Of a stretch of DNA of 64,000 nt, positions 1-64,000 are shown one piece after another; positions within the stretch are counted from its first letter, which is position 1, and every line of letters starts with the position of its first letter. The stretch covers positions 1 through 64,000 of the forward strand of contig JAAUZD010000043.1 in the NCBI GenBank assembly GCA_014804785.1, in the 5' to 3' direction. The notes under the pieces are model-generated. The model made no database searches and was not told the DNA's origin. It saw nothing but the letters and a program-made list of their open reading frames with translations. A program made the translations under genes and the position numbers. This DNA comes from Lachnospiraceae bacterium. GTDB taxonomy: Bacteria; Bacillota; Clostridia; Lachnospirales; Lachnospiraceae.

Positions 1-861
1 CGCATGCTATTTAAGGAAAAGGAAAATCTACTCAGTCTTTACAATGCGGTCAATAAAACATCCTATACAAATGTGGAGGATTTGGAGATTACGACACTGG
101 AAAATGCAGTCTACATGAATTATAAAAATGACATCTCCTTTGTGTTTGATTTTGAACTGATGCTCTATGAGCACCAGTCTACCGTAAACCCCAATATGCC
201 GCTGAGAAATCTGATCTATGTCACGAAGGTGCTACAGAATATTACGAGAAACGAGACCCTGTACAGCACAGTGCTTATCAGACTGCCTGCGCCAAGATTT
301 GTGGTTTTTTATAACGGGACCGATTCCCAGCCTGGAAGGCAGGTCCTGCGACTGTCGGATGCATTCGAAAAGCGGATGGAAAAGCCGGAACTGGAACTGA
401 CTGTGAGCGTATACAACATAAATCCGGGATACAATGCGGAGCTGATGGAGGCGTGCCGTTTATTAAAGGAATATACACAGTATGTAGAACAGGTAAGAAA
501 ATTTGCGAAGAAAGCATTTTTTCCGGAAGCAGTAGAACAGGCAGTGGATCATTGCATCAGGAATGGGATACTGGCGGATTTCCTGTCAAAGAATCGGGCG
601 GAGGCGATAGCTGTGAGTATATTTGAGTATGATGAAGAGAAGCATCTTAAGAGCGAAAGAGAGCTGGCATATAAAAATGGAGAGGACGCTGGAATTAAGA
701 AGGGGATTGAGAAGGGAATCATCTTGGGAAAGGAAGAAGGCGAAAAGCGTTTTTCAAAGCTCCTGCAGATTCTTATGAAGGAGAAAAGAGGTGATGACTT
801 AAGCCGTGTCATTTCTGACCAGAGTTATCGGGAGCAGCTATATCGGGAGAATAATTTATAA
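1..861 (+). CDS. Rpn family recombination-promoting nuclease / putative transposase, 5' end outside window
   Basis: The protein matches the Rpn (PD-(D/E)XK nuclease superfamily) type common in Lachnospiraceae. Family-like motifs seen are LYEHQSTVNPNMPLRNL, PRFVVFYNG and SIFEYDEEKHLKSERE, followed by a Gly/Lys/Glu-rich tail (KNGEDAGIKKGIEKG). Members are known as DNA endonucleases that promote RecA-independent recombination. The reading frame is open to the window edge. Members usually carry about 15-20 residues before the MLFKEKENLL segment, so the Met at base 4 is probably internal and the gene is 5'-partial here. It stands apart from the glycan locus that follows and is separated from it by a hairpin-rich gap. 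Confidence 0.75.
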   Translation, partial: RMLFKEKENLLSLYNAVNKTSYTNVEDLEITTLENAVYMNYKNDISFVFDFELMLYEHQSTVNPNMPLRNLIYVTKVLQNITRNETLYSTVLIRLPAPRFVVFYNGTDSQPGRQVLRLSDAFEKRMEKPELELTVSVYNINPGYNAELMEACRLLKEYTQYVEQVRKFAKKAFFPEAVEQAVDHCIRNGILADFLSKNRAEAIAVSIFEYDEEKHLKSERELAYKNGEDAGIKKGIEKGIILGKEEGEKRFSKLLQILMKEKRGDDLSRVISDQSYREQLYRENNL

Positions 862-905
862 TCTAGATACCAATTTCACATATCGAGGTGAGGAATCGGA
901 TAGTG

Positions 906-990
906 GGAGCAGCTTTTACGCGTATGGGATGCTGAAGCAGGTTAAATTTGCTGGATGTTCAGACGCGAAAGGAAGTCTGCTCCGTTTTTT
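906..990 (+). terminator. Probable terminator with long imperfect stem after the Rpn gene
   Basis: GGAGCAG at 906-912 pairs with CTGCTCC at 977-983. There is further imperfect pairing inside (CTTTTACGCG against CGCGAAAGG), and a run of six T follows (985-990). The long loop makes it weaker evidence than a compact terminator. Confidence 0.4.
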
Positions 991-1018
991 ATAAGTATAT
1001 ATTAGGTTATGGTCTGGC

Positions 1019-1063
1019 GGCAGCCTTGAAAGGATAAAATGGGTTTTATCTTTCAAAGCTGCC
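1019..1063. other. Stable 20-bp hairpin in the intergenic gap
   Basis: GGCAGC-C-TTGAAAG-G-ATAAAA is followed by a short GGG-type loop and the near-perfect complement TTTTAT-CTTTCAA-A-GCTGCC. No T-tract follows on the plus strand, so it is not a standard terminator. It could be an attenuator, an insertion-sequence end or the remnant of a small mobile hairpin. It lies between the Rpn terminator and the promoter of the first MBOAT gene. Confidence 0.5.
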
Positions 1064-1078
1064 CCCAAAATATGCAAC

Positions 1079-1108
1079 TTTACATTGTATATAAGAACAT
1101 GCTATAAT
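1079..1108 (+). promoter_or_regulatory. Sigma-A-type promoter for the first MBOAT operon
   Basis: A TTTACA -35 box (1079-1084), an 18-nt spacer and a perfect TATAAT -10 box (1103-1108) lie upstream of the MBOAT gene that starts at 1239. They imply a leader of about 125 nt. No riboswitch was recognised in the leader. Confidence 0.6.
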
Positions 1109-1238
1109 ATTAATCACTTGTGTTTACGAAGTTTATTAAGTTTAAATGTGTCAGCTTGATAAAATTTTGTTTAATTGATGTCCTAATATTGTAGCTGTTT
1201 ATGCATAGTGCAGAAAAGGTGTAAGGTAATAGACAAAA

Positions 1239-2708
1239 ATGCTATTTAATTCTTTTGATTTTTTGATTTTCTTCCCAATAGTGACAATGATATTTTTTGT
1301 AATACCTAGGAGACTTAGAACTTTGTGGCTGCTGATTGCCAGCTATTATTTTTATATGAGTTGGAATCCGAGGTATGCTGTATTGATTGCTTTTTCTACG
1401 GTCATTACTTTTGCAAGTGGACTGCTGATAGAAAAAGTGAAAGCAAAGCAAAAGAAAAGACTTGTGGTGGCTGCTTCTCTGATTAGCAACCTGACAATAT
1501 TAGGCATATTCAAATATGCCAATTTTATTTTGCAGACTTTAAATCAGATAACAAGCCACATGGGTTTAGGGATGATAGATAAGAGAATTGATCTGCTCCT
1601 TCCGGTTGGGATTTCCTTTTATACATTTCAGGCATTGAGTTATACTCTTGATGTATATAAAGGGAATATCAAGGCAGAAAAAAATATTTTAAACTATGCG
1701 TTGTTCGTTTCGTTCTTTCCCCAGCTAGTGGCCGGACCGATTGAAAGATCAGGGAACCTGCTTCGTCAGATTCAAAAAATAACAGAAACAAAGCTTTGGA
1801 ATTTTGAACGGGTTCGGGGGGGGGTACTCCTGATGTTCTGGGGGCTGTTCCAAAAGCTGGTCATTGCTGACAGGGCTTCTATTCTTGTTAATCAGGTATA
1901 TGGCAATTATGAGAATTATGGTTTTCTTGAACTGGCAATTGCCTCCGTTCTATTTGCAATCCAGATATATTGCGATTTTGGCGGATATACAAACGTCGCC
2001 CGCGGAGCGGCTCGCGTCATGGGTTTTTCCCTGATGCAGAACTTCCGTCAGCCTTATTTTGCCGTCAGTATAAGGGATTTCTGGCAAAGATGGCACATCT
2101 CATTGACCTCATGGTTTACGGATTATCTGTATATACCGCTGGGCGGAAACCGCAAAGGGAAAATCCGGCAGTATATTAATATCCTTATTGTTTTTGGTGT
2201 AAGTGGTCTGTGGCATGGGGCAAGTTGGCATTTTGTGGCATGGGGACTGCTCCACGCAGGTTATCAGATTGCAGAAAATATTAAAAATCAAATTAGGAAG
2301 AATTTAGGAACAGAAATAAAAGATGCCGCTCAAGATTCGTTTAGTCAGAGACTAGGTAAGGGAATTGTTACTTTCCTTTTGGTGGATTTTGCATGGGTGT
2401 TTTTCGCAGCGGATCACCTTCAGCAAGTTTATGGTATTCTTCGACAGATGTTGACTGTATTTCAGACAACGAGTATTTACGAAATTGGACTGGACAGAGG
2501 AAACTGGTTTATGCTTTCCTTTGGAGTTATTGTTCTCATGACAGTTGATATTATACATGAAAAAGGGAAAAGTATATTTCTTTTGGTAAACCGACAGACA
2601 CTATGGTTTCGATGGATTTTGTATTTGGGGTTGATTTGGTGCATTATTCTGTTTGGGATCTATGGTGTTGGTTATGACAGCAGCCAGTTTATTTATTTTC
2701 AATTTTAA
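1239..2708 (+). CDS. MBOAT family membrane-bound O-acyltransferase (copy 1)
   Basis: A 489-residue polytopic membrane protein of the DltB/AlgI type, which moves acyl groups from the cytoplasmic side onto an extracellular glycan. Family signatures are the LPVGISFYTFQALSY segment, FPQLVAGPIERS, WQRWHISLTSWF, YIPLGGNRKG, and SGLWHGASWHF with the presumed catalytic His. Length is normal for the family and many hydrophobic segments are visible. The next gene, an SGNH/DltD-like protein, starts 18 bases downstream, the usual MBOAT partner arrangement. The C-terminal end, GYDSSQFIYFQF, recurs in the copies at 33.9 and 58.9 kb. The acyl group and the acceptor are not known from the sequence. Confidence 0.93.
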   Translation: MLFNSFDFLIFFPIVTMIFFVIPRRLRTLWLLIASYYFYMSWNPRYAVLIAFSTVITFASGLLIEKVKAKQKKRLVVAASLISNLTILGIFKYANFILQTLNQITSHMGLGMIDKRIDLLLPVGISFYTFQALSYTLDVYKGNIKAEKNILNYALFVSFFPQLVAGPIERSGNLLRQIQKITETKLWNFERVRGGVLLMFWGLFQKLVIADRASILVNQVYGNYENYGFLELAIASVLFAIQIYCDFGGYTNVARGAARVMGFSLMQNFRQPYFAVSIRDFWQRWHISLTSWFTDYLYIPLGGNRKGKIRQYINILIVFGVSGLWHGASWHFVAWGLLHAGYQIAENIKNQIRKNLGTEIKDAAQDSFSQRLGKGIVTFLLVDFAWVFFAADHLQQVYGILRQMLTVFQTTSIYEIGLDRGNWFMLSFGVIVLMTVDIIHEKGKSIFLLVNRQTLWFRWILYLGLIWCIILFGIYGVGYDSSQFIYFQF

Positions 2709-2726
2709 GAAAGGACATGACCGTTG

Positions 2727-4049
2727 ATGAGAAAGAAAGTAAAATATGCAGTTGCCAGTTTTCTGTTTTGCGTTTTACTTATAGGTTGCGGTAAATTTTT
2801 TCGATATATCTTGGTAGATGACACTACTTCCTATACAAGAATTACATTTCATGAAATGTATGAACAGGAAAACATAGATGTTCTATTCGTTGGTTCATCG
2901 CACTGTTATAGGAGCTTTATTCCTGAAATCCTTGATGAAGAGCTGGGAGCAAATACATTTAATGGCGGTACATCTGCTCAGGATTTAGATGGTTCATATA
3001 TGGTAATACAAGAAGCTGCAAGGCATCACGATATAAAGCATATCTATCTGGAACTTTACTATAATGTTGCGTTTGACACATATAAAACTCGAAAAGATAT
3101 GACTCAGACTTATATTATCTCGGATTATCTGAACCCTTCTCTGGATAAGGTCCAATACCTTCTTAACGCTTCGACAAAAGAACATTATTCCAATAGCTTT
3201 ATTTTGGCAAGAAGAAACTGGTCTATGCTCTTTGATGCAGATTATGTTAAAAATTTAATCATAAAAAAGGGAACAGATGCTTACAAAAATTATGAATACA
3301 CATATGTAACAGGAGAATCAGAGTGGTATGCCGGAAAAGGCTATGTTGCAGCCCAAGGAATCGTTGATGATTGGAATTATTTTTCCAAACAGGGATGGAA
3401 TGCTATAATCCTCGACAATATCTCGCAAGATTGGTATCATTCACTGGAAGATATTATTGCATTCTGTGACAAAAAAGGGATTTCCCTGACGTTAATATCT
3501 GCACCGATGTCCAATTATCAGCTTGTTGCAGGTGCAAGAAATTATGATGAGTATGTGGAATTGGTTCAGAACATGCTTGAGGGCACAAATGTCAATTACT
3601 ATGATTTCAATTTATGTAAAGAAGAATATTTTCCCAATACATCATCTCTGTTTAAGGATGCAGACCATGTGAATTGTTATGGAGCGGAAGTATTCAGCCA
3701 TTTATTTGCAGATTTCATTAATGGAAAAATTGGAGAAAATGAATTATTCTATGATTCTTATGAGGAGAAACTGAAAAATCTGCAACCAACGGTATTTGGA
3801 ATTAGTTACAATGACGTCAAAAATGATAATGAGGAATTGATTAGAAATTGCAGAATTGTTTCAACTGAAAATGATGATTTAGAATATGAAATCAGTTTGA
3901 AACCAGCAGAAGGAGAGCCGTATAAAGTTCAGGATTTTTCTGACAATGGTCTTTTTACCATTGTGCCAGACACACACGGCATAATTACTATTGCATATCG
4001 ACTAAGCAGTTTCCCAGATGAAGTATGGACAGTCAATATTACTTATTGA
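2727..4049 (+). CDS. SGNH/DltD-like extracytoplasmic partner of MBOAT (copy 1)
   Basis: An N-terminal hydrophobic segment is followed by LLIGCG, which could be either a membrane anchor or a lipobox. The SGNH block I motif is FVGSSHCYRSF and the C-terminal catalytic Asp-x-x-His is in KDADHVNCYG. Such proteins usually complete acyl transfer begun by the adjacent MBOAT protein, as DltD does with DltB. A TTG codon directly precedes the ATG at 2727. The ATG was preferred because AAAGAAAGGA lies upstream at workable spacing. About 440 residues, with a C-terminal region after the SGNH fold that I do not recognise. Confidence 0.8.
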   Translation: MRKKVKYAVASFLFCVLLIGCGKFFRYILVDDTTSYTRITFHEMYEQENIDVLFVGSSHCYRSFIPEILDEELGANTFNGGTSAQDLDGSYMVIQEAARHHDIKHIYLELYYNVAFDTYKTRKDMTQTYIISDYLNPSLDKVQYLLNASTKEHYSNSFILARRNWSMLFDADYVKNLIIKKGTDAYKNYEYTYVTGESEWYAGKGYVAAQGIVDDWNYFSKQGWNAIILDNISQDWYHSLEDIIAFCDKKGISLTLISAPMSNYQLVAGARNYDEYVELVQNMLEGTNVNYYDFNLCKEEYFPNTSSLFKDADHVNCYGAEVFSHLFADFINGKIGENELFYDSYEEKLKNLQPTVFGISYNDVKNDNEELIRNCRIVSTENDDLEYEISLKPAEGEPYKVQDFSDNGLFTIVPDTHGIITIAYRLSSFPDEVWTVNITY

Positions 4050-4234
4050 TTGGATTTAAAAATTGAAAGTGAATAACTTGGACCAGTTAAAAGAAACATA
4101 TATCAGTTCACTGCTTTGAAATCTGTTTAAATGTGGCAGTTAAACAGGCAATTGCTATAATTAGCATTAATATTTGTGCTTTAGGCATAAAGTGGCTCAT
4201 TTTTGGCAAGCATTAGCATATAGAAATAGTAAAG

Positions 4235-4262
4235 GCTGTTGCATTTCGGTGCAGCGGCTTTT
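4235..4262 (+). terminator. Rho-independent terminator after the first MBOAT/SGNH pair
   Basis: A 9-bp stem, GCTGTTGCA and TGCAGCGGC, closes a TTTCGG loop and is followed by TTTT. It lies in the 427-bp gap between the SGNH gene and the cytidylyltransferase gene. The rest of that gap (4263-4476) shows no convincing gene, only AT-rich sequence with scattered stops. Confidence 0.6.
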
Positions 4263-4476
4263 CTGGTAACTTAGGGGAATAAATTTAGGCAATATGGAAC
4301 TGGACAGCAAAGGATAAATAGGGTAATATTATGTTATTGTTTATGCAAAAGCCTTGGGCGATTGTTTGAACGTTGATGTGACAACGCTTCCAATGCTGAA
4401 GCTGTTAGGACGAGAATTATGAAAAAATTTTTACAAGCACGAAAAGAATAATTTAAAGAAACTTTTGGAGAATAGA

Positions 4477-4896
4477 ATGTACAAGGTAGGTTACACGCAA
4501 GGCGTTTTTGATATGTTCCATATTGGTCATTTGAATCTGATCAATAAAGCAAAAGAAAATTGTGAAACATTAATAGTCGGAGTGAATTCTGATCGATTGG
4601 CTGAAGCATATAAAAAGAAGATTCCGGTAATCAGGGAAGAGGAACGCGCAGAAATTGTCCGGAACTTGAAAGCTGTCGACGGGTGCTTTATTGTAGATAC
4701 GCTTGATAAGGGAGTGGTATATAAGGAACACCCATTTGATGCCGTGTTTATTGGTGATGATTGGAAGGGAAACGATAGATGGGCTCAGACAGAGAAGCAG
4801 TTGGCTGAATATGGAGTTAAGGTCGTGTATCTTCCGCATACACCAAATGTGTCATCGACAGATTTAAGAGGGGAAGTATTAAATAGTGTCAACTGA
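4477..4896 (+). CDS. tagD: Glycerol-3-phosphate cytidylyltransferase (TagD/TarD-like)
   Basis: Makes CDP-glycerol from CTP and sn-glycerol 3-phosphate for wall-teichoic-acid-type polymers. The nucleotidyltransferase signature GVFDMFHIGH near the N-terminus contains the HxGH catalytic motif. The C-terminal VSSTDLR matches the second conserved block (ISTT/SSTxIR). At 139 residues it has the usual TagD length. A TTG start is possible at 4465, but GGAG at 4467-4470 sits at proper distance from the ATG at 4477. The following gene overlaps its end by 11 bases and encodes the enzyme that would use CDP-glycerol. Related domains are fused inside the proteins at 25.5 and 32.1 kb. Confidence 0.88.
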   Translation: MYKVGYTQGVFDMFHIGHLNLINKAKENCETLIVGVNSDRLAEAYKKKIPVIREEERAEIVRNLKAVDGCFIVDTLDKGVVYKEHPFDAVFIGDDWKGNDRWAQTEKQLAEYGVKVVYLPHTPNVSSTDLRGEVLNSVN

Positions 4897-6097
4897 GAGT
4901 GAATATATAGAATCAAGGAAGAGGCAGGCAAATAAGCTTAGCAGAAAGTTTAAGCTGATGCAGGTGTTTCCTATTAAAAAGAACAAAATAGTTTTTTCAG
5001 CCTTTGAAGGAGATGGAGGATTCTGCTGCAATCCAAGATATATAGCAGAAGAACTACATCGTCGAGGAAACCGCTATGAAATGGTATGGCTGACGCATGA
5101 TGTGACGCATGAATTTCCTGACTACATCAAAGTCGTGCAGGATACTTCGTGGAATATAGTCTATCATCTTTCTACGGCAAAGGTTTGGGTGGACAATTAT
5201 AGGAAACCTTTTGGGACGTTAAAAAGAAAAGGGCAGCATTATATCCAGACGTGGCACGCAAGCATAGGATTTAAGGCGGTTGGTCTGTATCGGGGAAAAG
5301 AGTTTCCTGAAATTGCGAGACTGGTAAGTGAATGGGATTCCAACCTGGCTGATTATTTTATATCCAACTCAGATTATTGCGATAAAGTATATCCTAAAAA
5401 ATTGCTCTATAGTGGTCCGACTCTTAGGACAGGCTCTCCAAGAGTGGATTGTCTGATTAATTGCAGGGAAGAGTTGTATGCATTAATAAGAAAAAAATTT
5501 GGGATTGCTGAAGATACGAAGCTTTTGATGTTTGCACCGACCTTTAGGGGAGGAAATCAGAAGGGCAAGAAACAGGTTTTAGCATATGTTCCGAATATAG
5601 ACTTCAATAGATTACTCAGTACACTTGAAGAAAAATTCGGAGAAAAGTGGAAAGTGTTGCTGAGATTACATCCTCAGCTTTCTGCGAAATTCAAAGAAAT
5701 GCCGCTTCATGAAAAAGATGAAAAATTTATAGATGTAAGCCAGGCTCCGGACATGAGCGAGATTATGGCTGCATGTGACATGGTTATAACGGATTATTCC
5801 AGCTGTGCGTTTGACGCAAGCTTTGCGGGGATACCAGTAGTGCTGTATGCGGATGATATACAGGAGTATATAGAAAACCGCGGGCAGTTCATGTGGAAAA
5901 AGGATGAACTTCCTTTTGATATAGCTGAAGATAATGACGAATTGATGGAGAATATTGTAAATTTTAGTTATGAAAGGTACACAGAACGAGTGGAAGCCTT
6001 TAAAAGAAAGCATGGCGTAAATGAAGATGGCATGGCCAGTGTCAGGGTGGCTGATAAAATAGATGAGTATCTTCTGGATAGTGCATTTATCAAATAA
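4886..6097 (+). CDS. CDP-glycerol glycerophosphotransferase family protein (TagF/TagB-like)
   Basis: Transfers glycerol phosphate from CDP-glycerol to a glycan or to growing poly(glycerol phosphate). Family landmarks are YIQTWHASIGFKAVG, FISNSDYC, GSPRVDCLI, LMFAPTFRGG, LRLHPQL and ITDYSSCAFDASFAGIPV. The region after ITDYSS is the CDP-glycerol-binding end. It has 403 residues, shorter than TagF polymerases with N-terminal extensions and closer to single-addition or capsule-type members. The GTG start is preceded by GAGGGGAAG and overlaps the tagD-like gene, so the two are probably translationally coupled. Confidence 0.9.
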   Translation: MSTESEYIESRKRQANKLSRKFKLMQVFPIKKNKIVFSAFEGDGGFCCNPRYIAEELHRRGNRYEMVWLTHDVTHEFPDYIKVVQDTSWNIVYHLSTAKVWVDNYRKPFGTLKRKGQHYIQTWHASIGFKAVGLYRGKEFPEIARLVSEWDSNLADYFISNSDYCDKVYPKKLLYSGPTLRTGSPRVDCLINCREELYALIRKKFGIAEDTKLLMFAPTFRGGNQKGKKQVLAYVPNIDFNRLLSTLEEKFGEKWKVLLRLHPQLSAKFKEMPLHEKDEKFIDVSQAPDMSEIMAACDMVITDYSSCAFDASFAGIPVVLYADDIQEYIENRGQFMWKKDELPFDIAEDNDELMENIVNFSYERYTERVEAFKRKHGVNEDGMASVRVADKIDEYLLDSAFIK

Positions 6098-6123
6098 TCG
6101 AGTTTGACAAAGAGGATTGTAAG

Positions 6124-7308
6124 ATGGAATTAACACGAAATATATTAGAAGATAGTAAAAATATCATTATTTATGGAGCGAGTGTATATGGGGAACTTGC
6201 GCTTCGTGGGTTAGAAATGCTGGGTAAAACGCCAATCTGTTTTGCAGATCGTGCAAGGGCAGGGAGGGACTATCTGGGATATCCAGTTATTAAGCCGGAA
6301 GACCTCGTTAATCACAGGCAGAATTTAATATTGATTGCCAGTGCAGATTTTTATTATGAGATTCTTAATTTTTTGGAAGGATTAGACTGCGAGAATATAT
6401 ATGATATCTCTTTGCTGCTTCAGCAACCGATAGATTTAGATAAAGTATCCCACAGAGCAAAAGAAATGTATGATGCAAGGGAAAACTATTTTAAAGCGGC
6501 GAAAGGAACTGATCTTACTATTGTTCATCTTGGGTTCTGTGTATCTGAAAGATGTTCATTGAAGTGTAAGGATTGTTCTTTCTTAATGCAATACTATCAG
6601 CATCCACAGAATATAGATTTGGAATTGTACAAACCGGCATTAGACAGATTTATTGAAACTATTGATTATATTTCAGAATTCAGAATATATGGTGGAGAAC
6701 CGTTTATGAATCCTGACATGTACAAATTGTTGGAATGGTATAAGGAATGTGAGAAGATAAACACACTATCTATATATACAAATGGGACGATTATACCTAA
6801 CGCACACACTCTTGAGAGTATGAAAAGTAAGAAGGTTAAAGTTCATATATCCGATTATGGACACAATATGAATAAGGTGGATAAGCTTGTAAAAGTATTA
6901 GAGCAAGAAGGGATTACTTACTTTATACGTAAATATGATACATGGTGCAACGCAGGAGATCTATCGCCAAAAAATCACACAAGGCAGAAACTTGAAGAAA
7001 TATATAGTAATTGCTTTGCCACTAATTGCTATTCTTTTTTGAAAGGCAAATTTTATGCTTGTCCAAGGGCGGCACATGCGGTGAATCTTGAAGCTATGCC
7101 GGATGTAGTACAGGATAGGGTAGATTTTAATAATGAGAAACTCAGCATAGAGCAATTACAGCAACAGCTTAGAGAACTGATGCACAATAGAAAATATATT
7201 GCAGCATGTGCATACTGCGATGGATTAGATAATCACGTTGCAGGGGTGAAACCGGCAGTTCAGATTAGGGAACCATTAGAGTATAAGAGGATTGCAGATA
7301 ATGGATAA
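6124..7308 (+). CDS. Radical SAM protein with N-terminal Rossmann-like domain
   Basis: Residues about 12-100 form the recurring Rossmann-like domain of this locus (IIIYGASVYGE, then a loop with YPVIKPEDL). Residues from about 134 form a radical SAM domain with the cluster-binding C144-x3-C148-x2-C151 in CSLKCKDCSF, followed by the IYGGEPFMNP segment typical of SAM binding. Additional Cys residues near the C-terminus (CYSFLKGKFYACP and CAYCDG) could bind a second Fe-S cluster. The substrate is unknown. Because it sits between the glycerophosphotransferase and a glycosyltransferase, a role in glycan or polymer modification is inferred. The downstream gene overlaps its last 8 bases. Confidence 0.8.
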   Translation: MELTRNILEDSKNIIIYGASVYGELALRGLEMLGKTPICFADRARAGRDYLGYPVIKPEDLVNHRQNLILIASADFYYEILNFLEGLDCENIYDISLLLQQPIDLDKVSHRAKEMYDARENYFKAAKGTDLTIVHLGFCVSERCSLKCKDCSFLMQYYQHPQNIDLELYKPALDRFIETIDYISEFRIYGGEPFMNPDMYKLLEWYKECEKINTLSIYTNGTIIPNAHTLESMKSKKVKVHISDYGHNMNKVDKLVKVLEQEGITYFIRKYDTWCNAGDLSPKNHTRQKLEEIYSNCFATNCYSFLKGKFYACPRAAHAVNLEAMPDVVQDRVDFNNEKLSIEQLQQQLRELMHNRKYIAACAYCDGLDNHVAGVKPAVQIREPLEYKRIADNG

Positions 7309-8428
7309 AGCGAAACTTAAAGTGCTTCAATTTTCTATAGCATCATCAATGGGTGGAAGAACGAGGTACATATTAGAAAACTGGAAATATATTGACCATG
7401 AAAAGTTTCAATTTGACTTCGTAACATTTAGCAAAGATATTGCAGTTGAAAATGAACTGATTCAGCAAGGGTGTAAAGTGCACCATTTCCCATGTTATCC
7501 TAAAGAGAATGAAGAGTTGTTTATTGCAGCATGGAATAAAATATTGGATGAGGGATATGATATTGTTCATTTGAATACAAGTTATTGGGATGGATTTTTG
7601 CTTGAGGAATGTGCATATAAAAAAGGTGTTAAGAAAATTATTGTGCATTCACACAATACGGGAGTAGGTAAGCAGTTATCAGACGAGGAACGCGAAAAAA
7701 TTGTTCGCAATCATTTTGAATTACAGAAGACATTAGATTTTAATAAGATTACTGAGTTTTGGGCATGTTCCAAGGCAGCATCAAAATGGTTGTTTGGGGA
7801 ACGAATTAATGAAAATAAAATATTTATTACGTATCCCACAATTTGTGCAAGGGATTATATTTTTGATGAGCAAAAGAGGAATGAATGCAGAACAACTCTG
7901 GGAATTGGAAATGAGTTTCTTATAGGGACAGTGGGGCGTATAGTCTATCAAAAAAACCACGGCTTTTTATTAGAGATTTTTGCACATGCATTCAAGCATG
8001 ATAAAAATGTAAAATTACTTATTATAGGTAGAGGCGAGCTGGAAGCTGACTTGAGAAGCTTGGCAGTTGAATTAGGGGTGGTGGATCAACTTATAATTGT
8101 TAATTCCTGTGAAGATATTGTGCCCTATTATCATGCGATGGACTTGTTCGTTTTACCTTCTTTATATGAAGGGTTTCCTAAGGTGGTACTAGAGGCGGCG
8201 GCATCAGGATTAAGATGTTTGTGCAGCAACACCATTACTGACGAGATAGAATTTAGTGATTTAATAAAGAGAATACCTTTAGAAAAAACACTGTGGGAAA
8301 AGGAATTTTCCTGCTCTATGAAAAGAACGGAGTGTAATCGTAAACATGCAATAGATTTATTATTACAATCGGGGTTTGACCTTACTAAAGAGATTAGACG
8401 TATTGAAAAAAAATACATGGAAAATTGA
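7301..8428 (+). CDS. Glycosyltransferase family 4 (GT-B fold)
   Basis: The N-terminal acceptor domain begins VLQFSIASSMGGRTRYI. The C-terminal donor domain has GTVGRIVYQKNHGFLLE and the hallmark E-x7-E region in LPSLYEGFPKVVLEAAASG. A TTG at 7292 is in frame, but the ATG at 7301 has AGAGG at good spacing and overlaps the preceding stop codon (ATGGATAA). About 375 residues, normal for the family. The sugar donor cannot be told from the sequence. It is followed by a short decayed methyltransferase-like stretch. Confidence 0.88.
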   Translation: MDKAKLKVLQFSIASSMGGRTRYILENWKYIDHEKFQFDFVTFSKDIAVENELIQQGCKVHHFPCYPKENEELFIAAWNKILDEGYDIVHLNTSYWDGFLLEECAYKKGVKKIIVHSHNTGVGKQLSDEEREKIVRNHFELQKTLDFNKITEFWACSKAASKWLFGERINENKIFITYPTICARDYIFDEQKRNECRTTLGIGNEFLIGTVGRIVYQKNHGFLLEIFAHAFKHDKNVKLLIIGRGELEADLRSLAVELGVVDQLIIVNSCEDIVPYYHAMDLFVLPSLYEGFPKVVLEAAASGLRCLCSNTITDEIEFSDLIKRIPLEKTLWEKEFSCSMKRTECNRKHAIDLLLQSGFDLTKEIRRIEKKYMEN

Positions 8429-8490
8429 CAACGGAGGTTACACATTGGAAATGGAAAATATACATTAGTAGAATCATTTTTGGAGGATGA

Positions 8491-8823
8491 AAAGTCTATG
8501 AACCTTCAGATGAAAGAGTGAAGGATGCAATTATCATTGTAAGTATTACAAAGAATAAAGTAGCACAGTCTGTAGCAGATTTATACAGTGACTATTCTAT
8601 CCATTCTATAGATGGGCAATACCTTGACTATAATATAATAAAATTAGGAAAAAATGAGACCTTTATAGATACAGGAGCATTTGATCTCGCAACGAGTAAG
8701 GAATTTAAAAAGTACTGTATGCAATATGATTTCACAATATATATCATAGGGAAAAAATATGTATTCATTCAATGCAGTTGGCAAAAAATACGAAATGTAC
8801 AAAGAAAACAATCCTTTGTATAA
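8491..8823 (+). pseudogene. FkbM-methyltransferase-like fragment, frame broken into next gene
   Basis: The open frame lacks a good start: the GGAGGA at 8482-8487 leads instead to a short ATG frame that stops at once. It encodes about 100 residues containing ETFIDTGAFDLATSKEFKKY, which resembles the SAM-binding motif region of FkbM-type methyltransferases. Near base 8750 the meaningful reading appears to pass to the other frame, where SFNAVGKKYEMYKENNPL begins the next protein. A single-base indel in the A-run at 8752-8757 would join the two. I read it as a truncated, frameshifted remnant or the broken 5' half of a fusion gene. Confidence 0.5.
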
Positions 8824-9910
8824 AAGAGTAGAAACAATTAAATCTTCAAAAGAGAAAGGGATGCATAACGTAGTATACATTGTTCCATCGTACTATAGCC
8901 AGTCTGTCAGATATAGGGCAGAGAATATGGTGAATATTATAACTACCTTGCCAGATTGGAATGCTACGATATTTGAGACGTTTAATGTTAAAATAACGCA
9001 TAATTGTTTGGATTATATAGATGTAATTATTTTTATAAGAACTAGATATGATGAGTTGGAAGAGTTTATATATGAAATTAAGAAAAAGAAACTTCCGGCT
9101 TATTATGATATTGACGATTTTCAGTTTAGTAAAGATTGCATGTCACCAAAAGAGATGGGAAACACAATCGCAGATATTAATTTACAGTATCAGAAGTTGG
9201 CAACGCTATGTGATGGCTTTATAACGACTACTTCTTTTCTTAAAACAAACATTGAAAACTTCTATCGAAAAAAAACCTACCTTATAAAAAACTTTATGAG
9301 TTATGATCAAGAGTGTATTGCAAGAAGGTATTTAGAAGAAAAATGTAATAATCTGTCATCTGAAATAGATGACTATTTTTGCTTGGGGTATTTTGCTAGC
9401 AAGTCACATTTTAGAGACTTAGAAATTATATCAAGTGATGTGGCAGCTTTTTTAATGCGGCACGAAAAAACAATGTTACGAATTATTGGTGTCGAAAAGG
9501 TCCCAGATTCCTTAAAAAAAGAAGAAATTAAAAACAGGGTTAAAATATTTCCTTTTATGGATGGCAATACGTTGATGAAGGAATTTGCAGAGATTGATTT
9601 GAATTTGATTCCATTGATTATGGATGATTATTCACAGGCAAGATCTGAAATTAAATATTTTGAGGCAGCGATGGTAGGGACGATGTCACTGATGTCTCCG
9701 ACTGATGTATATTGTGAAATTATCAGTAAAGGAAACATTGGCAGAATATGTAAAGATAATAAATGGTTAGATAGCATAGAAGAAATATATGAAGAGAGAA
9801 AAGGATTAAAAAGAAATATGCCCTTTTTATTTAAGGAGGCACAAGATGGGTATGGAGCGGACTCGCGAAAAAAAGAACTTGAAATAATGCTGAATGAGGT
9901 TATAGGCTAA
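8759..9910 (+). CDS. Glycosyltransferase, GT-B-like, possibly 5'-truncated by a frameshift
   Basis: A 383-residue protein with a GT4-like layout. An N-terminal half includes VVYIVPSYYSQSVRYRAEN and the acidic YYDIDDFQFS. A C-terminal half includes FCLGYFASKSHFRDLE and ends with IKYFEAAMVGTMSLMSPT, which corresponds to the donor-site region. The first 20 or so residues look like a continuation of the upstream frame rather than a natural N-terminus, and no ribosome binding site precedes the ATG. The gene ends at TAATG shared with the next start, so downstream coupling is intact. Confidence 0.65.
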   Translation: MYSFNAVGKKYEMYKENNPLYKRVETIKSSKEKGMHNVVYIVPSYYSQSVRYRAENMVNIITTLPDWNATIFETFNVKITHNCLDYIDVIIFIRTRYDELEEFIYEIKKKKLPAYYDIDDFQFSKDCMSPKEMGNTIADINLQYQKLATLCDGFITTTSFLKTNIENFYRKKTYLIKNFMSYDQECIARRYLEEKCNNLSSEIDDYFCLGYFASKSHFRDLEIISSDVAAFLMRHEKTMLRIIGVEKVPDSLKKEEIKNRVKIFPFMDGNTLMKEFAEIDLNLIPLIMDDYSQARSEIKYFEAAMVGTMSLMSPTDVYCEIISKGNIGRICKDNKWLDSIEEIYEERKGLKRNMPFLFKEAQDGYGADSRKKELEIMLNEVIG

Positions 9911-10470
9911 TGAAGATGTTTCTATGGGGAACGGGGATTGTTGCTAAAGAAATTTGCGATATCATAATAATAGAATATATTACGGCTTTCGTGGAGACTA
10001 ATCCAAAAGAAAAGGAATTTTGTGGAATTCCTATTATTAGACCGGAATGTATAGAACTAGGGAATGAAGACCTTTTGATAGTTGCAGTGGCAAATGCAGT
10101 GATAATTGAGAGTTATATTAATGAGCGTCTTAATTTATCTGAAAAAAATATATTATTTTACAGGCTTGATGGATTGAGCAATCCGTTACATTATGCTGCT
10201 AAATATGGAAAGTTAATTCCTTATATGAAAGAAGACTGTTTTGAAAGTATGCTAAAAAAAATGAATGTGGATGCAATGCTATACAATTCTCAGTTTATAT
10301 GTGAGATATGTGAGCAAAATGGATTTGAATATCCTTTTGATTTTGATGAAGGTATTGGATTTTTGAATACTGATAGTTTAAATCACAAGCTAGATTATAA
10401 CTTTATTCCTGATTTGCAAAATATATGGTGTGGGGATTGGTATAAAAAAAAATATGATATTCAAATCTAG
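9910..10470 (+). CDS. Rossmann-like domain protein with unrecognised C-terminal half
   Basis: Residues 1-90 are the recurring domain of the locus: MFLWGTGIVAKEI, then GIPIIRPECIELG and LLIVAVANAVIIESYI. The C-terminal about 95 residues contain LHYAAKYGKLIPYMKEDC and two Cys and Trp clusters and match no family I know. The first base of its ATG is the last base of the preceding stop codon, indicating co-translation. The protein may be a stand-alone version of the appended domain, or the front end of a longer protein lost by deletion before the heptose operon, which starts 92 bases later. Confidence 0.5.
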   Translation: MKMFLWGTGIVAKEICDIIIIEYITAFVETNPKEKEFCGIPIIRPECIELGNEDLLIVAVANAVIIESYINERLNLSEKNILFYRLDGLSNPLHYAAKYGKLIPYMKEDCFESMLKKMNVDAMLYNSQFICEICEQNGFEYPFDFDEGIGFLNTDSLNHKLDYNFIPDLQNIWCGDWYKKKYDIQI

Positions 10471-10562
10471 CAAAGTGATGGAATCGTTATTTCTATATTG
10501 AGAATAGAGGATATACTCTGGAATTAAAATTTGACATAAGATTAATTATAGGAGATAATAAA

Positions 10563-11549
10563 ATGATAATTACAAAAACTCCATTCAGAGTAAGCTTTTG
10601 CGGTGGCGGTAGCGATATGCCGGATTTTTATAGAGAAAATGGCGGATGTGTTCTTAGTACAACAATAAATAGATATATGTATTTAACCATCCATCCATAT
10701 TTTGATGAAAAAAAAACAGCTCTTCGCTACTCTCAGATAGAAGTAGTTGATGATATTAAGAAAATTAAACATTCCATTTTCCATCGGGTTCTTAATGATA
10801 TGAATGTCAGTGGAGTAGAGATTAGCAGTACTGCAGATATACCAAGTGGGACGGGACTGGGGTCTTCCAGTGCATTTACAGTTGGATTGTTACATACTTT
10901 ACACTGTTATCAAGGGAAATTTGTGTCTAAAGAGAAAATAGCAGCAGAGGCATGTAATATAGAAATTGAAAAGTTAGGAAATCCAATTGGCAAGCAGGAT
11001 CAATATGCTTCTGCGTGTGGCGGATTGAATTTTATTGAATTTAATAAAGATGATTCAGTTACAGTTTCACCGCTAATATTGAGATCAGATTTAAAATCTG
11101 AACTTGAAAACAATTTGATTATGTTTTATACGGGCATTACACATGATGCAAATGTAATTCTTGCGGAGCAAAAGAAAAATATAATTTCACAGGATGATAA
11201 AACAAAAAACTTAATAGTTATGTGTAATCTTGCAAGAGATATAAAGGCTTCGCTGGAGGCAGGAGAACTTTCTGATTTTGGTGAAATTCTAAATGAAGGT
11301 TGGATGCGTAAACGAGAGTTGGCAAGTGGTGTGTCCAATACGAGGATAGATGAGTTGTATGAGACGGCGATGGCAAATGGGGCAACAGGTGGTAAATTGC
11401 TCGGTGCAGGTGGTGGTGGATTTTTACTATTCTATTGCGAAAAGGAAAAACAAAAGAAATTGGAAGAGGCAGTGGGATTAAAACAGTTTATTTTTGAGTT
11501 TGAGAATGACGGAACATCCATAGCATATATAGGAAACAAGTATTGGTAG
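10563..11549 (+). CDS. hddA: D-glycero-alpha-D-manno-heptose-7-phosphate kinase (GHMP kinase)
   Basis: Phosphorylates D-glycero-D-manno-heptose 7-phosphate at C1 in the GDP-heptose pathway. The N-terminus KTPFRVSFCGGGSDMPDFY matches the HddA type of GHMP kinase. The ATP-binding glycine/serine loop is PSGTGLGSSSAFTVG, and the C-terminal GHMP motif is GATGGKLLGAGGGGF. Its 328 residues are as expected. GGAGATAATAAA precedes the ATG. It is the first gene of a compact four-gene set whose other members fit the remaining steps of the same pathway, which supports this substrate over galactose or mevalonate kinases. Confidence 0.88.
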   Translation: MIITKTPFRVSFCGGGSDMPDFYRENGGCVLSTTINRYMYLTIHPYFDEKKTALRYSQIEVVDDIKKIKHSIFHRVLNDMNVSGVEISSTADIPSGTGLGSSSAFTVGLLHTLHCYQGKFVSKEKIAAEACNIEIEKLGNPIGKQDQYASACGGLNFIEFNKDDSVTVSPLILRSDLKSELENNLIMFYTGITHDANVILAEQKKNIISQDDKTKNLIVMCNLARDIKASLEAGELSDFGEILNEGWMRKRELASGVSNTRIDELYETAMANGATGGKLLGAGGGGFLLFYCEKEKQKKLEEAVGLKQFIFEFENDGTSIAYIGNKYW

Positions 11550-11564
11550 AAGGACAAGCTGAAA

Positions 11565-12512
11565 ATGAAAATTTTAGTTGCTGGTGGAGCAGGATTTATA
11601 GGAAGTAATTTAATTGATTTATTCTTGGAAAAAGGTAATGAAGTAGTCTGCATTGATAATTATTTTATTGGAACGAAGAAGAATATAGAACACTTGGTCA
11701 ACGACCCTAATTTTGTTATGTATGAACAGAATTTGTGTGATTTGGAGGCGGTTTCACAGATTTTCGCGAAGGAAAACATAGAGTATGTAGTTCATCTGGC
11801 GGCAAATTCTGATATACAGGCTAGTGCGAAAAATCCCATTATTGAGTATCAGAATACCTACACAACTACATTTAATCTTCTTGAATGTATGAGATTGCAT
11901 GATGTAAAAAAGATGTTTTTTGCATCAACTTCTGCAGTTTATGGAGAGAAAACAGATGAATTGTTGACGGAAACGACAGCAGATTTGTGCCCTGTTTCCT
12001 ATTATGGAGCATGTAAATTGGGATCCGAGGCGTTGATTTCGGCTTATAGTCATATGAATGATTTAGAAGTACTTATATTCCGTTTCCCCAATGTTATTGG
12101 TCCAAGATTAACGCATGGTGTAATCTTTGACTTTATTAAAAAGTTGGAAAGTGATGATTCACAGTTGGAAATTCTTGGGGACGGAACACAATGTAAGCCA
12201 TATATATATGTATTGGATCTTGTTGAAGCTATTGTTCGTTTTATGAATACTGAGACAAAAGGTGTTACACTCTATAATTTAGGAGTGGAAGGTGCAACAA
12301 CTGTAACACGAATTGCGGACATAATTTGTGAAAAAATGGGACTCTGCAATGTAAAATATAACTATACGGGTGGGAACATTGGTTGGAAAGGTGATGTGCC
12401 GAGATTTCAGTATGATCTTAGTAAAATATACGCAACTGGATGGCGGGCATCATGTAACTCTGATGAAGCTGTAGCAAAAACGGTAGAAGTTGTTCTTCAT
12501 AGCAGAGAGTAA
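11565..12512 (+). CDS. NAD-dependent epimerase/dehydratase (extended SDR)
   Basis: The NAD-binding motif is VAGGAGFIGSNLIDLF at the N-terminus. The catalytic Ser-Tyr-x3-Lys appears as STSAVYGE and YYGACK. RFPNVIGPRLTHGVIFDF and PYIYVLDLVEAI are typical of GalE-like and dehydratase-like SDR enzymes. About 315 residues. Its place between hddA and the hddC-gmhB fusion suggests action on a heptose or GDP-heptose, as epimerases do in Campylobacter capsule loci, but a role on another nucleotide sugar of this glycan is equally compatible. Confidence 0.85.
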   Translation: MKILVAGGAGFIGSNLIDLFLEKGNEVVCIDNYFIGTKKNIEHLVNDPNFVMYEQNLCDLEAVSQIFAKENIEYVVHLAANSDIQASAKNPIIEYQNTYTTTFNLLECMRLHDVKKMFFASTSAVYGEKTDELLTETTADLCPVSYYGACKLGSEALISAYSHMNDLEVLIFRFPNVIGPRLTHGVIFDFIKKLESDDSQLEILGDGTQCKPYIYVLDLVEAIVRFMNTETKGVTLYNLGVEGATTVTRIADIICEKMGLCNVKYNYTGGNIGWKGDVPRFQYDLSKIYATGWRASCNSDEAVAKTVEVVLHSRE

Positions 12513-12526
12513 AGTGAGGTGATACT

Positions 12527-13828
12527 GTGCAAGCTGTAATAATGGCCGGTGGCATGGGGACTCGTCTTACTTCGATTACCAACGACCTCATACCAAAACC
12601 AATGGTGGATATACTCGGAAAACCTCTGTTAGAGTGGCAGATAGAGATTTTGAAGCGCTATGGAGTAAATGAAATTTGTTTTATTGTTGGGCATTTGGGA
12701 GAGAAAATAAGAGACTATTTTGGCGATGGGTCAAAATTTGATATTTCTGCTTCATATATTGTGGAAACAGAACCGTTAGGTACTGCCGGAGCTTTTTATT
12801 ATTTAAAGGATTGGTTAAAAAGTGAAGACTTTATTTTGATATTTGGAGATGTGTTTTTTGATATAGATTTGAATCGCATGATGCGTTTTCACCAAGATAA
12901 GAAATCAACTGCGACTCTGTTTGTGCATCCTAATTCACATCCTTTTGATTCGGATCTGGTTGCGCTAGATGAAGATGCAAGAATAGTGCGATTTGATTCT
13001 AAACATAATACCAGAGATTATTGGTATGAGAATTGTGTAAATGCAGGATTTTATATTCTAAATCAAAATGTATGTGATCGAATCCCAAGTCCACGCAAGA
13101 TGGACTTAGAAAAGGAATTGCTGTCGGACATAATCGACAATAAGGGATTGGTGTATGGATATCAGTCATCAGAATATATTAAGGATATTGGAACAGTAGA
13201 ACGTATTGCATCAGTTATAGAAGACATTAAAAGTGGATTTATACATGCTAGATGTTTTGCACAAAAGCAAAAATGCATCTTTTTAGATAGAGATGGAACT
13301 ATCAATAAATTGAAAGGACTGCTATCAGATATCAGCGAATTTGAATTAGAAGATGGAGTTGTAGAAGCCATAAGAAAGATTAATCATTCAGAATGGCTTT
13401 GTATAGTGGTGACTAATCAGCCCGTTGTGGCAAGGGGGATGTGTGATATAGAAGATGTTGAAAATATACATAGAAAGTTGTCAACGCTTTTAGGAAAAGA
13501 GGGAGTATATCTGGACTATGTAAGATACTGTCCACACCATCCTGATAAGGGGTATCCGGAAGAAAATCCTGCATATAAGATTACATGTTGTTGTAGAAAG
13601 CCAGATATAGGAATGTTAGAGGAATGTGCGTATAAGTTTAATATTGATTTGGGAGAATCATGGATTATCGGAGATTCAACTGTGGATATAAAGACTGGCA
13701 TTAACGCGGGAATGCATACAGCTCTTGTAAAAACTGGAGAAGCGGGCAAGGATGGAAAATATGATGTAGTTCCTGAAATAACTGGAATAAATGTTTTAGA
13801 TGCTGTCAATAAGATTATAAGAGAATAA
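12527..13828 (+). CDS. hddC-gmhB: Bifunctional heptose-1-phosphate guanylyltransferase / heptose-1,7-bisphosphate phosphatase
   Basis: Residues 1-230 are a sugar-nucleotidyltransferase with AVIMAGGMGTRLTS and IPKPMVDILGKPLLEWQ (activator loop and Lys), plus FGDVFFD as the metal site. Residues about 243-433 are a HAD-IIIA phosphatase of the GmhB type: FLDRDGTINK (nucleophile Asp), VVTNQPVVARGM, the Zn-binding CPHHPDKG with the CCCRKPDIGML block, and IIGDSTVDIKTG. The two are normally separate enzymes that act one after the other in reverse order, so the fusion links phosphatase product to GDP transfer. The start is GTG, preceded by GTGAGGTGAT. Confidence 0.88.
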   Translation: MQAVIMAGGMGTRLTSITNDLIPKPMVDILGKPLLEWQIEILKRYGVNEICFIVGHLGEKIRDYFGDGSKFDISASYIVETEPLGTAGAFYYLKDWLKSEDFILIFGDVFFDIDLNRMMRFHQDKKSTATLFVHPNSHPFDSDLVALDEDARIVRFDSKHNTRDYWYENCVNAGFYILNQNVCDRIPSPRKMDLEKELLSDIIDNKGLVYGYQSSEYIKDIGTVERIASVIEDIKSGFIHARCFAQKQKCIFLDRDGTINKLKGLLSDISEFELEDGVVEAIRKINHSEWLCIVVTNQPVVARGMCDIEDVENIHRKLSTLLGKEGVYLDYVRYCPHHPDKGYPEENPAYKITCCCRKPDIGMLEECAYKFNIDLGESWIIGDSTVDIKTGINAGMHTALVKTGEAGKDGKYDVVPEITGINVLDAVNKIIRE

Positions 13829-13858
13829 TATTTGTGAGTAGGTACTCAGAGGCATATT

Positions 13859-14446
13859 ATGCAGAACTATACAAATGCAATAAGGGAATATTTGAAATTA
13901 GAGAAAGAAACTATCGAAAAGGTAGATGTTGATGCTATTAATGCAGCTATGAATTTAATTATGGAAGCATATGAAGGAAGGCGCACTCTTTATATTATGG
14001 GTAATGGAGGCAGTTCGGCAACGGCTTCTCACTATCAGAATGATTTCAATAAAGGCTTATCCGAATATCTAGAAAATAAATTTCGATTTCAGTGCTTAAA
14101 TGATAATATAGCTACAGTTATGGCAATTGCAAATGATATTGGATTTGAAGAGGTTTTTCGGTTCCAATTACAAGGAAAATTAGAACCGGGAGATATTGTT
14201 ATAGCAATATCGGGAAGCGGCAACAGCAAAAACATTATTAATGCGGTGGAGTACGCAAAGGAACATGGAAACAAGATAATAGGCATGACAGGATTTGATG
14301 GAGGAATGTTGAAAGAATTATCTGACGTATCTCTGCACGTAGATGTAATGAGCATGCAAATTACTGAAGATGTTCATATGATTTTTAATCACATGATTAT
14401 GGGGATTTTTTACAAGACATTGTGTGGAAAAAGTTATATTTATTAG
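13859..14446 (+). CDS. gmhA: Phosphoheptose isomerase (SIS domain)
   Basis: Converts sedoheptulose 7-phosphate into D-glycero-D-manno-heptose 7-phosphate, the entry step of the pathway. The SIS-domain signatures are MGNGGSSATASHYQNDF and AISGSGNSKNI, with CLNDN and the C-terminal TEDVHMIFNHMI carrying the metal-site His. Its 195 residues are normal. It closes the four-gene heptose operon, and a large gap with insertion-sequence debris follows. Confidence 0.88.
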   Translation: MQNYTNAIREYLKLEKETIEKVDVDAINAAMNLIMEAYEGRRTLYIMGNGGSSATASHYQNDFNKGLSEYLENKFRFQCLNDNIATVMAIANDIGFEEVFRFQLQGKLEPGDIVIAISGSGNSKNIINAVEYAKEHGNKIIGMTGFDGGMLKELSDVSLHVDVMSMQITEDVHMIFNHMIMGIFYKTLCGKSYIY

Positions 14447-14819
14447 CACCAAAATGCAGCGTGAGGCAATTAAATGAAGTACTTGGGAATATTGGCATTT
14501 GGAGGAAGTAAGAAATTGAATACACCCCAAAAGCCTGAATTGAAAAGTTAACTTCCGTATGAAACGATAAATTCTACATGTACCTTGAAACAGCATAGTT
14601 TTTAAAGTTTTTTATGACAATAACACCCAAAATATGGTATACTCATCGCAAATTTATGTTAAAAAGCGCTTTTGCAGGCATAGCAAACAGACCTCTGGAA
14701 GATGCATGTGTTGAACTAACTTCTACAGACCATAATGGGAAATATTAGATTTCTGGCCGGCGGCGGTTTTGCATAAATTATAAAGTTATCCCAGCAGCTT
14801 CGGAGACAGAGTTACCTTA
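14447..14819. other. Gene-free gap after gmhA
   Basis: AT-rich sequence with no convincing gene. GCAGCTTCGG at 14794-14803 can pair with CCGGAGCTGC at 14834-14843, just before TTTTT, which could be a terminator with a 30-nt loop or the end of the adjacent IS30 remnant. Confidence 0.5.
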
Positions 14820-15494
14820 TCAGGTGCGATGTACCGGAGCTGCAGTTTTTGTAGCGCCCTGTGTGCAGCGGTTCATTAACCTGCCAATAAGAAGTTCCAT
14901 ATAAGGGAAATACAGTGTCAGGATGCACTTGGAAGATCCTTTGGCTGACAGGACAGTATCCATTTGGACGTAGTCCATTTCATCGCAATGGTTTTCTTTG
15001 AAATCGTGATAGGTTCTGTCCACAAACACGGCTCTGTTAGTTATAGAGTGTTTTTACAGAGATCCCCAGCTCCGAATGGTTGGTAATAATCATGTAAGGC
15101 GACTGTCCCTGTGCTATAAGCGGGGTAACGGTTTCATTGAGCTGTTGAAGTTCTTTTTTGAAAGATTAACCCTTGCTCTAGAAGATACAAGAAGTTCTTC
15201 ATAATGCCGATGGGTTGCTTTGGCATTATAATCGTATTTAGTCTGGATGGTACACATATGCCGCGGTTTACTGCATCTGTATCTATGGATGCAGAAGTTG
15301 TAGGGATTATTAAAACTTCCGCGGTTCCATGTGTTATCAATGCGGTGTTTCCAAACCTCTTTGGAAATGGTTGATGGATCTTTGCAGAGGTATCTGGCAA
15401 TCTCACGGAATGATTTGTGTTCATTAAGGGACTTCTCAATGAAGAGTCTGTCTTCAAGAGAGAGGTGTTTATGTTTGTAAGCGAGGTCATTTCC
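14820..15494 (-). pseudogene. IS30-family transposase remnant
   Basis: Read on the minus strand from 15494, the translation begins DLAYKHKHLSLEDRLFIEKS and continues with SFREIARYLCKDPSTISKEV, the helix-turn-helix of IS30-type transposases. A frameshift in the A-run near 15160, a stop near 15040, and a further restart (DYVQMDTVLSAKG) break the frame. The C-terminal catalytic part is missing beyond about 14820. No start codon survives: a stop lies directly before the first matched residues. Confidence 0.75.
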
Positions 15495-15580
15495 CTATAA
15501 TAAGCTTAGCGCTTCCCTAAAAACATCATTGTCAGACAATTATAATTATTCATTCATGCCTTGATTACTATTATCAATAC

Positions 15581-15675
15581 GTTATTGGAAAATCAAGGAT
15601 TTTAACCGCGATAGCGGCGCGAATGCGTCCTTGAATTTCCAATAATGTATGATATACTGCATTAATGCATGAATA
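15581..15675. repeat. Palindrome-containing repeat element, second partial copy at 41.4 kb
   Basis: ATTGGAAAATCAAGGA and TCCTTGAATTTCCAAT form a 16-bp nearly perfect inverted repeat around a GC-rich centre (CGCGATAGCGGCGCG). The right part, from GATAGCGG to TGCATGAAT, recurs at about 41380-41445 with few differences. This looks like a small non-coding repeat. The rest of the 15495-15861 gap shows no gene. Confidence 0.6.
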
Positions 15676-15861
15676 TACAGCGCTGATTATAGGGAATGTC
15701 CACGACGAAAACAGGGAAATGTACTTGCAAGAAAACAGTGTTTACAGTTCCCGGGTATTAAGTTCGACATAATTAACCTCCTTTACCGCCGCCGGGAAAC
15801 GGTATGAGGATACACAAAAACTATGCAGTTATCAATATGTATGTGAAAAGGTAAACCTTTA

Positions 15862-16218
15862 GTGTGCAAGATTAACATCTATACAAAGGTTTCAATTGCA
15901 AGTTTTCTAAAACAAGATAATGTTAAGAGAGTTGCGATTTATGGTTATGGCGTAATAGGGAAAAAACTTTTAGATGAGTTGATAAAAGAACATATTAGAG
16001 TAGAATATATGGTGGATAAAGCTGAAACATATCAAGATAATAATATTATAGTATATCGGCCTGAAGATGATTTACCCTCAGTTGATATTATGATAGTCAC
16101 CCCTATTTTTGCTTATTCGGAAATAAAACAACAGTTTTGTAAGAGAAATATGAATATTGCTTCATTAGGGGAAATTATCGATACTTTGTTGAGGGACGTA
16201 ATTGAATACGTTGAATAA
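15862..16218 (+). CDS. Stand-alone Rossmann-like domain protein
   Basis: A 118-residue frame starting GTG, with VKRVAIYGYGVIGKKLLDEL, a VEYMVDKAE strand, VYRPEDDLPSVDIMIVT and a C-terminal ASLGEIID. It closely resembles the C-terminal domain of the WbsX-like protein at 20.0 kb (IYGCGILGKHLL ... ILSLAEILYE). It lacks any catalytic partner and follows insertion-sequence debris without a clear ribosome binding site. It may therefore be the surviving tail of a glycosyltransferase whose front was lost, or a genuine small accessory protein. Confidence 0.5.
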   Translation: MCKINIYTKVSIASFLKQDNVKRVAIYGYGVIGKKLLDELIKEHIRVEYMVDKAETYQDNNIIVYRPEDDLPSVDIMIVTPIFAYSEIKQQFCKRNMNIASLGEIIDTLLRDVIEYVE

Positions 16219-16354
16219 TATTTATCAAGTCCTGATAAGAAACGTCAAATGGGATTTAGAAAGGCAAAGATTTTTCGATTTGCAGTGTTGGCGTTTGGGT
16301 GAATGGATTATATTGAGGCGAGAGCGGTATATGAAAATAATAAATAAAGACTAA
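16211..16354 (+). CDS. Possible small protein of 47 residues, unidentified
   Basis: A TTG-started frame overlaps the end of the preceding gene by 8 bases and encodes a Trp- and Arg-rich peptide with WDLERQRFFDLQCWRLGEW. It ends 17 bases before the next glycosyltransferase start. Coding character is suggestive only. It could instead be a frameshifted tail of the preceding decayed gene. Confidence 0.25.
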   Translation: MNNIYQVLIRNVKWDLERQRFFDLQCWRLGEWIILRRERYMKIINKD

Positions 16355-16371
16355 ATATGGGAGATGAGTAA

Positions 16372-17529
16372 ATGCAATCATTAGTATCGGTAATTATGCC
16401 GACTTATAATAGAGGGATGACTATAAAACGTTCAATAGATAGCGTTTTAAAACAATCATATGAAAAGATAGAATTAATAATTGTAGATGACGGTTCGTCA
16501 GATAATACAACAGAAATAGTAAAATCCTATCATGATGGAAGAATAAAACTGATAAGTCTGGATAGAAATTCAGGTGCTAATGTTGCAAGAAATAAAGGAA
16601 TAAATGTTGCTAAAGGGAAGTACATAGCATTTCAGGATAGTGATGATGAATGGTTGGAGAATAAGCTTGAGATTCAAATAAAATATATGGAGGAAACAGG
16701 TAAAAAAGTTTGTTATTGCCCATACATTTTATTTAATAATGGGGAAGTGAAGGTTATTCCTAGCCACGCGGACAATAGAGTTTTATTTGAAGAGAAGATA
16801 CAAGAGACATTGCGAAAAGGAAATGTGATATCTACGCAGACACTTGTTATTCATAAAGAAGTTGTTTTAAGCGTTGGGATGTTTGATGAATCATTATATA
16901 GGTTGCAAGACTATGAGTTTGTCATTCGGATATGTCAGCAATATAAAATAGGATATATAGACAAGCCCTTGGTCAATGTATACAGAATGAGCGACAGCAT
17001 ATCAAGTAATAGGCTAGCACTTGCAGATGCGTGCAAAAAAATACTAATTAAGCATACTGAATTTGTTGATTTTAAAAGTGTTTTGCATTTATATTTATTT
17101 AATTGCAAATGGTATGATACACAAAAGATATATTGGGAATACTTAGAGGAAATGTTGACAATAAAAAGAAATGGAATGACAAAAGAAAATATTGATTTTG
17201 CTATCCAGATTAAGAGCGACATGTCTAAATGGCATACTTATTTAAAAAAAAATATTATAAAAAAGAAATTCTCAATATATGGCGCGGGTAATTATGGCAA
17301 AGGAGTATATTATACTTTAAAGAATATGGGACTTACCCCTCAATGTTTTTGGGTTACACATAGACAGAAAGAAAATAGAATAGACCAAATTCCTGTCTTA
17401 GAATTGCCAAGTGAAATGGGCAATGAATTATCTGTTATAATAGCAATTAGTAAAGATAGACAAGAAGAATTGTGTGAGAATTTGCTTAGCAGAGGATGTA
17501 CAAACTATTATGTCTACCCTTTCTGCTAG
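16372..17529 (+). CDS. Glycosyltransferase family 2 with C-terminal Rossmann-like domain
   Basis: The GT-A domain (about residues 1-230) has VIMPTYNRGMTIKRSIDSVL, VDDGSSDNT and the metal-binding QDSDDEW. After a helical linker, residues about 298-385 form the locus-specific domain: FSIYGAGNYGKGVYYTL, then IPVLELPSE and VIIAISKDRQEEL. GGGAGATGAG precedes the ATG. The gene is isolated between the IS30 remnant region and the IS4 remnant, suggesting an individually acquired or shuffled glycosyltransferase. Confidence 0.88.
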   Translation: MQSLVSVIMPTYNRGMTIKRSIDSVLKQSYEKIELIIVDDGSSDNTTEIVKSYHDGRIKLISLDRNSGANVARNKGINVAKGKYIAFQDSDDEWLENKLEIQIKYMEETGKKVCYCPYILFNNGEVKVIPSHADNRVLFEEKIQETLRKGNVISTQTLVIHKEVVLSVGMFDESLYRLQDYEFVIRICQQYKIGYIDKPLVNVYRMSDSISSNRLALADACKKILIKHTEFVDFKSVLHLYLFNCKWYDTQKIYWEYLEEMLTIKRNGMTKENIDFAIQIKSDMSKWHTYLKKNIIKKKFSIYGAGNYGKGVYYTLKNMGLTPQCFWVTHRQKENRIDQIPVLELPSEMGNELSVIIAISKDRQEELCENLLSRGCTNYYVYPFC

Positions 17530-18013
17530 AGTTTGTGGTATTAAATGAAAACGTCTATATTATCTGTTGACCTAAACAAAGTAATTATAATATATAGTTG
17601 GTGTTACTGTGAAACCTTGATAATTATAAACCGGAAATTAAGGTTAATATGGTAGAGAATAGAGTGTAACCTTATTTGAATTATATTCATTGGTTTTCGG
17701 ATTTAGAAAATGAGCAAATTTTAATGTGTACAGGTGATTCATTTTTAGAAGCAATGGAGTGATCTTTGGATGTTTGTTGAGAAGTTTTTTGCCTTTGTCA
17801 GGGGATGAGAACACTATTCTCATGTCTGCTGCAATAGACGAATTATTTACCATTTACAGTATAAATATTCCCGTGTATAATACAAAAGAGTATACTCTAC
17901 AAGCTTTGGATAATTTGAGTTTCCCCATTTTTAACGTAAATAGAAAATGCAAAACACTGGATCTTTGTTATAATTGAATCACCACAAGCAACCAAACAAA
18001 GGAGTGTTTTTGC
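17530..18013. other. Gap before the IS4 remnant
   Basis: AT-rich and stop-rich. One short frame (17759-17977) shows no recognisable protein character. A TATAAT box near 17970 and AAAGGAG at 17998-18004 appear to belong to the transposase remnant that starts at 18014. Confidence 0.4.
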
Positions 18014-18708
18014 ATGATTAATTATAACAGATTGGGTTACGAAATTAAAAGGAATTTGACAAATTTTTCTACAAAAATTTCTAAAGGCTTAAAACGTCCG
18101 CAGCAAAAGTTCATCCACCAGATGATCTATGGCATTCTTGCAGGGAACAAAGTGCACCGGAGAGATCATGCAAGGGTACCTGACGATTGAAGCGGCGGTT
18201 CTATCCGAACCTGGGAAAATGCCACTGCCGGTATATGAGAAAGTGTTTTCAGCGGCAGAGAATGGTTTTATAAGCGAGACCTATAAGAACCTGTGCTGCA
18301 TGAAATCCCTTTTTGAAAATTTCACACCCCGATGTGTCCGTACCCTAGACAGGGGTTTTGATGCCAATGATTATTACCATTATTTCCTAAAACGCGGTGA
18401 ACGTTTTGTAATCCGCACCAGGAAGAACAGGAATGTCGTTTATAACGGAAAGACCTGCAACATCATGGATGTGGCTGCTAAATATAAAGGAAACTATCGC
18501 ATGGATTTCAAGGATAAAAGTGGCAAAAGTATACCTGATGCGATGGCGTATAGAAGAATATTTCAAGTTCAAAAAGCAGCAGTTTGAGCTGGAAGATTTA
18601 CGGGTAATGTCCCTACAGTCCATCCGCAGCATGAATCTGCTTGCCACCCTTAGAGGATTCTGGGGCATTTGTATTTTTGAAATGGGGAACTCAAATTGGA
18701 TAGACTGA
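18014..18708 (+). pseudogene. IS4-family transposase remnant with internal deletions
   Basis: It starts at an ATG with AAAGGAG upstream and reads GLKRPQQKFIHQMIYGILAG, then jumps frame. The middle reads TLDRGFDANDYYHYFLKRGE and FVIRTRKNRNVVYNG. The end reads MRWRIEEYFKFKKQQFELED, the conserved C-terminal YREK-like region of IS4 transposases. Segments between these blocks are missing, so the element cannot move by its own enzyme. Confidence 0.75.
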
Positions 18709-18764
18709 AAAATTGTATAAGGTCAGAAAAATAAAGATACACATGAAGAAAGGAATGTAAGATA

Positions 18765-20009
18765 ATGCATACGAGTGGTTTGGTTTCGATAGTTTTACCA
18801 ACTTATAATAGAGGAGAAATGCTAAAAAAAACGATTACGAGCATTATTTCTCAAACTTATACAAATTGGGAACTCATTATTGTTGATGATGCGTCAAATG
18901 ATAATACGGCGGAAATTGTAAAAGGAATGGATGACAGTAGGATTTGTTATGTAAAAAATGAAAAAAATTGTGGCTCCAATTATTCAAGAAATCGCGGGGC
19001 AGAGTTGGCAAATGGAGAATTTCTGGCATTTATTGATAGCGATAATGAATGGATACCAAATAAGTTAGAGCGTCAAATAAGTTGCTTTGAGATGCAAAGT
19101 GAATTAGCATTAGTTTTTTGTAAAGTTCTGTTTAAAGAGGGGAGTTTAGAAAAGATTGTACCAAATGAACCATTGGAAGACTTGAAAGAAATTATGGTAC
19201 GCAAAAATGTTGTTGATACAAGCGCGGCATTAATGCGAAAAGCTGCATTTGATCAGGTAGGAAAATTTGATGAGAAAATTAGTAGATTGCAAGATTGGGA
19301 TTTGTTTTTTAGATTTATAGTAGTATATGAACTCCCAGCATTATGTGTGGATGAATGTTTAGACATTAATCACATTCAAGCAGATAGTATAACAAAAAAT
19401 AATTGGAAATTATTTGATTCCATGGTTTACTTTATGATTAAATATGAAAAGTGGTATAATTCTATGACCACAGTAAGAAAGCATATAATCATGATGCTGC
19501 ATGAGGCAATGAATGAAGAAGAATATACTTATGCATATAGGAAAATATTGGATTTGATTAGTAATAATGATAATTTATTGAAAGAATACATACAACAAAA
19601 AGAATTATCATTTGGTCGGTTTGATGAGAAGAAGCAGAGGGAAAAATATCAGACATGGTATAGAACTTTGTATAAATGGAAGAAAAGAAATGCAGAAGAA
19701 GGGGCATTAATTTTAAAATATATAAGTAATTGCAATGTGGAAAATGTTGGCATTTATGGATTGGGAAAGTGGGGGGAGCTGATTTATGATGAAATAAAAA
19801 ATCAGAGTGATTTTTGTATATACGGTATTGACGAGAAGAAGACGGAATTTCATAGTATAGAAATTAAAAAAATAAATGATAATTTGAATGGTATAGAACT
19901 GATAATTGTTTCAGTATTTATGGAGTTTAATGCAATTAAAGAAAATCTTGAGAGAAATGGTTATAAAGGGAAAATAGTTTCAATATCTAGTATAATAGAT
20001 GCTCTATGA
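18765..20009 (+). CDS. Glycosyltransferase family 2 with C-terminal Rossmann-like domain
   Basis: The GT-A domain has VLPTYNRGEMLKKTITSI, VDDASNDNT and the metal site IDSDNEW, with LQDWDLFFRF as the acceptor-side acidic motif. Residues about 325-414 form the recurring domain (VGIYGLGKWGELIYDEI, a YGIDEKK strand, IELIIVSVF). A central helical region separates the two. It follows the IS4 remnant by 56 bases and leads, 12 bases on, into the WbsX-like gene, from which point the operon is tightly packed. Confidence 0.88.
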   Translation: MHTSGLVSIVLPTYNRGEMLKKTITSIISQTYTNWELIIVDDASNDNTAEIVKGMDDSRICYVKNEKNCGSNYSRNRGAELANGEFLAFIDSDNEWIPNKLERQISCFEMQSELALVFCKVLFKEGSLEKIVPNEPLEDLKEIMVRKNVVDTSAALMRKAAFDQVGKFDEKISRLQDWDLFFRFIVVYELPALCVDECLDINHIQADSITKNNWKLFDSMVYFMIKYEKWYNSMTTVRKHIIMMLHEAMNEEEYTYAYRKILDLISNNDNLLKEYIQQKELSFGRFDEKKQREKYQTWYRTLYKWKKRNAEEGALILKYISNCNVENVGIYGLGKWGELIYDEIKNQSDFCIYGIDEKKTEFHSIEIKKINDNLNGIELIIVSVFMEFNAIKENLERNGYKGKIVSISSIIDAL

Positions 20010-20021
20010 GGAGGATTTGAT

Positions 20022-21515
20022 ATGAAAAGAATAAAGCCGATAGCAATGTATCTACCGCAGTTTCATAGAACGAAGGAAAATGATGAATGGTGGGGAGAGG
20101 GTTTTACAGATTGGGTATCTGTAAAGGGAGCTACAGCACTTATGGAAAACCATATGCAACCGAGAGAACCGTTAAATGATAACTATTACAATTTGCTTGA
20201 TAAAAAGACGATGGAATGGCAGGCATCATTGGCAAAGCAATATAGTATATATGGATTTTGCTTTTATCATTATTGGTTCAAAGACGGAAGAAAAGTTCTG
20301 GAAAAACCAGCTGAAAATCTTTTGAAGTGGATTGATATTGATATGAAATTCTGCTTTTCGTGGGCAAATGTGACATGGGCGCAGACTTGGAGCAAGCTTA
20401 CCAGTATCAATAGCTGGGCACCACAATATGAAGCTGATGATTTGCGGAAAAAATATGAAAATGGTGTCTTGTTGGAGCAAAAATATGGAAGAGAAGAAGA
20501 ATGGATAAAACATTTTAATTATTTACTTCCGTTTTTTAAGGATTCAAGGTACATTAGAATTGAAGGGAAACCGCTTTTCGTTATTTACCGGGCAATGGAC
20601 ATGCCTGCAGTACAGCCAATGTTACGCTTATGGAATGAGCTTGCAAGAGAAAATGGACTACCGGGTATATATGTAATTGCAGAATTTTGTAATGAATATA
20701 GCTCAGAAATTGACGCATGCATGCGTCATGAACCAGAGGTTTCACGGGGGGTTATTAGGTCGCGTTATCTTGCAAGTGGGAAAAGTACATTGGCATTAGA
20801 TTATGATGAGGTGTATGAAGTAGCATTGAGCGAGAAGAAGGATAATATGTTTGGCAAAAAATTTTTGATGTGTTTTACGGATTTTGATAATACACCAAGA
20901 AAAGGAAAGAACGGAGAAATATTAACAGGAGTTACGGTAGATAAATTTGAAAAATATTTTTCTGAGGAAGTCAAAAAAAGTCGGGAGTGGGGGAATGAAT
21001 ATATTTTTATAAATGCATGGAATGAATGGGGAGAAGGGATGTACCTTGAACCGGATAAGAGATATAATTATGGTTTTTTGGAAGCTGTTAATAGAGTTGT
21101 AAATGCAGATATGGAGTCTAATCGGGAAGCATCATCATCAAGACCGAATAGTTATATGGCTAACATGAAATGCCTTGATAAGTGGCTTTATATAAATGAG
21201 GAAGGGAAAAAACTGGCTGATTATTTAATTGATTCTAATTGTAAAGAAGTGGCGATATATGGATGCGGTATATTAGGGAAGCATCTTCTGGTTGAATTAG
21301 AAAAAACCGAGGTTAATGTGAAATATATAATAGATAAAAAACGGAGTGGTAAAATAGGCTCTATAGACATTATTGGTATAGAGGAACCCTTTGAGAAGGT
21401 AGACGCCATAATTGTTACCCCAACATGGGATTTTAATAGGATTGAAGAGGAATTGGCATCGAAATTTGAAGGAAGAATATTGTCACTGGCGGAAATTCTT
21501 TATGAAATGTATTAA
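20022..21515 (+). CDS. WbsX-like glycosyltransferase (GH99-like) with C-terminal Rossmann-like domain
   Basis: The N-terminal about 375 residues match the WbsX / glycoside hydrolase 99-like family found in O-antigen and capsule loci: IAMYLPQFHRTKENDEWWG, GFTDWVSVKGA, FCFYHYWFKDGR, FSWANVTWAQTW and INAWNEWGEGMYLEPD. Residues about 405-497 add the recurring domain (VAIYGCGILGKHLLVELE ... VDAIIVTPTWDFN). AGGAGGATTTGAT precedes the ATG. Proteins of this family are thought to act on polysaccharide chains, and the precise linkage is unknown. Confidence 0.87.
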   Translation: MKRIKPIAMYLPQFHRTKENDEWWGEGFTDWVSVKGATALMENHMQPREPLNDNYYNLLDKKTMEWQASLAKQYSIYGFCFYHYWFKDGRKVLEKPAENLLKWIDIDMKFCFSWANVTWAQTWSKLTSINSWAPQYEADDLRKKYENGVLLEQKYGREEEWIKHFNYLLPFFKDSRYIRIEGKPLFVIYRAMDMPAVQPMLRLWNELARENGLPGIYVIAEFCNEYSSEIDACMRHEPEVSRGVIRSRYLASGKSTLALDYDEVYEVALSEKKDNMFGKKFLMCFTDFDNTPRKGKNGEILTGVTVDKFEKYFSEEVKKSREWGNEYIFINAWNEWGEGMYLEPDKRYNYGFLEAVNRVVNADMESNREASSSRPNSYMANMKCLDKWLYINEEGKKLADYLIDSNCKEVAIYGCGILGKHLLVELEKTEVNVKYIIDKKRSGKIGSIDIIGIEEPFEKVDAIIVTPTWDFNRIEEELASKFEGRILSLAEILYEMY

Positions 21516-21645
21516 GATATAAGATTCACAAACTATATCCATATATGTGTACTTTGGCAGGAAAGGGAGCTGAATATATAAGCAGGAAGAAAATAAGGCG
21601 ACGGGATAATAAATCTGAGTAATAACAAACATAGAAAGGAAGTTT

Positions 21646-22986
21646 ATGAAGAATATTGAATATATAGCAGAATTAGATAAAACATCTGGTGAAAAACACA
21701 AACAAGAACTGAATGAGTTGGAAAATGCGGGAATATGCTCTGAAAAATGGAGAGAGCTTTTAGCGGAATATAATGTTTATGATTTGCGAGCTATATATCA
21801 TTTATACTATGTCTTATCCAAAAAATCATGCGAAAATGATGATGTTTTAAATGGGAAAAAGATAGCTGTTATTGCGAATCTTTATTATCTGGAACAGGTA
21901 GAAGTTTGTTGTGCGAAATTAAATGAAGTGCCATTAGAAATTGATATATACGTCTGTATTTCTGATTCTAAACTAGAGAATGAGATAGATAAATTTATGA
22001 CCAGAAAATATCGGATTATTATAAAGAAAAACAGAGGACGTGATATTTCTGCGCTGCTGGTAGCTTCAAGAAAGATAATTTTGGAATATGAATATGTCTG
22101 TTTTGTTCACGATAAGAAAAGTGCACAATTTGAAGAGAAGCAATGGGCGGAATCTTGGTTTTACAGCATGTGGGAGAACACATTAGGCAGCGGCTCTTTT
22201 GTTAAAAATGTCATTCATACAATGGAGAGCAAAAAAGAACTTGGTCTTCTATGTATACCCGAGCCCTTTCACGGTTTTTTCTATTCCTTTATGGGAGGAA
22301 TGTGGGGGAAAAATTTTGAAAATACAAAACAGTTTTGCGCACAATTAGGAGTTGACGCTAAAATGGAACCTGATAAGGAGCCAATCTCATTAGGCACAGC
22401 TTTTTGGTGCAAGACGAAGGCACTATTGCCATTGTTTGTACATGAATTTAATTATGAAGATTTTCCGGAGGAGCCTTTGCCCAAAGATGAGACAATTAGT
22501 CATGCAATCGAACGATCATTAGCATATATTGCTCAGGCGCAGGGGTATTATACGGGTACATTAATGACAGATGAATACTCTGCATTAAGAGTAAGTACTT
22601 TATACGAAATGATGAAGGTTACAACACTGGCCTTAAGAACATACGCGCCATTGAAATTTCCATCAGATGCGGAGCAGGCTAACAAAATTAATCGTTCTTT
22701 GGGAACGTTTTGTAAAAAATATAAAAAAATTTATATATATGGAGCGGGTGTAAAAGGTAAAAAATGTGCTGCTTCCTTAAAACAGCTAAATGTAGATTTC
22801 GCTGGTTTCGTGGTGTCGGATGGGCATGCTGCTAATGAACTTTTGTATGGTAAGAGAGTATTTGAAATAAGCAGTATAGCAAATGGAAACGATGTAGGAA
22901 TAATTTTAGCATTAAGTGAGAAAAATCGTAATGAAGTTGAAAAGAATTTAGAGGGCATAAATATAGGTGGAATAATCTATTATTGA
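21646..22986 (+). CDS. Rhamnan synthesis F-like protein with C-terminal Rossmann-like domain
   Basis: The central region resembles RgpF-type proteins of rhamnose-polysaccharide loci: KKIAVIANLYYLEQVEVC, KKNRGRDISALLVASR, VCFVHDKKSAQ and LGLLCIPEPFHGFFYS. Residues about 360-446 are the recurring domain (IYIYGAGVKGKKCAASL ... IILALSEKNRNEVE). An N-terminal helical segment of about 65 residues precedes the RgpF part. GAAAGGAAG precedes the ATG. Its activity is probably glycosyl transfer on a surface glycan, inferred from the family. Confidence 0.8.
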   Translation: MKNIEYIAELDKTSGEKHKQELNELENAGICSEKWRELLAEYNVYDLRAIYHLYYVLSKKSCENDDVLNGKKIAVIANLYYLEQVEVCCAKLNEVPLEIDIYVCISDSKLENEIDKFMTRKYRIIIKKNRGRDISALLVASRKIILEYEYVCFVHDKKSAQFEEKQWAESWFYSMWENTLGSGSFVKNVIHTMESKKELGLLCIPEPFHGFFYSFMGGMWGKNFENTKQFCAQLGVDAKMEPDKEPISLGTAFWCKTKALLPLFVHEFNYEDFPEEPLPKDETISHAIERSLAYIAQAQGYYTGTLMTDEYSALRVSTLYEMMKVTTLALRTYAPLKFPSDAEQANKINRSLGTFCKKYKKIYIYGAGVKGKKCAASLKQLNVDFAGFVVSDGHAANELLYGKRVFEISSIANGNDVGIILALSEKNRNEVEKNLEGINIGGIIYY

Positions 22987-23011
22987 TGATTATAGGAGAA
23001 ATTAAGAGATT

Positions 23012-24115
23012 ATGGATAAAGAATTAGTTTCCGTTGTAATTCCGACTTATAATAGAAAGACAGCGTTGGAAAATGCTATTAGGAGTGTTTTGGATCAAAC
23101 ATATGAAAATATCGAAATCATAGTGATTGACGATGCCTCAACGGATAATAGTGAAGATGTTGTTAGGGCTTTTCAAGATAGTAGGATTCGATATATAAAA
23201 TTAGAAAAAAATGGTGGACCATCAAAGGCCAGAAACGTTGGAATAAATGAGGCGAAAGGTAAATTAATTGCATTTCAGGACAGTGATGATTTTTGGTACG
23301 AAAATAAGCTGGATGAAGAGATGCGAGAAATGCAAAAAGATGAAAATTGTCAAATGGTTTTTTGCAAATATAAATGTAACTCGAGTAGTGACAGAGTTGT
23401 TCCTATAGATGATGATTTTAGCTTAATGCCGGGTAAAGAAGGATTTTTAAAGGTATTACTTGGGGGAAATAAGATTGGAACACCGACCGTACTTGCAAAA
23501 AAGGAAATATTACAAAAAGCAGGTATGTTTGATGAATCTTTATATACTCTTGAAGACTGGGAATTTTTTTTACGGATAGCGGAAATAGGCACAATAAGGT
23601 TTGTAAACAAGGTTTTGGTTGGGGTAAATGACTCAATAGATGGAGTAAATATTTTGAGAGGCGCGAGAAGGGCTAAAACCGAATTGTTGATTCTGAGCCA
23701 ATATTGGAATAAATATAATGATAAGTGGGTCTTTAAAAATTTGATTAGCAGTATTTTAGAAGATTTAGATAGTATGTCTTGCGAGGAAGCAGTGGAATGT
23801 ACTATGTTTTTAAAGAAATATGAACTGTCTGAGGTATATATAAGGTTAATTGCGGAACATACGGATTTAGAAAAGAAATATAAAAAAAATAATGCTTACC
23901 AAGCAAGTAAACTGAACGAGTTTAAGAAGTATGATAACTATTTGCAGGAAAAGCTTAATGAGTATGAGAAATATAACAGCTACTTGCAGGAAAAGCTTGA
24001 TGAGTATGAGAAATATAACAGCTACTTGCAGGAAAAGCTTGACGCACATGAGAAATATGTCAATTATTTGCTGAAAAAACAAGATAGACATGACAGTAAA
24101 AAAAATAAATCATAG
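23012..24115 (+). CDS. Glycosyltransferase family 2 with C-terminal coiled-coil repeats
   Basis: The GT-A domain (about residues 1-230) has VVIPTYNRKTALENAIRSVL, DDASTDNSED and QDSDDFWYENKLD. Unlike its neighbours it lacks the Rossmann-like tail. Residues about 280-360 instead consist of 14-residue repeats (YLQEKLDEYEKYNS) expected to form a coiled coil. The tail ends in a lysine-rich KKNKS. The repeat may act as a ruler or oligomerisation device, as proposed for some chain-length-controlling enzymes, but that is inference. Confidence 0.85.
   Translation: MDKELVSVVIPTYNRKTALENAIRSVLDQTYENIEIIVIDDASTDNSEDVVRAFQDSRIRYIKLEKNGGPSKARNVGINEAKGKLIAFQDSDDFWYENKLDEEMREMQKDENCQMVFCKYKCNSSSDRVVPIDDDFSLMPGKEGFLKVLLGGNKIGTPTVLAKKEILQKAGMFDESLYTLEDWEFFLRIAEIGTIRFVNKVLVGVNDSIDGVNILRGARRAKTELLILSQYWNKYNDKWVFKNLISSILEDLDSMSCEEAVECTMFLKKYELSEVYIRLIAEHTDLEKKYKKNNAYQASKLNEFKKYDNYLQEKLNEYEKYNSYLQEKLDEYEKYNSYLQEKLDAHEKYVNYLLKKQDRHDSKKNKS
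23939..24064 (+). repeat. Three tandem 42-bp repeats inside a glycosyltransferase gene
   Basis: Three copies of a 42-base unit (23939, 23981, 24023) encode 14-residue, two-heptad units. A more diverged half-unit precedes them at about 23897. Near identity of the copies suggests recent expansion or contraction by slippage. Confidence 0.85.
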
Positions 24116-24147
24116 CGTGGAGCGAAGCGAAAGGAATGGATATAAAC

Positions 24148-25416
24148 ATGGATATATCTATAATAGTGCCTATATATAATCAAGAATTACATCTTGAAAA
24201 ATGTCTTACCAGTCTTCTAAATATAAAAGATTTATGTGTAGAGATAATATGTATAAATGATGGTTCTGATGATAGATCATTTGAAATTATGGAAGAATAT
24301 CAAAGAAAGGATTCGAGAATAAAAATTATTAATAAAGAAAATACTGGGTATGGTGATTCTATGAATCGTGGAATCACAAGCGCAGAAGGGAAATATATTT
24401 TTTTCATTGAAAGCGACGATTGGCTGGCGGACTATGCATTAAATGATTTATTTGACAATGCCGAAAAATTTTCTGCGGATATTGTAAAGGGAAATTATTA
24501 TATTTATAATTCTGGTCAGGATAAAGTTAGTATTTATGAGAACCTAAAAAATTTTCAATATAATTGTCTTGTGCAAAAAGAAAATAGAGATAAGCTTTTT
24601 TTTGTAGCACCTTCTATTTGGAGTGCTTTATATAGAAAAGATTTTTTGATACAAAATAATATATTCTTTTTACCTACGCAAGGTGCTGCTTATCAAGATA
24701 CCTCTTTTGCATTTAAGGTCTGGGCTAAAGCAGAAAAAATTGTGTTAATACAGACTCCAATTATATTCTATAGGCAAGATAATGCAGAATCTTCCAGTAA
24801 TCAGCGTAATAAAATTTTTAATATATGTGACGAGTTTAAAGAAATAAATCGATTTATTAAGGAAAATAAGCTGCAAAATTTAGCGCCTATTTTGGCAAGG
24901 GTAAAATATATAAGCTATATGTGGAATGTAAATCGCTTAGCGCAATATGATAAGATTAAGTTTCTTATGGTTATTAGAAAAGAGTTCAGGAAAGAAAGTT
25001 ATGATGGAAATCTTGTCAAAAAATATTGGGGGGATGCTGATTGGGAGAGGATTCATAATGTAATTTTTAACTTTGAGGAATATTGCAAGAAAATTGTTGG
25101 TGAACAGGTTAATAATGAACAAACACTCCTTTTGGAACTTCTGCATTATGTTACACCAATATACATATATGGTGCGGGACAATACGGCAGAAAAGTTTTA
25201 AAGTATTTAATGGAAAGAAAAATTGGAATTGACGGGTTTATTGTAACTAATTTAGACAAAAATCCTTTGTGTGTAAATGGTGTACCTGTCATAGATGCTA
25301 AAAGGGCGAGTTATGATGGTCTAATCATCATAGGAGTTTCTGCTAAATATAAGAATGAAGTTATTAATGAACTAGAAAAGAAACGCTATAACAATTTTAT
25401 TGAATTGAGTTTATAA
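24148..25416 (+). CDS. Glycosyltransferase family 2 with C-terminal Rossmann-like domain
   Basis: The GT-A domain begins ISIIVPIYNQELHLEKCLTS and has INDGSDDRSFEI and FIESDDWLADYAL. Residues about 335-422 are the recurring domain (IYIYGAGQYGRKVLKYL, GVPVIDAKRA, GLIIIGVSAKYKNEV). An in-frame ATG at 24136 sits directly on the AAGGA ribosome binding site. The ATG at 24148 has better spacing and fits family N-termini, so it was chosen. Confidence 0.85.
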   Translation: MDISIIVPIYNQELHLEKCLTSLLNIKDLCVEIICINDGSDDRSFEIMEEYQRKDSRIKIINKENTGYGDSMNRGITSAEGKYIFFIESDDWLADYALNDLFDNAEKFSADIVKGNYYIYNSGQDKVSIYENLKNFQYNCLVQKENRDKLFFVAPSIWSALYRKDFLIQNNIFFLPTQGAAYQDTSFAFKVWAKAEKIVLIQTPIIFYRQDNAESSSNQRNKIFNICDEFKEINRFIKENKLQNLAPILARVKYISYMWNVNRLAQYDKIKFLMVIRKEFRKESYDGNLVKKYWGDADWERIHNVIFNFEEYCKKIVGEQVNNEQTLLLELLHYVTPIYIYGAGQYGRKVLKYLMERKIGIDGFIVTNLDKNPLCVNGVPVIDAKRASYDGLIIIGVSAKYKNEVINELEKKRYNNFIELSL

Positions 25417-25461
25417 TGTGGATTGTTTTATACAGTATACAGAGAAGGAGGTGCAATTTTA

Positions 25462-27663
25462 GTGGAAAATTTATATTTTGGATTAATATCTTGGATGAGT
25501 TTTGATGATTCGGCTTCTATCTTATTACTTGGCAATGCCAAAGAATATAATGATTATTTTACAAATATGAAATGTCGGGTATGTTGTGCTTCCTCTGATG
25601 AAATCTGTATGGACACTTTTCAAAAAGAATATGCATCTTCATTTGATTGTGCTATAGGTATAGAAATACTGGAAAAAGAAGCAGTGCCTAATAAACTGCT
25701 TAATATAATAAAAATACTTTTGAAGCAGCAAGGGAAACTCTTTCTTGGGACAGATAATCGAATAGGGTTGAGGTATCTTTGCGGTGAAGTGGATCCATTT
25801 ACGCAAAGGTGTTTTGATGGTCTGGATAATTATGCTACATACTTGTCTGATAAAAGAAAGACTCAATTATCGGGAAGATGCTATACGAAAGCTGAATTAA
25901 AACATTTTTTAATGGGAGCGGGGTTTAATTCTAAATTTTATTCAGTGTTACCATCATTGGAAACTCCTCAGCTAATAATTGCGGAAGATTACACTCCTGC
26001 GGAAAGAATTGCAGCGAGGTATATGCCGATGTATCGAAACCCGGACACTGTTTTGTTCTGTGAGGAACAGATTTGTGATGATTTTGCTCGTAATAATGCA
26101 CTGCATTCAGTGGCAAATGCTTTTTGGGTTGAGTGTATTTTAGATGATTGCTTTATGGATGTGAAACAAGTAACTCTTTCATTAGATCGGGGAGAGGAAA
26201 ATGCCTATTCAACCGTTATTCGTTCTAAAGAAGTGGAAAAGAAAGTGGTATTTGAAAAGGGGCGGAGCAATCTGGAAAAACTAGTTCAAAACATGCAACG
26301 CTTACAGAAACAAGGAATTTCAACAGTCCTAGGGAAACAAAAGGGTGAATCTTATATAATGCCATATGTAAATGCAATGCATGGAGATGTTTATTTGCGA
26401 AATTTGCTTAGAACAGATGCAGATGAATTTCTAAAGTGTATGGACTATTTCAGGGAATTGATTATACGATCTTCAGAACATGTATGTGAGAACGAGCAGG
26501 GAATTATTTTGAAAAATGGTTATGTAGATATGATTCCACTCAATAGTTTCTATCAAAATGGGGAATTTATTTTCTTTGATCAGGAATTTTGCATTCAAGA
26601 CTATCCGGCAAATGCAATTCTATGTAGGGCGATTGTTAGCTTATATGAACAGGTTCCAAAGAATGAAATTTTGGTTCCAAGAGATTATATGTGGGAACGT
26701 TATGGATTAATAAAACAACTTAATTATTGGGATAAAATTACTAGAGAATTTATGAATGGATTGCGAAGGCGAGAGAAGGAGAGAACATTTTACGATGCTC
26801 ACATGCGAAATGAATGGGTTACAAACTATAATAGACAGCGATTGGATGATACGGTGAATAAGATGGACTTCTATGAAGAATATAGGCGTAATAGTTGCTT
26901 TGAAGATTTGTATGATAAAAAGATCTTTTTGTTTGGAGCGGGAAAATGGTGCGATAAGTTTTTAGCGTTTTACAAAAGTGATTACAATATTTGCTGTATT
27001 TTAGATAATGATGAAAGCAAGTGGGGAACTGAGTTGCATGGAGTTCCTATTGTATCACCGGATAGTTTGGTTGGCGAAAAAGCTGCGTATAAAGTGATTA
27101 TCTGTGCAAAAAATTACAAACCAATTTTTCGGCAGCTGAAAAGAATGAACGTGATGCACATTGGAATTTATGATGCAAATTATTTTTATCCTGGCAGGCA
27201 GATGTTGAATATTGTTTCTTCTGGCGATACAAATAAGAAATATCGAATTGGATATTTGTCAGGAACTTTTGATTTGTTTCATATAGGGCATATTAATATG
27301 CTGCGTCGTGCGAAAGAACAGTGTGAGTATTTGATTGCAGCAGTTACATCGGATGAATATGTTAGAATACATAAAGATAAAGAACCAATTATTCCATTTG
27401 AAGAGAGAGTTGAAGTGCTGAAAGCTTGTAAGTATGTAGATGAAGTTGTAGGAGTTCCGGTAAATTATGCTGGGACGGTTGAAGCCTTTCAAAAATATCA
27501 TTTTGACTGCCAATTTTGTGGAAGCGATTATGCGAATGACGCGTGGTGGCTGCAACAAAAAAAGTTTTTGCAGTCTCATGGCTCCGACTTGGTATTTTTT
27601 TCTTATACTGAGCAGACAAGCTCTACGAAAATACGATCTTTAATTGATAAAGGTCTCTTGTGA
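25462..27663 (+). CDS. Four-part fusion: methyltransferase-like, kinase-like, Rossmann-like, glycerol-phosphate cytidylyltransferase-like
   Basis: A 733-residue protein. Residues 1-180 resemble class I methyltransferases (FDCAIGIEILEKE, KLFLGTDNRIGLRYL, GRCYTKAELKHFL), but the glycine-rich SAM motif is degraded to LLLGNAKEYND. Residues about 230-470 carry YVDMIPLNSF and FIFFDQEF, like the catalytic and metal loops of kinase/APH-like folds. Residues about 497-590 are the recurring domain (FLFGAGKWCDKFL). The last 125 residues are a TagD-like cytidylyltransferase with intact GTFDLFHIGH and TSSTKIR. The GTG at 25462 was chosen because AGGAGG at 25446-25451 precedes it. A TTG frame extends 13 codons upstream. 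Confidence 0.8.
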   Translation: MENLYFGLISWMSFDDSASILLLGNAKEYNDYFTNMKCRVCCASSDEICMDTFQKEYASSFDCAIGIEILEKEAVPNKLLNIIKILLKQQGKLFLGTDNRIGLRYLCGEVDPFTQRCFDGLDNYATYLSDKRKTQLSGRCYTKAELKHFLMGAGFNSKFYSVLPSLETPQLIIAEDYTPAERIAARYMPMYRNPDTVLFCEEQICDDFARNNALHSVANAFWVECILDDCFMDVKQVTLSLDRGEENAYSTVIRSKEVEKKVVFEKGRSNLEKLVQNMQRLQKQGISTVLGKQKGESYIMPYVNAMHGDVYLRNLLRTDADEFLKCMDYFRELIIRSSEHVCENEQGIILKNGYVDMIPLNSFYQNGEFIFFDQEFCIQDYPANAILCRAIVSLYEQVPKNEILVPRDYMWERYGLIKQLNYWDKITREFMNGLRRREKERTFYDAHMRNEWVTNYNRQRLDDTVNKMDFYEEYRRNSCFEDLYDKKIFLFGAGKWCDKFLAFYKSDYNICCILDNDESKWGTELHGVPIVSPDSLVGEKAAYKVIICAKNYKPIFRQLKRMNVMHIGIYDANYFYPGRQMLNIVSSGDTNKKYRIGYLSGTFDLFHIGHINMLRRAKEQCEYLIAAVTSDEYVRIHKDKEPIIPFEERVEVLKACKYVDEVVGVPVNYAGTVEAFQKYHFDCQFCGSDYANDAWWLQQKKFLQSHGSDLVFFSYTEQTSSTKIRSLIDKGLL

Positions 27664-27694
27664 GGACTAATTTTATTGGGATGAGGAAATAAAA

Positions 27695-29032
27695 ATGAAA
27701 GAGAAAAAAATTAAGAAATATAAGGTATATCGATATCTTATTATTTTACTATTTTTAATTGGAGGGGCATTAATTGCACTATATCCCTTTCGGAATCAGG
27801 ATCTGACGATAGAGATTATAACTAATGGAGAAAAAATATCTACTGTTTTGTCAAGTGGATATGTTAGTGATAATGATAAAATTTGTTTTGATTTTTCTCA
27901 CGTTAAACAATTAGAAGTAAAGGAAATAAGAATTTACCGTCAGATCAAATCTATCTGTTTGCAGAGAATACATTATGGTGAATTGCCAAATTATATGCAG
28001 AACAGTGAATCGAGCTATTTTGAATGGACTACAAATGGTGCAACTTTTATAGATGAGAATGGTGTTCATATTGTTATGAACGATGTGGGAAGCGAGTTGA
28101 TTAAATCATTGTCGTCCTCAGTACTGCTTGAGAGAATTTTGATGGCTGAATTGTGGATGATGTTTTGCGTAGTTATACTATCGGTTGGTGAAATGCACCG
28201 GGAAAAGACTTCTGAAAATAGTTATAGAAATTTTGGACTTGTATTCGAAGCTAAGAGATTTTTTGCAGATATGAAGAAATATTGGTCATATATGTTGTTT
28301 TCGGCAAAAGCAGATCTTCGAGCAGAAGTTGCCAATTCTTATTTAAATAGATTATGGTGGCTTTTAGAACCTTTTTTTAATATGCTTGTATATGTGGTTG
28401 TTTTTGGGCATGTGTTGGGGCGTTCTATTGAAAATTATGCAACATTTACTTTTTCGGCCCTCTTAATGTGGAATTTTTTCAATAAAACATTAAATTATAG
28501 TGTGAAATTGATTCGAAATAATAGAGATATTGTTACAAAAGTATATGTGCCTAAATGTGTTTTACTTGTTTCAAATATGATCCTTAATTTTTATAAGCTT
28601 TTATTCTCTTTAATTGTTCTAATTCCTATGCTTCTAATCTTTCGTGTGCATATTGGAATAAATATAATATGGATAGTGCCAGCTTATATCATGATGATTC
28701 TTTTATCATTTGGCTTGGGAATGATTTTCTTACATTTTGGTGTATATATTGATGATCTTTCATATGCAGTGGGAATTCTTTTACAGATGCTGATGTTCCT
28801 TTCTGGTATATTTTATGAAGTCTTAACAAGCCTAACAGCACCACTTAATATGATAATGATATGTTTGAATCCGGCAGCAGTATTTATAGATACTATGCGT
28901 AATGCACTGTTATATAACAGAGTCGTGAATTTGCCTATTCTCGGTATATGGACATTAGGTGCCATTATTTTATGTTGTGTAGGAGTGCATATTGTTTATA
29001 AAAATGAAAATGGATATGTAAAGGTGGTATAA
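27695..29032 (+). CDS. ABC-2 type polysaccharide export permease (TagG-like) with N-terminal extension
   Basis: The C-terminal about 250 residues form an ABC-2 permease of the TagG/RfbA type with about six membrane segments: RLWWLLEPFFNMLVYVVVFG, NRDIVTKVYVPK and LNPAAVFIDTMRNALLY. Unusually, the first 170 residues contain a membrane segment (residues about 13-30), a roughly 110-residue polar stretch probably outside the membrane, and another membrane segment (MMFCVVILSVG). It pairs with the ATPase gene 5 bases downstream. Expected role: flipping a lipid-linked surface glycan across the membrane. Confidence 0.85.
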   Translation: MKEKKIKKYKVYRYLIILLFLIGGALIALYPFRNQDLTIEIITNGEKISTVLSSGYVSDNDKICFDFSHVKQLEVKEIRIYRQIKSICLQRIHYGELPNYMQNSESSYFEWTTNGATFIDENGVHIVMNDVGSELIKSLSSSVLLERILMAELWMMFCVVILSVGEMHREKTSENSYRNFGLVFEAKRFFADMKKYWSYMLFSAKADLRAEVANSYLNRLWWLLEPFFNMLVYVVVFGHVLGRSIENYATFTFSALLMWNFFNKTLNYSVKLIRNNRDIVTKVYVPKCVLLVSNMILNFYKLLFSLIVLIPMLLIFRVHIGINIIWIVPAYIMMILLSFGLGMIFLHFGVYIDDLSYAVGILLQMLMFLSGIFYEVLTSLTAPLNMIMICLNPAAVFIDTMRNALLYNRVVNLPILGIWTLGAIILCCVGVHIVYKNENGYVKVV

Positions 29033-29037
29033 ATAAA

Positions 29038-29766
29038 ATGAGTAAAGTTGCTTTGGAGTTAAAGCATGTAAGCATAAACTATAAAGATTTGTCGCATATG
29101 TCATTACACCAAAGCCTTGCTAAAGATGGTGTAAAAAAGGCGAATATAGTTCATGCTGTGCGGGATATATCTTTTTCGGTAAACCAAGGAGAAATATTAG
29201 GAATTGTAGGACGGAATGGTTCTGGGAAAAGCACATTATTAAGGTCTATAGCAGGTATTTTTCAACCAGATGAAGGAATTATTGACACAAAAGGGAACAG
29301 AGTTTCTCTTATGGCCATTGGAATAGGGTTTAATAGCAACAATACCGGTCGTGAAAATATTTTAAAGTCGGGAATGCTCTTAGGGTGTGACTTGAATTAT
29401 GTTAAAGCTCATATGGAGGAAATTATAGAATTTTCTGAATTGGGTGATTTTATTGATAGGCCGGTTCGAACTTATTCTTCGGGTATGTATTCTAAGCTGT
29501 CTTTTGCAGTAACAGCGATTCTTGATACGGATATAATGCTGGTGGATGAAGTACTTTCAGTGGGGGACGAGCGTTTCCGTAAAAAGAGTTATAAAAAAAT
29601 GGAAGAATTGATGTTGTCAGATAGGACAGTCTTGATTGTTTCTCATGCTACAGATACGCTGAAAAAGTTCTGCAATAAAATATTGTGGATTAATGATGGT
29701 CAGTATATAATGTTAGGGGAAACAGAAGAAGTATTGAATGAGTATGATAAGTTTATGCAACTGTAG
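29038..29766 (+). CDS. ABC transporter ATP-binding protein for polysaccharide export (TagH-like)
   Basis: Walker A is GRNGSGKST, the signature is YSSGMYSKLSFAV, and Walker B is DIMLVDEVLSVGD, with the switch His in VSHATDTL. The RfbB/TagH-type insert between them (ENILKSGMLLGC) is present. At 242 residues it lacks the C-terminal glycan-binding domain that some O-antigen ATPases have, consistent with a teichoic-acid-type exporter that does not recognise a chain-end cap. It is next to the permease gene, so the two form the exporter. Confidence 0.92.
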   Translation: MSKVALELKHVSINYKDLSHMSLHQSLAKDGVKKANIVHAVRDISFSVNQGEILGIVGRNGSGKSTLLRSIAGIFQPDEGIIDTKGNRVSLMAIGIGFNSNNTGRENILKSGMLLGCDLNYVKAHMEEIIEFSELGDFIDRPVRTYSSGMYSKLSFAVTAILDTDIMLVDEVLSVGDERFRKKSYKKMEELMLSDRTVLIVSHATDTLKKFCNKILWINDGQYIMLGETEEVLNEYDKFMQL

Positions 29767-29789
29767 CCGCTTATAGATGGAGGGATTGT

Positions 29790-32060
29790 TTGATAGCCGT
29801 TAATACAGCGTTTTATAAAAAAAATAAGGATTCGGATAGATTAATTACTGGAATTGCGAGAGTCATAGATGGGTATATACGAGCAATTGATAAAGAAGCG
29901 TGTGATGAAACTCTTATGTATGATTCACGAGAAGAAGTTAAACTTCATTTGGGGTCGGAACGTCGCTCAACAATATCATGGTATCCTTTTGAAAAAGGGA
30001 GTACCGTACTTGAAGTTGGAGGGGAGTTTGGTGCGATTACCGGGGAAATTTGTGATAAAGCTTCCCGGGTGGTGGTGACCGAGACCTCCCTTTTTCGTGC
30101 TAAAGCTATTGGTGAAAGATATAAGAACAGGGAAAACTTGGAAATATATGCCGGTGATGTAATGGATATGGAATTTCCATATCATTTTGATTACATTATT
30201 ATTATGAATATAGTAGATAAGATTGGAAACCATGCAGTAGCAGACGGACCATATTTAAGAGCCTTTGAGCATTTACAGAAGTTCTTAAAAGAAGATGGGA
30301 AACTTTTTCTTGCAGATGAGAATCTTTACAGTATTAGTCGATGTCAGCAAAGTAACGGATCTTTGAATCCATGGAATCACACTAGGTGTTTGCATAAAAA
30401 GCAGATAGTATCTTTTTTAGAGCAATCAGGATTTCCATTTACTAAGTTTTATTACCCGCTACCAGATTATCACCTTGTTGGAAGAGTATATACTGATGAA
30501 ATGTTACCTACTGCAGTAGAGTGGAACTGTTTGGCTAATTTTAATCGAGGAGATCAGAACTTTCTTGCATCCAATATGGATTTAAGCATAAGGCTTACTG
30601 AAAATGGCATGTTCCCGTTTTTAGCACCTGCTTTTTTTATTGAAGCAGGAAGAAAGGACAACATGTCAGAAATAAAAAAGGTGGATGTTCTATTTGATGA
30701 TAGTTATGAACTTCCTTTGCTGGGATTTGATTGGGCACAGCATGGCTATAGTTCTTTGCTTGAAGCTATTGAAAAGTATAGGCAAAAAAATGAAGAGTCT
30801 TCTAATGGGATAAGTCAATATGGGCAGCAAGAACGTCTAAAATCGGCGGTTCTTAAGATTGACCAGGATAATGTGATTTTAGAAAAGGTGCTGGAAGTAG
30901 AATTTGATCTTCTTAGAAAACTGAAGCAGGTTTGTGATGCCCATGGATTGCAATTGTATGCTATGTATGGGACGCTGCTCGGTGCAGTCAGGAATGCAGG
31001 TGTTATTCCGGGAGATGATGATATTGACGTTGCGTTATCAAGAGAAGATTATAACAAACTTCTTACATTAGAGAGCGAATTTACAGATCAGTATTTCCTG
31101 CAGACTCCAGCCAATGATGAATGTTTTTATGGAGGATATATAAAACTTCGAAATAGAAATACCACAGCTATTCATCCCAAAAACTGGTGGGTAAACTGTT
31201 GTGAAGGGATTGGAATTGACATATTTCCAATGGATAGTGGGTTTAATGATCCCGTTAAGGAACAGAAGAAGCAGAGAAGGATAATGCATTTGCAAAGATT
31301 GTTGTATGCTAAAGCATATGGATTTTTTTCGCATTTTATGGATATGAAGCTGTTAGAGTGGAAATGCTACAAGTACGTTGGGAAATTATTCTCTAGGGAG
31401 AAACTTGCAGATAAGTTAAATGATGCATTGGCAGCAAACGACGGGAGCGAATCTGCACCATTTGGTATTTATACACACTATATTGGAAATAAAGGACCAA
31501 AATGGCTAGATAGAAAAGCATTTTCAGAATCTATTGTTTTTTCATATGATGGTATTAGACTTTTAGTGCCGACAGGTTGGGATAAAATTTTACGTATGTT
31601 ATATGGGGATAATTATATGCAACCTTATCCTTGGCGCGAAAGGAAGTATAGACATGGTTTTTATGATGTAGAATTATCATATCAAATACATAAGGCACAT
31701 TTTAGAGGACTATTTCATCCGGTCCCGGAAGCTGCACAAGAGATTGTTTTGTTTGGAGATGGTCTTTTATACGAAGCATATTTTGAAAAGTATGGAAATA
31801 AGTATGCTCCGTCAACTATTGTTTCATTAACAGATACCTTAGTAGAAAAGCAGATTCATGGTGTTACGGTAAAGACAATGGGGGAGTTCCAGCAGTCGAT
31901 GCCGAACAATATTTATCCCGTTATTTGTGCTATTGATATCCGCAGAGCACAAAAAAAAGTGCAAGAGGCAGGAATTCAGAATTATTATGTATTCCTAAAA
32001 GTCAGAGAATGGATTTTATTAGCCAATTATACATATGCATTAAGCGAGTTAGAAAAGTAG
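29790..32060 (+). CDS. Fusion of SAM methyltransferase, LicD phosphotransferase and Rossmann-like domain
   Basis: A 756-residue protein. Residues about 65-220 are a class I methyltransferase with motif I VLEVGGEFGAITGEI and IYAGDVMDMEFP. Residues about 370-640 are a LicD-family domain: YAMYGTLLGAVRNAG and IPGDDDIDVALSREDYNKL supply the nucleotidyltransferase-fold Gly-Ser/Thr and Asp-x-Asp motifs. Residues about 650-756 are the recurring domain with a weaker glycine motif (IVLFGDGLLYEAYF). LicD proteins attach phosphocholine or alditol phosphate to glycans. The TTG start follows GGAGGG at ideal spacing and no ATG lies nearby. Confidence 0.85.
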   Translation: MIAVNTAFYKKNKDSDRLITGIARVIDGYIRAIDKEACDETLMYDSREEVKLHLGSERRSTISWYPFEKGSTVLEVGGEFGAITGEICDKASRVVVTETSLFRAKAIGERYKNRENLEIYAGDVMDMEFPYHFDYIIIMNIVDKIGNHAVADGPYLRAFEHLQKFLKEDGKLFLADENLYSISRCQQSNGSLNPWNHTRCLHKKQIVSFLEQSGFPFTKFYYPLPDYHLVGRVYTDEMLPTAVEWNCLANFNRGDQNFLASNMDLSIRLTENGMFPFLAPAFFIEAGRKDNMSEIKKVDVLFDDSYELPLLGFDWAQHGYSSLLEAIEKYRQKNEESSNGISQYGQQERLKSAVLKIDQDNVILEKVLEVEFDLLRKLKQVCDAHGLQLYAMYGTLLGAVRNAGVIPGDDDIDVALSREDYNKLLTLESEFTDQYFLQTPANDECFYGGYIKLRNRNTTAIHPKNWWVNCCEGIGIDIFPMDSGFNDPVKEQKKQRRIMHLQRLLYAKAYGFFSHFMDMKLLEWKCYKYVGKLFSREKLADKLNDALAANDGSESAPFGIYTHYIGNKGPKWLDRKAFSESIVFSYDGIRLLVPTGWDKILRMLYGDNYMQPYPWRERKYRHGFYDVELSYQIHKAHFRGLFHPVPEAAQEIVLFGDGLLYEAYFEKYGNKYAPSTIVSLTDTLVEKQIHGVTVKTMGEFQQSMPNNIYPVICAIDIRRAQKKVQEAGIQNYYVFLKVREWILLANYTYALSELEK

Positions 32061-32079
32061 ATAGAGAGGTTTTGGGCAC

Positions 32080-33723
32080 ATGGATTCAGGTATGGAGAAC
32101 GGTAAATATAAAATAGGATACTGTATGGGTGTTTTTAGTGCTGAGCATATAGAAATGTATGGATGGCTTAAGAAGCAGGCTAAGTTATGCGATAAATTTA
32201 TATTAGGTATTCCAGATGAATGGGTCAGGGCGCGTATTTTTGGAGATACGAGACCGTATAATGCCGAGAAGGCAAAAATATCTTTGATGAACAGGGGCTG
32301 GTTCTATGATGTAGTGATTTTGGATGCTGAGCATCTTAGCTATAAGAAGATTTATGAAAAACTTCAATTTGATGTGTGCTTTTACGGGACAGAGTATGGT
32401 TTAACCTTTGAAGAAGACAAGCTTTTCTTGATGGAGCGTGGCGTTTCATTTATTTCTCTAATGCCGGAAAAACATATTAAAATTACTGGTGGTGGATCAT
32501 TAAGACTTCCCATTGAAGACTTACAGAAAAATCAAAAGATTATTCTTTTTGGAACTGGAATTTATTTTGATATTTATATAAATGAATACGCTATATTAGG
32601 GGAGAGATATTTGCCTGCGTATGCTATTGATAATGATTCTGCTAAATGGAATACTGAGAAAAATGGTGTCAAAATAATGGAACCATCAGTCTTGTTAAAG
32701 GAAAAAGCGGAGGATATATTAGTTGTCATTTGTAGTAAGAATTATGGAGATATGCTTAAGCAATTGCGGGGATTGGGTAAATTCAACTATCGTACATTGC
32801 GATTTGCAAATGAAATTTCCCTGTTGGAGGAGTTTGCAATTACTTCAGCAGAGGAGAGAGTGTATCTAAAAAAATCGCATGACATATTAGTTACCCTTAT
32901 GGATGAGTTTGATAAGGTATGCAGGGAAAATCATCTGCATTACTATATTATATGTGGATCACTAATTGGTGTTATTAGACATAAAGATTTGATACCTTGG
33001 GATGATGATATAGATCTTGCGATGCCAAGGGAAGATTTTAAGAAACTAAGAAAAATTGCAAAAAAGAAATGGTCTAAGAAGAATGATACTTTCATGTATC
33101 TTGATTATGATGATTTGGGGGGAGGTGCCTTTCTTGATTGTATGCCTAGGCTTTTTTATATGAAAGAGAGTTTGCCGACCAAGTGCTTCGATAAAGTATA
33201 TGGGAAAGCAACGGCTGATGTGGACAATAGAATGTTTTTGGACATATATGTTATGGATAATGCTCATGAAAATGAGAGGGTTCATATGTTCACTATTAAT
33301 ATGATGAAAGGGATTTATAATTTATGTATGGGGCATAGGGCAAACATCAATTATAATGAATATAAGGCGATAGTCCCGGATAGTACGATTAGACTGATGA
33401 AAGCTATCCATACAATAGGAAAGTTTTTGCCATTAAAGTTCTTAACATTTTGGTATGATCTTTTGGCACAAAGTGCTAATCATAATAAAAGATGTAGAGA
33501 TTATATTATGAGTTCCTGCGCAATCAGATGTATAGAACTCAAGTACCCCAAAGAGCACTTTGGAGAAGGATTAAGACTTCCGTTTGCAGATATTGAAGTT
33601 ATGGTGCCATCTAACTATGATGAACAGCTAAAAGCAATGCGATATAATAATTATATGGAATTTCCAAGGATGTCAGTAAGAAAACCTTCACATTATTTTA
33701 ATTCTGATATAGAAATTTGGTAA
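32080..33723 (+). CDS. Fusion of degenerate cytidylyltransferase-like, Rossmann-like and LicD domains
   Basis: A 547-residue protein. Residues about 8-135 follow the TagD fold plan (KIGYCMGVFSAEHIEMYGWL ... VCFYGTEYG), but the catalytic HxGH is replaced by EHIEM and the terminal SSTxIR by ITGGGSLRLP, so catalysis is unlikely. Residues about 145-255 are the recurring domain (IILFGTGIYFDIYI). Residues about 265-547 are a LicD domain with YIICGSLIGVIRHKDLIPW followed by DDDIDLAMPREDF. It sits last in the exporter segment, before a new promoter. Confidence 0.82.
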   Translation: MDSGMENGKYKIGYCMGVFSAEHIEMYGWLKKQAKLCDKFILGIPDEWVRARIFGDTRPYNAEKAKISLMNRGWFYDVVILDAEHLSYKKIYEKLQFDVCFYGTEYGLTFEEDKLFLMERGVSFISLMPEKHIKITGGGSLRLPIEDLQKNQKIILFGTGIYFDIYINEYAILGERYLPAYAIDNDSAKWNTEKNGVKIMEPSVLLKEKAEDILVVICSKNYGDMLKQLRGLGKFNYRTLRFANEISLLEEFAITSAEERVYLKKSHDILVTLMDEFDKVCRENHLHYYIICGSLIGVIRHKDLIPWDDDIDLAMPREDFKKLRKIAKKKWSKKNDTFMYLDYDDLGGGAFLDCMPRLFYMKESLPTKCFDKVYGKATADVDNRMFLDIYVMDNAHENERVHMFTINMMKGIYNLCMGHRANINYNEYKAIVPDSTIRLMKAIHTIGKFLPLKFLTFWYDLLAQSANHNKRCRDYIMSSCAIRCIELKYPKEHFGEGLRLPFADIEVMVPSNYDEQLKAMRYNNYMEFPRMSVRKPSHYFNSDIEIW

Positions 33724-33767
33724 GTGGTAAATAATAGCAACAAACTTAGAAACTAACCGAAAAAGAC

Positions 33768-33796
33768 TTGACTAAATAGGGGGGAGAGTGTATATT
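33768..33796 (+). promoter_or_regulatory. Promoter for the second MBOAT operon
   Basis: TTGACT (33768-33773), a 17-nt spacer and TATATT (33791-33796) lie about 125 nt upstream of the MBOAT gene. As with copy 1, the MBOAT/SGNH pair seems to have its own transcription start with a leader of similar length. Confidence 0.55.
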
Positions 33797-33922
33797 TTTT
33801 ATTGCTTAAAATGAAAAAACTTGTAAAGCACTGAAATATAAAACAAAATCGGTATACGGTAGTAATTATGCGACTTGTTGTACTTTCAACTAAGTCGACG
33901 TGAATAATTGAGGATAAACGTT

Positions 33923-35419
33923 ATGCTTTTTAATTCTTTGAATTTTTTGATTTTTTTCCCCATAGTTCTTTTTATATATTATATTGTACCAAAAAAAATG
34001 AAACAATTTTGGTTATTAGCTGCTAGCTATTATTTCTATATGTGCTGGAATGCGAAATACATTGTTCTTATGTTATTTTCTACGATAATAACATATGTTA
34101 GTGGTCTTATTATTGAGAAAATAAAAAGTAATTCGTGGAGTATAGAAAAAAAAATATTTTACAAAAAAGTGTCAGTTGCTGTTAGCTTTTTTTTAAATTT
34201 GATGGTATTGTTCTATTTCAAATATATTAATTTTGCGTTGGGTACGTTGAAAGCAATGTTACATATAGTTAATGTGGATTTATCTGTACCCGCTTTTGAT
34301 ATTATGCTACCGGTTGGAATTTCTTTTTATACCTTTCAGGCGTTAAGTTATACGGTAGATGTTTATAGAGGTGACATATATGCCGAAAAAAATTTTTTTA
34401 GATATGCATTATTTGTTTCCTTTTTCCCACAATTAGTTGCAGGACCGATTGAGCGATCCAAAAATCTGTTAAAACAATTGGCAATTCCCAAAAAGTTTAA
34501 TTTCGATTCTGCAAAAGAGGGTTGCTTATTGATGATATGGGGATACTTTTTGAAAATTGTTCTTGCTGATAGAATAGCCATATTTGTAGATGTAGTGTAT
34601 AATGATTTTGAAAAATTTGGAGGATATTATCTAATTGTAGCAACATTGCTGTTTGCTATACAAATTTATTGTGATTTTGGGGGATATTCCGTGATTGCAA
34701 TAGGGGCAGCTAAAATTTTGGGGATAGATTTAATGGAAAACTTTAATACACCATATCTATCTAAGTCAGTATCTGAGTTTTGGAGAAGATGGCATATTTC
34801 ATTGAGCAGTTGGTTTAAGGATTATTTATATATACCATTAGGTGGGAATCGCAAAAGTAGATTGAGAAAAAATATAAATTTAATGATTGTATTTTTAGTA
34901 AGTGGATTATGGCATGGGGCAGACTGGTCATTTGTAATCTGGGGGGGGGTAAATGGACTTTATCAAGTGATAGGTCCATGGACGCAACATATAAGATATA
35001 AAGCAGTTAATATATTACAACTAAATAAAAACACTTTGGGTCATAAGCTATTACAGATGTTTATAACATTTCTTTTAGTAGATTTTTCCTGGATATTTTT
35101 TAGAGCCAATAATCTATCAGATGCATTAGGGATTATAAAAAGTATGCTTTTTGTTCATAATCCTCAAATCTTTTTCAGCGGGGCGATATTTAACTGTGGG
35201 CTTGATAGTAAGAATTTTGGAGTAATGACTATATCAATATTGATTCTTATTATTGCAGACATTTTTAAGTATAAGGGAATACGAATAAGAAGAGAAATAC
35301 TTGCACAAGACTGGTGGTTTAGATGGATCGTGTATATTGTTTCGATAATATTTATTCTAGTTGTGGGAATTTGGGGATCAGGATATGATCAGGCTGGATT
35401 TATATATTTCCAATTCTAA
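33923..35419 (+). CDS. MBOAT family membrane-bound O-acyltransferase (copy 2)
   Basis: Polytopic protein of 498 residues, the same family as the copy at 1.2 kb: LPVGISFYTFQALSYTVDVY, FPQLVAGPIERSKNLL, WRRWHISLSSWFKDYLYIP and SGLWHGADWSF with the presumed catalytic His. It has a loop (SNSWSIEKKIFYKK) not present in copy 1. A TTG at 33908 is in frame, but GAGGA at 33910-33914 points to the ATG at 33923, which gives an N-terminus (MLFNSLNFLIFF) almost identical to copy 1. Its SGNH partner starts 17 bases after the stop codon. Confidence 0.93.
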   Translation: MLFNSLNFLIFFPIVLFIYYIVPKKMKQFWLLAASYYFYMCWNAKYIVLMLFSTIITYVSGLIIEKIKSNSWSIEKKIFYKKVSVAVSFFLNLMVLFYFKYINFALGTLKAMLHIVNVDLSVPAFDIMLPVGISFYTFQALSYTVDVYRGDIYAEKNFFRYALFVSFFPQLVAGPIERSKNLLKQLAIPKKFNFDSAKEGCLLMIWGYFLKIVLADRIAIFVDVVYNDFEKFGGYYLIVATLLFAIQIYCDFGGYSVIAIGAAKILGIDLMENFNTPYLSKSVSEFWRRWHISLSSWFKDYLYIPLGGNRKSRLRKNINLMIVFLVSGLWHGADWSFVIWGGVNGLYQVIGPWTQHIRYKAVNILQLNKNTLGHKLLQMFITFLLVDFSWIFFRANNLSDALGIIKSMLFVHNPQIFFSGAIFNCGLDSKNFGVMTISILILIIADIFKYKGIRIRREILAQDWWFRWIVYIVSIIFILVVGIWGSGYDQAGFIYFQF

Positions 35420-35436
35420 AAATGAAAGGAATAAAA

Positions 35437-36735
35437 ATGAAGAAAAATGTTATTGCTTCTGTGATTTTTTTATGCTTGTTTGCAGTAGTATTATTTAAAT
35501 GTTCAGAATTATTGGAAGATAAACAGGCAAGGTATAAATATGAGCCATTTTTTGAAAGTGAAACAAATTTTGACGTTATTTTCATGGGAACAAGCCATGT
35601 ATATAATGGTATTTTTCCTCAGGAGTTGTGGAAAGAATATGGTATATCTTCTTATAATTGGGGATATAGTAATTGCACGATTGCCGAAAACTATTATATA
35701 TTACAGGATATATTAAAATATACATCCCCCAAATTAATTGTTATAGACATGTATGGATTAATTGAATATGAGAATAGTCAGGGATATGGGAATGGAAAAT
35801 ATAGGCCTGACAGAATTGAACAGCAACATGTACAGTTTGATTCAATACCATTATCTTTGAATAAAATTAAAGCTTCACAGGATATTTTTGATGATTATAG
35901 TGGTAGAGTTGATTTTTTATTTAATTTCATTATGTATCATAATAGGTGGACGGAACTTACAGAAAAAGATGTTGTTATTAAAACAACACCAGAGAAAGGG
36001 GCAAATTTTGTTGTCGGATTGGGAAGAAATATTTCTTTTGAGAGGATAGAATCAAATGAAACCATGGAGATCGAAAGCACGTGTTACCAATATTTTTTAG
36101 AGTTACTTGATTATTGTAGCACAAATGGTATTCAATTATTATGTGTATATTTACCATTTCCAGCAAATGAACAGGCACAGTTGGTCGCAAATTCTATAGA
36201 TGATATTGTTAGTTCCTATCCATATTGTGATTATATTAATTTACTAAATGAAGATATTTTAAATTTAACGACAGATATTTATACAGATGGTTCACATCTA
36301 AATTTTACAGGAGGGTGTAAAGTAACATCTTGGTTAGGAGAATACATATTAGAGAATTATGATGTGGTTAGTCATTCAAATGAAGAAAACTATGCAGAAC
36401 TGTGGAATGCTGATTATAAGGACTATTTAGATTTTAAAATTCAAACTATTTGCGGGAGAACAGATATTTATGAAAAAATGATGCTGTTATATGGTACAGA
36501 TTTTAATGCGGAAATATCTATAGCCAAAGGATGTGAAGTGGAAAGTGAAGACCTAATCCTAGAAGAATTTATTAAAGGTTTGGCAAATAATATACAAAGG
36601 CTGGACGAGGATATGCTTCGTGAGAATGAAAAAGAGTATGATATTTTGTTGATCATTAAGCGTGCAGATAATCAAGAAGTTATAGATAGTGCCAAATATA
36701 TATATGAAGACCAAAAATATATATATATTGAGTAG
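35437..36735 (+). CDS. SGNH/DltD-like extracytoplasmic partner of MBOAT (copy 2)
   Basis: An N-terminal hydrophobic anchor is followed by FDVIFMGTSHVYNGIF (SGNH block I, Ser in GTSH) and a C-terminal TDGSHLNFTGG with the Asp/His pair. About 432 residues. The overall plan equals that of the 2.7 kb gene, but the sequence is clearly diverged, so each MBOAT probably has a dedicated partner. The ATG at 35437 follows AAAGGA at proper spacing. An upstream ATG at 35422 would place the ribosome binding site inside the gene. Confidence 0.8.
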   Translation: MKKNVIASVIFLCLFAVVLFKCSELLEDKQARYKYEPFFESETNFDVIFMGTSHVYNGIFPQELWKEYGISSYNWGYSNCTIAENYYILQDILKYTSPKLIVIDMYGLIEYENSQGYGNGKYRPDRIEQQHVQFDSIPLSLNKIKASQDIFDDYSGRVDFLFNFIMYHNRWTELTEKDVVIKTTPEKGANFVVGLGRNISFERIESNETMEIESTCYQYFLELLDYCSTNGIQLLCVYLPFPANEQAQLVANSIDDIVSSYPYCDYINLLNEDILNLTTDIYTDGSHLNFTGGCKVTSWLGEYILENYDVVSHSNEENYAELWNADYKDYLDFKIQTICGRTDIYEKMMLLYGTDFNAEISIAKGCEVESEDLILEEFIKGLANNIQRLDEDMLRENEKEYDILLIIKRADNQEVIDSAKYIYEDQKYIYIE

Positions 36736-36751
36736 AGAAGTATGATAAAGA

Positions 36752-36895
36752 GCTATTGAATATATCTGCCACGGGACCGCCAGTCTGACAGGGGGCTTCG
36801 ATGTTGCCACGGGCCGCATGGAAGCCCCCTATCTGAACACACACCGCAGATGCGGCAAGGTCTTGACCAATATCCTCATAGAAATGTATACATAG
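36752..36895 (+). pseudogene. IS630-family transposase fragment
   Basis: A 47-codon open stretch encodes ICHGTASLTGGFDVATGRME, matching the central DDE-domain strand region of IS630-type transposases. The reading stops at TAG within a base or two of the left end of the neighbouring IS256 element. The high GC content contrasts with its AT-rich surroundings. Confidence 0.6.
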
Positions 36896-37194
36896 TCAAG
36901 TAAGCGTCAAATGAGGCTGTAAAAAATCTTGTGTCTATGGGGAAATAATCTTTTCTGATATGAATCAGATATGTAGAAATTTGCTGTCGAATTTCATCAC
37001 TTTTATGCTGTCGAATTTCTTTTCTGTTAATAGTATTGCCAATCTTCTAAATCCTATACAAGATTTTTGATTTTTTTTCATACAAATCAGACATTAATAG
37101 CAGTTATTACATCCGTGGGCTCTGCCCACACCCGGCCTCCAGAATAAGGCTGGATAATTCTGGCAATACTGTTAATGCCGATAGAATAAGGTAG

Positions 37195-37231
37195 AGCTGG
37201 AACAGTTTTTATAAAATGTGATGTTCCAGCT
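37195..37231 (+). terminator. Terminator hairpin at the 3' side of the IS256 transposase gene
   Basis: AGCTGGAACA and TGTTCCAGCT form a perfect 10-bp stem followed by TTTT on the plus strand. In this orientation it would stop transcripts entering the element antisense to the transposase gene. Confidence 0.6.
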
Positions 37232-37239
37232 TTTTCCTT

Positions 37240-38454
37240 TTAAAGATACTGGGTGAGTCGCTCCCCGTACAGGACGATCAGCTGGTTCAGCACCTGATCC
37301 CAGTTCCGGTATCTCTGTGTCCATTTTTTGACCACGTTCCCACTGGCAAGATACAGCATCTTTTCCAATGCGCTGTCACTTGGGAATACGCTTTTCGTCT
37401 TTGTCACTTTCCGGTACTGGCGGTTCAACCCTTCTATGATATTCGTGGTGTACATGATACGCCTGATATCATCTGAAAACTGAAAGAAGGAACTGACATC
37501 TTCCCAGTTGTTCTCCCAATTACTGATCGCATAAGGATACTTCTTTCCCCATTTATCTTTGATCTTCTCCAGTTCCGACAGGGCAGCTGTCTCATTCGGG
37601 GCGTTGTATACTGCTTTAAAATCAGCAGAAAATTTCTTCAGGTCACTGTAATTGACATATTTGAAAGAATTACGCAGCATATGGATCACGCATCTCTGTA
37701 TCTGGGCATCCGGATAGACTGCACTGATCGCTTCCTTAAACCCGGCAAGCCCATCCACACAGAAGAACAGTACATCCTTTACACCGCGGTTTTTCAGGTC
37801 ATTCAACATCCCCAGCCAGAATTTACTGGTCTCATTGGCTCCTACGGTAATACTCAGGATATCTTTGTAACCTTCTGCCGTGATACCCAGAACAATATAA
37901 GCTGCACGGCTTAGGATACGTCCTTCTTCCCTGACTTTATAATGGATGCAGTCCATAAATACAAAAGGATAGACCGGGTTTAGAGGTCGTGACTGCCATT
38001 CCTTTATTTCCGGCAGTATCCTGTCAGTAATCTTGCTGACCATTTCTGCTGACAGTTCCATCCCGTAAAGTTCCTGTATCTGGTCGTGGATGTCCCTTGT
38101 GCTCATCCCCCTTGCATAGAGGGATATCACTTTTTCCTCTATACCAGAGATATCCCGCTGGTATTTGGGGATCAGCTTTGGTTCGAACTCGCCTTCCCGA
38201 TCCCTTGGAACATCGATCTGAAATTCACCATACTGGCTCTTCAATGTTTTAGGTGTGTGCCCATTTCTCTTATTGGCTGTCTGGACATTTCCCTTCTGAT
38301 TCTTTTCATAACCCAGAGAGGCATCCAGTTCTGCCTCCATGAGTTCCTGAAGGATGTCCTTGAAGCTGTCTTTGAGCAGGCTGTAAACATCAGCCACGCT
38401 GCCTAAGTTGTTATCTGCAATAATCTGTCGAATCTGTTCCTTTGCTGCTGGCAT
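37240..38454 (-). CDS. IS256-family transposase (mutator type), intact
   Basis: A 404-residue transposase with the family DDE residues visible around FMDCIHYKVREEGRI, CVDGLAGFKEAI and NIIEGLNRQYRK, and the N-terminal KRNGHTPKTLKS and VPRDREGEFEPKLIPK blocks. Length is normal and no frameshift is seen. AAAAGGAGG lies just upstream of the ATG on the minus strand. It is the only apparently intact transposase in the window. Confidence 0.95.
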   Translation of the reverse strand: MPAAKEQIRQIIADNNLGSVADVYSLLKDSFKDILQELMEAELDASLGYEKNQKGNVQTANKRNGHTPKTLKSQYGEFQIDVPRDREGEFEPKLIPKYQRDISGIEEKVISLYARGMSTRDIHDQIQELYGMELSAEMVSKITDRILPEIKEWQSRPLNPVYPFVFMDCIHYKVREEGRILSRAAYIVLGITAEGYKDILSITVGANETSKFWLGMLNDLKNRGVKDVLFFCVDGLAGFKEAISAVYPDAQIQRCVIHMLRNSFKYVNYSDLKKFSADFKAVYNAPNETAALSELEKIKDKWGKKYPYAISNWENNWEDVSSFFQFSDDIRRIMYTTNIIEGLNRQYRKVTKTKSVFPSDSALEKMLYLASGNVVKKWTQRYRNWDQVLNQLIVLYGERLTQYL

Positions 38455-38673
38455 AAAAATCCTCCTTTTCGATAAGAATTGTCATATCTTGATTCTTACC
38501 AAAAAAGAGGTATTTTTTTCCAAAGACACAAACTATTTTACACTACCCGTCAAATCCGACGCTTACGACTTAACTGTATCTTCTGAATCTGCTCTTTTTC
38601 GTTGAATTTTCCTAAGAGGGTAATTTTGCTGTTTTTATGTCACAGAGCAATTACAAATTCAGCGTTCGGTTTA

Positions 38674-40995
38674 TTAACTACCACTTCTCCCTTCTTTTAA
38701 TCCATTGTTCATATAGTGCAAATAGTAATTTTTTAGGTTATTCCCAAAAGCAGCTCTTAAATCTGCATATCTGTTCATATAAGAATATACATTGAAGGAA
38801 TCTTTTGCCTGACGCCCTTCTAACATACCTCTATTCACAAAGTGCTGCAACGCCTTGTATTGATCATTGCCAAATGCATTCTTTAAGTCAGGATACGTTG
38901 ATATGTAATATGTATAATCATAAACTGCTGAATAATCAATGCCATCATATATGGTTGAAGAGCCGGTCGGAGGAGTTGTTGAACTACTTCCATCTCTTCC
39001 TTCTATTAATCCGCGGTTCATATAATGCAAATAGTAATTTTTTAGGTTATTCCCAAAAGCAGCTCTTAAATCTGCATATCTGTTCATATAAGAATATACA
39101 TTGAAGGAATCTTTTGCCTGACGTCCTTCTAACATACCTCTATTCACAAAATGCTGCAATGCCTTGTATTGATCATCGCCAAATGCCTTCTTTAAGTCAG
39201 CATATTTTGATATGTAATATGTATAATCATAAACTGCTGAATAGTCGATGCCGTTATAGACGTTATCCGCTTCCTTTCTTTCCTGAACAGTATATTGGAA
39301 AGTAGCACTTTTTTCGCCAAAGGTAATTGTAGCCGTCCGTGTTCCAGCAGTATTGGTGTCAAAGTCCTTTATTTGATATTCATCTTCATGCAATATTCTT
39401 GATCCGTTTATATAGTTTGCTGTTACGGTCAAACCGGTCGTATCAACATCCGTTCCCTTCTCGTACAAAACTTTTGTAGGTGGTGTGATAGTAAGGGAAG
39501 ACAGCTCACCCGGACCAGCTTCGGCTTTGACTGTAATTACGCTATCTTTGTATGAGGCAGATATCTCCATGCTGTCCCAGCTCTGATTGGATAATTGGTA
39601 TGCCACAAGGTTATAGATAACATTTTTATAATTATTTGGCATAGGGTCTGTTACAGGAAGCGAAAACTCTGTTTTGCCATTGGCAATATTTTGTTTAACC
39701 AATTCAACAAAGGGGTCTGACCACTGGGTTATCATTCCTGTTTTTATAAAATAATTATTCTCCAGGGAGGTTGATTCATATCCAGGCGTTGCAGATGTAT
39801 GATCCGAATGCACAAGCCCCATTATATTGTCAGTTAAACCAAAATACATATGCTCATAGTAGGTTCCCTTGAAGGCTTCGCCCATGTCATCCCATGTACT
39901 GTCAACCTGATACCATTGCCCATCCATCCGCACCGCAGTCCAGACATGACCATTCCCTTCAATCCGGCCTGTTGCGATACCTGCCTTATTCAAAAGCATT
40001 ACATAGGCTTTATGATAAGACTCGCAGGTTCCCAGGCCTCTGGCAAGCACTCCTTCTGCTGAGCAGTAACTATATGTATAATCATAATCTGCGTGATCCA
40101 GAATCCAGTCATGCAGCCATATAGCTTTTTCAAAGTCAGTTGTGCATGATTGCATACATTCTGCTACAGTATTCTCAACAATCTGCTCAACTGACGGATA
40201 TTGGGGATCTTGTATAACTAATTTATAGTCATACAAACCTGTGTTTGCAAATAGGTTTGTGTTCTTATCACGTACACTAAAACGAACATAGTATGTGCCC
40301 GATGCATGAAACGTAAAAGAAAACTCATTACTATCCTGATATGCACTGTTAGAGCCCCAACTGACATCATATACTGAAACAAGATCAGATGTCATAATGC
40401 TATGAATCCGGTATTGATAATCTCCCGAACCGCCATCTGCATTCACAGTAAATGTAATCGGTGTTTTGCATTGAATCTGTTCTGGATATTCGACGGTAAC
40501 GCTTAGCCCAGAGGCTTGTGTTGCTATACCCTTAGAGACCTCATTTATAGCCACATCAGAAATTATGTCAGTATTTTCAGCTGGAAAATCTTCTGGGATT
40601 TCCCCCTCAATATCCGCATCCAATATTTCATCAGAACTTTCATCGGCATCCCCACCCTGTACTTCACCAAGGGATTCGTTGTCCTCTTCCTCTTGAATGT
40701 TGTCAGAGCTTTCATCAGAATCATCTTCTTGAACATCGTCAGAGCTTCCATCAGAATCGCCTTTTTGGACATCGTCAGAGCTTCCATCAGAATCATCTTC
40801 TTGAATTTTGTCAGGGCTTTCATCAGAGTCTTCCTCCTGAATTTCATCAGGGCTTCCATTGGCGCCTTCAATTTGGGTATTCGTAGCAAAATCCGGAGAT
40901 TCTGCAAACGCATTAATTGGAGTTATCGCGATTGCTCCAAATAATAAACCTATGACAAATACAATTGACAGAGTTCGGTGCTTTCTAATAATCAT
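38674..40995 (-). CDS. Secreted transglutaminase-like protein with Ig-like and tandem C-terminal modules
   Basis: A signal peptide (residues 1-32, FVIGLLFGAIAITPINAFAES) leads to about 120 residues of acidic Ser/Asp-rich 13-residue repeats (DDSDGSSDDVQ). A transglutaminase-like cysteine domain follows with GLGTCESYHKAYVMLL, NGHVWTAVRM and QVDSTWDD giving the Cys-His-Asp triad. Next is a bacterial Ig-like domain (VLYEKGTDVDTTGLTVTANY), then two copies of an about 100-residue module (DYSAVYDYTYYISKYADLKK ... NYYLHYMNRGL) seen in Lachnospiraceae surface proteins. The ATG at 40995 was chosen because AAGGAG lies 9 nt upstream. An earlier frame would bury the signal peptide. It probably cleaves or crosslinks cell-wall or host peptides. 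Confidence 0.8.
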   Translation of the reverse strand: MIIRKHRTLSIVFVIGLLFGAIAITPINAFAESPDFATNTQIEGANGSPDEIQEEDSDESPDKIQEDDSDGSSDDVQKGDSDGSSDDVQEDDSDESSDNIQEEEDNESLGEVQGGDADESSDEILDADIEGEIPEDFPAENTDIISDVAINEVSKGIATQASGLSVTVEYPEQIQCKTPITFTVNADGGSGDYQYRIHSIMTSDLVSVYDVSWGSNSAYQDSNEFSFTFHASGTYYVRFSVRDKNTNLFANTGLYDYKLVIQDPQYPSVEQIVENTVAECMQSCTTDFEKAIWLHDWILDHADYDYTYSYCSAEGVLARGLGTCESYHKAYVMLLNKAGIATGRIEGNGHVWTAVRMDGQWYQVDSTWDDMGEAFKGTYYEHMYFGLTDNIMGLVHSDHTSATPGYESTSLENNYFIKTGMITQWSDPFVELVKQNIANGKTEFSLPVTDPMPNNYKNVIYNLVAYQLSNQSWDSMEISASYKDSVITVKAEAGPGELSSLTITPPTKVLYEKGTDVDTTGLTVTANYINGSRILHEDEYQIKDFDTNTAGTRTATITFGEKSATFQYTVQERKEADNVYNGIDYSAVYDYTYYISKYADLKKAFGDDQYKALQHFVNRGMLEGRQAKDSFNVYSYMNRYADLRAAFGNNLKNYYLHYMNRGLIEGRDGSSSTTPPTGSSTIYDGIDYSAVYDYTYYISTYPDLKNAFGNDQYKALQHFVNRGMLEGRQAKDSFNVYSYMNRYADLRAAFGNNLKNYYLHYMNNGLKEGRSGS
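38685..38950 (-). repeat. Direct repeat copy A (surface module)
   Basis: About 266 bases nearly identical to copy B 309 bases away. It encodes the last module of the transglutaminase-like protein. Confidence 0.85.
38994..39259 (-). repeat. Direct repeat copy B (surface module)
   Basis: Partner of the repeat at 38685. Long stretches, for example around 39030-39150, are base-identical, pointing to recent duplication or gene conversion. Confidence 0.85.
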
Positions 40996-41301
40996 TGTCC
41001 ACATCTCCTTTTCGATTTTTGCATTTTTTAAGTACCGTATAACACTGCGACGGTTAAATACGGATTTATTAAGAGTTGTACTTACCACCAATAATATTTT
41101 TGAAGTTTTGTGAAAATTATACCATAAAGTAGTATTTATGTCGAACTAATTGAAAACATTATTTTTAGAGAAAAGCTAATTAATTTAAGCATTTTCTCGT
41201 GAAATGTAGTAAAATATGGATATCAACTGAAAGACTATTGAAAAGTTATCTCGGTATAACATGGTTATACTTTTTGATCGCCTGGATGCCAACTTTGGAC
41301 A

Positions 41302-41742
41302 AGGAAGAAATTTTAACAGGAGCCGAGAAAGAATGGAATAATTGTGTAAAAACGTATATAGAAAAGTAAAGAATATCCGTGATAGCGGTGCAAATGCCTC
41401 CTTGAATTTCCAATAATGTATTGATATACTGCATTAATGTATGAATCTATTAAAAAGGTGATAGAATTGCGGCCTGAAGCAAAATGCGGCTTCTTATACA
41501 GCAATGGTATTGCTGATGCAGCTTCTTATGCAGCCAGATATCACGTGGAGGCGCTTCATCCTGCAATTAATAATATAAAATATCCAGGTTTTGTAGAGTC
41601 GTGTAGGGAGAAGGGAATTAAAATCCATACATGGACGGTTAGTTCTGAACGAGAAATAGAACAGATGCGACAATATGGTGTTGGTGCTGTTATTATAAAC
41701 TTCCCTGAAAGAGCACGAAAAGTTTATTTTGGAGAGGATTAA
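41302..41742 (+). pseudogene. Gutted copy of the glycerophosphodiesterase fusion gene
   Basis: Bases 41302-41384 match the 5' end of the gene at 56.68 kb (GGAGCCGAGAAAGAATGGAA and on). Bases 41380-41445 match the small repeat element at 15.6 kb, and bases 41437-41742 match the last 300 bases of the same gene. The surviving frame encodes ELRPEAKCGFLYSNGIADAA-type sequence. The whole metallophosphatase domain and most of the GDPD domain are gone. The upstream interval 41092-41301 holds the promoter region of the minus-strand transglutaminase-like gene and no gene. Confidence 0.85.
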
Positions 41743-41743
41743 A

Positions 41744-42805
41744 ATGCTAAAGAAAGAAAATGAAAGAATAGATTGGATAGATTGTGCAAAAGGGATAGCA
41801 ATTTTTCTCGTCATCATAGGGCATACTTTAACTGTTCATGACTTAGTAAGAGGATTTATATTTTCTTTTCATATGCCATTGTTTTTTATTTTTAGCGGTA
41901 TGCTAATGCATTTTTCAGACGACATACACGTATGGAAAAAAAAGCAGCTCCGAGCTGCTTATCGTTTGATTCTGCCGGCAATTGTGGTATGGGCACTTAG
42001 ATCTATTATATATATTGTACATAATTATGCTTCGTTTGATATTCAGTCACTGATATCGTATATAAAAACCCGGATTATCATATTGTTTTGGGGTAGCGGA
42101 TCTGTTGTAACAGTATCGGATAAAACCGTAGAGGCTTTGGGAATGATGTGGTTTCTCATTGTATTGTTTGTCGCCAAGGGCATTTATGATTTTTTACATT
42201 TATGCATACACTCCAAATTTTGTTTTACGGCAATTACGATTGTTCTTGGTGTGATGGGTGTAGTGATTGGTTCGGTCCAATGGCTTCCACTATCCTTTGA
42301 TCTTGTATTAGTGGCAATGCTGTTTTTGCTTATTGGGCAAACGATACAGATATATCTGCAAGCGTATAAAAAAGGAATTATCAATATAGGATTGGGCATA
42401 TTCAACTTTGTAATATATTTAATATCATTTGTTTTCGTTTATCACTTTACAGGAATATACCTAGAATTGGCAGGGAGGCGTTACCCGCTATTTCCGCTGT
42501 GTGTGGTTACTGCGGTTGCTGGGACAATAGCGCTTGGAGGATTCTGCTTGTATATTAGAAAAATCCCATATGTAGGAAATGCTCTATGCATAGTGGGCAG
42601 GCATTCGCTGGCAATGTTATGTATTCATATGATGGACTATTTGGCGGCGCCTGTTTATAACTACGTAAGTTCTAACGAGTTTGTGATTGCTTTCATAAGG
42701 ATTATTATAGATATTGTAATATTTGTTATCTATTTTTTGCTAAAAAACATACAGCAGAAAATGCAAATAATGAAGAAGCTAGGCAAAGAGGAGGGGATGA
42801 GGTGA
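41744..42805 (+). CDS. Acyltransferase family 3 membrane protein (OafA/WecH type)
   Basis: The N-terminus has RIDWIDCAKGIAIFLVIIGH, the typical acyltransferase-3 opening with the conserved His, followed by FHMPLFFIFSGMLM. About ten hydrophobic segments are visible over 353 residues. A TTG at 41729 is in frame, but GGAGAGG at 41731-41737 points to the ATG at 41744. Such proteins O-acetylate surface glycans. The next gene of the same family overlaps its stop by four bases (GTGA), so the two are co-translated. Confidence 0.88.
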   Translation: MLKKENERIDWIDCAKGIAIFLVIIGHTLTVHDLVRGFIFSFHMPLFFIFSGMLMHFSDDIHVWKKKQLRAAYRLILPAIVVWALRSIIYIVHNYASFDIQSLISYIKTRIIILFWGSGSVVTVSDKTVEALGMMWFLIVLFVAKGIYDFLHLCIHSKFCFTAITIVLGVMGVVIGSVQWLPLSFDLVLVAMLFLLIGQTIQIYLQAYKKGIINIGLGIFNFVIYLISFVFVYHFTGIYLELAGRRYPLFPLCVVTAVAGTIALGGFCLYIRKIPYVGNALCIVGRHSLAMLCIHMMDYLAAPVYNYVSSNEFVIAFIRIIIDIVIFVIYFLLKNIQQKMQIMKKLGKEEGMR

Positions 42806-43812
42806 AAGCGCTTAAAATGAACTGGTCAGTTACAGGCAAGTGTAGAAGTGAATTGTTTGGTATAGCTATACTGGCAGTGCTTTGCGTTCATGGTAATGAG
42901 TTTTACTGGTCGCCAGATTTAAGTATCGTAGTAAAAATTTTATCTCAAGGAAGCATAGGTGTAGATATCTTTCTTTTTTTATCTGGTATGGGATTATACT
43001 ATTCTCTAAAAAAAGATGAAAATATAGTTGAATTTTATAAACGTAGAATTCTGCGGATACTACCAGTTTATCTGCTGATAGCGGGAGTAGGCTATGCAAT
43101 TGTAATCTTTCTTTTTGGTAATGGAAATGTAGGAGAATATTTATTTAAGCTAAGCACCCTATCTTTTTGGGTTACGGGTGAGGGTACCGTATGGTATATA
43201 TCTTTTTTACTGATTATGTACATGGTTTATCCAGCTGTTTATCGATTGAGGAAACAATCATTTGCAAAACATGGATTTTTACTTTTGGCAGCAGGTGTTT
43301 TGGTGCTTGAGGCATGCATGATAAGGCTTTGCCCGGAGGTGTTTCTAAATATTGAAGCTGCGATTACGAGGATTATTGTGTTTTTACTTGGAAGCTATAT
43401 AGCGCCGTGGATAGACGAAAGGCGAAACATTAAGCCGAGGATCGTTATTTTATGGATTTTTGTTTTCGTAATTATGAGGACAGTCAGAATATTTTTTATT
43501 AGTCCTGAAAATTTATATTGCAATGTATTTGTGAGAATTTCTAATTTGTTTTTGACGTTAGACATTGTAACTGTGGGAGCCTTTATAGTTGATTGCGGCC
43601 CTAAATGGATCAAGAGATTTTTAAGCTGGTTTGGAGAGAAAAGCCTAGAGATATATTTGGTTCATGCGTTTGCCATAAATGTGTTTTATTCATTACCTTT
43701 GAGCAAAAGGGGAAATTATGCCTGGATATATTTTCTAGTTCTTTTACCAGTATCGGTTTTAATTGCGGCGGGAATTTATTGTGTTAAGATGCGGATAAAA
43801 AAGAATCATTAA
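42802..43812 (+). CDS. Acyltransferase family 3 membrane protein, second gene of pair
   Basis: 336 residues with FGIAILAVLCVHGNEFYW, DIFLFLSGMGLYYSL and KRRILRILPVYL, matching the first helices and the Arg-rich loop of acyltransferase-3 proteins, and about ten membrane segments. The starting GTG is preceded by GAGGAGGGG at good spacing and overlaps the upstream stop codon. It is shorter and more diverged than its neighbour. Acceptor and acyl donor are unknown. Confidence 0.85.
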   Translation: MKALKMNWSVTGKCRSELFGIAILAVLCVHGNEFYWSPDLSIVVKILSQGSIGVDIFLFLSGMGLYYSLKKDENIVEFYKRRILRILPVYLLIAGVGYAIVIFLFGNGNVGEYLFKLSTLSFWVTGEGTVWYISFLLIMYMVYPAVYRLRKQSFAKHGFLLLAAGVLVLEACMIRLCPEVFLNIEAAITRIIVFLLGSYIAPWIDERRNIKPRIVILWIFVFVIMRTVRIFFISPENLYCNVFVRISNLFLTLDIVTVGAFIVDCGPKWIKRFLSWFGEKSLEIYLVHAFAINVFYSLPLSKRGNYAWIYFLVLLPVSVLIAAGIYCVKMRIKKNH

Positions 43813-43956
43813 TATTTCCATGATACGTATTCAAACGGATTATAAGTGAAATTGCAGCAAACTTGATTGTTTGGTGTTGCAACTTAACAATATTACTTTT
43901 GGACTTGGTTTCCGCTGTTTTTAATTAGTGAAAAGTAAAACTGCGCTACAGTCAGA

Positions 43957-43984
43957 CCATCGCGCAGCGATTTTGTTCAATTAT
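43957..43984. repeat. 28-bp inverted repeat, left copy
   Basis: The 28 bases from CCATCGCGCAGC to GTTCAATTAT are exactly repeated in inverted orientation at 51298-51325. The interval contains the six-Cys peptide operon and the caspase gene. No gene was seen in 43813-43956. Confidence 0.85.
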
Positions 43985-43991
43985 AATTTAC

Positions 43992-44021
43992 AAAAGGCTA
44001 CTATAAAAATAGTAGCCTTTT
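43992..44021. terminator. Perfect 13-bp terminator palindrome
   Basis: AAAAGGCTACTAT and ATAGTAGCCTTTT form a 13-bp stem with a four-base loop. It can act in both directions and ends the small minus-strand unit described next. Confidence 0.75.
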
Positions 44022-44111
44022 AGCCATATAGCCCAAACCTATGGTTCTTGCTTCCACTTGAGCCATAAAAGTTCGATCCAGGCTCAACGAAACGATATTG
44101 TGATATTGCAT
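44001..44111 (-). CDS. Possible 36-residue peptide in a complete mini transcription unit
   Basis: On the minus strand a promoter (44174-44146), GAGGTGA ribosome binding site (44129-44123), short frames and a terminator lie within 180 bases. The longest frame starts ATG at 44111 and reads MQYHNIVSLSLDRTFMAQVE, ending at the terminator. An alternative 10-codon GTG frame at 44116 has better spacing to the ribosome binding site. Which frame is translated, or whether the product is an RNA, cannot be decided. Confidence 0.3.
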   Translation of the reverse strand: MQYHNIVSLSLDRTFMAQVEARTIGLGYMAKRLLFL

Positions 44112-44118
44112 ATCACAA
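44098..44118. promoter_or_regulatory. Perfect 9-3-9 palindrome over the start region of the mini unit
   Basis: TTGTGATAT-TGC-ATATCACAA is an exact inverted repeat. It lies between the ribosome binding site and the body of the minus-strand small frame, so it may be a protein-binding operator or an RNA hairpin that hides the start codon. Confidence 0.5.
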
Positions 44119-44145
44119 CAAATCACCTCAAAAGGTGTATCATAT

Positions 44146-44174
44146 GTAATATACGGTAAATGAATATCTGTCAA
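44146..44174 (-). promoter_or_regulatory. Sigma-A-type promoter on the minus strand
   Basis: A perfect TTGACA -35 box (44174-44169), a 17-nt spacer and a TATTAC -10 box (44151-44146) read towards the terminator at 43992. Confidence 0.6.
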
Positions 44175-44214
44175 CAAAAATTTAATACGAAAAATGATAG
44201 AGAATTATAAGTAT

Positions 44215-44505
44215 AGCCCCTGAGACCGCAAGAATTCTCAACTATCTCTGTCAGACAACGCTATCCCATTTGTGATTAAAACTGCATTTAACCCACTAGA
44301 AGAGACATGATGGATTAACGCTCCAAGTCCCTCATAGCAGGTAGGTTCACCGTAAGCCAAGAGTTCTTCAATTTTAAGGAAGGTCTGGCTGTCCCGCGCC
44401 AAATCGACATTTGATTTTATTTGAAGGCTCATTACGATTACGCTGCAGATACTAACCAGTATACTTAACGCGCTAAAACCTAGTGCTATACATGCAATTA
44501 TTTAT
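44215..44505 (-). pseudogene. Decayed copy of the ACGX radical SAM / membrane protein module
   Basis: A 64-codon chimeric frame starts with SLQIKSNVDLARDSQTFLKI (membrane protein of 56.3 kb) and continues directly as EPTCYEGLGALIHHVSSSG (radical SAM maturase of 55.5 kb). The junctions lie at GGTTCACCG (44344-44352) and AGTTCTTCAA (44362-44371), each of which is present twice in the intact locus. The peptide gene and the Fe-S cluster motif have been deleted. Confidence 0.88.
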
Positions 44506-44549
44506 GTCATCAGGAATATTAATTCATGATTGCGAGAAATGATAGTTCC

Positions 44550-44578
44550 TTGTCAATGTTTTGGAAATATAGTATAGT
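44550..44578 (+). promoter_or_regulatory. Probable promoter of the six-Cys peptide operon
   Basis: TTGTCA (44550-44555), a 17-nt spacer and TATAGT (44573-44578) lie about 200 bases upstream of the peptide gene on the same strand. Confidence 0.5.
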
Positions 44579-44590
44579 AAAAAATATTAT

Positions 44591-44716
44591 ATGCTAAATA
44601 AGAAATGTTTTTGCGGGAAACAGAATAAAGATTATGAAAATAGATGGAAACAAGAAGCCGAAGATACTTTAGTTGACATGGAAAATTCAATTTTAGAGAA
44701 AGCACGGAGAATGTAA
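44591..44716 (+). CDS. Possible 41-residue small protein upstream of the peptide gene
   Basis: Starts 12 bases after the -10 box and reads MLNKKCFCGKQNKDYENRWK, with a helical, charged C-terminus (EILEKARRM-like). No ribosome binding site is visible, so it could be a gene remnant or a leaderless frame. Not recognised. Confidence 0.25.
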   Translation: MLNKKCFCGKQNKDYENRWKQEAEDTLVDMENSILEKARRM

Positions 44717-44776
44717 TAATTAGTTTGGCAGACACAATTTATGATATTAATGTCCCTGCAATGAGGAGGTGAGAAG

Positions 44777-44914
44777 ATGATTATTTACGAAGAGGGTTCA
44801 TTAGATTACACGACGATTGCATCAGATGGATGTAATACAGACTGTAATTGTGATGGAGACTGTGGCTGTGATGGAGGAAATACAGGTCATTGTGGCGGTT
44901 CATGGACGCAGTAA
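44777..44914 (+). CDS. Six-cysteine ribosomal peptide precursor (predicted RiPP)
   Basis: A 45-residue frame with a strong AGGAGGTGA ribosome binding site five bases upstream. The leader, MIIYEEGSLDYTTIASDG, is followed by a Cys/Asp/Gly core with spacing C-x3-C-x-C-x3-C-x-C-x6-C (CNTDCNCDGDCGCDGG, then HCGGSW). A radical SAM/SPASM maturase follows 112 bases downstream. The pattern fits ranthipeptide-like Cys-rich peptides, in which thioether links are made from Cys, but this particular core is not one I can assign to a named family. Confidence 0.75.
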   Translation: MIIYEEGSLDYTTIASDGCNTDCNCDGDCGCDGGNTGHCGGSWTQ

Positions 44915-45026
44915 TTTATGATTCAGATAATAACCGGATGAAGGTTATGGTGTGTTCATTCAGTTATTACTCGAAAGCGCATTGGTGTTTACCTGTCGGA
45001 TTCATAGTACTGGAGAGAAATAGCAT

Positions 45027-46301
45027 ATGAATTTGAAACCATCCATTTATAATTATTATTTTGATATCGATGATAATGAAATAGGTATTTTCAATTCATT
45101 GAGCAAAGCACTTGTTGCACTTGAACGAAATGAATATAGTAGTTTGCTACACGATATCTCTGCATTGCCGGCAGATATCATAGCGAAGCTGGAAAAAAGT
45201 AATATCTTGGTTCCGCCAACAGTTAATGAGCATGAATCTGTAAATATTCTTAGAACGAATGGAATACTGAACGCGTCTGAATCAGTCTATCGCATATTCT
45301 CAACGACTGATTGCAATGCCCGATGTTTTTATTGCTATGAAAAAGATATTGTGCATTCATATATGTCAAATACAACTGCGGATGATATTGCTCAATTTAT
45401 TATTAAACATGTTGGCAATCGTTCCTGCCTTATTCAATGGTTCGGCGGAGAGCCGTTGATGAATACGGAAGCGATAGACATAATTACCTCAAAGCTTAGG
45501 GCGGCACTGGGGGATAGAAGAGTACGCTTCATGATGATAACAAATGGTTCTCTGGTGTCAGAAGAAATTATTAGGAAAATGATTGATTCCTGGAAGATTA
45601 GCCGCGTCCAGATTTCTCTTGACGGCGCTCATGAAGAATATGTGCATAGAAAGAATTATGTATCTATTGAAGATCCGTTCACTGTTATTTTGGAAAATAT
45701 AAGATTATTACTTGAAAAGAAGATCTTTGTCAGCTTGCGAATTAACTATGATATGAAAAACTATAAAAGCATTATAGAATTGCTTGATATTCTGGCACAG
45801 AATTTCAAGCATTTTCAGAATTTGCATGTTTATGCATATCATATTTTTACAACAGAGCCGACAGAGACAGCAGATCCGCTATTCAAAGAAGAATGGTTTG
45901 CCATGCAGCGCGCATTAATTGAATCGGGGTTCTTAAGACCGTTGGATGCTTATTCTTTATCCATTAGAAAAAAGCAGTGTTTTGCTTGTTCTTCTAATAG
46001 TTTTGTCATAATGCCAGATGGCTCTCTATATAAGTGTGCATTGGCGACTAAGGATACAGCAGCATGTATAGGAAATATTAAAACGGGAATAACAAATTAC
46101 CCTGTTTTTGAGAGATGGTGCAATACTTCTTTACGAGAAGAATGCACAGAGTGTCCATTTCTGCCATTATGTCAGGGTGGATGCCGTGCCGGGGATTTAG
46201 GATATATTTCCGAACATTGTTTTGCGCAAAAAGAATTTGCAGCAGATGTTTTAAGAGAAAGAATTAAGTATTTAAATATACAAAAAGGATGGAAACGTTA
46301 G
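45027..46301 (+). CDS. Radical SAM/SPASM peptide maturase
   Basis: 424 residues. The N-terminal region PSIYNYYFDIDDNEIGIFNS resembles peptide-binding heads of Cys-rich-peptide maturases. The radical SAM motif is C96-x3-C100-x2-C103 (CNARCFYC), followed by WFGGEPLMN. The C-terminal SPASM region has CFACSSNSFVIMPDGSLYKC, then ECTECPFLPLCQGGCRAG and a final Cys, enough for two auxiliary Fe-S clusters. It probably crosslinks the Cys-rich peptide encoded just upstream. It is followed 34 bases later by an uncharacterised gene of the same operon. Confidence 0.88.
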   Translation: MNLKPSIYNYYFDIDDNEIGIFNSLSKALVALERNEYSSLLHDISALPADIIAKLEKSNILVPPTVNEHESVNILRTNGILNASESVYRIFSTTDCNARCFYCYEKDIVHSYMSNTTADDIAQFIIKHVGNRSCLIQWFGGEPLMNTEAIDIITSKLRAALGDRRVRFMMITNGSLVSEEIIRKMIDSWKISRVQISLDGAHEEYVHRKNYVSIEDPFTVILENIRLLLEKKIFVSLRINYDMKNYKSIIELLDILAQNFKHFQNLHVYAYHIFTTEPTETADPLFKEEWFAMQRALIESGFLRPLDAYSLSIRKKQCFACSSNSFVIMPDGSLYKCALATKDTAACIGNIKTGITNYPVFERWCNTSLREECTECPFLPLCQGGCRAGDLGYISEHCFAQKEFAADVLRERIKYLNIQKGWKR

Positions 46302-46335
46302 TTTTTGCATAAGTACTTCGGAAAGGAGAAAAACA

Positions 46336-46848
46336 ATGAGAGATGATGAATTTATGGACAAATTTACGTATCAAAGAGAGGCAAACGAAGAATTTGATTG
46401 GGAAGAATATGATGAGAGACTGCCGGCTTTTGAGGATTTGGTTATTGCGGGATTTAAGTGTGCTTGTTTAAATAACGGCAATAGTGTGACCAAGCTTTCT
46501 AGAAATAGAATTCCGGCATATTATCCAAAGCTTCTCAAGGATTTTTATCAAAAATGCGCTCCAGTAAGAGTGGTCATAGATGATCTCGTATTCTTCTCTT
46601 ATGAGGATGCTTTTACTTTGGCCAATAAATCTGAAGGAAAAGTATTGCCCATTGCATTTAAGGGGAAAATATTACCAGGTGGTCAAAACATAATATATAT
46701 GGACAAAAATTGGAATGGAGTCGGCTATGACCCTAGAGTCCAATTAGCTGTTGGAAATCAACAAGTGAGAATATTAGGTTCGAATATTTTTACGTTTATT
46801 GCCGGCATTACATATGATCAGATTGAGGAAGTTCCATATATAGATTAA
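46336..46848 (+). CDS. Uncharacterised 170-residue protein of the peptide operon
   Basis: The protein starts with an acidic, aromatic stretch (EEFDWEEYDERLPAFEDL) and ends with NGVGYDPRVQLAVGNQQVRI and EEVPYID. No membrane segment, signal peptide or motif of a known family was recognised. AAAGGAG precedes the ATG at good spacing. Its place directly after the maturase suggests a partner protein (substrate handling or immunity), which is inference. No transporter or protease gene for the peptide was found nearby. Confidence 0.6.
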   Translation: MRDDEFMDKFTYQREANEEFDWEEYDERLPAFEDLVIAGFKCACLNNGNSVTKLSRNRIPAYYPKLLKDFYQKCAPVRVVIDDLVFFSYEDAFTLANKSEGKVLPIAFKGKILPGGQNIIYMDKNWNGVGYDPRVQLAVGNQQVRILGSNIFTFIAGITYDQIEEVPYID

Positions 46849-46942
46849 AATTACTCTTTTACATTTCATGTATACAGAAAAAGGTACATAGGGTTTAATG
46901 TCTATGCATTGAAGTAATGCAATCGAGAGGAAATTTCTGGAA

Positions 46943-47560
46943 ATGGGAAAAAAAGAAGATACAAATGAAAAGATAAAAGAAAAATGTTTTGTTATAATGC
47001 CGATAAGCGATCAAGGAGATTATCCAGTCGGTCACTTTACAAAAATCTATGAGCAAATAATCAAGCCGGCTGTAACACAAGCTGGCTACATGCCATATCG
47101 GATCGATAAAGACGATAGTTGTGAATCTATACCTGATAAAATTGTGATTGCACTTAAGGAGTGCCCCATGGCGATTTGCGATTTAAGTAATAGAAATCCT
47201 AATGTTATGTATGAATTGGGATTAAGGCGGGCATATGGCAAGCCGGTTGTGCAGATACAGGATGACAAAACAGAGAAGATATTTGATGTAGGTGAGATTA
47301 GTACGGTTTTTTATAAGAGTGGCAGGGTGTATGAGGATGTGTTGGAGGCACGAAAGAAGATAAAAGCAGCCATTTTAGCAACGAGGGACGGAAAAATGAA
47401 TTCCCCGGAAGACATCTTGAAAGCGAAAGCTTTCCAGATGTCTTCCGATTCAGTGTCCAGAAATGATAGCGCGGATGCAACACTGACCGAAATATATAAT
47501 GAGCTAAAAAGTTGTAAGCACTTAATGCTTCACTCCATTGAGGATTGTAAATACCGATGA
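46943..47560 (+). CDS. Nucleoside 2-deoxyribosyltransferase-like / TIR-like protein
   Basis: 205 residues. CFVIMPISDQGDYPVGHF, PMAICDLSNRNPNVMYELG and KPVVQIQDD form the flavodoxin-like fold of deoxyribosyltransferase-like proteins. The Glu of MYELGLRR is in the position of the catalytic residue. Such proteins cleave nucleosides or nucleotides, and related folds are effectors in phage defence. The C-terminal about 60 residues are helical with no known domain. It is separated from the peptide operon by 94 bases. Confidence 0.7.
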   Translation: MGKKEDTNEKIKEKCFVIMPISDQGDYPVGHFTKIYEQIIKPAVTQAGYMPYRIDKDDSCESIPDKIVIALKECPMAICDLSNRNPNVMYELGLRRAYGKPVVQIQDDKTEKIFDVGEISTVFYKSGRVYEDVLEARKKIKAAILATRDGKMNSPEDILKAKAFQMSSDSVSRNDSADATLTEIYNELKSCKHLMLHSIEDCKYR

Positions 47561-47917
47561 CTTAGAGTACTCTGCACGGTTATTTAGGGCTCTTCCGCAA
47601 TTATCCGTTCGACAATGGACTGGATTCAAGATTTTAATCATTTTATGCTTAATAGAAATAATCGTATTACGGTATATACTTACCCTGTACAGTTTTCCTG
47701 TGTAAATGATGTTGCGGAAAGTCTGTTAATGTTAAAAAGGATGATACCCACTATTAATTTCATTAATTACTACATACACAATAATCACCTCAAGATCATT
47801 ATACCTATATAGCACGCATAATTCCAAAAAAGTTGACAAAAAAATAAGTGTGTATCAAGGCTTACAGCAATTTTCTCAACATTTAAGTGTCAAACTCCCG
47901 GGGCAATGGCTTTGCAT
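47561..47917. other. Gap with no convincing gene
   Basis: A 65-codon plus-strand frame (47615-47812) lacks a ribosome binding site and protein character. On the minus strand GAGGTGATTATTGTG (near 47790) with TATAAT upstream resembles the leader of the 44.1 kb mini unit but opens only very short frames. Confidence 0.4.
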
Positions 47918-48273
47918 TTACTTGATCACGATTTTTTTAATCTTATTCATATTGATTATCTTTATATGCTTTCCTTTATCATCTATTTTATAGAAGGATA
48001 CCCAAGAATCATTTATAAATTTACACCCATCAAAATTGATTTCTTTTTCCTTTTCCAATATGCAAATTACATCTTTTTTCTTTGTATTTATATAATTTCT
48101 TATTGTATAATCAATGGAATTAATTTTATCATCATTTATAATTTCTACATTTCTATAAAAAAACTTATAACTGGTTTTATAAAATCTATGTCATATTTCA
48201 TATCTCGGTGTGCCTTTATTATTTTATATTTGAGCATTTTTCTATATTTCCAGTTTTTAGGAGAAATCAACAT
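47918..48273 (-). pseudogene. Frameshifted unidentified gene
   Basis: The minus-strand translation from the ATG at 48273 reads MLISPKNWKYRKMLKYKIIK and stays open for 43 codons. One base gained in the T7 run near 48155 would continue it as YRNVEIINDDKINSIDYTIR down to the stop at 47918. The two halves have consistent coding character and together give about 118 residues. I do not recognise the family. Confidence 0.5.
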
Positions 48274-48507
48274 TCCTGGTAAAGACCTTCCTATACATGT
48301 CTCAGATTAACATGACGAGGTGGGTAATGCCACTCCAAGTGCTTCATAGATTTCTGCCTGTTTGCTTAAAAGCTCTCCAATCCTGAGTTTCCGGTTTTCA
48401 ACTTCAAAACACTCAAGGAGATCCAGCTTAATATTTTCACAATGTATTGAAAACATTGAATACATACCTGACATATATAGGAGAATGGGGAATCAAGATA
48501 TAGTGGA
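48274..48507. other. Gap with a short minus-strand coding relic
   Basis: Bases about 48305-48440 read on the minus strand as LRIGELLSKQAEIYEALGV preceded by ECFEVENRK, a plausible C-terminal end of a lost gene, perhaps a transposase. Nothing else was seen. Confidence 0.35.
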
Positions 48508-48536
48508 TTCACTTCCTGTTTAGTTTATTGTATAAT
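48508..48536 (+). promoter_or_regulatory. Repeated promoter block, copy 1 (DUF4869 gene)
   Basis: TTCACT, a 17-nt spacer and TATAAT (48531-48536), inside a block GTTTAGTTTATTGTATAATA followed by AAAGAACTGGAAGA that recurs at 49.2 and 56.6 kb. It lies about 85 bases before the gene start. Confidence 0.6.
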
Positions 48537-48622
48537 AAAAGAACTGGAAGATATTTTAAGACTGGACTCATGATTTGAACTGTCCGAGATGCCCGAACAG
48601 TAGTCGAAGGAGGTATGTGAAA

Positions 48623-49060
48623 ATGCTCAATATTTACTATGGAAATATGCCAGAGGCTATTTTTAATACAGCAGTATATTTTAAGAATGTATACGAAGAC
48701 GAGTGGATTACCGATCCGATTGCAAGGGAAATGATCCTTGATGTGGACAAATCTGTTGTTTTGGACGGTGCGGTAATTGATAGTCCTGTTATGGGAAAGA
48801 TTGTGCCTACGTCCCTTTCTGGTGGTGTTAAAACGCTGATTCTTATGAAGAATGATTGTTCCAGGGTGTTCAATGCGTCCACCTGCGGTGATAATTGTGC
48901 AAAGTGGATTTTGAAACTAGCCGAAGCGGAGGATCTTACAATTAACCTGCGCCATCTGATGGACTTTGGCGAGGGGACATTTGACATCTGTATAATGAAT
49001 ACAAATCAGGTGGTTCACAGCATGAAAGAACTTGTCCCAGTTGCCGGTTTGTATGTATAA
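48623..49060 (+). CDS. DUF4869 family protein
   Basis: 145 residues with LNIYYGNMPEAIFNTAVYFK, DEWITDPIAREMI, GVKTLILMKND, NASTCGDNCAKWIL and INLRHLMDFGEG, the conserved features of DUF4869. AAGGAGGTATGTGAAA places the start at the ATG at 48623, although the frame is open further upstream. Homologues usually sit with an ATPase-like partner gene. Here only the first codons of that partner remain. Function unknown. Confidence 0.8.
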   Translation: MLNIYYGNMPEAIFNTAVYFKNVYEDEWITDPIAREMILDVDKSVVLDGAVIDSPVMGKIVPTSLSGGVKTLILMKNDCSRVFNASTCGDNCAKWILKLAEAEDLTINLRHLMDFGEGTFDICIMNTNQVVHSMKELVPVAGLYV

Positions 49061-49072
49061 GAGGTGCCGTAT

Positions 49073-49156
49073 ATGAGAGGAATACATAGAATTATTGTAC
49101 AGAATAAGCGTATCAGATACGATTTTGCAATTAAAAGAAACATCCCGTTTTTGTAG
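49073..49156 (+). pseudogene. Truncated ATPase partner of DUF4869
   Basis: A 27-codon frame, MRGIHRIIVQNKRIRYDFAI and a few residues more, resembles the N-terminus of the P-loop partner proteins (normally followed by a GDSATGKTT-type Walker A). It breaks at about 49141, where the sequence changes to a fragment matching the glycerophosphodiesterase gene (TTTTGTAGAGTCGTGTAGGG, 58677 on). Confidence 0.55.
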
Positions 49157-49192
49157 AGTCGTGTAGGGAGAAAGGAATCAGGATATAGTGGG

Positions 49193-49221
49193 TTCATTCC
49201 ACGTTCGGTTTGTTGTATAAT
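49193..49221 (+). promoter_or_regulatory. Repeated promoter block, copy 2 (caspase-like gene)
   Basis: TTCATT, a 17-nt spacer and TATAAT (49216-49221), with the same downstream AAAAGAACTGGAAGAA block. It probably drives the caspase-like gene about 210 bases later. Confidence 0.55.
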
Positions 49222-49311
49222 AAAAGAACTGGAAGAACTAAGGAACAAATAGGCAGTAAGCTTTTAAGGTAGTGGTGTATATATGGGGGATAAAAAGCAG
49301 AAAAATATGGG

Positions 49312-49398
49312 ATGATAGAAGAAATGTCAGACGGCACGATAAATTTACTTCATGATATCCAAGTTATTGTATTTCAATTGCAAAAATTAGAAGACTGA
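49312..49398 (+). CDS. Possible 28-residue small protein before the caspase-like gene
   Basis: Reads MIEEMSDGTINLLHDIQVIV and ends FQLQKLED. A second short ATG frame (49283-49315) overlaps its start. A ribosome binding site is not clear. Possibly a small partner of the next gene, or chance. Confidence 0.2.
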   Translation: MIEEMSDGTINLLHDIQVIVFQLQKLED

Positions 49399-49429
49399 AT
49401 GGATAACGTCAGTACAAGCGGGGTAAAAT

Positions 49430-50863
49430 ATGCTAAGCAGAAAGGATGAGGAATTGTTTAATTCCCTAAATAGCCAGGTAGTATTTAGCATTGGAAATAA
49501 TGTTTATAAGGATGAAAACTATCTAAACTTGAAAAAATGTAGTTATGATGCTGAATGTATATATCAGATATTTATGAACCAGAAAGCATTAAAGGCAGAT
49601 AAAAGCAATAGCATATTGTTGAATGATAATCTTAGGGATAATATGTCAAAAAATAGCTTGATAGAGCAATTAAAGGAAACCGTTTCTTCAGTTGGTGAGA
49701 ACGATCAATTTATTTTTTACTATAGTGGGCATGGGGAAGTGATAGATGGAGAATTTGCCTTTGTTCTATACGACAGTATCTCAACTGATACGGATACATA
49801 TATGAAATATTCAGAACTGACTGGGATATTGGAAAACTGTGATGCCAGGCAAAAGATAGTTATAATAGATGCATGCTTTAGCGGCTTAATATTGGTAAAT
49901 GAAAAAGGCGGCAATATCACAAAAGAGACGTTAAAGAAGGCTTTTGATACTTCTAAAGGAACAATTGTCATTGCCTCTAGTAAAGGAAATCAGTCATCGA
50001 CAGAAAAATCTCCGGGGAAGAATAGCTTATTTACACATTTTCTGTGTGAAGGTCTGAACAACAGAGGCATAGCGTTGTATGATTATGTATTATCAGTTTT
50101 CAATCTGTATGAATTTGCATCTTATAAAATGATTGAATATTGTAAAAGTGCGGGTATAGATGAACAGATTGCGGTGATTGTTGCTACGGCGGAAGGCGTG
50201 CCCGTATTAGCCACCTATAAGTTGTTTGATGATGGCAGTTGGTATAAGGATAATTACGCTAAAATAGTAATATATGAATCAAAACCTCCGTTTATAGATT
50301 GGCTAGACGCTCTTGTGGTTTTTGTGCAGGACAATGTATGGAAAATAACGAGAGATTTGGTACAGGAATTAGTTTATAATGCCTATAAACACGGAAAAGC
50401 GAATGATTGTGAAATAACTGTTTTCAAGGACGCATTACTTATAACGGATGATGGATGTGCATTTGATCAGATCTCCGGTTGCAAAAAAGCATTTGGGGGT
50501 GCATCCATGACGATTGATATGTTAAGACAAGTTAATGGGACGGGCCCCAAAATAGAATACAGCTATAATAATGGGAGAAATCAATATAAAATAGATTTTA
50601 CGATTAATCAGGCATTTGATATTAAAGAGCAATGCACAATAAAAGTTCCACATTTTTCCCCTTGTTTGGAGGAAAAAATGAATATTCCACAGTGGGAGTG
50701 TAAGTATTACTTTTTGGAAGTAAGTGGTCCTATAAGCTTTGATAAAAGATGGATAGAAATCGCCCTAAAAAAAATCCCTAAAAACAGTATACTTGTCGTT
50801 GAAGGAGGCAGGAGATTAGAGGGAAATTATGAGAAAGAGAGCAGGATTGAATTTCGAAACTGA
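49430..50863 (+). CDS. Caspase-like protease fused to a GHKL/HATPase domain
   Basis: 477 residues. Residues about 15-225 form a caspase (peptidase C14) domain with the catalytic His101 in FYYSGHGE and Cys149 in VIIDACFSG. Residues about 300-400 show a GHKL-type ATPase: N-box QELVYNAYKHGKAN and the G1 box ITDDGCAFDQI, with a GGASMTIDMLRQVNGTG segment like the lid region. The C-terminal 80 residues are unassigned. Bacterial caspase-like proteases are often defence effectors activated by a sensor. Here a HATPase would be the built-in sensor or switch, which is inference. No helper nuclease or TPR protein is adjacent. Confidence 0.8.
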   Translation: MLSRKDEELFNSLNSQVVFSIGNNVYKDENYLNLKKCSYDAECIYQIFMNQKALKADKSNSILLNDNLRDNMSKNSLIEQLKETVSSVGENDQFIFYYSGHGEVIDGEFAFVLYDSISTDTDTYMKYSELTGILENCDARQKIVIIDACFSGLILVNEKGGNITKETLKKAFDTSKGTIVIASSKGNQSSTEKSPGKNSLFTHFLCEGLNNRGIALYDYVLSVFNLYEFASYKMIEYCKSAGIDEQIAVIVATAEGVPVLATYKLFDDGSWYKDNYAKIVIYESKPPFIDWLDALVVFVQDNVWKITRDLVQELVYNAYKHGKANDCEITVFKDALLITDDGCAFDQISGCKKAFGGASMTIDMLRQVNGTGPKIEYSYNNGRNQYKIDFTINQAFDIKEQCTIKVPHFSPCLEEKMNIPQWECKYYFLEVSGPISFDKRWIEIALKKIPKNSILVVEGGRRLEGNYEKESRIEFRN

Positions 50864-50907
50864 TAGAGCAGAAGAATTTAAAATGGGAAATATGTTGTAA
50901 CAGTTGA

Positions 50908-51045
50908 ATGGTGAAAGAACTGTTTGACTTTATAAAAGATATTTTGATAGACATTTTAGCAAAAATTCCGGCGGTAGTGTCCTTTGCCAATAACCTGCTT
51001 TCCATCGGTGAAAAAATAAGAAGAAAAAAGAAGGTCTGTACATAA
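50908..51045 (+). CDS. Tiny amphipathic cationic peptide downstream of the caspase gene
   Basis: A 45-residue frame starting ATG-GTG. MVKELFDFIKDILIDILAKI then PAVVSFANNLL form one or two amphipathic helices, and the end IRRKKKVCT is strongly basic. It begins 44 bases after the caspase stop. An extra A in the A-rich stretch 51016-51033 would carry the reading into a second open stretch that ends at 51203. It may therefore be either a complete small peptide or the front of an about 98-residue protein. Confidence 0.5.
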   Translation: MVKELFDFIKDILIDILAKIPAVVSFANNLLSIGEKIRRKKKVCT

Positions 51046-51203
51046 AAAAAGGATTGGGGCAGTGTGTCATCAGAGACGACGGGCGGAACCCGCTAATCCA
51101 GAGGCAAAAGAATGGCGTGGCAATAATATTACTGCAGAAGACAGAAGCAGATTATAAGGAATTTTTGAGAAAGGTGATTGGGAAGATGAATAGATTGTGG
51201 TGA
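51019..51203 (+). pseudogene. Continuation frame of the small downstream gene
   Basis: In the next frame the sequence reads KEGLYIKKGLGQCVIRDDGR, then AIILLQKTEADYKEFLRKVI and stops at TGA 51201-51203. It has no start codon of its own or ribosome binding site. It reads naturally after LLSIGEKIRRKK of the upstream frame, so a single frameshift separates the two. Confidence 0.45.
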
Positions 51204-51297
51204 TTCATCAGTTCAAGCACATACAATAAGATACGCTAATGGAAAAGAAAAGAATTTTTCATTTTATGAATAGGTAAAGGAATACAAATGAAAAATC

Positions 51298-51325
51298 ATA
51301 ATTGAACAAAATCGCTGCGCGATGG
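51298..51325. repeat. 28-bp inverted repeat, right copy
   Basis: Exact inverted copy of 43957-43984. It is part of a 45-base imperfect palindrome here (AAAATCGCT at 51308 pairs with AGCGATTTT at 51344) just before an integrase fragment. Confidence 0.85.
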
Positions 51326-51422
51326 CCTACCAGGGCTGTGCATAGCGATTTTATGAACCAAATGCACCTCCGTGTAAAGCAGTGTTTTTGTTTGCTGCTG
51401 ATTTTACATGGAGGATTTTATT

Positions 51423-51650
51423 ATGTACGAAAAATATTTAGAACTGCTTGAGGAAGCTGGAAAAATCTGCAATCTCAAAGAGAGTTCCATTACCTGCTAT
51501 AAAAACTATGTCTTTTATTTCCTGAAATATCAGGGTAAGGATCCAGAACAACTTACCTGCTAGGATGTCAGGGCTTTTCTTCTTGCAAAAAAGGACGAAG
51601 GGCTCAAAGCCACTACTTTGAATCTTTATAATTGTAATAGAAATATAGTC
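51423..51650 (+). pseudogene. Truncated tyrosine recombinase (integrase) N-terminal domain
   Basis: ATGGAGG-type leader (CATGGAGG at 51408) precedes MYEKYLELLEEAGKICNLKE, then SSITCYKNYVFYFLKYQGKD, the SAM-like core-binding domain of tyrosine recombinases. An in-frame TAG follows QLTC, after which DVRAFLLAKKDEGLKATTLN continues, before homology is lost near 51640. The catalytic domain is absent. The 51651-51995 stretch shows no gene. Confidence 0.7.
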
Positions 51651-51995
51651 TATTGTCCCATATTTCTCCATATCAGTCGAGGTACGCATTATCTGCTGTT
51701 TGCCATCTGAACGAAGCGACTTTAAAGGAACTATAATTCCTGACACAATATTCCGAATTATGATAAAATTTCAAATATATTAAATATTGTTCTTTCGCTT
51801 TTGTTTTTTGAAATTTCATCTTATATTTAACTTTCTTTTGAAACAACTCCCGGCTTTTCTATTATAAAGCAATTTTATTTTGTTATTACAATACATTTTT
51901 TAGCTTCTTGCAAATAATTTTACAGCACAACGTAGAGAGTTGGAGTACTATCATTACTGTTTGTGTTGCCGCCTAGAGGTGGAATGGAGAAATAT

Positions 51996-53465
51996 ATGAT
52001 TGACTTTGGAAAAATTGAAATAAATAAAGTAGATGATTATGACCAACTTTTGGACTATGTTGATGAAACGCATATAGATTTGAATGTTATTTCTATTTTA
52101 AAAAATTATATAGGAACAAGAGTTGCTGCTTTATTGATAGAGTATCCATATTATGAAAAGGATTATTTGAGTACCTATTATGCCTTTTATTCAAAGCAAC
52201 ATACTATGCATTCTAAAGTGTGCTTTAGATTGCATTTTTTGGGGAAACTGAATGAGGAAAATCATTCTAGAGTATATTATGGTTATATATCGCTACGTGA
52301 AGGTATAAAGGATTCAAAAATCGGAAAAACTTATTTATCGCCGAAACTGTTAATTGATGAGGGAATGGATGCTTATTTGATGTTAGATACCTTTTCAGCA
52401 GACGTTTATGGTGAGAAATTACTTGTGGATGCATTTCCGTGGATGAAACAAGAAACGGATATTTCTGTATGTGCGCATGTAGCTATGTGGAGTATTTTAA
52501 GATATTATGGAAATCGTTATAAGGGACATAGAGATACCGTTATGGGAGAGATTGTTGAGATGGTTCAAAATGATAGAGGAAGAAAAATACCATCAAAAGG
52601 ATTAACTCCAGATCAGATTGTTGATACGTTAGACTTATATAATTTTTCTCCCGTTTTATTGGGTGATGAGCATAACAAGTTACATTATTTTGTTAACGAG
52701 ATTATTGCATATGTCGAATCAGGCATACCAATCGTTGCAACCATGAATAAAAAGAGACATGCAATTACACTTTTTGGTCATGGGAAGATAGATTATGATA
52801 AGTTAACTGGAGATGTTGATAAGTTGAAAGAGCCTGATAGTGATATTATTTTACATTCTTCTTTGATTACAACAGTATATGCAGTAGATGACAATCATTT
52901 CCCGTATAGGCAGGTTGATCTTGAAGTACCTTGTTCAGATAAAAATATAGATTATGCTTTGAAAGAAATAAACTATTTGATAGTGCCTTATTGCCAGAAG
53001 GTATTATTAGGATTTAATGAAATATATGAGAAATTTATGGCAATGATATCTAAAAAAATAATGAAATTGAATGGAACACAAATTTGTAGAATCTATTTAA
53101 CCAGTTCCAATTCTTTTAAGGAAAAAGCCAAAAAAAATAAATTAATGAATTCAGTATTAAAAGAAAGGCTTCTTTTAATGGACATGCCACGATTCATTTG
53201 GTGCATTGATTTGGCTACGATTGAAGAAAGCAAGAAAGGATTAATGTCTGCAAGGGTAATAGCGGATTCAACAGTTGGAACACAAGATGATGCCCCTTGG
53301 CTGATGATTCAGGATTCAGTATCAATACAATTGATAGAGTATGAAAGAAAACTATCACATGTTCCATGTGATATAGAGCCATATTATATATATGAAAATA
53401 ATTTGCAAAATATTAATCATATTAGATTAGAAGAAACGATGGTTTGGGAGGAGATATATGATTGA
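51996..53465 (+). CDS. Papain-like (C39-type) cysteine peptidase-like protein
   Basis: 489 residues. A cysteine-protease-like core is suggested by Cys159 in ETDISVCAHVAMWSILRYYG, His255 in KKRHAITLFGHG and Asp298/299 in TVYAVDDNHFPY, the order and spacing of C39/papain-like folds. The N-terminal 150 and C-terminal 170 residues match no family I know. In-frame GTG (51963) and ATG (51984) starts exist. The ATG at 51996 was chosen because GGAG lies six bases upstream, and the same GGAG-ATATATG-ATTGAC arrangement starts the next gene. The downstream gene overlaps by eight bases. Confidence 0.6.
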   Translation: MIDFGKIEINKVDDYDQLLDYVDETHIDLNVISILKNYIGTRVAALLIEYPYYEKDYLSTYYAFYSKQHTMHSKVCFRLHFLGKLNEENHSRVYYGYISLREGIKDSKIGKTYLSPKLLIDEGMDAYLMLDTFSADVYGEKLLVDAFPWMKQETDISVCAHVAMWSILRYYGNRYKGHRDTVMGEIVEMVQNDRGRKIPSKGLTPDQIVDTLDLYNFSPVLLGDEHNKLHYFVNEIIAYVESGIPIVATMNKKRHAITLFGHGKIDYDKLTGDVDKLKEPDSDIILHSSLITTVYAVDDNHFPYRQVDLEVPCSDKNIDYALKEINYLIVPYCQKVLLGFNEIYEKFMAMISKKIMKLNGTQICRIYLTSSNSFKEKAKKNKLMNSVLKERLLLMDMPRFIWCIDLATIEESKKGLMSARVIADSTVGTQDDAPWLMIQDSVSIQLIEYERKLSHVPCDIEPYYIYENNLQNINHIRLEETMVWEEIYD

Positions 53466-54057
53466 CTTTACATTATATGATTATTTAGAAAGAATTGTAA
53501 GTGAGCAAGATAAAACACTAGAAGAATACCAAAAGGCTTATGGCGAAAAGAGAGAAGATCGAGCGATAGGAATAAATGCAGTGCAAAGTATAATAAGAAG
53601 ATCAATAATTGATGATCAGACGGATGAACCATTATATTCGTGGATTAGTTATGATAAAGGAAGCTATAGAAGTACTAAGCTAAGTAATATTAGGTTTGAT
53701 TTCGACTTTATACTTTCAATATTGTCAAATGTGCCTGGGATTGTGATTTTTGATAAATGGGCCATTGTTATGGTTGTATTAACAATCTTTTCGCAATTGC
53801 GAAAATGTAAAGTCGAATTGTCTCCAGCAATGGGGATAATAGTAATGTTTTTACATAACAGTGGTTATGCAAAAAAGAAAGGAAAGTCAATAGAAGAAAC
53901 AGTTCTCAAAGAAGATATGTATACTGAGATAGAAAAAAATCTTAAGGACATTAATCCAGACCAAGAGTTTGATAAGGCAATAGATAGTTTAAAGGAATTA
54001 AATGTAATTAAGATACAAGACGGAAGTGTTATGCTTATGGAAGAAATAAAAATATAA
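53458..54057 (+). CDS. Uncharacterised partner of the papain-like protein
   Basis: 199 residues. It starts MIDFTLYDYLERIVSEQDKT, contains one or two hydrophobic stretches (FILSILSNVPGIVIF, WAIVMVVLTIFSQL) and ends in a charged helical domain. No family was recognised. AGGAGATAT precedes the ATG, which lies inside the end of the peptidase-like gene, so the two form a two-gene unit, perhaps protease plus regulator or target. A terminator-like hairpin follows three bases after the stop. Confidence 0.6.
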   Translation: MIDFTLYDYLERIVSEQDKTLEEYQKAYGEKREDRAIGINAVQSIIRRSIIDDQTDEPLYSWISYDKGSYRSTKLSNIRFDFDFILSILSNVPGIVIFDKWAIVMVVLTIFSQLRKCKVELSPAMGIIVMFLHNSGYAKKKGKSIEETVLKEDMYTEIEKNLKDINPDQEFDKAIDSLKELNVIKIQDGSVMLMEEIKI

Positions 54058-54060
54058 AAA

Positions 54061-54083
54061 TACCTAGGCATTTTGCCTAGGTA
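54061..54083 (-). terminator. Terminator for the small minus-strand gene
   Basis: TACCTAGGCA and TGCCTAGGTA form a perfect 10-bp stem with a three-base loop. Read on the minus strand it is followed by TTTTTATATTTTT. On the plus strand no T-run follows, though the hairpin may still mark the end of the convergent operon. Confidence 0.7.
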
Positions 54084-54090
54084 AAGTAGT

Positions 54091-54282
54091 TTACTTGGTA
54101 GCATAATAAGAGGCATGACTGTTAGAGGTTGAATAAATTTGGTTATTACGAGAAATTTTTATATTAGCAGCAGCAGAAGCCTCAGAAAGACGTTTTTCCA
54201 TGCTTTTCGATATTGGTTTTGATTTTACTGCAAAATGCTTGCCTGATGCCTTTGATGTAGATAACTTTTTCCCTTTAGCCAT
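54091..54282 (-). CDS. Small basic Ser/Lys-rich protein, unidentified
   Basis: 63 residues, reading MAKGKKLSTSKASGKHFAVK, then a helical SMEKRLSEASAAANIKI and a polar SNSHASYYATK tail. AAGAGGTGAG lies six bases before the ATG at 54282 on the minus strand, and a strong terminator follows the stop, so it is very likely a real gene. It has no membrane segment. It is convergent with the peptidase-like unit and could be its regulator, a nucleic-acid-binding protein or unrelated. Not recognised. Confidence 0.65.
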   Translation of the reverse strand: MAKGKKLSTSKASGKHFAVKSKPISKSMEKRLSEASAAANIKISRNNQIYSTSNSHASYYATK

Positions 54283-54414
54283 GTTTCTCACCTCTTTTCA
54301 CTGTATTTCATTCTACAATATGATATGGAGAAAATCAAGAAAAATGTATGTTTATTTTAAATTCAATAAAATGTAAAATTATAATAACACAGATATACTA
54401 AGGAGGACGCCACA

Positions 54415-54659
54415 TGCAAACCATCAATCCCGTCCTGGAAGCATATATTTTTGATTGCTTGAATGCCGTTTACGGGAGATCAGTAAGGAAGACATGCTGC
54501 AAATTGGAGAGCATTTTTCAAAAATAGCGGCAAAATACCATTTAAGAATAGAGCCCTGCTCTGAGGAAATTGATTGGAGATGAAAAGATCACTACCAGAG
54601 AGATGAAATCCATCATTGCGGATGAAGAATATGCACAGATTGAGTTGTCCTTTCGATAG
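54415..54659 (+). pseudogene. Remnants of a DUF1848-like gene and another start
   Basis: AAGGAGG and ATG at 54415 open a short frame (MQTINPVLEAYIFDCLNAVY). In another frame, bases 54476-54583 read EISKEDMLQIGEHFSKIAAK then YHLRIEPCSEEID, resembling the DUF1848 radical-SAM-like family. The last part (54586-54659) reads TTREMKSIIADEEYAQIELS. The pieces come from at least two genes joined by deletions. Confidence 0.5.
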
Positions 54660-55706
54660 TCAAGTTCGTCTCTCTGCCTGAAAAGCATCCATCAATTCCG
54701 CGTAACTATAGTGATACCAATTGGAAACACATCCGCCTCCGCAATGATGTTTTTCAGCGCAATGAAGGCATTCCTTTCCCGGATAATTACAAATCCCCTG
54801 ATACATTTCCTTTGTTTCAGGAGCATTCCAAAATGCCATAAAGCTTTCAATATCCTGAAAATCCTCACCATATTTACCAATAGGAACCTGATGCATTAAA
54901 TTGCAAGGAATTAAAGAGCCGTCTGTATCAAAAACCAGCCCGGAACGCTCCAGCAGCTGACACGAGGTAATGATCTGATTATTCTCACTGAGTTTTTTAA
55001 TCAGCTTCTTATCCCAAATACAAATGGGCAGGGACTGATGCAGTTGAAAATGCCCTTTTGTGATTTCCAGCAAGTTTTCATAACTGTTTTGAAAACCGTC
55101 AATCAGTTGAAACACCTTACGAATGTCATATGGATTTTCATTTCCATCCAATACGGAAAAATCATGCTCAAAGGAAAAATGGAACTCTTTTCCGCCCCAA
55201 TCAACAGCATCCTTTACAGCATGTAAATATGTATCGATGTTATCACTGCTTAGTACCATCGACACAACATGGTTTATATTACTCGCCGCCATATTGGAAA
55301 TTGCCTGAAGCGTTTGTCCGTATGCCTCTATGCCAGTATTTTTCCTGTAATCTTCTTCGGAGCAGCCCTTTAGCGAAAGATTCACGCTTGTCAGCCCTTG
55401 AGACCGCAAGGATTCCCAACTATCTCTGTCAGACAACGCTACCCCATTTGTAATTAAAACAGCATTTAACCCGCTAGAAGAGACATAATGGATTAACTCT
55501 CCAAGCCCCTCATAGCAGGTAGGTTCACCGCCTGTTAAGGCGACATTTTTAATGCCCGTCTGGGCAATCAGATCGATTAACTTTTTCGCCAAAGGAACCG
55601 GCATATCTGACGTTCTCTTAAATTCTGTGCTTCCGGCATAACACCATCGGCATCGGAGATTGCACTGGCGGTTCACCGTAAGCCAGGAGTTCTTCAACTG
55701 ATTCAT
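54660..55706 (-). CDS. Radical SAM/SPASM maturase of an ACGX-repeat peptide
   Basis: 348 residues. The radical SAM motif is C15-x3-C19-x2-C22 (CNLRCRWCY), followed by NVALTGGEPTCYEG. The C-terminal SPASM region has SCQLLERSGLVFDTDGSLIP and then CNLMH, and ECLHCAEKHHCGGGCVSNW, giving auxiliary clusters. Its ATG overlaps the stop codon of the precursor gene (ATGA), so the pair is translationally coupled. The combination with a Cys-Gly-Ala repeat peptide matches the ACGX-type radical SAM systems described in Firmicutes. The expected reaction is crosslink formation on the repeats. Confidence 0.88.
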   Translation of the reverse strand: MNQLKNSWLTVNRQCNLRCRWCYAGSTEFKRTSDMPVPLAKKLIDLIAQTGIKNVALTGGEPTCYEGLGELIHYVSSSGLNAVLITNGVALSDRDSWESLRSQGLTSVNLSLKGCSEEDYRKNTGIEAYGQTLQAISNMAASNINHVVSMVLSSDNIDTYLHAVKDAVDWGGKEFHFSFEHDFSVLDGNENPYDIRKVFQLIDGFQNSYENLLEITKGHFQLHQSLPICIWDKKLIKKLSENNQIITSCQLLERSGLVFDTDGSLIPCNLMHQVPIGKYGEDFQDIESFMAFWNAPETKEMYQGICNYPGKECLHCAEKHHCGGGCVSNWYHYSYAELMDAFQAERRT

Positions 55707-55876
55707 TCTCTATCCATCACCCTGCCGCCGCAGGCTCCGCAAGCGCCGCAGGCTCCACAGGCACCGCCGCAGACTGCATATCCGTTATTTTGACTATGGT
55801 TTGACTTTATACTTTCGATAAATTCTATGGGCTCTCCGTCTTTCTTTAAAAGTGCTTTTGCCGTCTTGATATCCAT
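55703..55876 (-). CDS. ACGX-repeat peptide precursor (predicted RiPP)
   Basis: 57 residues. Leader MDIKTAKALLKKDGEPIEFI and SIKSNHSQNNGYAV lead to the core CGGACGACGACGACGG with five Cys (C-x3-C-x2-C-x2-C-x2-C), then RVMDRE. A longer frame exists upstream, but GGAGGAGAAA four bases before the ATG at 55876 fixes the start. The last codons overlap the maturase start. The 5' part of the gene overlaps the end of the upstream membrane protein gene by 83 bases in another frame. Confidence 0.82.
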   Translation of the reverse strand: MDIKTAKALLKKDGEPIEFIESIKSNHSQNNGYAVCGGACGACGACGACGGRVMDRE

Positions 55877-56390
55877 TTTCTCCTCCATCCAGTTCGCGCA
55901 ACAATCTATGTAATGTCGAAAAATGCTGATAGGGCTTTTTGTTGGGATCCTCGTACTTATCAGCAATGTATTTAATAAAAGGATCCAGCTTTTTATATGC
56001 ATTACATATCCTGTCGCTGTAAATGCGCCGCAATATTTTTATATTGATATTCCCCAAAAAGACAGATAATGATAAATCTTCAAAAAAATTGAGAATTTCA
56101 TATATTTTCCCTTCACCGTATTTTTTGAAAATAGCCTCCGCCTCTGGAAGGGAACAATGCGTTTTACAGTCGTCAGTCAGTCTGATTTCCCTGACTACCT
56201 TTTTCAGCCTTTTACGACGATACAGCATCTCATCCAGTTCTTCAATTTTAATGAAAGTTTGGCTGGCACGCGCCAAATCGACATTTGATTTTATTTGAAG
56301 ACTCATTACGATTACGCCGCAAATACTAACCAGTACACTTAACGCGCTAAACACTACTGCTATACATGCAATTATATTTGTTATATCCAT
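55794..56390 (-). CDS. Membrane-anchored protein upstream of the ACGX peptide
   Basis: 198 residues. One N-terminal membrane helix (IIACIAVVFSALSVLVSICG) is followed by a cytoplasmic helical region with IYEILNFFEDLSLSVFLGNI, resembling DUF4760-type proteins. Its final 27 codons overlap the peptide gene in another frame, so the natural C-terminus may have been changed by a frameshift. Part of it is present in the decayed copy at 44.4 kb, so it travels with the peptide system and may be a partner or immunity-type protein (inference). Confidence 0.6.
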   Translation of the reverse strand: MDITNIIACIAVVFSALSVLVSICGVIVMSLQIKSNVDLARASQTFIKIEELDEMLYRRKRLKKVVREIRLTDDCKTHCSLPEAEAIFKKYGEGKIYEILNFFEDLSLSVFLGNINIKILRRIYSDRICNAYKKLDPFIKYIADKYEDPNKKPYQHFSTLHRLLRELDGGENGYQDGKSTFKERRRAHRIYRKYKVKP

Positions 56391-56567
56391 ATACGTTCTT
56401 CCTCTATAAAGTTATTTGTAAATGAAATACATGCGTTACCGTACTAAGCTGATATGCATAGTTTATCACGAATTTTCAAGGACAACAACTCTTTATTTTC
56501 CTGTCAGCATCATTCAGTTTGCTTTGCATCTATTTTAGTTTAGGACAATGCCTGTTCTTGATCTTAT

Positions 56568-56596
56568 TGCACTTCCCGTTTAGTTTATTGTATAAT
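56568..56596 (+). promoter_or_regulatory. Repeated promoter block, copy 3 (glycerophosphodiesterase operon)
   Basis: TGCACT, a 17-nt spacer and TATAAT (56591-56596) in the same CCCGTTTAGTTTATTG block as the 48.5 kb copy, followed by AAGAGAGTTGGAAGAATTAA. It lies about 85 bases upstream of the start codon. Confidence 0.6.
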
Positions 56597-56679
56597 AAGA
56601 GAGTTGGAAGAATTAAGGAAAAACGGGCAGTAAATTTTTACTATAGCAATGAAGAAATTTCAATAGGAGCCGGAAAAGA

Positions 56680-58857
56680 ATGGAACAATTATGTAAAAAA
56701 CTATATAGAAAAGTAAAGGAAAGAATATCCGCGATAGTTGTTCATGAAGAAGGAGAGTTTGTGCTTCAAGATGAATTAATATATGTTGCCAAAGGCTCGA
56801 AAATTGTTCCAAAAAGTAAGGCATATGCTTATTCATATGCTTTCTATACATTAAAGCGTCCCGGGCAGTATTTGTATTCTTATGATTATCAGATGGAAGA
56901 GCAATGGCTGAGCAGAGGAGAAAGCTATGATTCAGCTGAAATTGTGAAGACGGACACAATATTTGATGATTGTAATTTGCCTGAAGATAAGGAAGGATAT
57001 ATTAGAATTTCCATTAAAAATTTAAAGAACAAGAATATGTGTGTAAGCTTAGAAGAGGCTCTGATGATATATTCACCCGAAGGGATATCAGGTAGAGAGG
57101 GATGGAAAGCAGCAGAAGCTAAATCACAGAAACACCGCGTCAAGCATTTTATGGAACGGCGGGATGTGCAGGAGGAAATTGGGCATACGGTGGAAACGGT
57201 GCTTAAAAAATCCAACAATTCTAATAAGCTGATATTTACGTTATTGACGGATACGCACTACGTACTTAATGGAAACTGGGAAATGACAGCGGCAACAATT
57301 GAGGCGGTAAACAGTGCGGTTCACCCACATGGAATTATCCATTTGGGTGATTTTACAGATGGCATTTTGGACAAAGAAATCTGTAATGATTACAGCGATA
57401 GGGTATTAGGCAGAATACAAAGCTGGGGCTATCCTGCCTATGTAGCATTGGGAAATCATGATGCTAATTATTTTAGAGATAATCCCTATATTCTGAATGA
57501 AGAAGAACAATGGGAAATGTATCTGAAGAAGATAATGAAGCCTGGATGTGCGGATGGTAGCCCCAAACTTTGGTATAGAGTGGATATTGATGATTTTCAT
57601 TTGCGCCTGTTGATGCTTCATTCTTATGATAATAGTGAGCAACTGCGTTATGGATTCCCATTGGAGGAGATTGACTGGATTAAAGAAGAATTAGAAAAGA
57701 TTCCGGAAGATTACCGCATTTTAATTTGCAGCCATGACGCGCCTCTGGCGAGACTGGATTATTGGGCAAAGGAAATCCGTAATGGAGAAATGCTGTGTGA
57801 TTTGCTTGATCAGTGGAATAAAGAGCATGATAATCGAATTCTTGGATTTTTACATGGACACACTCATGCCGATCTGGTATATCAGGAAAGAAGTTTCCCA
57901 ATTGTTTCGGTGGGATGCAGTAAAATAGAATATTTTGAAGAAAAAAAACCAGAAGGTGCAATCTGCCCGGTGCGGGTGGAGGGAGAGGTGAGCCAGGAAC
58001 TTTGGGATACCTTGATTTTAGATTGTGAAACCGGAGATATGGATTTTATCCGCTTTGGAGCAGGGACAGACCGGCATGTAAAAGGAAGAATAGCGCTGCC
58101 ATGCCCTCAGATATGGGCACATCGTGGTGCGTCAGGTCATGCTCCGGAGAATACACTGGAGGCGTTTGGTCTGGCAGTAGAACAAAAGGCAGATGGGGTT
58201 GAACTGGATGTTCAGTTTACTAAGGATAGGCAGCTAGTTGTAATCCATGATGAGCGTATTAATCGTACATCAGATGGAACTGGTTTGGTTGCTGACATGA
58301 CGCTGGAGGAACTTCGCAAATACAACTATAACAAGACTCACCAGGAATTTTCGCATTGTGATATTCCGACGCTGGAGGATGTGTTTAAGCTCTTAAAACC
58401 AACAGACCTGTTGATTAACATTGAATTAAAGACCGGCATTAATTTTTATCCGGGAATCGAATTGGAGACCATAGAATTGGTTGAGAAGTATAATCTGCAG
58501 AACAGGGTGATTTATTCATCATTCAATCATGAATCTATTAAAAAGGTGAAAGAATTGCGACCTGAAGCAAAATGCGGCTTCTTATACAGCGACGGTATTG
58601 CTGATGCAGCTTCTTATGCAGCCAGATATCATGTGGAGGCGCTTCACCCTGCAATTAAAAATATAAAATATCCGGGTTTTGTAGAGTCGTGTAGGGAGAA
58701 AGAAATTAAAATCCATACATGGACTGTCAATTCTGAAAGAGAAATAGAGCAGATGCGGCAATATGGTGTTGATGCTGTTATTACAAACTTCCCTGAAAGA
58801 GCGCGAAAAGTTTATTTGTATAAAGCAGACAAAGCAGATTACAGATTTAGCAAGTAG
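56680..58857 (+). CDS. Metallophosphatase fused to glycerophosphodiester phosphodiesterase
   Basis: 725 residues. Residues about 185-450 are a calcineurin-like phosphoesterase with LLTDTHYV, IHLGDFTDG, VALGNHDANY, ICSHDAP and FLHGHTHADL supplying the metal ligands. Residues about 475-720 are a GDPD domain: IWAHRGASGHAPENTLEAF, GVELDVQFTKD, VVIHDERINRTSDG and INIELKTG give the His/Glu/Asp catalytic set. No signal peptide is visible, so it probably acts in the cytoplasm on glycerophosphodiesters and phosphomonoesters such as teichoic-acid breakdown products. A gutted copy lies at 41.3 kb. The MBOAT gene follows 69 bases later. Confidence 0.88.
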   Translation: MEQLCKKLYRKVKERISAIVVHEEGEFVLQDELIYVAKGSKIVPKSKAYAYSYAFYTLKRPGQYLYSYDYQMEEQWLSRGESYDSAEIVKTDTIFDDCNLPEDKEGYIRISIKNLKNKNMCVSLEEALMIYSPEGISGREGWKAAEAKSQKHRVKHFMERRDVQEEIGHTVETVLKKSNNSNKLIFTLLTDTHYVLNGNWEMTAATIEAVNSAVHPHGIIHLGDFTDGILDKEICNDYSDRVLGRIQSWGYPAYVALGNHDANYFRDNPYILNEEEQWEMYLKKIMKPGCADGSPKLWYRVDIDDFHLRLLMLHSYDNSEQLRYGFPLEEIDWIKEELEKIPEDYRILICSHDAPLARLDYWAKEIRNGEMLCDLLDQWNKEHDNRILGFLHGHTHADLVYQERSFPIVSVGCSKIEYFEEKKPEGAICPVRVEGEVSQELWDTLILDCETGDMDFIRFGAGTDRHVKGRIALPCPQIWAHRGASGHAPENTLEAFGLAVEQKADGVELDVQFTKDRQLVVIHDERINRTSDGTGLVADMTLEELRKYNYNKTHQEFSHCDIPTLEDVFKLLKPTDLLINIELKTGINFYPGIELETIELVEKYNLQNRVIYSSFNHESIKKVKELRPEAKCGFLYSDGIADAASYAARYHVEALHPAIKNIKYPGFVESCREKEIKIHTWTVNSEREIEQMRQYGVDAVITNFPERARKVYLYKADKADYRFSK

Positions 58858-58926
58858 GTATGGGTGTGACAATGCTTGCCGGAATGGAAGTTTTGTCATC
58901 CTTCTTTGAGATAGGAGAGGTGGAGC

Positions 58927-60420
58927 ATGACGTTTAATTCACTGCATTTTTTGATATTTTTTCCAATTGTGGTACTTATATATTTTATTATTCCGCCCAA
59001 AATTCGCTATATTTGGCTGCTTGTTTCAAGTTATTACTTTTATATGTGCTGGAATGCAAAGTACGCGCTGCTTATATTGTTTTCGACGATTGCAACCTAT
59101 CTATGTGGGCTTCTCATTCATGGTATTGGGAAGTCGTGGAGCGAGAAAAAGAGAAATAGGTTCGGTAAAATGTGCCTGGCGCTATGTATAGTAGCTAATT
59201 TAGGTGTTTTGTTTTTCTTTAAGTACTTTGATTTTGCATTTAGCAGTCTGCAGTTTCTTTGTGGAAGAGTAGGAATTCATTTGAATCATCCGGAATTTGA
59301 TATTTTACTTCCGGTGGGGATTTCCTTTTATACGTTTCAGGCATTAGGGTATATCATAGATGTATATAGGGATGAATCAAGAGTTGAAAAGAATTTTTTA
59401 AAATATGCGTTATTTGTTTCTTTTTTTCCACAGTTGGTTGCGGGACCGATAGAGCGTTCCGAAAATCTTCTGCAACAGATAAACAAACCGACGCATTTTG
59501 ATGTGGAAAATGCCAGATACGGTCTTTTTACGATGGCATATGGATTGTTCTTGAAAATGGTGGTGGCGGACAACATTGCTCATGTGATTGATCCGGTTTT
59601 TCAGAAATATGAAAGTTATCACGGAATGATTATCGTGATGTGCATGATGCTGTTTGCATTTCAAATATACTGTGATTTTCACGGTTATACGCAGATTGCG
59701 ATAGGAAGCGCGAAGGTTTTAGGTTTTCAGCTTCAAGAGAACTTCAAGGCTCCGTATCTGGCAGGAAGTATCAAAGAGTTCTGGAGGAATTGGCATATCT
59801 CTTTGACTTCTTTTTTTAAGGATTATCTTTATATACCGTTAGGAGGAAGCCGCAAAGGCAGATTTAGAAAGTATGTTAATACTATGATAGTTTTTTTAGC
59901 ATCTGGACTTTGGCATGGCGCTTCTTGGGCGTTTGTAATATGGGGAGGGATAAATGGTCTGTATCTGGTACTATATGATATGATTCGGAATGTCGGAAAA
60001 GGAATGCTTCACAAACTGAAAATCGATACTTCTGCATTTGGATGGAAAGTGCTGTCAAGGCTTGTCACCTTTATTTTTGTAGACTATGCATGGATTTATT
60101 TCCGGGCAGGAGGTTTGAGGGAGGCTTTTCACATTCAGTCCAGCATAATGAGGGATTTTCATTTGCCGTATCTGTTTAGTGAGACCTGTTGGGCAATATT
60201 TGGAAGCTATACCACACTTTTGGTCATACTGTTTTCATTGTTTTTGATTTTGGTTGCAGACTATTTTCAATATAGGGGATTGGACTGGAAAAAAGCAGTA
60301 TTAGACCAGCAAATAGGTTATCGTTGGTTTGTTTATATAGCACTTTTATTCATGATACTTGTATTTGGAGCATATGGAACGGGAAATGAGCAGACACAAT
60401 TTATTTACTTCCAATTTTAA
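58927..60420 (+). CDS. MBOAT family membrane-bound O-acyltransferase (copy 3)
   Basis: 497 residues. It has the same signatures as the other two copies: LPVGISFYTFQALGYIIDVY, FPQLVAGPIERSENLL, WRNWHISLTSFFKDYLYIP and SGLWHGASWAF with the presumed catalytic His. FDF of the earlier copies is FHG in DFHGYTQIAIG. GAGAGGTGGAGC precedes the ATG. The SGNH partner gene starts inside the last codons, a tighter link than in copies 1 and 2. Confidence 0.93.
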   Translation: MTFNSLHFLIFFPIVVLIYFIIPPKIRYIWLLVSSYYFYMCWNAKYALLILFSTIATYLCGLLIHGIGKSWSEKKRNRFGKMCLALCIVANLGVLFFFKYFDFAFSSLQFLCGRVGIHLNHPEFDILLPVGISFYTFQALGYIIDVYRDESRVEKNFLKYALFVSFFPQLVAGPIERSENLLQQINKPTHFDVENARYGLFTMAYGLFLKMVVADNIAHVIDPVFQKYESYHGMIIVMCMMLFAFQIYCDFHGYTQIAIGSAKVLGFQLQENFKAPYLAGSIKEFWRNWHISLTSFFKDYLYIPLGGSRKGRFRKYVNTMIVFLASGLWHGASWAFVIWGGINGLYLVLYDMIRNVGKGMLHKLKIDTSAFGWKVLSRLVTFIFVDYAWIYFRAGGLREAFHIQSSIMRDFHLPYLFSETCWAIFGSYTTLLVILFSLFLILVADYFQYRGLDWKKAVLDQQIGYRWFVYIALLFMILVFGAYGTGNEQTQFIYFQF

Positions 60421-61342
60421 GGAAATAGGAAAATTTATTATAAAATGCTTTCTCTTTTTGGGGATAGTAGTAGCTTTTCTATTATATTTATCGCCGCAAT
60501 ATCTGGGGAACTATCAGGCCTCACTGATTGATAAAGTGGAGAGGCTGGAGAGCATAGAGGGACCGAAGATCGTGTTGATTGGAGATTCTAACTTGGCCTT
60601 TGGTATTGATTCGGAAAAGATAGAAGAGACCTTTGGCATGCCTGTAGTGAATATGGGACTGCATGGGGGATTAGGAAATGTGTTCCATGAAGAGATGGCA
60701 AAGCTTAATGTAGATGAAGGTGATTTGTACATTGTTTGTCATTGCAGGTATTCTGATGATGATCGGATAGAGAACGAGGATTTGGCGTGGATTACGATAG
60801 AAGATCATCCCCGTCTTTGGCAAATCCTCAGAACCGAAGATTATCTGCCCATGTTTGAGGCATATCCGGTGTATCTGAAAAAATGTATTGCACTTTGGCT
60901 TGAGGATAGCGGAAATCAAATGGATAAAGGGGTATACAGCAGAAAAGCATTTAATGAATATGGAGATATTGAATGGCGGGACAGAGGGCAGGAGTATATA
61001 TTTAAAGATGGAGATATATTTGTACCGCTGATTTCTGATAATGTTTGTGAAAGACTAAATGAACTGAATGGATATTTGGAAGAAAGAGGAGCTACATTGC
61101 TCATTGCAGGTTATCCAATTACTTTAATTGATTCTACGCCATCGGCAGATTTGTACGTGGAATTTCAAAATGAATTGGAAGAAAAATTGGATGCTCCGGT
61201 GATTTCTAATTATACGGATTATTTTTTCCCAGAGGGGTATTTCTTGAATACAGAGTATCATTTGAATAATATTGGAAAAAGAGCGAGAACAAATCAGTTG
61301 ATAGCAGATATTGAAAGATACTTTGAAGAATTAAATGAATAG
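60374..61342 (+). CDS. SGNH-hydrolase-like partner of MBOAT (copy 3)
   Basis: About 322 residues. A membrane anchor (FIIKCFLFLGIVVAFLLYL) is followed by IVLIGDSNLAFGID (block I with the catalytic Ser), VVNMGLHGGLGN, and a C-terminal NTEYHLNNIGK with the catalytic His. It is shorter than the other two partners, which have extra C-terminal domains. ATG codons at 60374 and 60386 are both possible. The first has GGAG three bases upstream. The gene overlaps the MBOAT gene by about 47 bases. Confidence 0.78.
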   Translation: MEREMSRHNLFTSNFKEIGKFIIKCFLFLGIVVAFLLYLSPQYLGNYQASLIDKVERLESIEGPKIVLIGDSNLAFGIDSEKIEETFGMPVVNMGLHGGLGNVFHEEMAKLNVDEGDLYIVCHCRYSDDDRIENEDLAWITIEDHPRLWQILRTEDYLPMFEAYPVYLKKCIALWLEDSGNQMDKGVYSRKAFNEYGDIEWRDRGQEYIFKDGDIFVPLISDNVCERLNELNGYLEERGATLLIAGYPITLIDSTPSADLYVEFQNELEEKLDAPVISNYTDYFFPEGYFLNTEYHLNNIGKRARTNQLIADIERYFEELNE

Positions 61343-61373
61343 TTGGGAAGTTATTTTTAGATAGAGATTTAAG

Positions 61374-61405
61374 TCTCCTGGTGTATTATCACTGGGAGAT
61401 TTTTT
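61374..61405 (+). terminator. Rho-independent terminator of the third MBOAT operon
   Basis: TCTCCTGGTG and CACTGGGAGA form a 10-bp stem around TATTAT, followed by six T. It closes the operon that begins at 56.6 kb. Confidence 0.8.
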
Positions 61406-61411
61406 AATAAA

Positions 61412-61609
61412 AATTCACGGAAGGCTTTCGCACGAAATAATACAGTATGGATTCCCGGGAAATATATCTTCATGGCATTGCCTGAGTTCCATATGATGAT
61501 GGGAAAAGAAACATGCAGGAAAGCATTTGAACGCTTGAATATATATCATCCGGATTGGTATCGGAGAAAATTAACTAATACAATGAGAAAATGGATGGTT
61601 GGTATGTGA
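61412..61609 (+). pseudogene. Unidentified coding remnant
   Basis: An open stretch reads SRKAFARNNTVWIPGKYIFM, then CRKAFERLNIYHPDWYRRKL and TMRKWMVGM, stopping at 61609. It has coding character but no ribosome binding site and lies between a terminator and the next operon, so it is probably the tail of a lost gene. The remaining gap up to 61788 shows nothing. Confidence 0.35.
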
Positions 61610-61788
61610 AAGAATAATCCGGAACAATAGTTCCTGCTTTGTCTAGAAAAAGGTTATTGTAAAATAATAGTATTTTGTACAGAATAATGAGTGAAAACAA
61701 AGAAAATGCGCAGAAGATAAACTCAACAATACAGGATAATATCAGATTATTTTGTGTTAGTTCATAAAGAACACAGGAGAAGCGACGA

Positions 61789-63105
61789 ATGGGCAATCAT
61801 CCATTTTCAATTATTGTATTGAATCACAATAATTTATATATAGATTATTGTATAGAAAGTATCAAAAAACATAAAAAAGATTTTGACGAAATTATCATTG
61901 TGGACGATCATTCCGACGCAGAGAATTACGCCGCTTTATTAAAACATTCAAGCGACGATTGTACAATAATCCAGAATACAGAGAAAGCACACAATCTTTC
62001 ATATAGCCGCAATTTAGGTGTAAAAAACGCAAAGCATGACTATCTTCTTTTTCTTGATGGAGATGTATATTTTTATGATGATAGTATCGAACAATTGCGA
62101 ATGAAACTAAATGATCCGAGAATCGTATGTACGACTGCTTTTGCAGACGGCATGCACATTGCACCATTGCAGTTAGAACTTGTTTATAAAGAAGACTTTA
62201 TGCTACATATTAAAAATGATTCCATACAGGCATTTGGGCAAAAATATTTCGTAAGGGATCATCGGAGAGATTTGCCAATGTCTGCATTGCAAGGAGAGCA
62301 TAATTGGACTCATTTCTTTGGGGTATGTCTGGCAGTAAAAAGGGAAGCATACTTGGCAGCCGGAAAATTTGATGAAAGTCTCACCGGATGGGGAATAGAA
62401 GATATTGATTTTACTTTTCGGTTAAGGGAATATGGAAGGCTCTTACTTGTTCCTGAAGCGCAATTGTTACATATTCCACATATTCGCAACCGATACAAGA
62501 ACTATTGTGATAATGCATATAATAACATGGAATGTGTAAGAAAATATGCCGGCAATCTGGAATGGGAAATAAACTATAAATTTTCCGATTTATATAATAC
62601 GATGAGCATAATTGATTTAATCAGATATCATCATAAAGGACTTGATTATCAGCTGGAATTTATCAATAAGTGTAGGATTGTATATATCAATGCTCTTTCA
62701 GATTTATTTCCCAATGGCGATATAACTGCCTTTAATGAAGAGGGAAAGAAATTTCATTTTCAGCACTTGGGAGTGTGCATTCCTTTTCAAAATAAGCAAT
62801 TCCATACATGCTATTTATCAGTTTATATCTTGAATTACCCAGCGCCTCTTCTGGCAATGGTATTGCAAGAAGCATGTCGGATTGCACAAACTGTATTTAT
62901 CCCTAAAGTCAATCTTATTCCCGCGATTAAATGGGGGAAAGATGCAGAGCGAAAATGTCGTACACATACATTAAGATTTGAAACGTATCCCGTGAAATTA
63001 TCTGATTTTATATTTACCGATGACGGAGACTGCTACCAAATAACAACCAGCTTACCAGATTCTCCCTATGAGAATATAAGAAAGGTTTTCTATGAACTCG
63101 TATGA
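61789..63105 (+). CDS. Glycosyltransferase family 2 with galactosyltransferase-like C-terminal motif
   Basis: 438 residues. The GT-A domain has FSIIVLNHNNLYIDYCIESI, VDDHSDAEN, the metal-binding FLDGDVYFYD, and the acceptor motif TGWGIEDIDFTFRLREYG, typical of the GT7C/GT27-like galactosyltransferase segment. The last 170 residues form an additional domain (HFQHLGVCIPFQNKQFHTCY ...) that I do not recognise. GGAGAAGCGACGA precedes the ATG. The next glycosyltransferase gene starts inside its last codons. It is the only non-MBOAT glycan gene set on this side of the island. Confidence 0.8.
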   Translation: MGNHPFSIIVLNHNNLYIDYCIESIKKHKKDFDEIIIVDDHSDAENYAALLKHSSDDCTIIQNTEKAHNLSYSRNLGVKNAKHDYLLFLDGDVYFYDDSIEQLRMKLNDPRIVCTTAFADGMHIAPLQLELVYKEDFMLHIKNDSIQAFGQKYFVRDHRRDLPMSALQGEHNWTHFFGVCLAVKREAYLAAGKFDESLTGWGIEDIDFTFRLREYGRLLLVPEAQLLHIPHIRNRYKNYCDNAYNNMECVRKYAGNLEWEINYKFSDLYNTMSIIDLIRYHHKGLDYQLEFINKCRIVYINALSDLFPNGDITAFNEEGKKFHFQHLGVCIPFQNKQFHTCYLSVYILNYPAPLLAMVLQEACRIAQTVFIPKVNLIPAIKWGKDAERKCRTHTLRFETYPVKLSDFIFTDDGDCYQITTSLPDSPYENIRKVFYELV

Positions 63106-64000
63106 AATTTTAGTTCCATTTCACAGTAATAAATTTTTTCTGAATAATTGTATTGAAAGTCTGCTTGCAACGACGCCTGACGATGTGCCAATTACAATTA
63201 TTGCTAATAATGAGAATAAAGATGAAATATCGATACATTTTTCAAATAGCAGAATACAAGTTATTAAAGTGGACCACAGCTTATATTATCCGCTATGTAT
63301 CAATTATGGAATGCAATTTATCAAAAGCCCGAATGTGTTTGTGATTGACGCAGATACATATCATTTACCGGGCTGGTTTGAAAATATGGTAGATTTATAT
63401 GAAAGCGATAACAATATAAGTATTATCGGCTCTGCTTTGATTGAAATGACCTCTAATGCAATCAAGGATTTTGGACTGGGCTTTACCGGTTATAATTGGG
63501 TGCAGATTTACAAAGGACAGAAAGCTTCTTCACCATTAATTAAAACAGGACCTTTTCAGGCTGTTTGTACTGCAAGCTGTTTAATTAACAAAACGGCATT
63601 CCAGGAGATTAATGGCTTTTCTGAATACTGTAATATTTCTTATTCAGATATTGACCTATGCATCCGCCTGGCAGACAAAGGTTATAAAGTCCTTGGATGC
63701 GCCGAATCCAAAGCCTATCATAAAGGAAATGCATCACAGCGCATAGTTCCATTACTGAAAAAAGACTGTTTTGCAATGTTTATGGCAAAATCCTATGATA
63801 AAATGAAGACAGATATCAATATTTATCTGGAAGCCAGCTATAAAGAATACAAGAATAAATCTACATTTGCCTCGCAATATATCATGCTTAACTTTTCATC
63901 CATTATTAATTACAAATGGTATAAGGAACAGATAGAAGCAATTATGGGTATTCGCATTGTCGAGATTTATGAATATCCATCTTTGACCCGGGATGAAAAT
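63092..64000 (+). CDS. Glycosyltransferase family 2, 3' end outside window
   Basis: The frame is open from the ATG at 63092 to the window edge (about 303 codons), overlapping the previous gene by 14 bases. It reads SYEILVPFHSNKFFLNNCIE, the metal-binding VFVIDADTYHLPGW, and the acceptor motif ISYSDIDLCIRLADKGYKV, a GT-A family 2 plan. The first stretch uses LVPFHS in place of the common VVPTYN. The overlap with the upstream gene suggests the two enzymes act together. Confidence 0.8.
   Translation, partial: MNSYEILVPFHSNKFFLNNCIESLLATTPDDVPITIIANNENKDEISIHFSNSRIQVIKVDHSLYYPLCINYGMQFIKSPNVFVIDADTYHLPGWFENMVDLYESDNNISIIGSALIEMTSNAIKDFGLGFTGYNWVQIYKGQKASSPLIKTGPFQAVCTASCLINKTAFQEINGFSEYCNISYSDIDLCIRLADKGYKVLGCAESKAYHKGNASQRIVPLLKKDCFAMFMAKSYDKMKTDINIYLEASYKEYKNKSTFASQYIMLNFSSIINYKWYKEQIEAIMGIRIVEIYEYPSLTRDEN

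What the first reader, a model, noticed from the sequence alone, without database searches (positions are those of the whole stretch)
6124..33723. One small Rossmann-like domain appended to eleven different proteins in a single locus
A segment of about 85-100 residues with a first strand and glycine loop of the form IYGxGxxG, a second strand ending near a possible ribose-binding acidic residue, a GxPVI-type turn and a third strand of the form IIIAxS occurs in eleven proteins. They are at 6.1 (N-terminal), 9.9, 15.9 (alone), 16.4, 18.8, 20.0, 21.6, 24.1 (all C-terminal), 25.5 and 32.1 (central) and 29.8 kb (C-terminal). The catalytic partners belong to unrelated families: GT2, WbsX, RgpF, LicD, radical SAM, methyltransferase and cytidylyltransferase. 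The fold looks like the N-terminal half of PglD/NeuD-type or CoA_binding-type domains. A shared appended domain may tether the enzymes to one scaffold or nucleotide-sugar pool, or act as a common regulatory or docking device. That function is inference.
Basis: partly seen in the sequence, partly recalled or inferred. Interest (0 to 1): 0.8.

Follow-up and report, generated by a model that had tools for sequence, protein, structure and literature searches.

The report
Shared Rossmann tail on glycan enzymes
In some gut and rumen bacteria, many of the enzymes that build and decorate a surface sugar polymer carry the same small nucleotide-binding-type domain, and some loci also encode a probably membrane-anchored copy of it alone, which suggests a common switch or docking device.

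Summary
All eleven segments belong to one domain family: 11 of 11 match a model of 99 copies from outside the window at E <= 7.8e-8, against 0.17 for the best of 10,000 shuffles. A relative modelled here is a compact Rossmann fold (pLDDT 88). Among the solved structures compared, the closest are the N-terminal part of 2g6t, the NAD(H) domain of Rex, and 3nkl, the N-terminal domain of a CapD-type dehydratase.

It is not special to this locus. In hit-bearing regions of 17 genomes of the genus, 276 of 428 ORFs inside the hit spans carry it, with partners in 60 BLAST-level clusters and up to 44 matches per genome. Copies follow their catalytic partner, not their locus, so the eleven are not a local expansion.

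New here: recurrent stand-alone copies with a hydrophobic N-terminal helix, often directly beside a tail-less glycosyltransferase gene.

Best reading, inferred: a nucleotide-binding regulatory and assembly module, working like the DUF of WbaP but spread over a whole pathway. Ligand and partners were not tested. My literature searches found no description of such pathway-wide use.

The parts
6154..6417 (+). domain copy 1, N-terminal in a radical SAM protein (ORF 6124-7308); IYGAS loop
   Evidence: E 1.6e-15; partner PF04055
9910..10170 (+). domain copy 2, N-terminal in a 186-residue ORF (9910-10470) whose remainder is unassigned
   Evidence: weak; E 2e-9
15913..16176 (+). domain copy 3, alone (ORF 15862-16218, GTG start); lacks the hydrophobic helix of other stand-alone copies; lies after what looks like insertion-sequence debris
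   Evidence: (E 3.1e-15)
17251..17526 (+). domain copy 4, C-terminal in a GT2 (ORF 16372-17529); V class
   Evidence: (8.7e-19); partner PF00535
19728..19994 (+). domain copy 5, C-terminal in a GT2 (ORF 18765-20009)
   Evidence: 1.4e-10
21234..21497 (+). domain copy 6, C-terminal in a WbsX glycosyltransferase (ORF 20022-21515), preceded by a linker helix shared with the stand-alone copies
   Evidence: 1.8e-16; linker E 3.6e-4; PF14307
22720..22983 (+). domain copy 7, C-terminal in an RgpF-type protein (ORF 21646-22986); V class
   Evidence: (1.5e-18); PF05045
25150..25413 (+). domain copy 8, C-terminal in a GT2 (ORF 24136-25416); V class
   Evidence: (2.3e-20)
26905..27180 (+). domain copy 9, central in a 746-residue protein (ORF 25423-27663): weakly methyltransferase-like start, unassigned middle, domain, cytidylyltransferase
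   Evidence: 5.7e-24; 10 orthologues
31728..32003 (+). domain copy 10, C-terminal in a methyltransferase-LicD protein (ORF 29790-32060); the most divergent of the eleven
   Evidence: fails; 7.8e-8; PF04991
32518..32808 (+). domain copy 11, central in a LicD protein with a cytidylyltransferase-like start (by eye) (ORF 32080-33723)
   Evidence: 3.9e-17; PF04991

Best explanation
The segment is a compact nucleotide-binding-type Rossmann domain. It is appended to many enzymes that build or decorate a surface glycan. I think it binds a nucleotide (NAD(H), or a uridine or cytidine nucleotide) in the glycine-loop pocket. Through ligand-dependent self-association it then regulates and co-assembles the enzymes at the membrane, much as the DUF of the initiating transferase WbaP binds UMP/UDP/UTP and holds the WbaP dimer together. 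In some loci a stand-alone copy with a membrane helix would supply the module in trans to a neighbouring tail-less glycosyltransferase. SHOWN: homology of the eleven, fold of a relative, partner diversity, conserved glycine loop and acidic residue, stand-alone copies beside tail-less GTs, absence from the epimerases tested. INFERRED: ligand, self-association, membrane location, regulation.
Against: No ligand and no oligomer was tested. 41 of 264 copies (three of the window's eleven) have V in place of the strand-2 Asp. The second Asp that reads uracil in PglD-type domains is mostly N, S or K here, so uridine may be wrong. Several partners (radical SAM, FkbM, deacetylase) should release no NDP, so simple product feedback does not cover all. 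Copies of one contig are no more alike than copies of different contigs (20.4% against 20.2%), so there is no sign of a locus-specific interface. Stand-alone anchored copies were found by profile in only 10 of the 23 high-copy genus genomes (an eleventh, G031, by inspection), and seven of the ten had given rows to that profile. The upstream-neighbour test is weak, uncorrected, and its rows are not independent. The hydrophobic helix is poorly predicted in the model (pLDDT 56-58).
Confidence: 0.4

Rival explanations
1. Pure docking device: the tails bind each other or a membrane-anchored stand-alone copy and recruit otherwise soluble enzymes to the growing chain; the pocket is a fold relic.
For: Stand-alone copies with a hydrophobic helix; a subgroup of nine, picked because they look alike, is 60% identical on average, all nineteen 36%, copies in general about 20%. 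They abut tail-less GTs. They share a linker helix with WbsX tails. Of 571 other carriers 517 have no 19-residue stretch with mean hydropathy >= 1.6, 48 reach 1.6-1.9 and 6 reach 1.9. Epimerases 0 of 36.
Against: Pocket residues are among the most conserved positions. Anchored copies were not found in many high-copy genomes such as G025 with 38 matches. No within-locus similarity.
Confidence: 0.25
2. Private substrate-binding module: each tail holds the nucleotide part of its own partner's donor, as the N-terminal domain of PglD-type acetyltransferases does.
For: PglD_N is the Pfam family matched by most members (25 of 110 at E <= 0.01). PglD-type N-domains bind UDP. Domain distances follow catalytic distances in five of the six partner clusters tested.
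Against: GT2 and LicD catalytic domains have their own donor sites (established knowledge). Partners include enzymes without NDP donors. Tail-less homologues exist (GT2: 19 of 86 in genus loci). The PglD Ser and second Asp are not kept.
Confidence: 0.17
3. Passive structural module: a dimerisation or stability tag spread by gene fusion, without ligand or signal.
For: Great variety of partners and positions: C 127, N 108, middle 23, alone 6 of 264.
Against: Conserved glycine loop and Asp; bias to glycan-assembly enzymes; zero of 36 epimerases in domain-bearing loci.
Confidence: 0.12

Closest known systems
WbaP / large phosphoglycosyl transferase DUF (PF13727, CoA_binding_3)
   Same: Related by profile (WbaP chains E 6.3e-5 to 6.9e-5). 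An accessory domain in glycan assembly that is stabilised by UMP/UDP/UTP and carries most dimer contacts (PMC10942596, passages).
   Different: There it is one domain in the initiating enzyme (and, by homology, in PglF-like dehydratases); here it sits on many enzymes of a pathway. PF13727 itself is not among the Pfam matches.
PglD_N (PF17836), N-terminal domain of PglD/NeuD/VioB acetyltransferases
   Same: Similar motif order (glycine loop, Asp, GxPV turn); 25 of 110 copies match at E <= 0.01.
   Different: None of the eleven reaches the curated cut-off. The uracil-reading Asp and loop Ser are mostly absent. No hexapeptide beta-helix match in the window's carriers.
Rex C-terminal NAD(H) domain
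   Different: No DNA-binding domain found in the eleven; partners are mostly glycan enzymes.
N-terminal domain of 2g6t (C. acetobutylicum) and Pfam C2185-like_N (PF22674)
   Same: Highest structural Z, 11.7, rmsd 2.2, 89 residues (rows within 1 Z are tied). PF22674 passes its cut-off in one carrier with DUF4422, L053:14059-15540. That both names stand for CAC2185 is my inference.
   Different: PF22674 matches only 4 of 110 copies at E <= 0.01 and was not reported for any of the eleven window proteins.
CapD/PglF-type dehydratase N-terminal domain (3nkl)
   Different: There (recalled) part of a membrane-bound dehydratase.

Membership tests
PglD_N (PF17836) | score over the curated cut-off (23.4 bits) | tested here: not met
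   0 of 11 window proteins; best 19.1 bits in ORF 16372
PglD_N (PF17836) | Asp-Asp pair at the end of strand 2 (ribose, uracil) and Ser in the glycine loop | tested here: not met
   first Asp 77% of 264; next position N 38, S 16, K 15%; loop position G 86, S 5% against the residues in PMC8040287
PglD_N (PF17836) | UDP-sugar binding | not testable with these tools
   needs biochemistry
CoA_binding_3 / WbaP DUF (PF13727) | match to PF13727 | tested here: not met
   absent from the Pfam matches of the 11 window proteins at E <= 1 (ten) or 0.1 (one) and of 110 copies at E <= 0.01
CoA_binding_3 / WbaP DUF (PF13727) | sequence relationship to solved WbaP chains | tested here: met
   E 6.3e-5 to 6.9e-5 over 83 profile positions
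CoA_binding_3 / WbaP DUF (PF13727) | uridine nucleotide binding and dimerisation | not testable with these tools
   single-chain models only
Rex NAD(H) domain | glycine loop and strand-2 Asp aligned; same fold | tested here: met
Rex | N-terminal DNA-binding domain | tested here: not met
   no such Pfam match in the eleven proteins
C2185-like_N (PF22674) | score over the curated cut-off (27 bits) | tested here: not met
   not reported for the 11 window proteins; met in L053:14059-15540, 28.2 bits

The most novel reading that the evidence does not exclude
A pathway-wide adapter system for glycan assembly. One nucleotide-gated Rossmann module is fused to most chain-building and chain-decorating enzymes and also made as a membrane-anchored stand-alone copy, so that interchangeable enzymes plug into a common membrane complex. 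It would allow new glycan structures to be built by swapping tailed genes between loci.
Probability: 0.25. Interest if true: 0.85.

Novelty: new variant of a known kind. Interest (0 to 1): 0.62.

Why it matters
How the enzymes of one surface polymer are organised and regulated together is an open question. A single module on nearly two thirds of the ORFs in such loci (276 of 428), with up to 44 matches per genome, is an unusually clear lead. It is a small domain whose ligand and partners can be tested directly. It also gives a handle for annotating many 'hypothetical' glycan genes in Lachnospiraceae and Selenomonadaceae.

Tried and rejected
Chance similarity or a generic Rossmann match: rejected; the hits are sharply bimodal, 271 at E < 1e-3 and only 299 at E < 10.

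First iterative model: the model drifted to 198 columns and mixed in looser hits; I dropped it and used the fixed model.

First gene count: one search gave 282 carriers of 415 ORFs; a stricter removal of overlaps between fetched regions gave 276 of 428, which I use.

Recent local spread inside the window: rejected.

Tail absent from GT-B enzymes: a Pfam tally suggested it (GT1/4 in 2 of 118 carriers against 12 of 118 non-carriers), but a profile seeded with the window's GT4 found carriers in 11 of 23 and 17 of 21. I withdrew the idea.

Anchored stand-alone copy as a universal partner: rejected as universal.

Rows dropped for the stand-alone set: one search lists 29 short carriers with an N-terminal extension; I kept 19 with a hydrophobic or similar start, chosen by inspection, and dropped 2 duplicates (L072, L132) and 8 without such a start (L090_9229, L082_5494, L053_3011, L151, L128 and L104 at contig edges, L140_5254, L127).

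WbdD-type chain terminator for ORF 25423: considered from recall; no chain named WbdD among the 29 PDB matches.

Full N-terminal helix for the window's stand-alone copy: looked for upstream in three frames, not seen.

Literature: searches (listings seen) gave no description of this domain as a pathway-wide appendage; most subscription papers are not held.

Not done: fold of the weakest window segment (A7), Foldseek's own search, multimer models.
Full report
WHAT WAS CHECKED. Translation puts all eleven at the stated places: N-terminal in a radical SAM protein (6124), N-terminal in a 186-residue ORF (9910), alone (15862), C-terminal in GT2 (16372, 18765, 24136), WbsX (20022), RgpF (21646) and a methyltransferase-LicD protein (29790), and central in 25423 and 32080. 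A leave-one-out profile test supports nine strongly, 9910 weakly (E 1.3e-3) and does not support 29790 (0.46). Once many copies are known, all eleven score well against a model without any window sequence (worst 7.8e-8; best of 10,000 shuffles 0.17). That model's members were found with a profile that included the eleven, so the second test is not fully independent. No other window ORF matches.

LIGAND SITE. In 264 copies from 17 genomes the best-kept glycines are those of the loop (G 99%, G 86%, then G 58% / A 22%), with an Asp at the end of strand 2 (D 77%). These align with the NAD loop and Asp of Rex. 41 copies have V at the Asp position. This class includes 16372, 21646 and 24136; the D/V label changes only 8 times on the tree against a shuffled mean of 38. 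PglD-type domains read ribose with the first Asp and uracil with a second (PMC8040287, passages); the second is mostly N, S or K here. So nucleotide binding is likely, but its kind is open.

HOW WIDESPREAD. In the window's genome a model of the 110 finds 22 matches at E <= 0.01: eleven in the window, eight at contig C43:193.9-202.3 kb, and three single ones elsewhere, of which one has the size of Rex (253-residue frame) and one also passes the PglD_N cut-off. Only 5 of 39 GT2 matches of this genome lie in ORFs with the domain. Of 36 genus genomes (own included) 23 have nine or more matches, up to 44, and 13 have three or fewer; 24 genomes of other families of the order have at most four. These counts can include Rex. 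In a phylum-wide sample 291 of 398 genomes have a match at E <= 1e-4, but Rex and its like are among these and at most 13 candidates per genome were scored; 12 genomes besides the own have eight or more, in seven families. Named records with eight or nine copies in 22 kb include Dorea sp. 5-2, Selenomonas sp. ND2010 and Lachnospiraceae bacterium A4; there are 348 copies in 80 loci, and 18 loci have none. These loci were found through ORF 25423, so they are not a random sample. Two of them (L116, L132) repeat unnamed regions: 13 of 337 named carriers are identical to fetched ones.

PARTNERS. I fetched 40 regions of 17 genomes (own included) chosen because they had hits. Inside the spans from first to last carrier, 276 of 428 ORFs of at least 100 residues carry the domain; in the window it is 11 of 23 ORFs, three of the others being short or debris. 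The non-domain parts of 278 carriers fall into 60 clusters at BLAST level, 32 of them single proteins; some may be distantly related, and some are extensions of stand-alone copies. In 118 of 263 carriers (the eleven plus a random draw) Pfam shows GT2 (31), FkbM methyltransferase (8), radical SAM (7), WbsX (5), DUF4422 (5), Gly_transf_sug (5), cytidylyltransferase (4), RgpF, LicD, CDP-glycerol transferase, deacetylase (2 each) and others (first 25 of 42 families shown). In 118 of 127 non-carriers it shows GT1/4 (12), GT2 (9), epimerases (7), aminotransferases (5), NeuB (4) (first 25 of 88 shown). By profiles seeded from the window, carriers are 67 of 86 GT2 in genus loci and 86 of 104 in named loci with the domain, but 0 of 15 and 0 of 21 epimerases; LicD 9 of 15 and 8 of 20. 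In the 18 named loci without the domain there are 21 GT2, tail-less by construction. So the domain marks enzymes that build or decorate the chain rather than those epimerases. A GT4 profile found carriers in 11 of 23 and 17 of 21, so GT-B enzymes are not excluded.

EVOLUTION. On a FastTree tree of 264 copies, partner labels (213 copies in 19 clusters of three or more) change 69 times (100 shuffles: mean 128, minimum 122), while genome labels change 203 times (mean 198, minimum 187). Domain and catalytic distances correlate within the GT2 cluster (r 0.36, n 78), LicD/cytidylyltransferase (0.62, n 27), FkbM (0.64, n 20), radical SAM (0.75, n 18) and DUF4422 (0.89, n 9), each above all 500 permutations, but not within WbsX (0.11, n 6). 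Copies on one contig are as unlike as copies on different contigs (20.4% and 20.2%). The fusions therefore look old and travel as whole genes; the eleven are not a local expansion.

STAND-ALONE COPIES. Of 29 short carriers with an N-terminal extension I kept 19 by inspection; 2 were duplicates and 8 had no hydrophobic start. Sixteen of the 19 have a 19-residue stretch of mean hydropathy 1.6-2.65; three lie lower (0.97, 1.33, 1.47). A subgroup of nine look-alikes is 60% identical on average, all nineteen 36%. A profile of this N-terminal part finds such proteins in 10 of the 23 high-copy genus genomes (seven of the ten had given rows to it; G031's copy, seen by eye, was missed), and finds its linker helix before the tails of longer proteins, including the window's WbsX. 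Of 18 with an upstream gene on the same strand, 11 have a tail-less one, against 94 of 275 other carriers (Fisher p 0.039, one test, orthologous cases not independent); six of the 11 overlap it by 4 to 40 bases. Ten tail-less neighbours were scanned (eight of those 11, and two downstream ones); all are GT2 or GT4. This looks like a split form of the fused arrangement. The window's own stand-alone copy lacks the helix and follows what looks like insertion-sequence debris, so it may be truncated.

HOW IT MAY WORK. The best-studied relative in a similar role is the DUF of WbaP, which is stabilised by UMP, UDP and UTP, is destabilised by UDP-Gal, carries most contacts of the dimer, and is proposed to regulate the enzyme; UMP inhibits the full-length enzyme with an IC50 of 4.1 uM (PMC10942596, passages). 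For EpsZ, models suggest that a partner, EpsW, promotes contacts between the DUFs (PMC12802240, passages). I infer that the present domain does a similar job for a whole pathway: nucleotide-dependent regulation and assembly. Nothing here shows binding or oligomers.

NOVELTY. The fold and its relatives are known; one subset has a Pfam model (PF22674). I found no text describing the pathway-wide use or the anchored stand-alone copies, with the limits of that library.

Noticed in passing
window 10563-14446: GHMP-type kinase, SDR epimerase, nucleotidyltransferase fused to a HAD phosphatase and a SIS-type isomerase in a row: looks like a nucleotide-activated heptose pathway; none carries the domain. 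Only the fusion was scanned; the rest is by eye.
   Followed up: partly
window 1239-4049 and 33908-36735: An MBOAT gene with an SGNH-like neighbour at each end of the locus, as if it sits between two O-acylation modules (Pfam run on the first pair only: MBOAT met, SGNH below cut-off; second pair by eye).
   Followed up: partly
window 25423-27663: 746-residue protein with a weakly methyltransferase-like N-terminus, an unassigned middle with a conserved FDQE-type motif that recalls a kinase (recall only), the domain, and a cytidylyltransferase nearest to CDP-ethanolamine synthase (3elb, 6.8e-32). Ten orthologues aligned.
   Followed up: partly
window 27695-29766: ABC permease and ATPase pair (by eye), so export is probably ABC-dependent; neither carries the domain.
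   Followed up: no
window 14440-15860, 18129-18708 and 37240-38454: What looks like insertion-sequence debris and a transposase gene inside and beside the locus (by eye).
   Followed up: no
V class: window ORFs 16372, 21646, 24136 and 38 other copies: Subclass of 41 copies with V in place of the strand-2 Asp and its own pattern (GF.VS....N....G.PV); maybe a different ligand.
   Followed up: partly
L106:15447-17192, L143:4396-6090, L063:3982-5661: Proteins with two domain copies in tandem at the N-terminus; good subjects for testing tail-tail packing (for L063 only by the looser model).
   Followed up: no
L086:8473-11358: A DNA methyltransferase of restriction type lies inside a domain-bearing glycan locus.
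   Followed up: no
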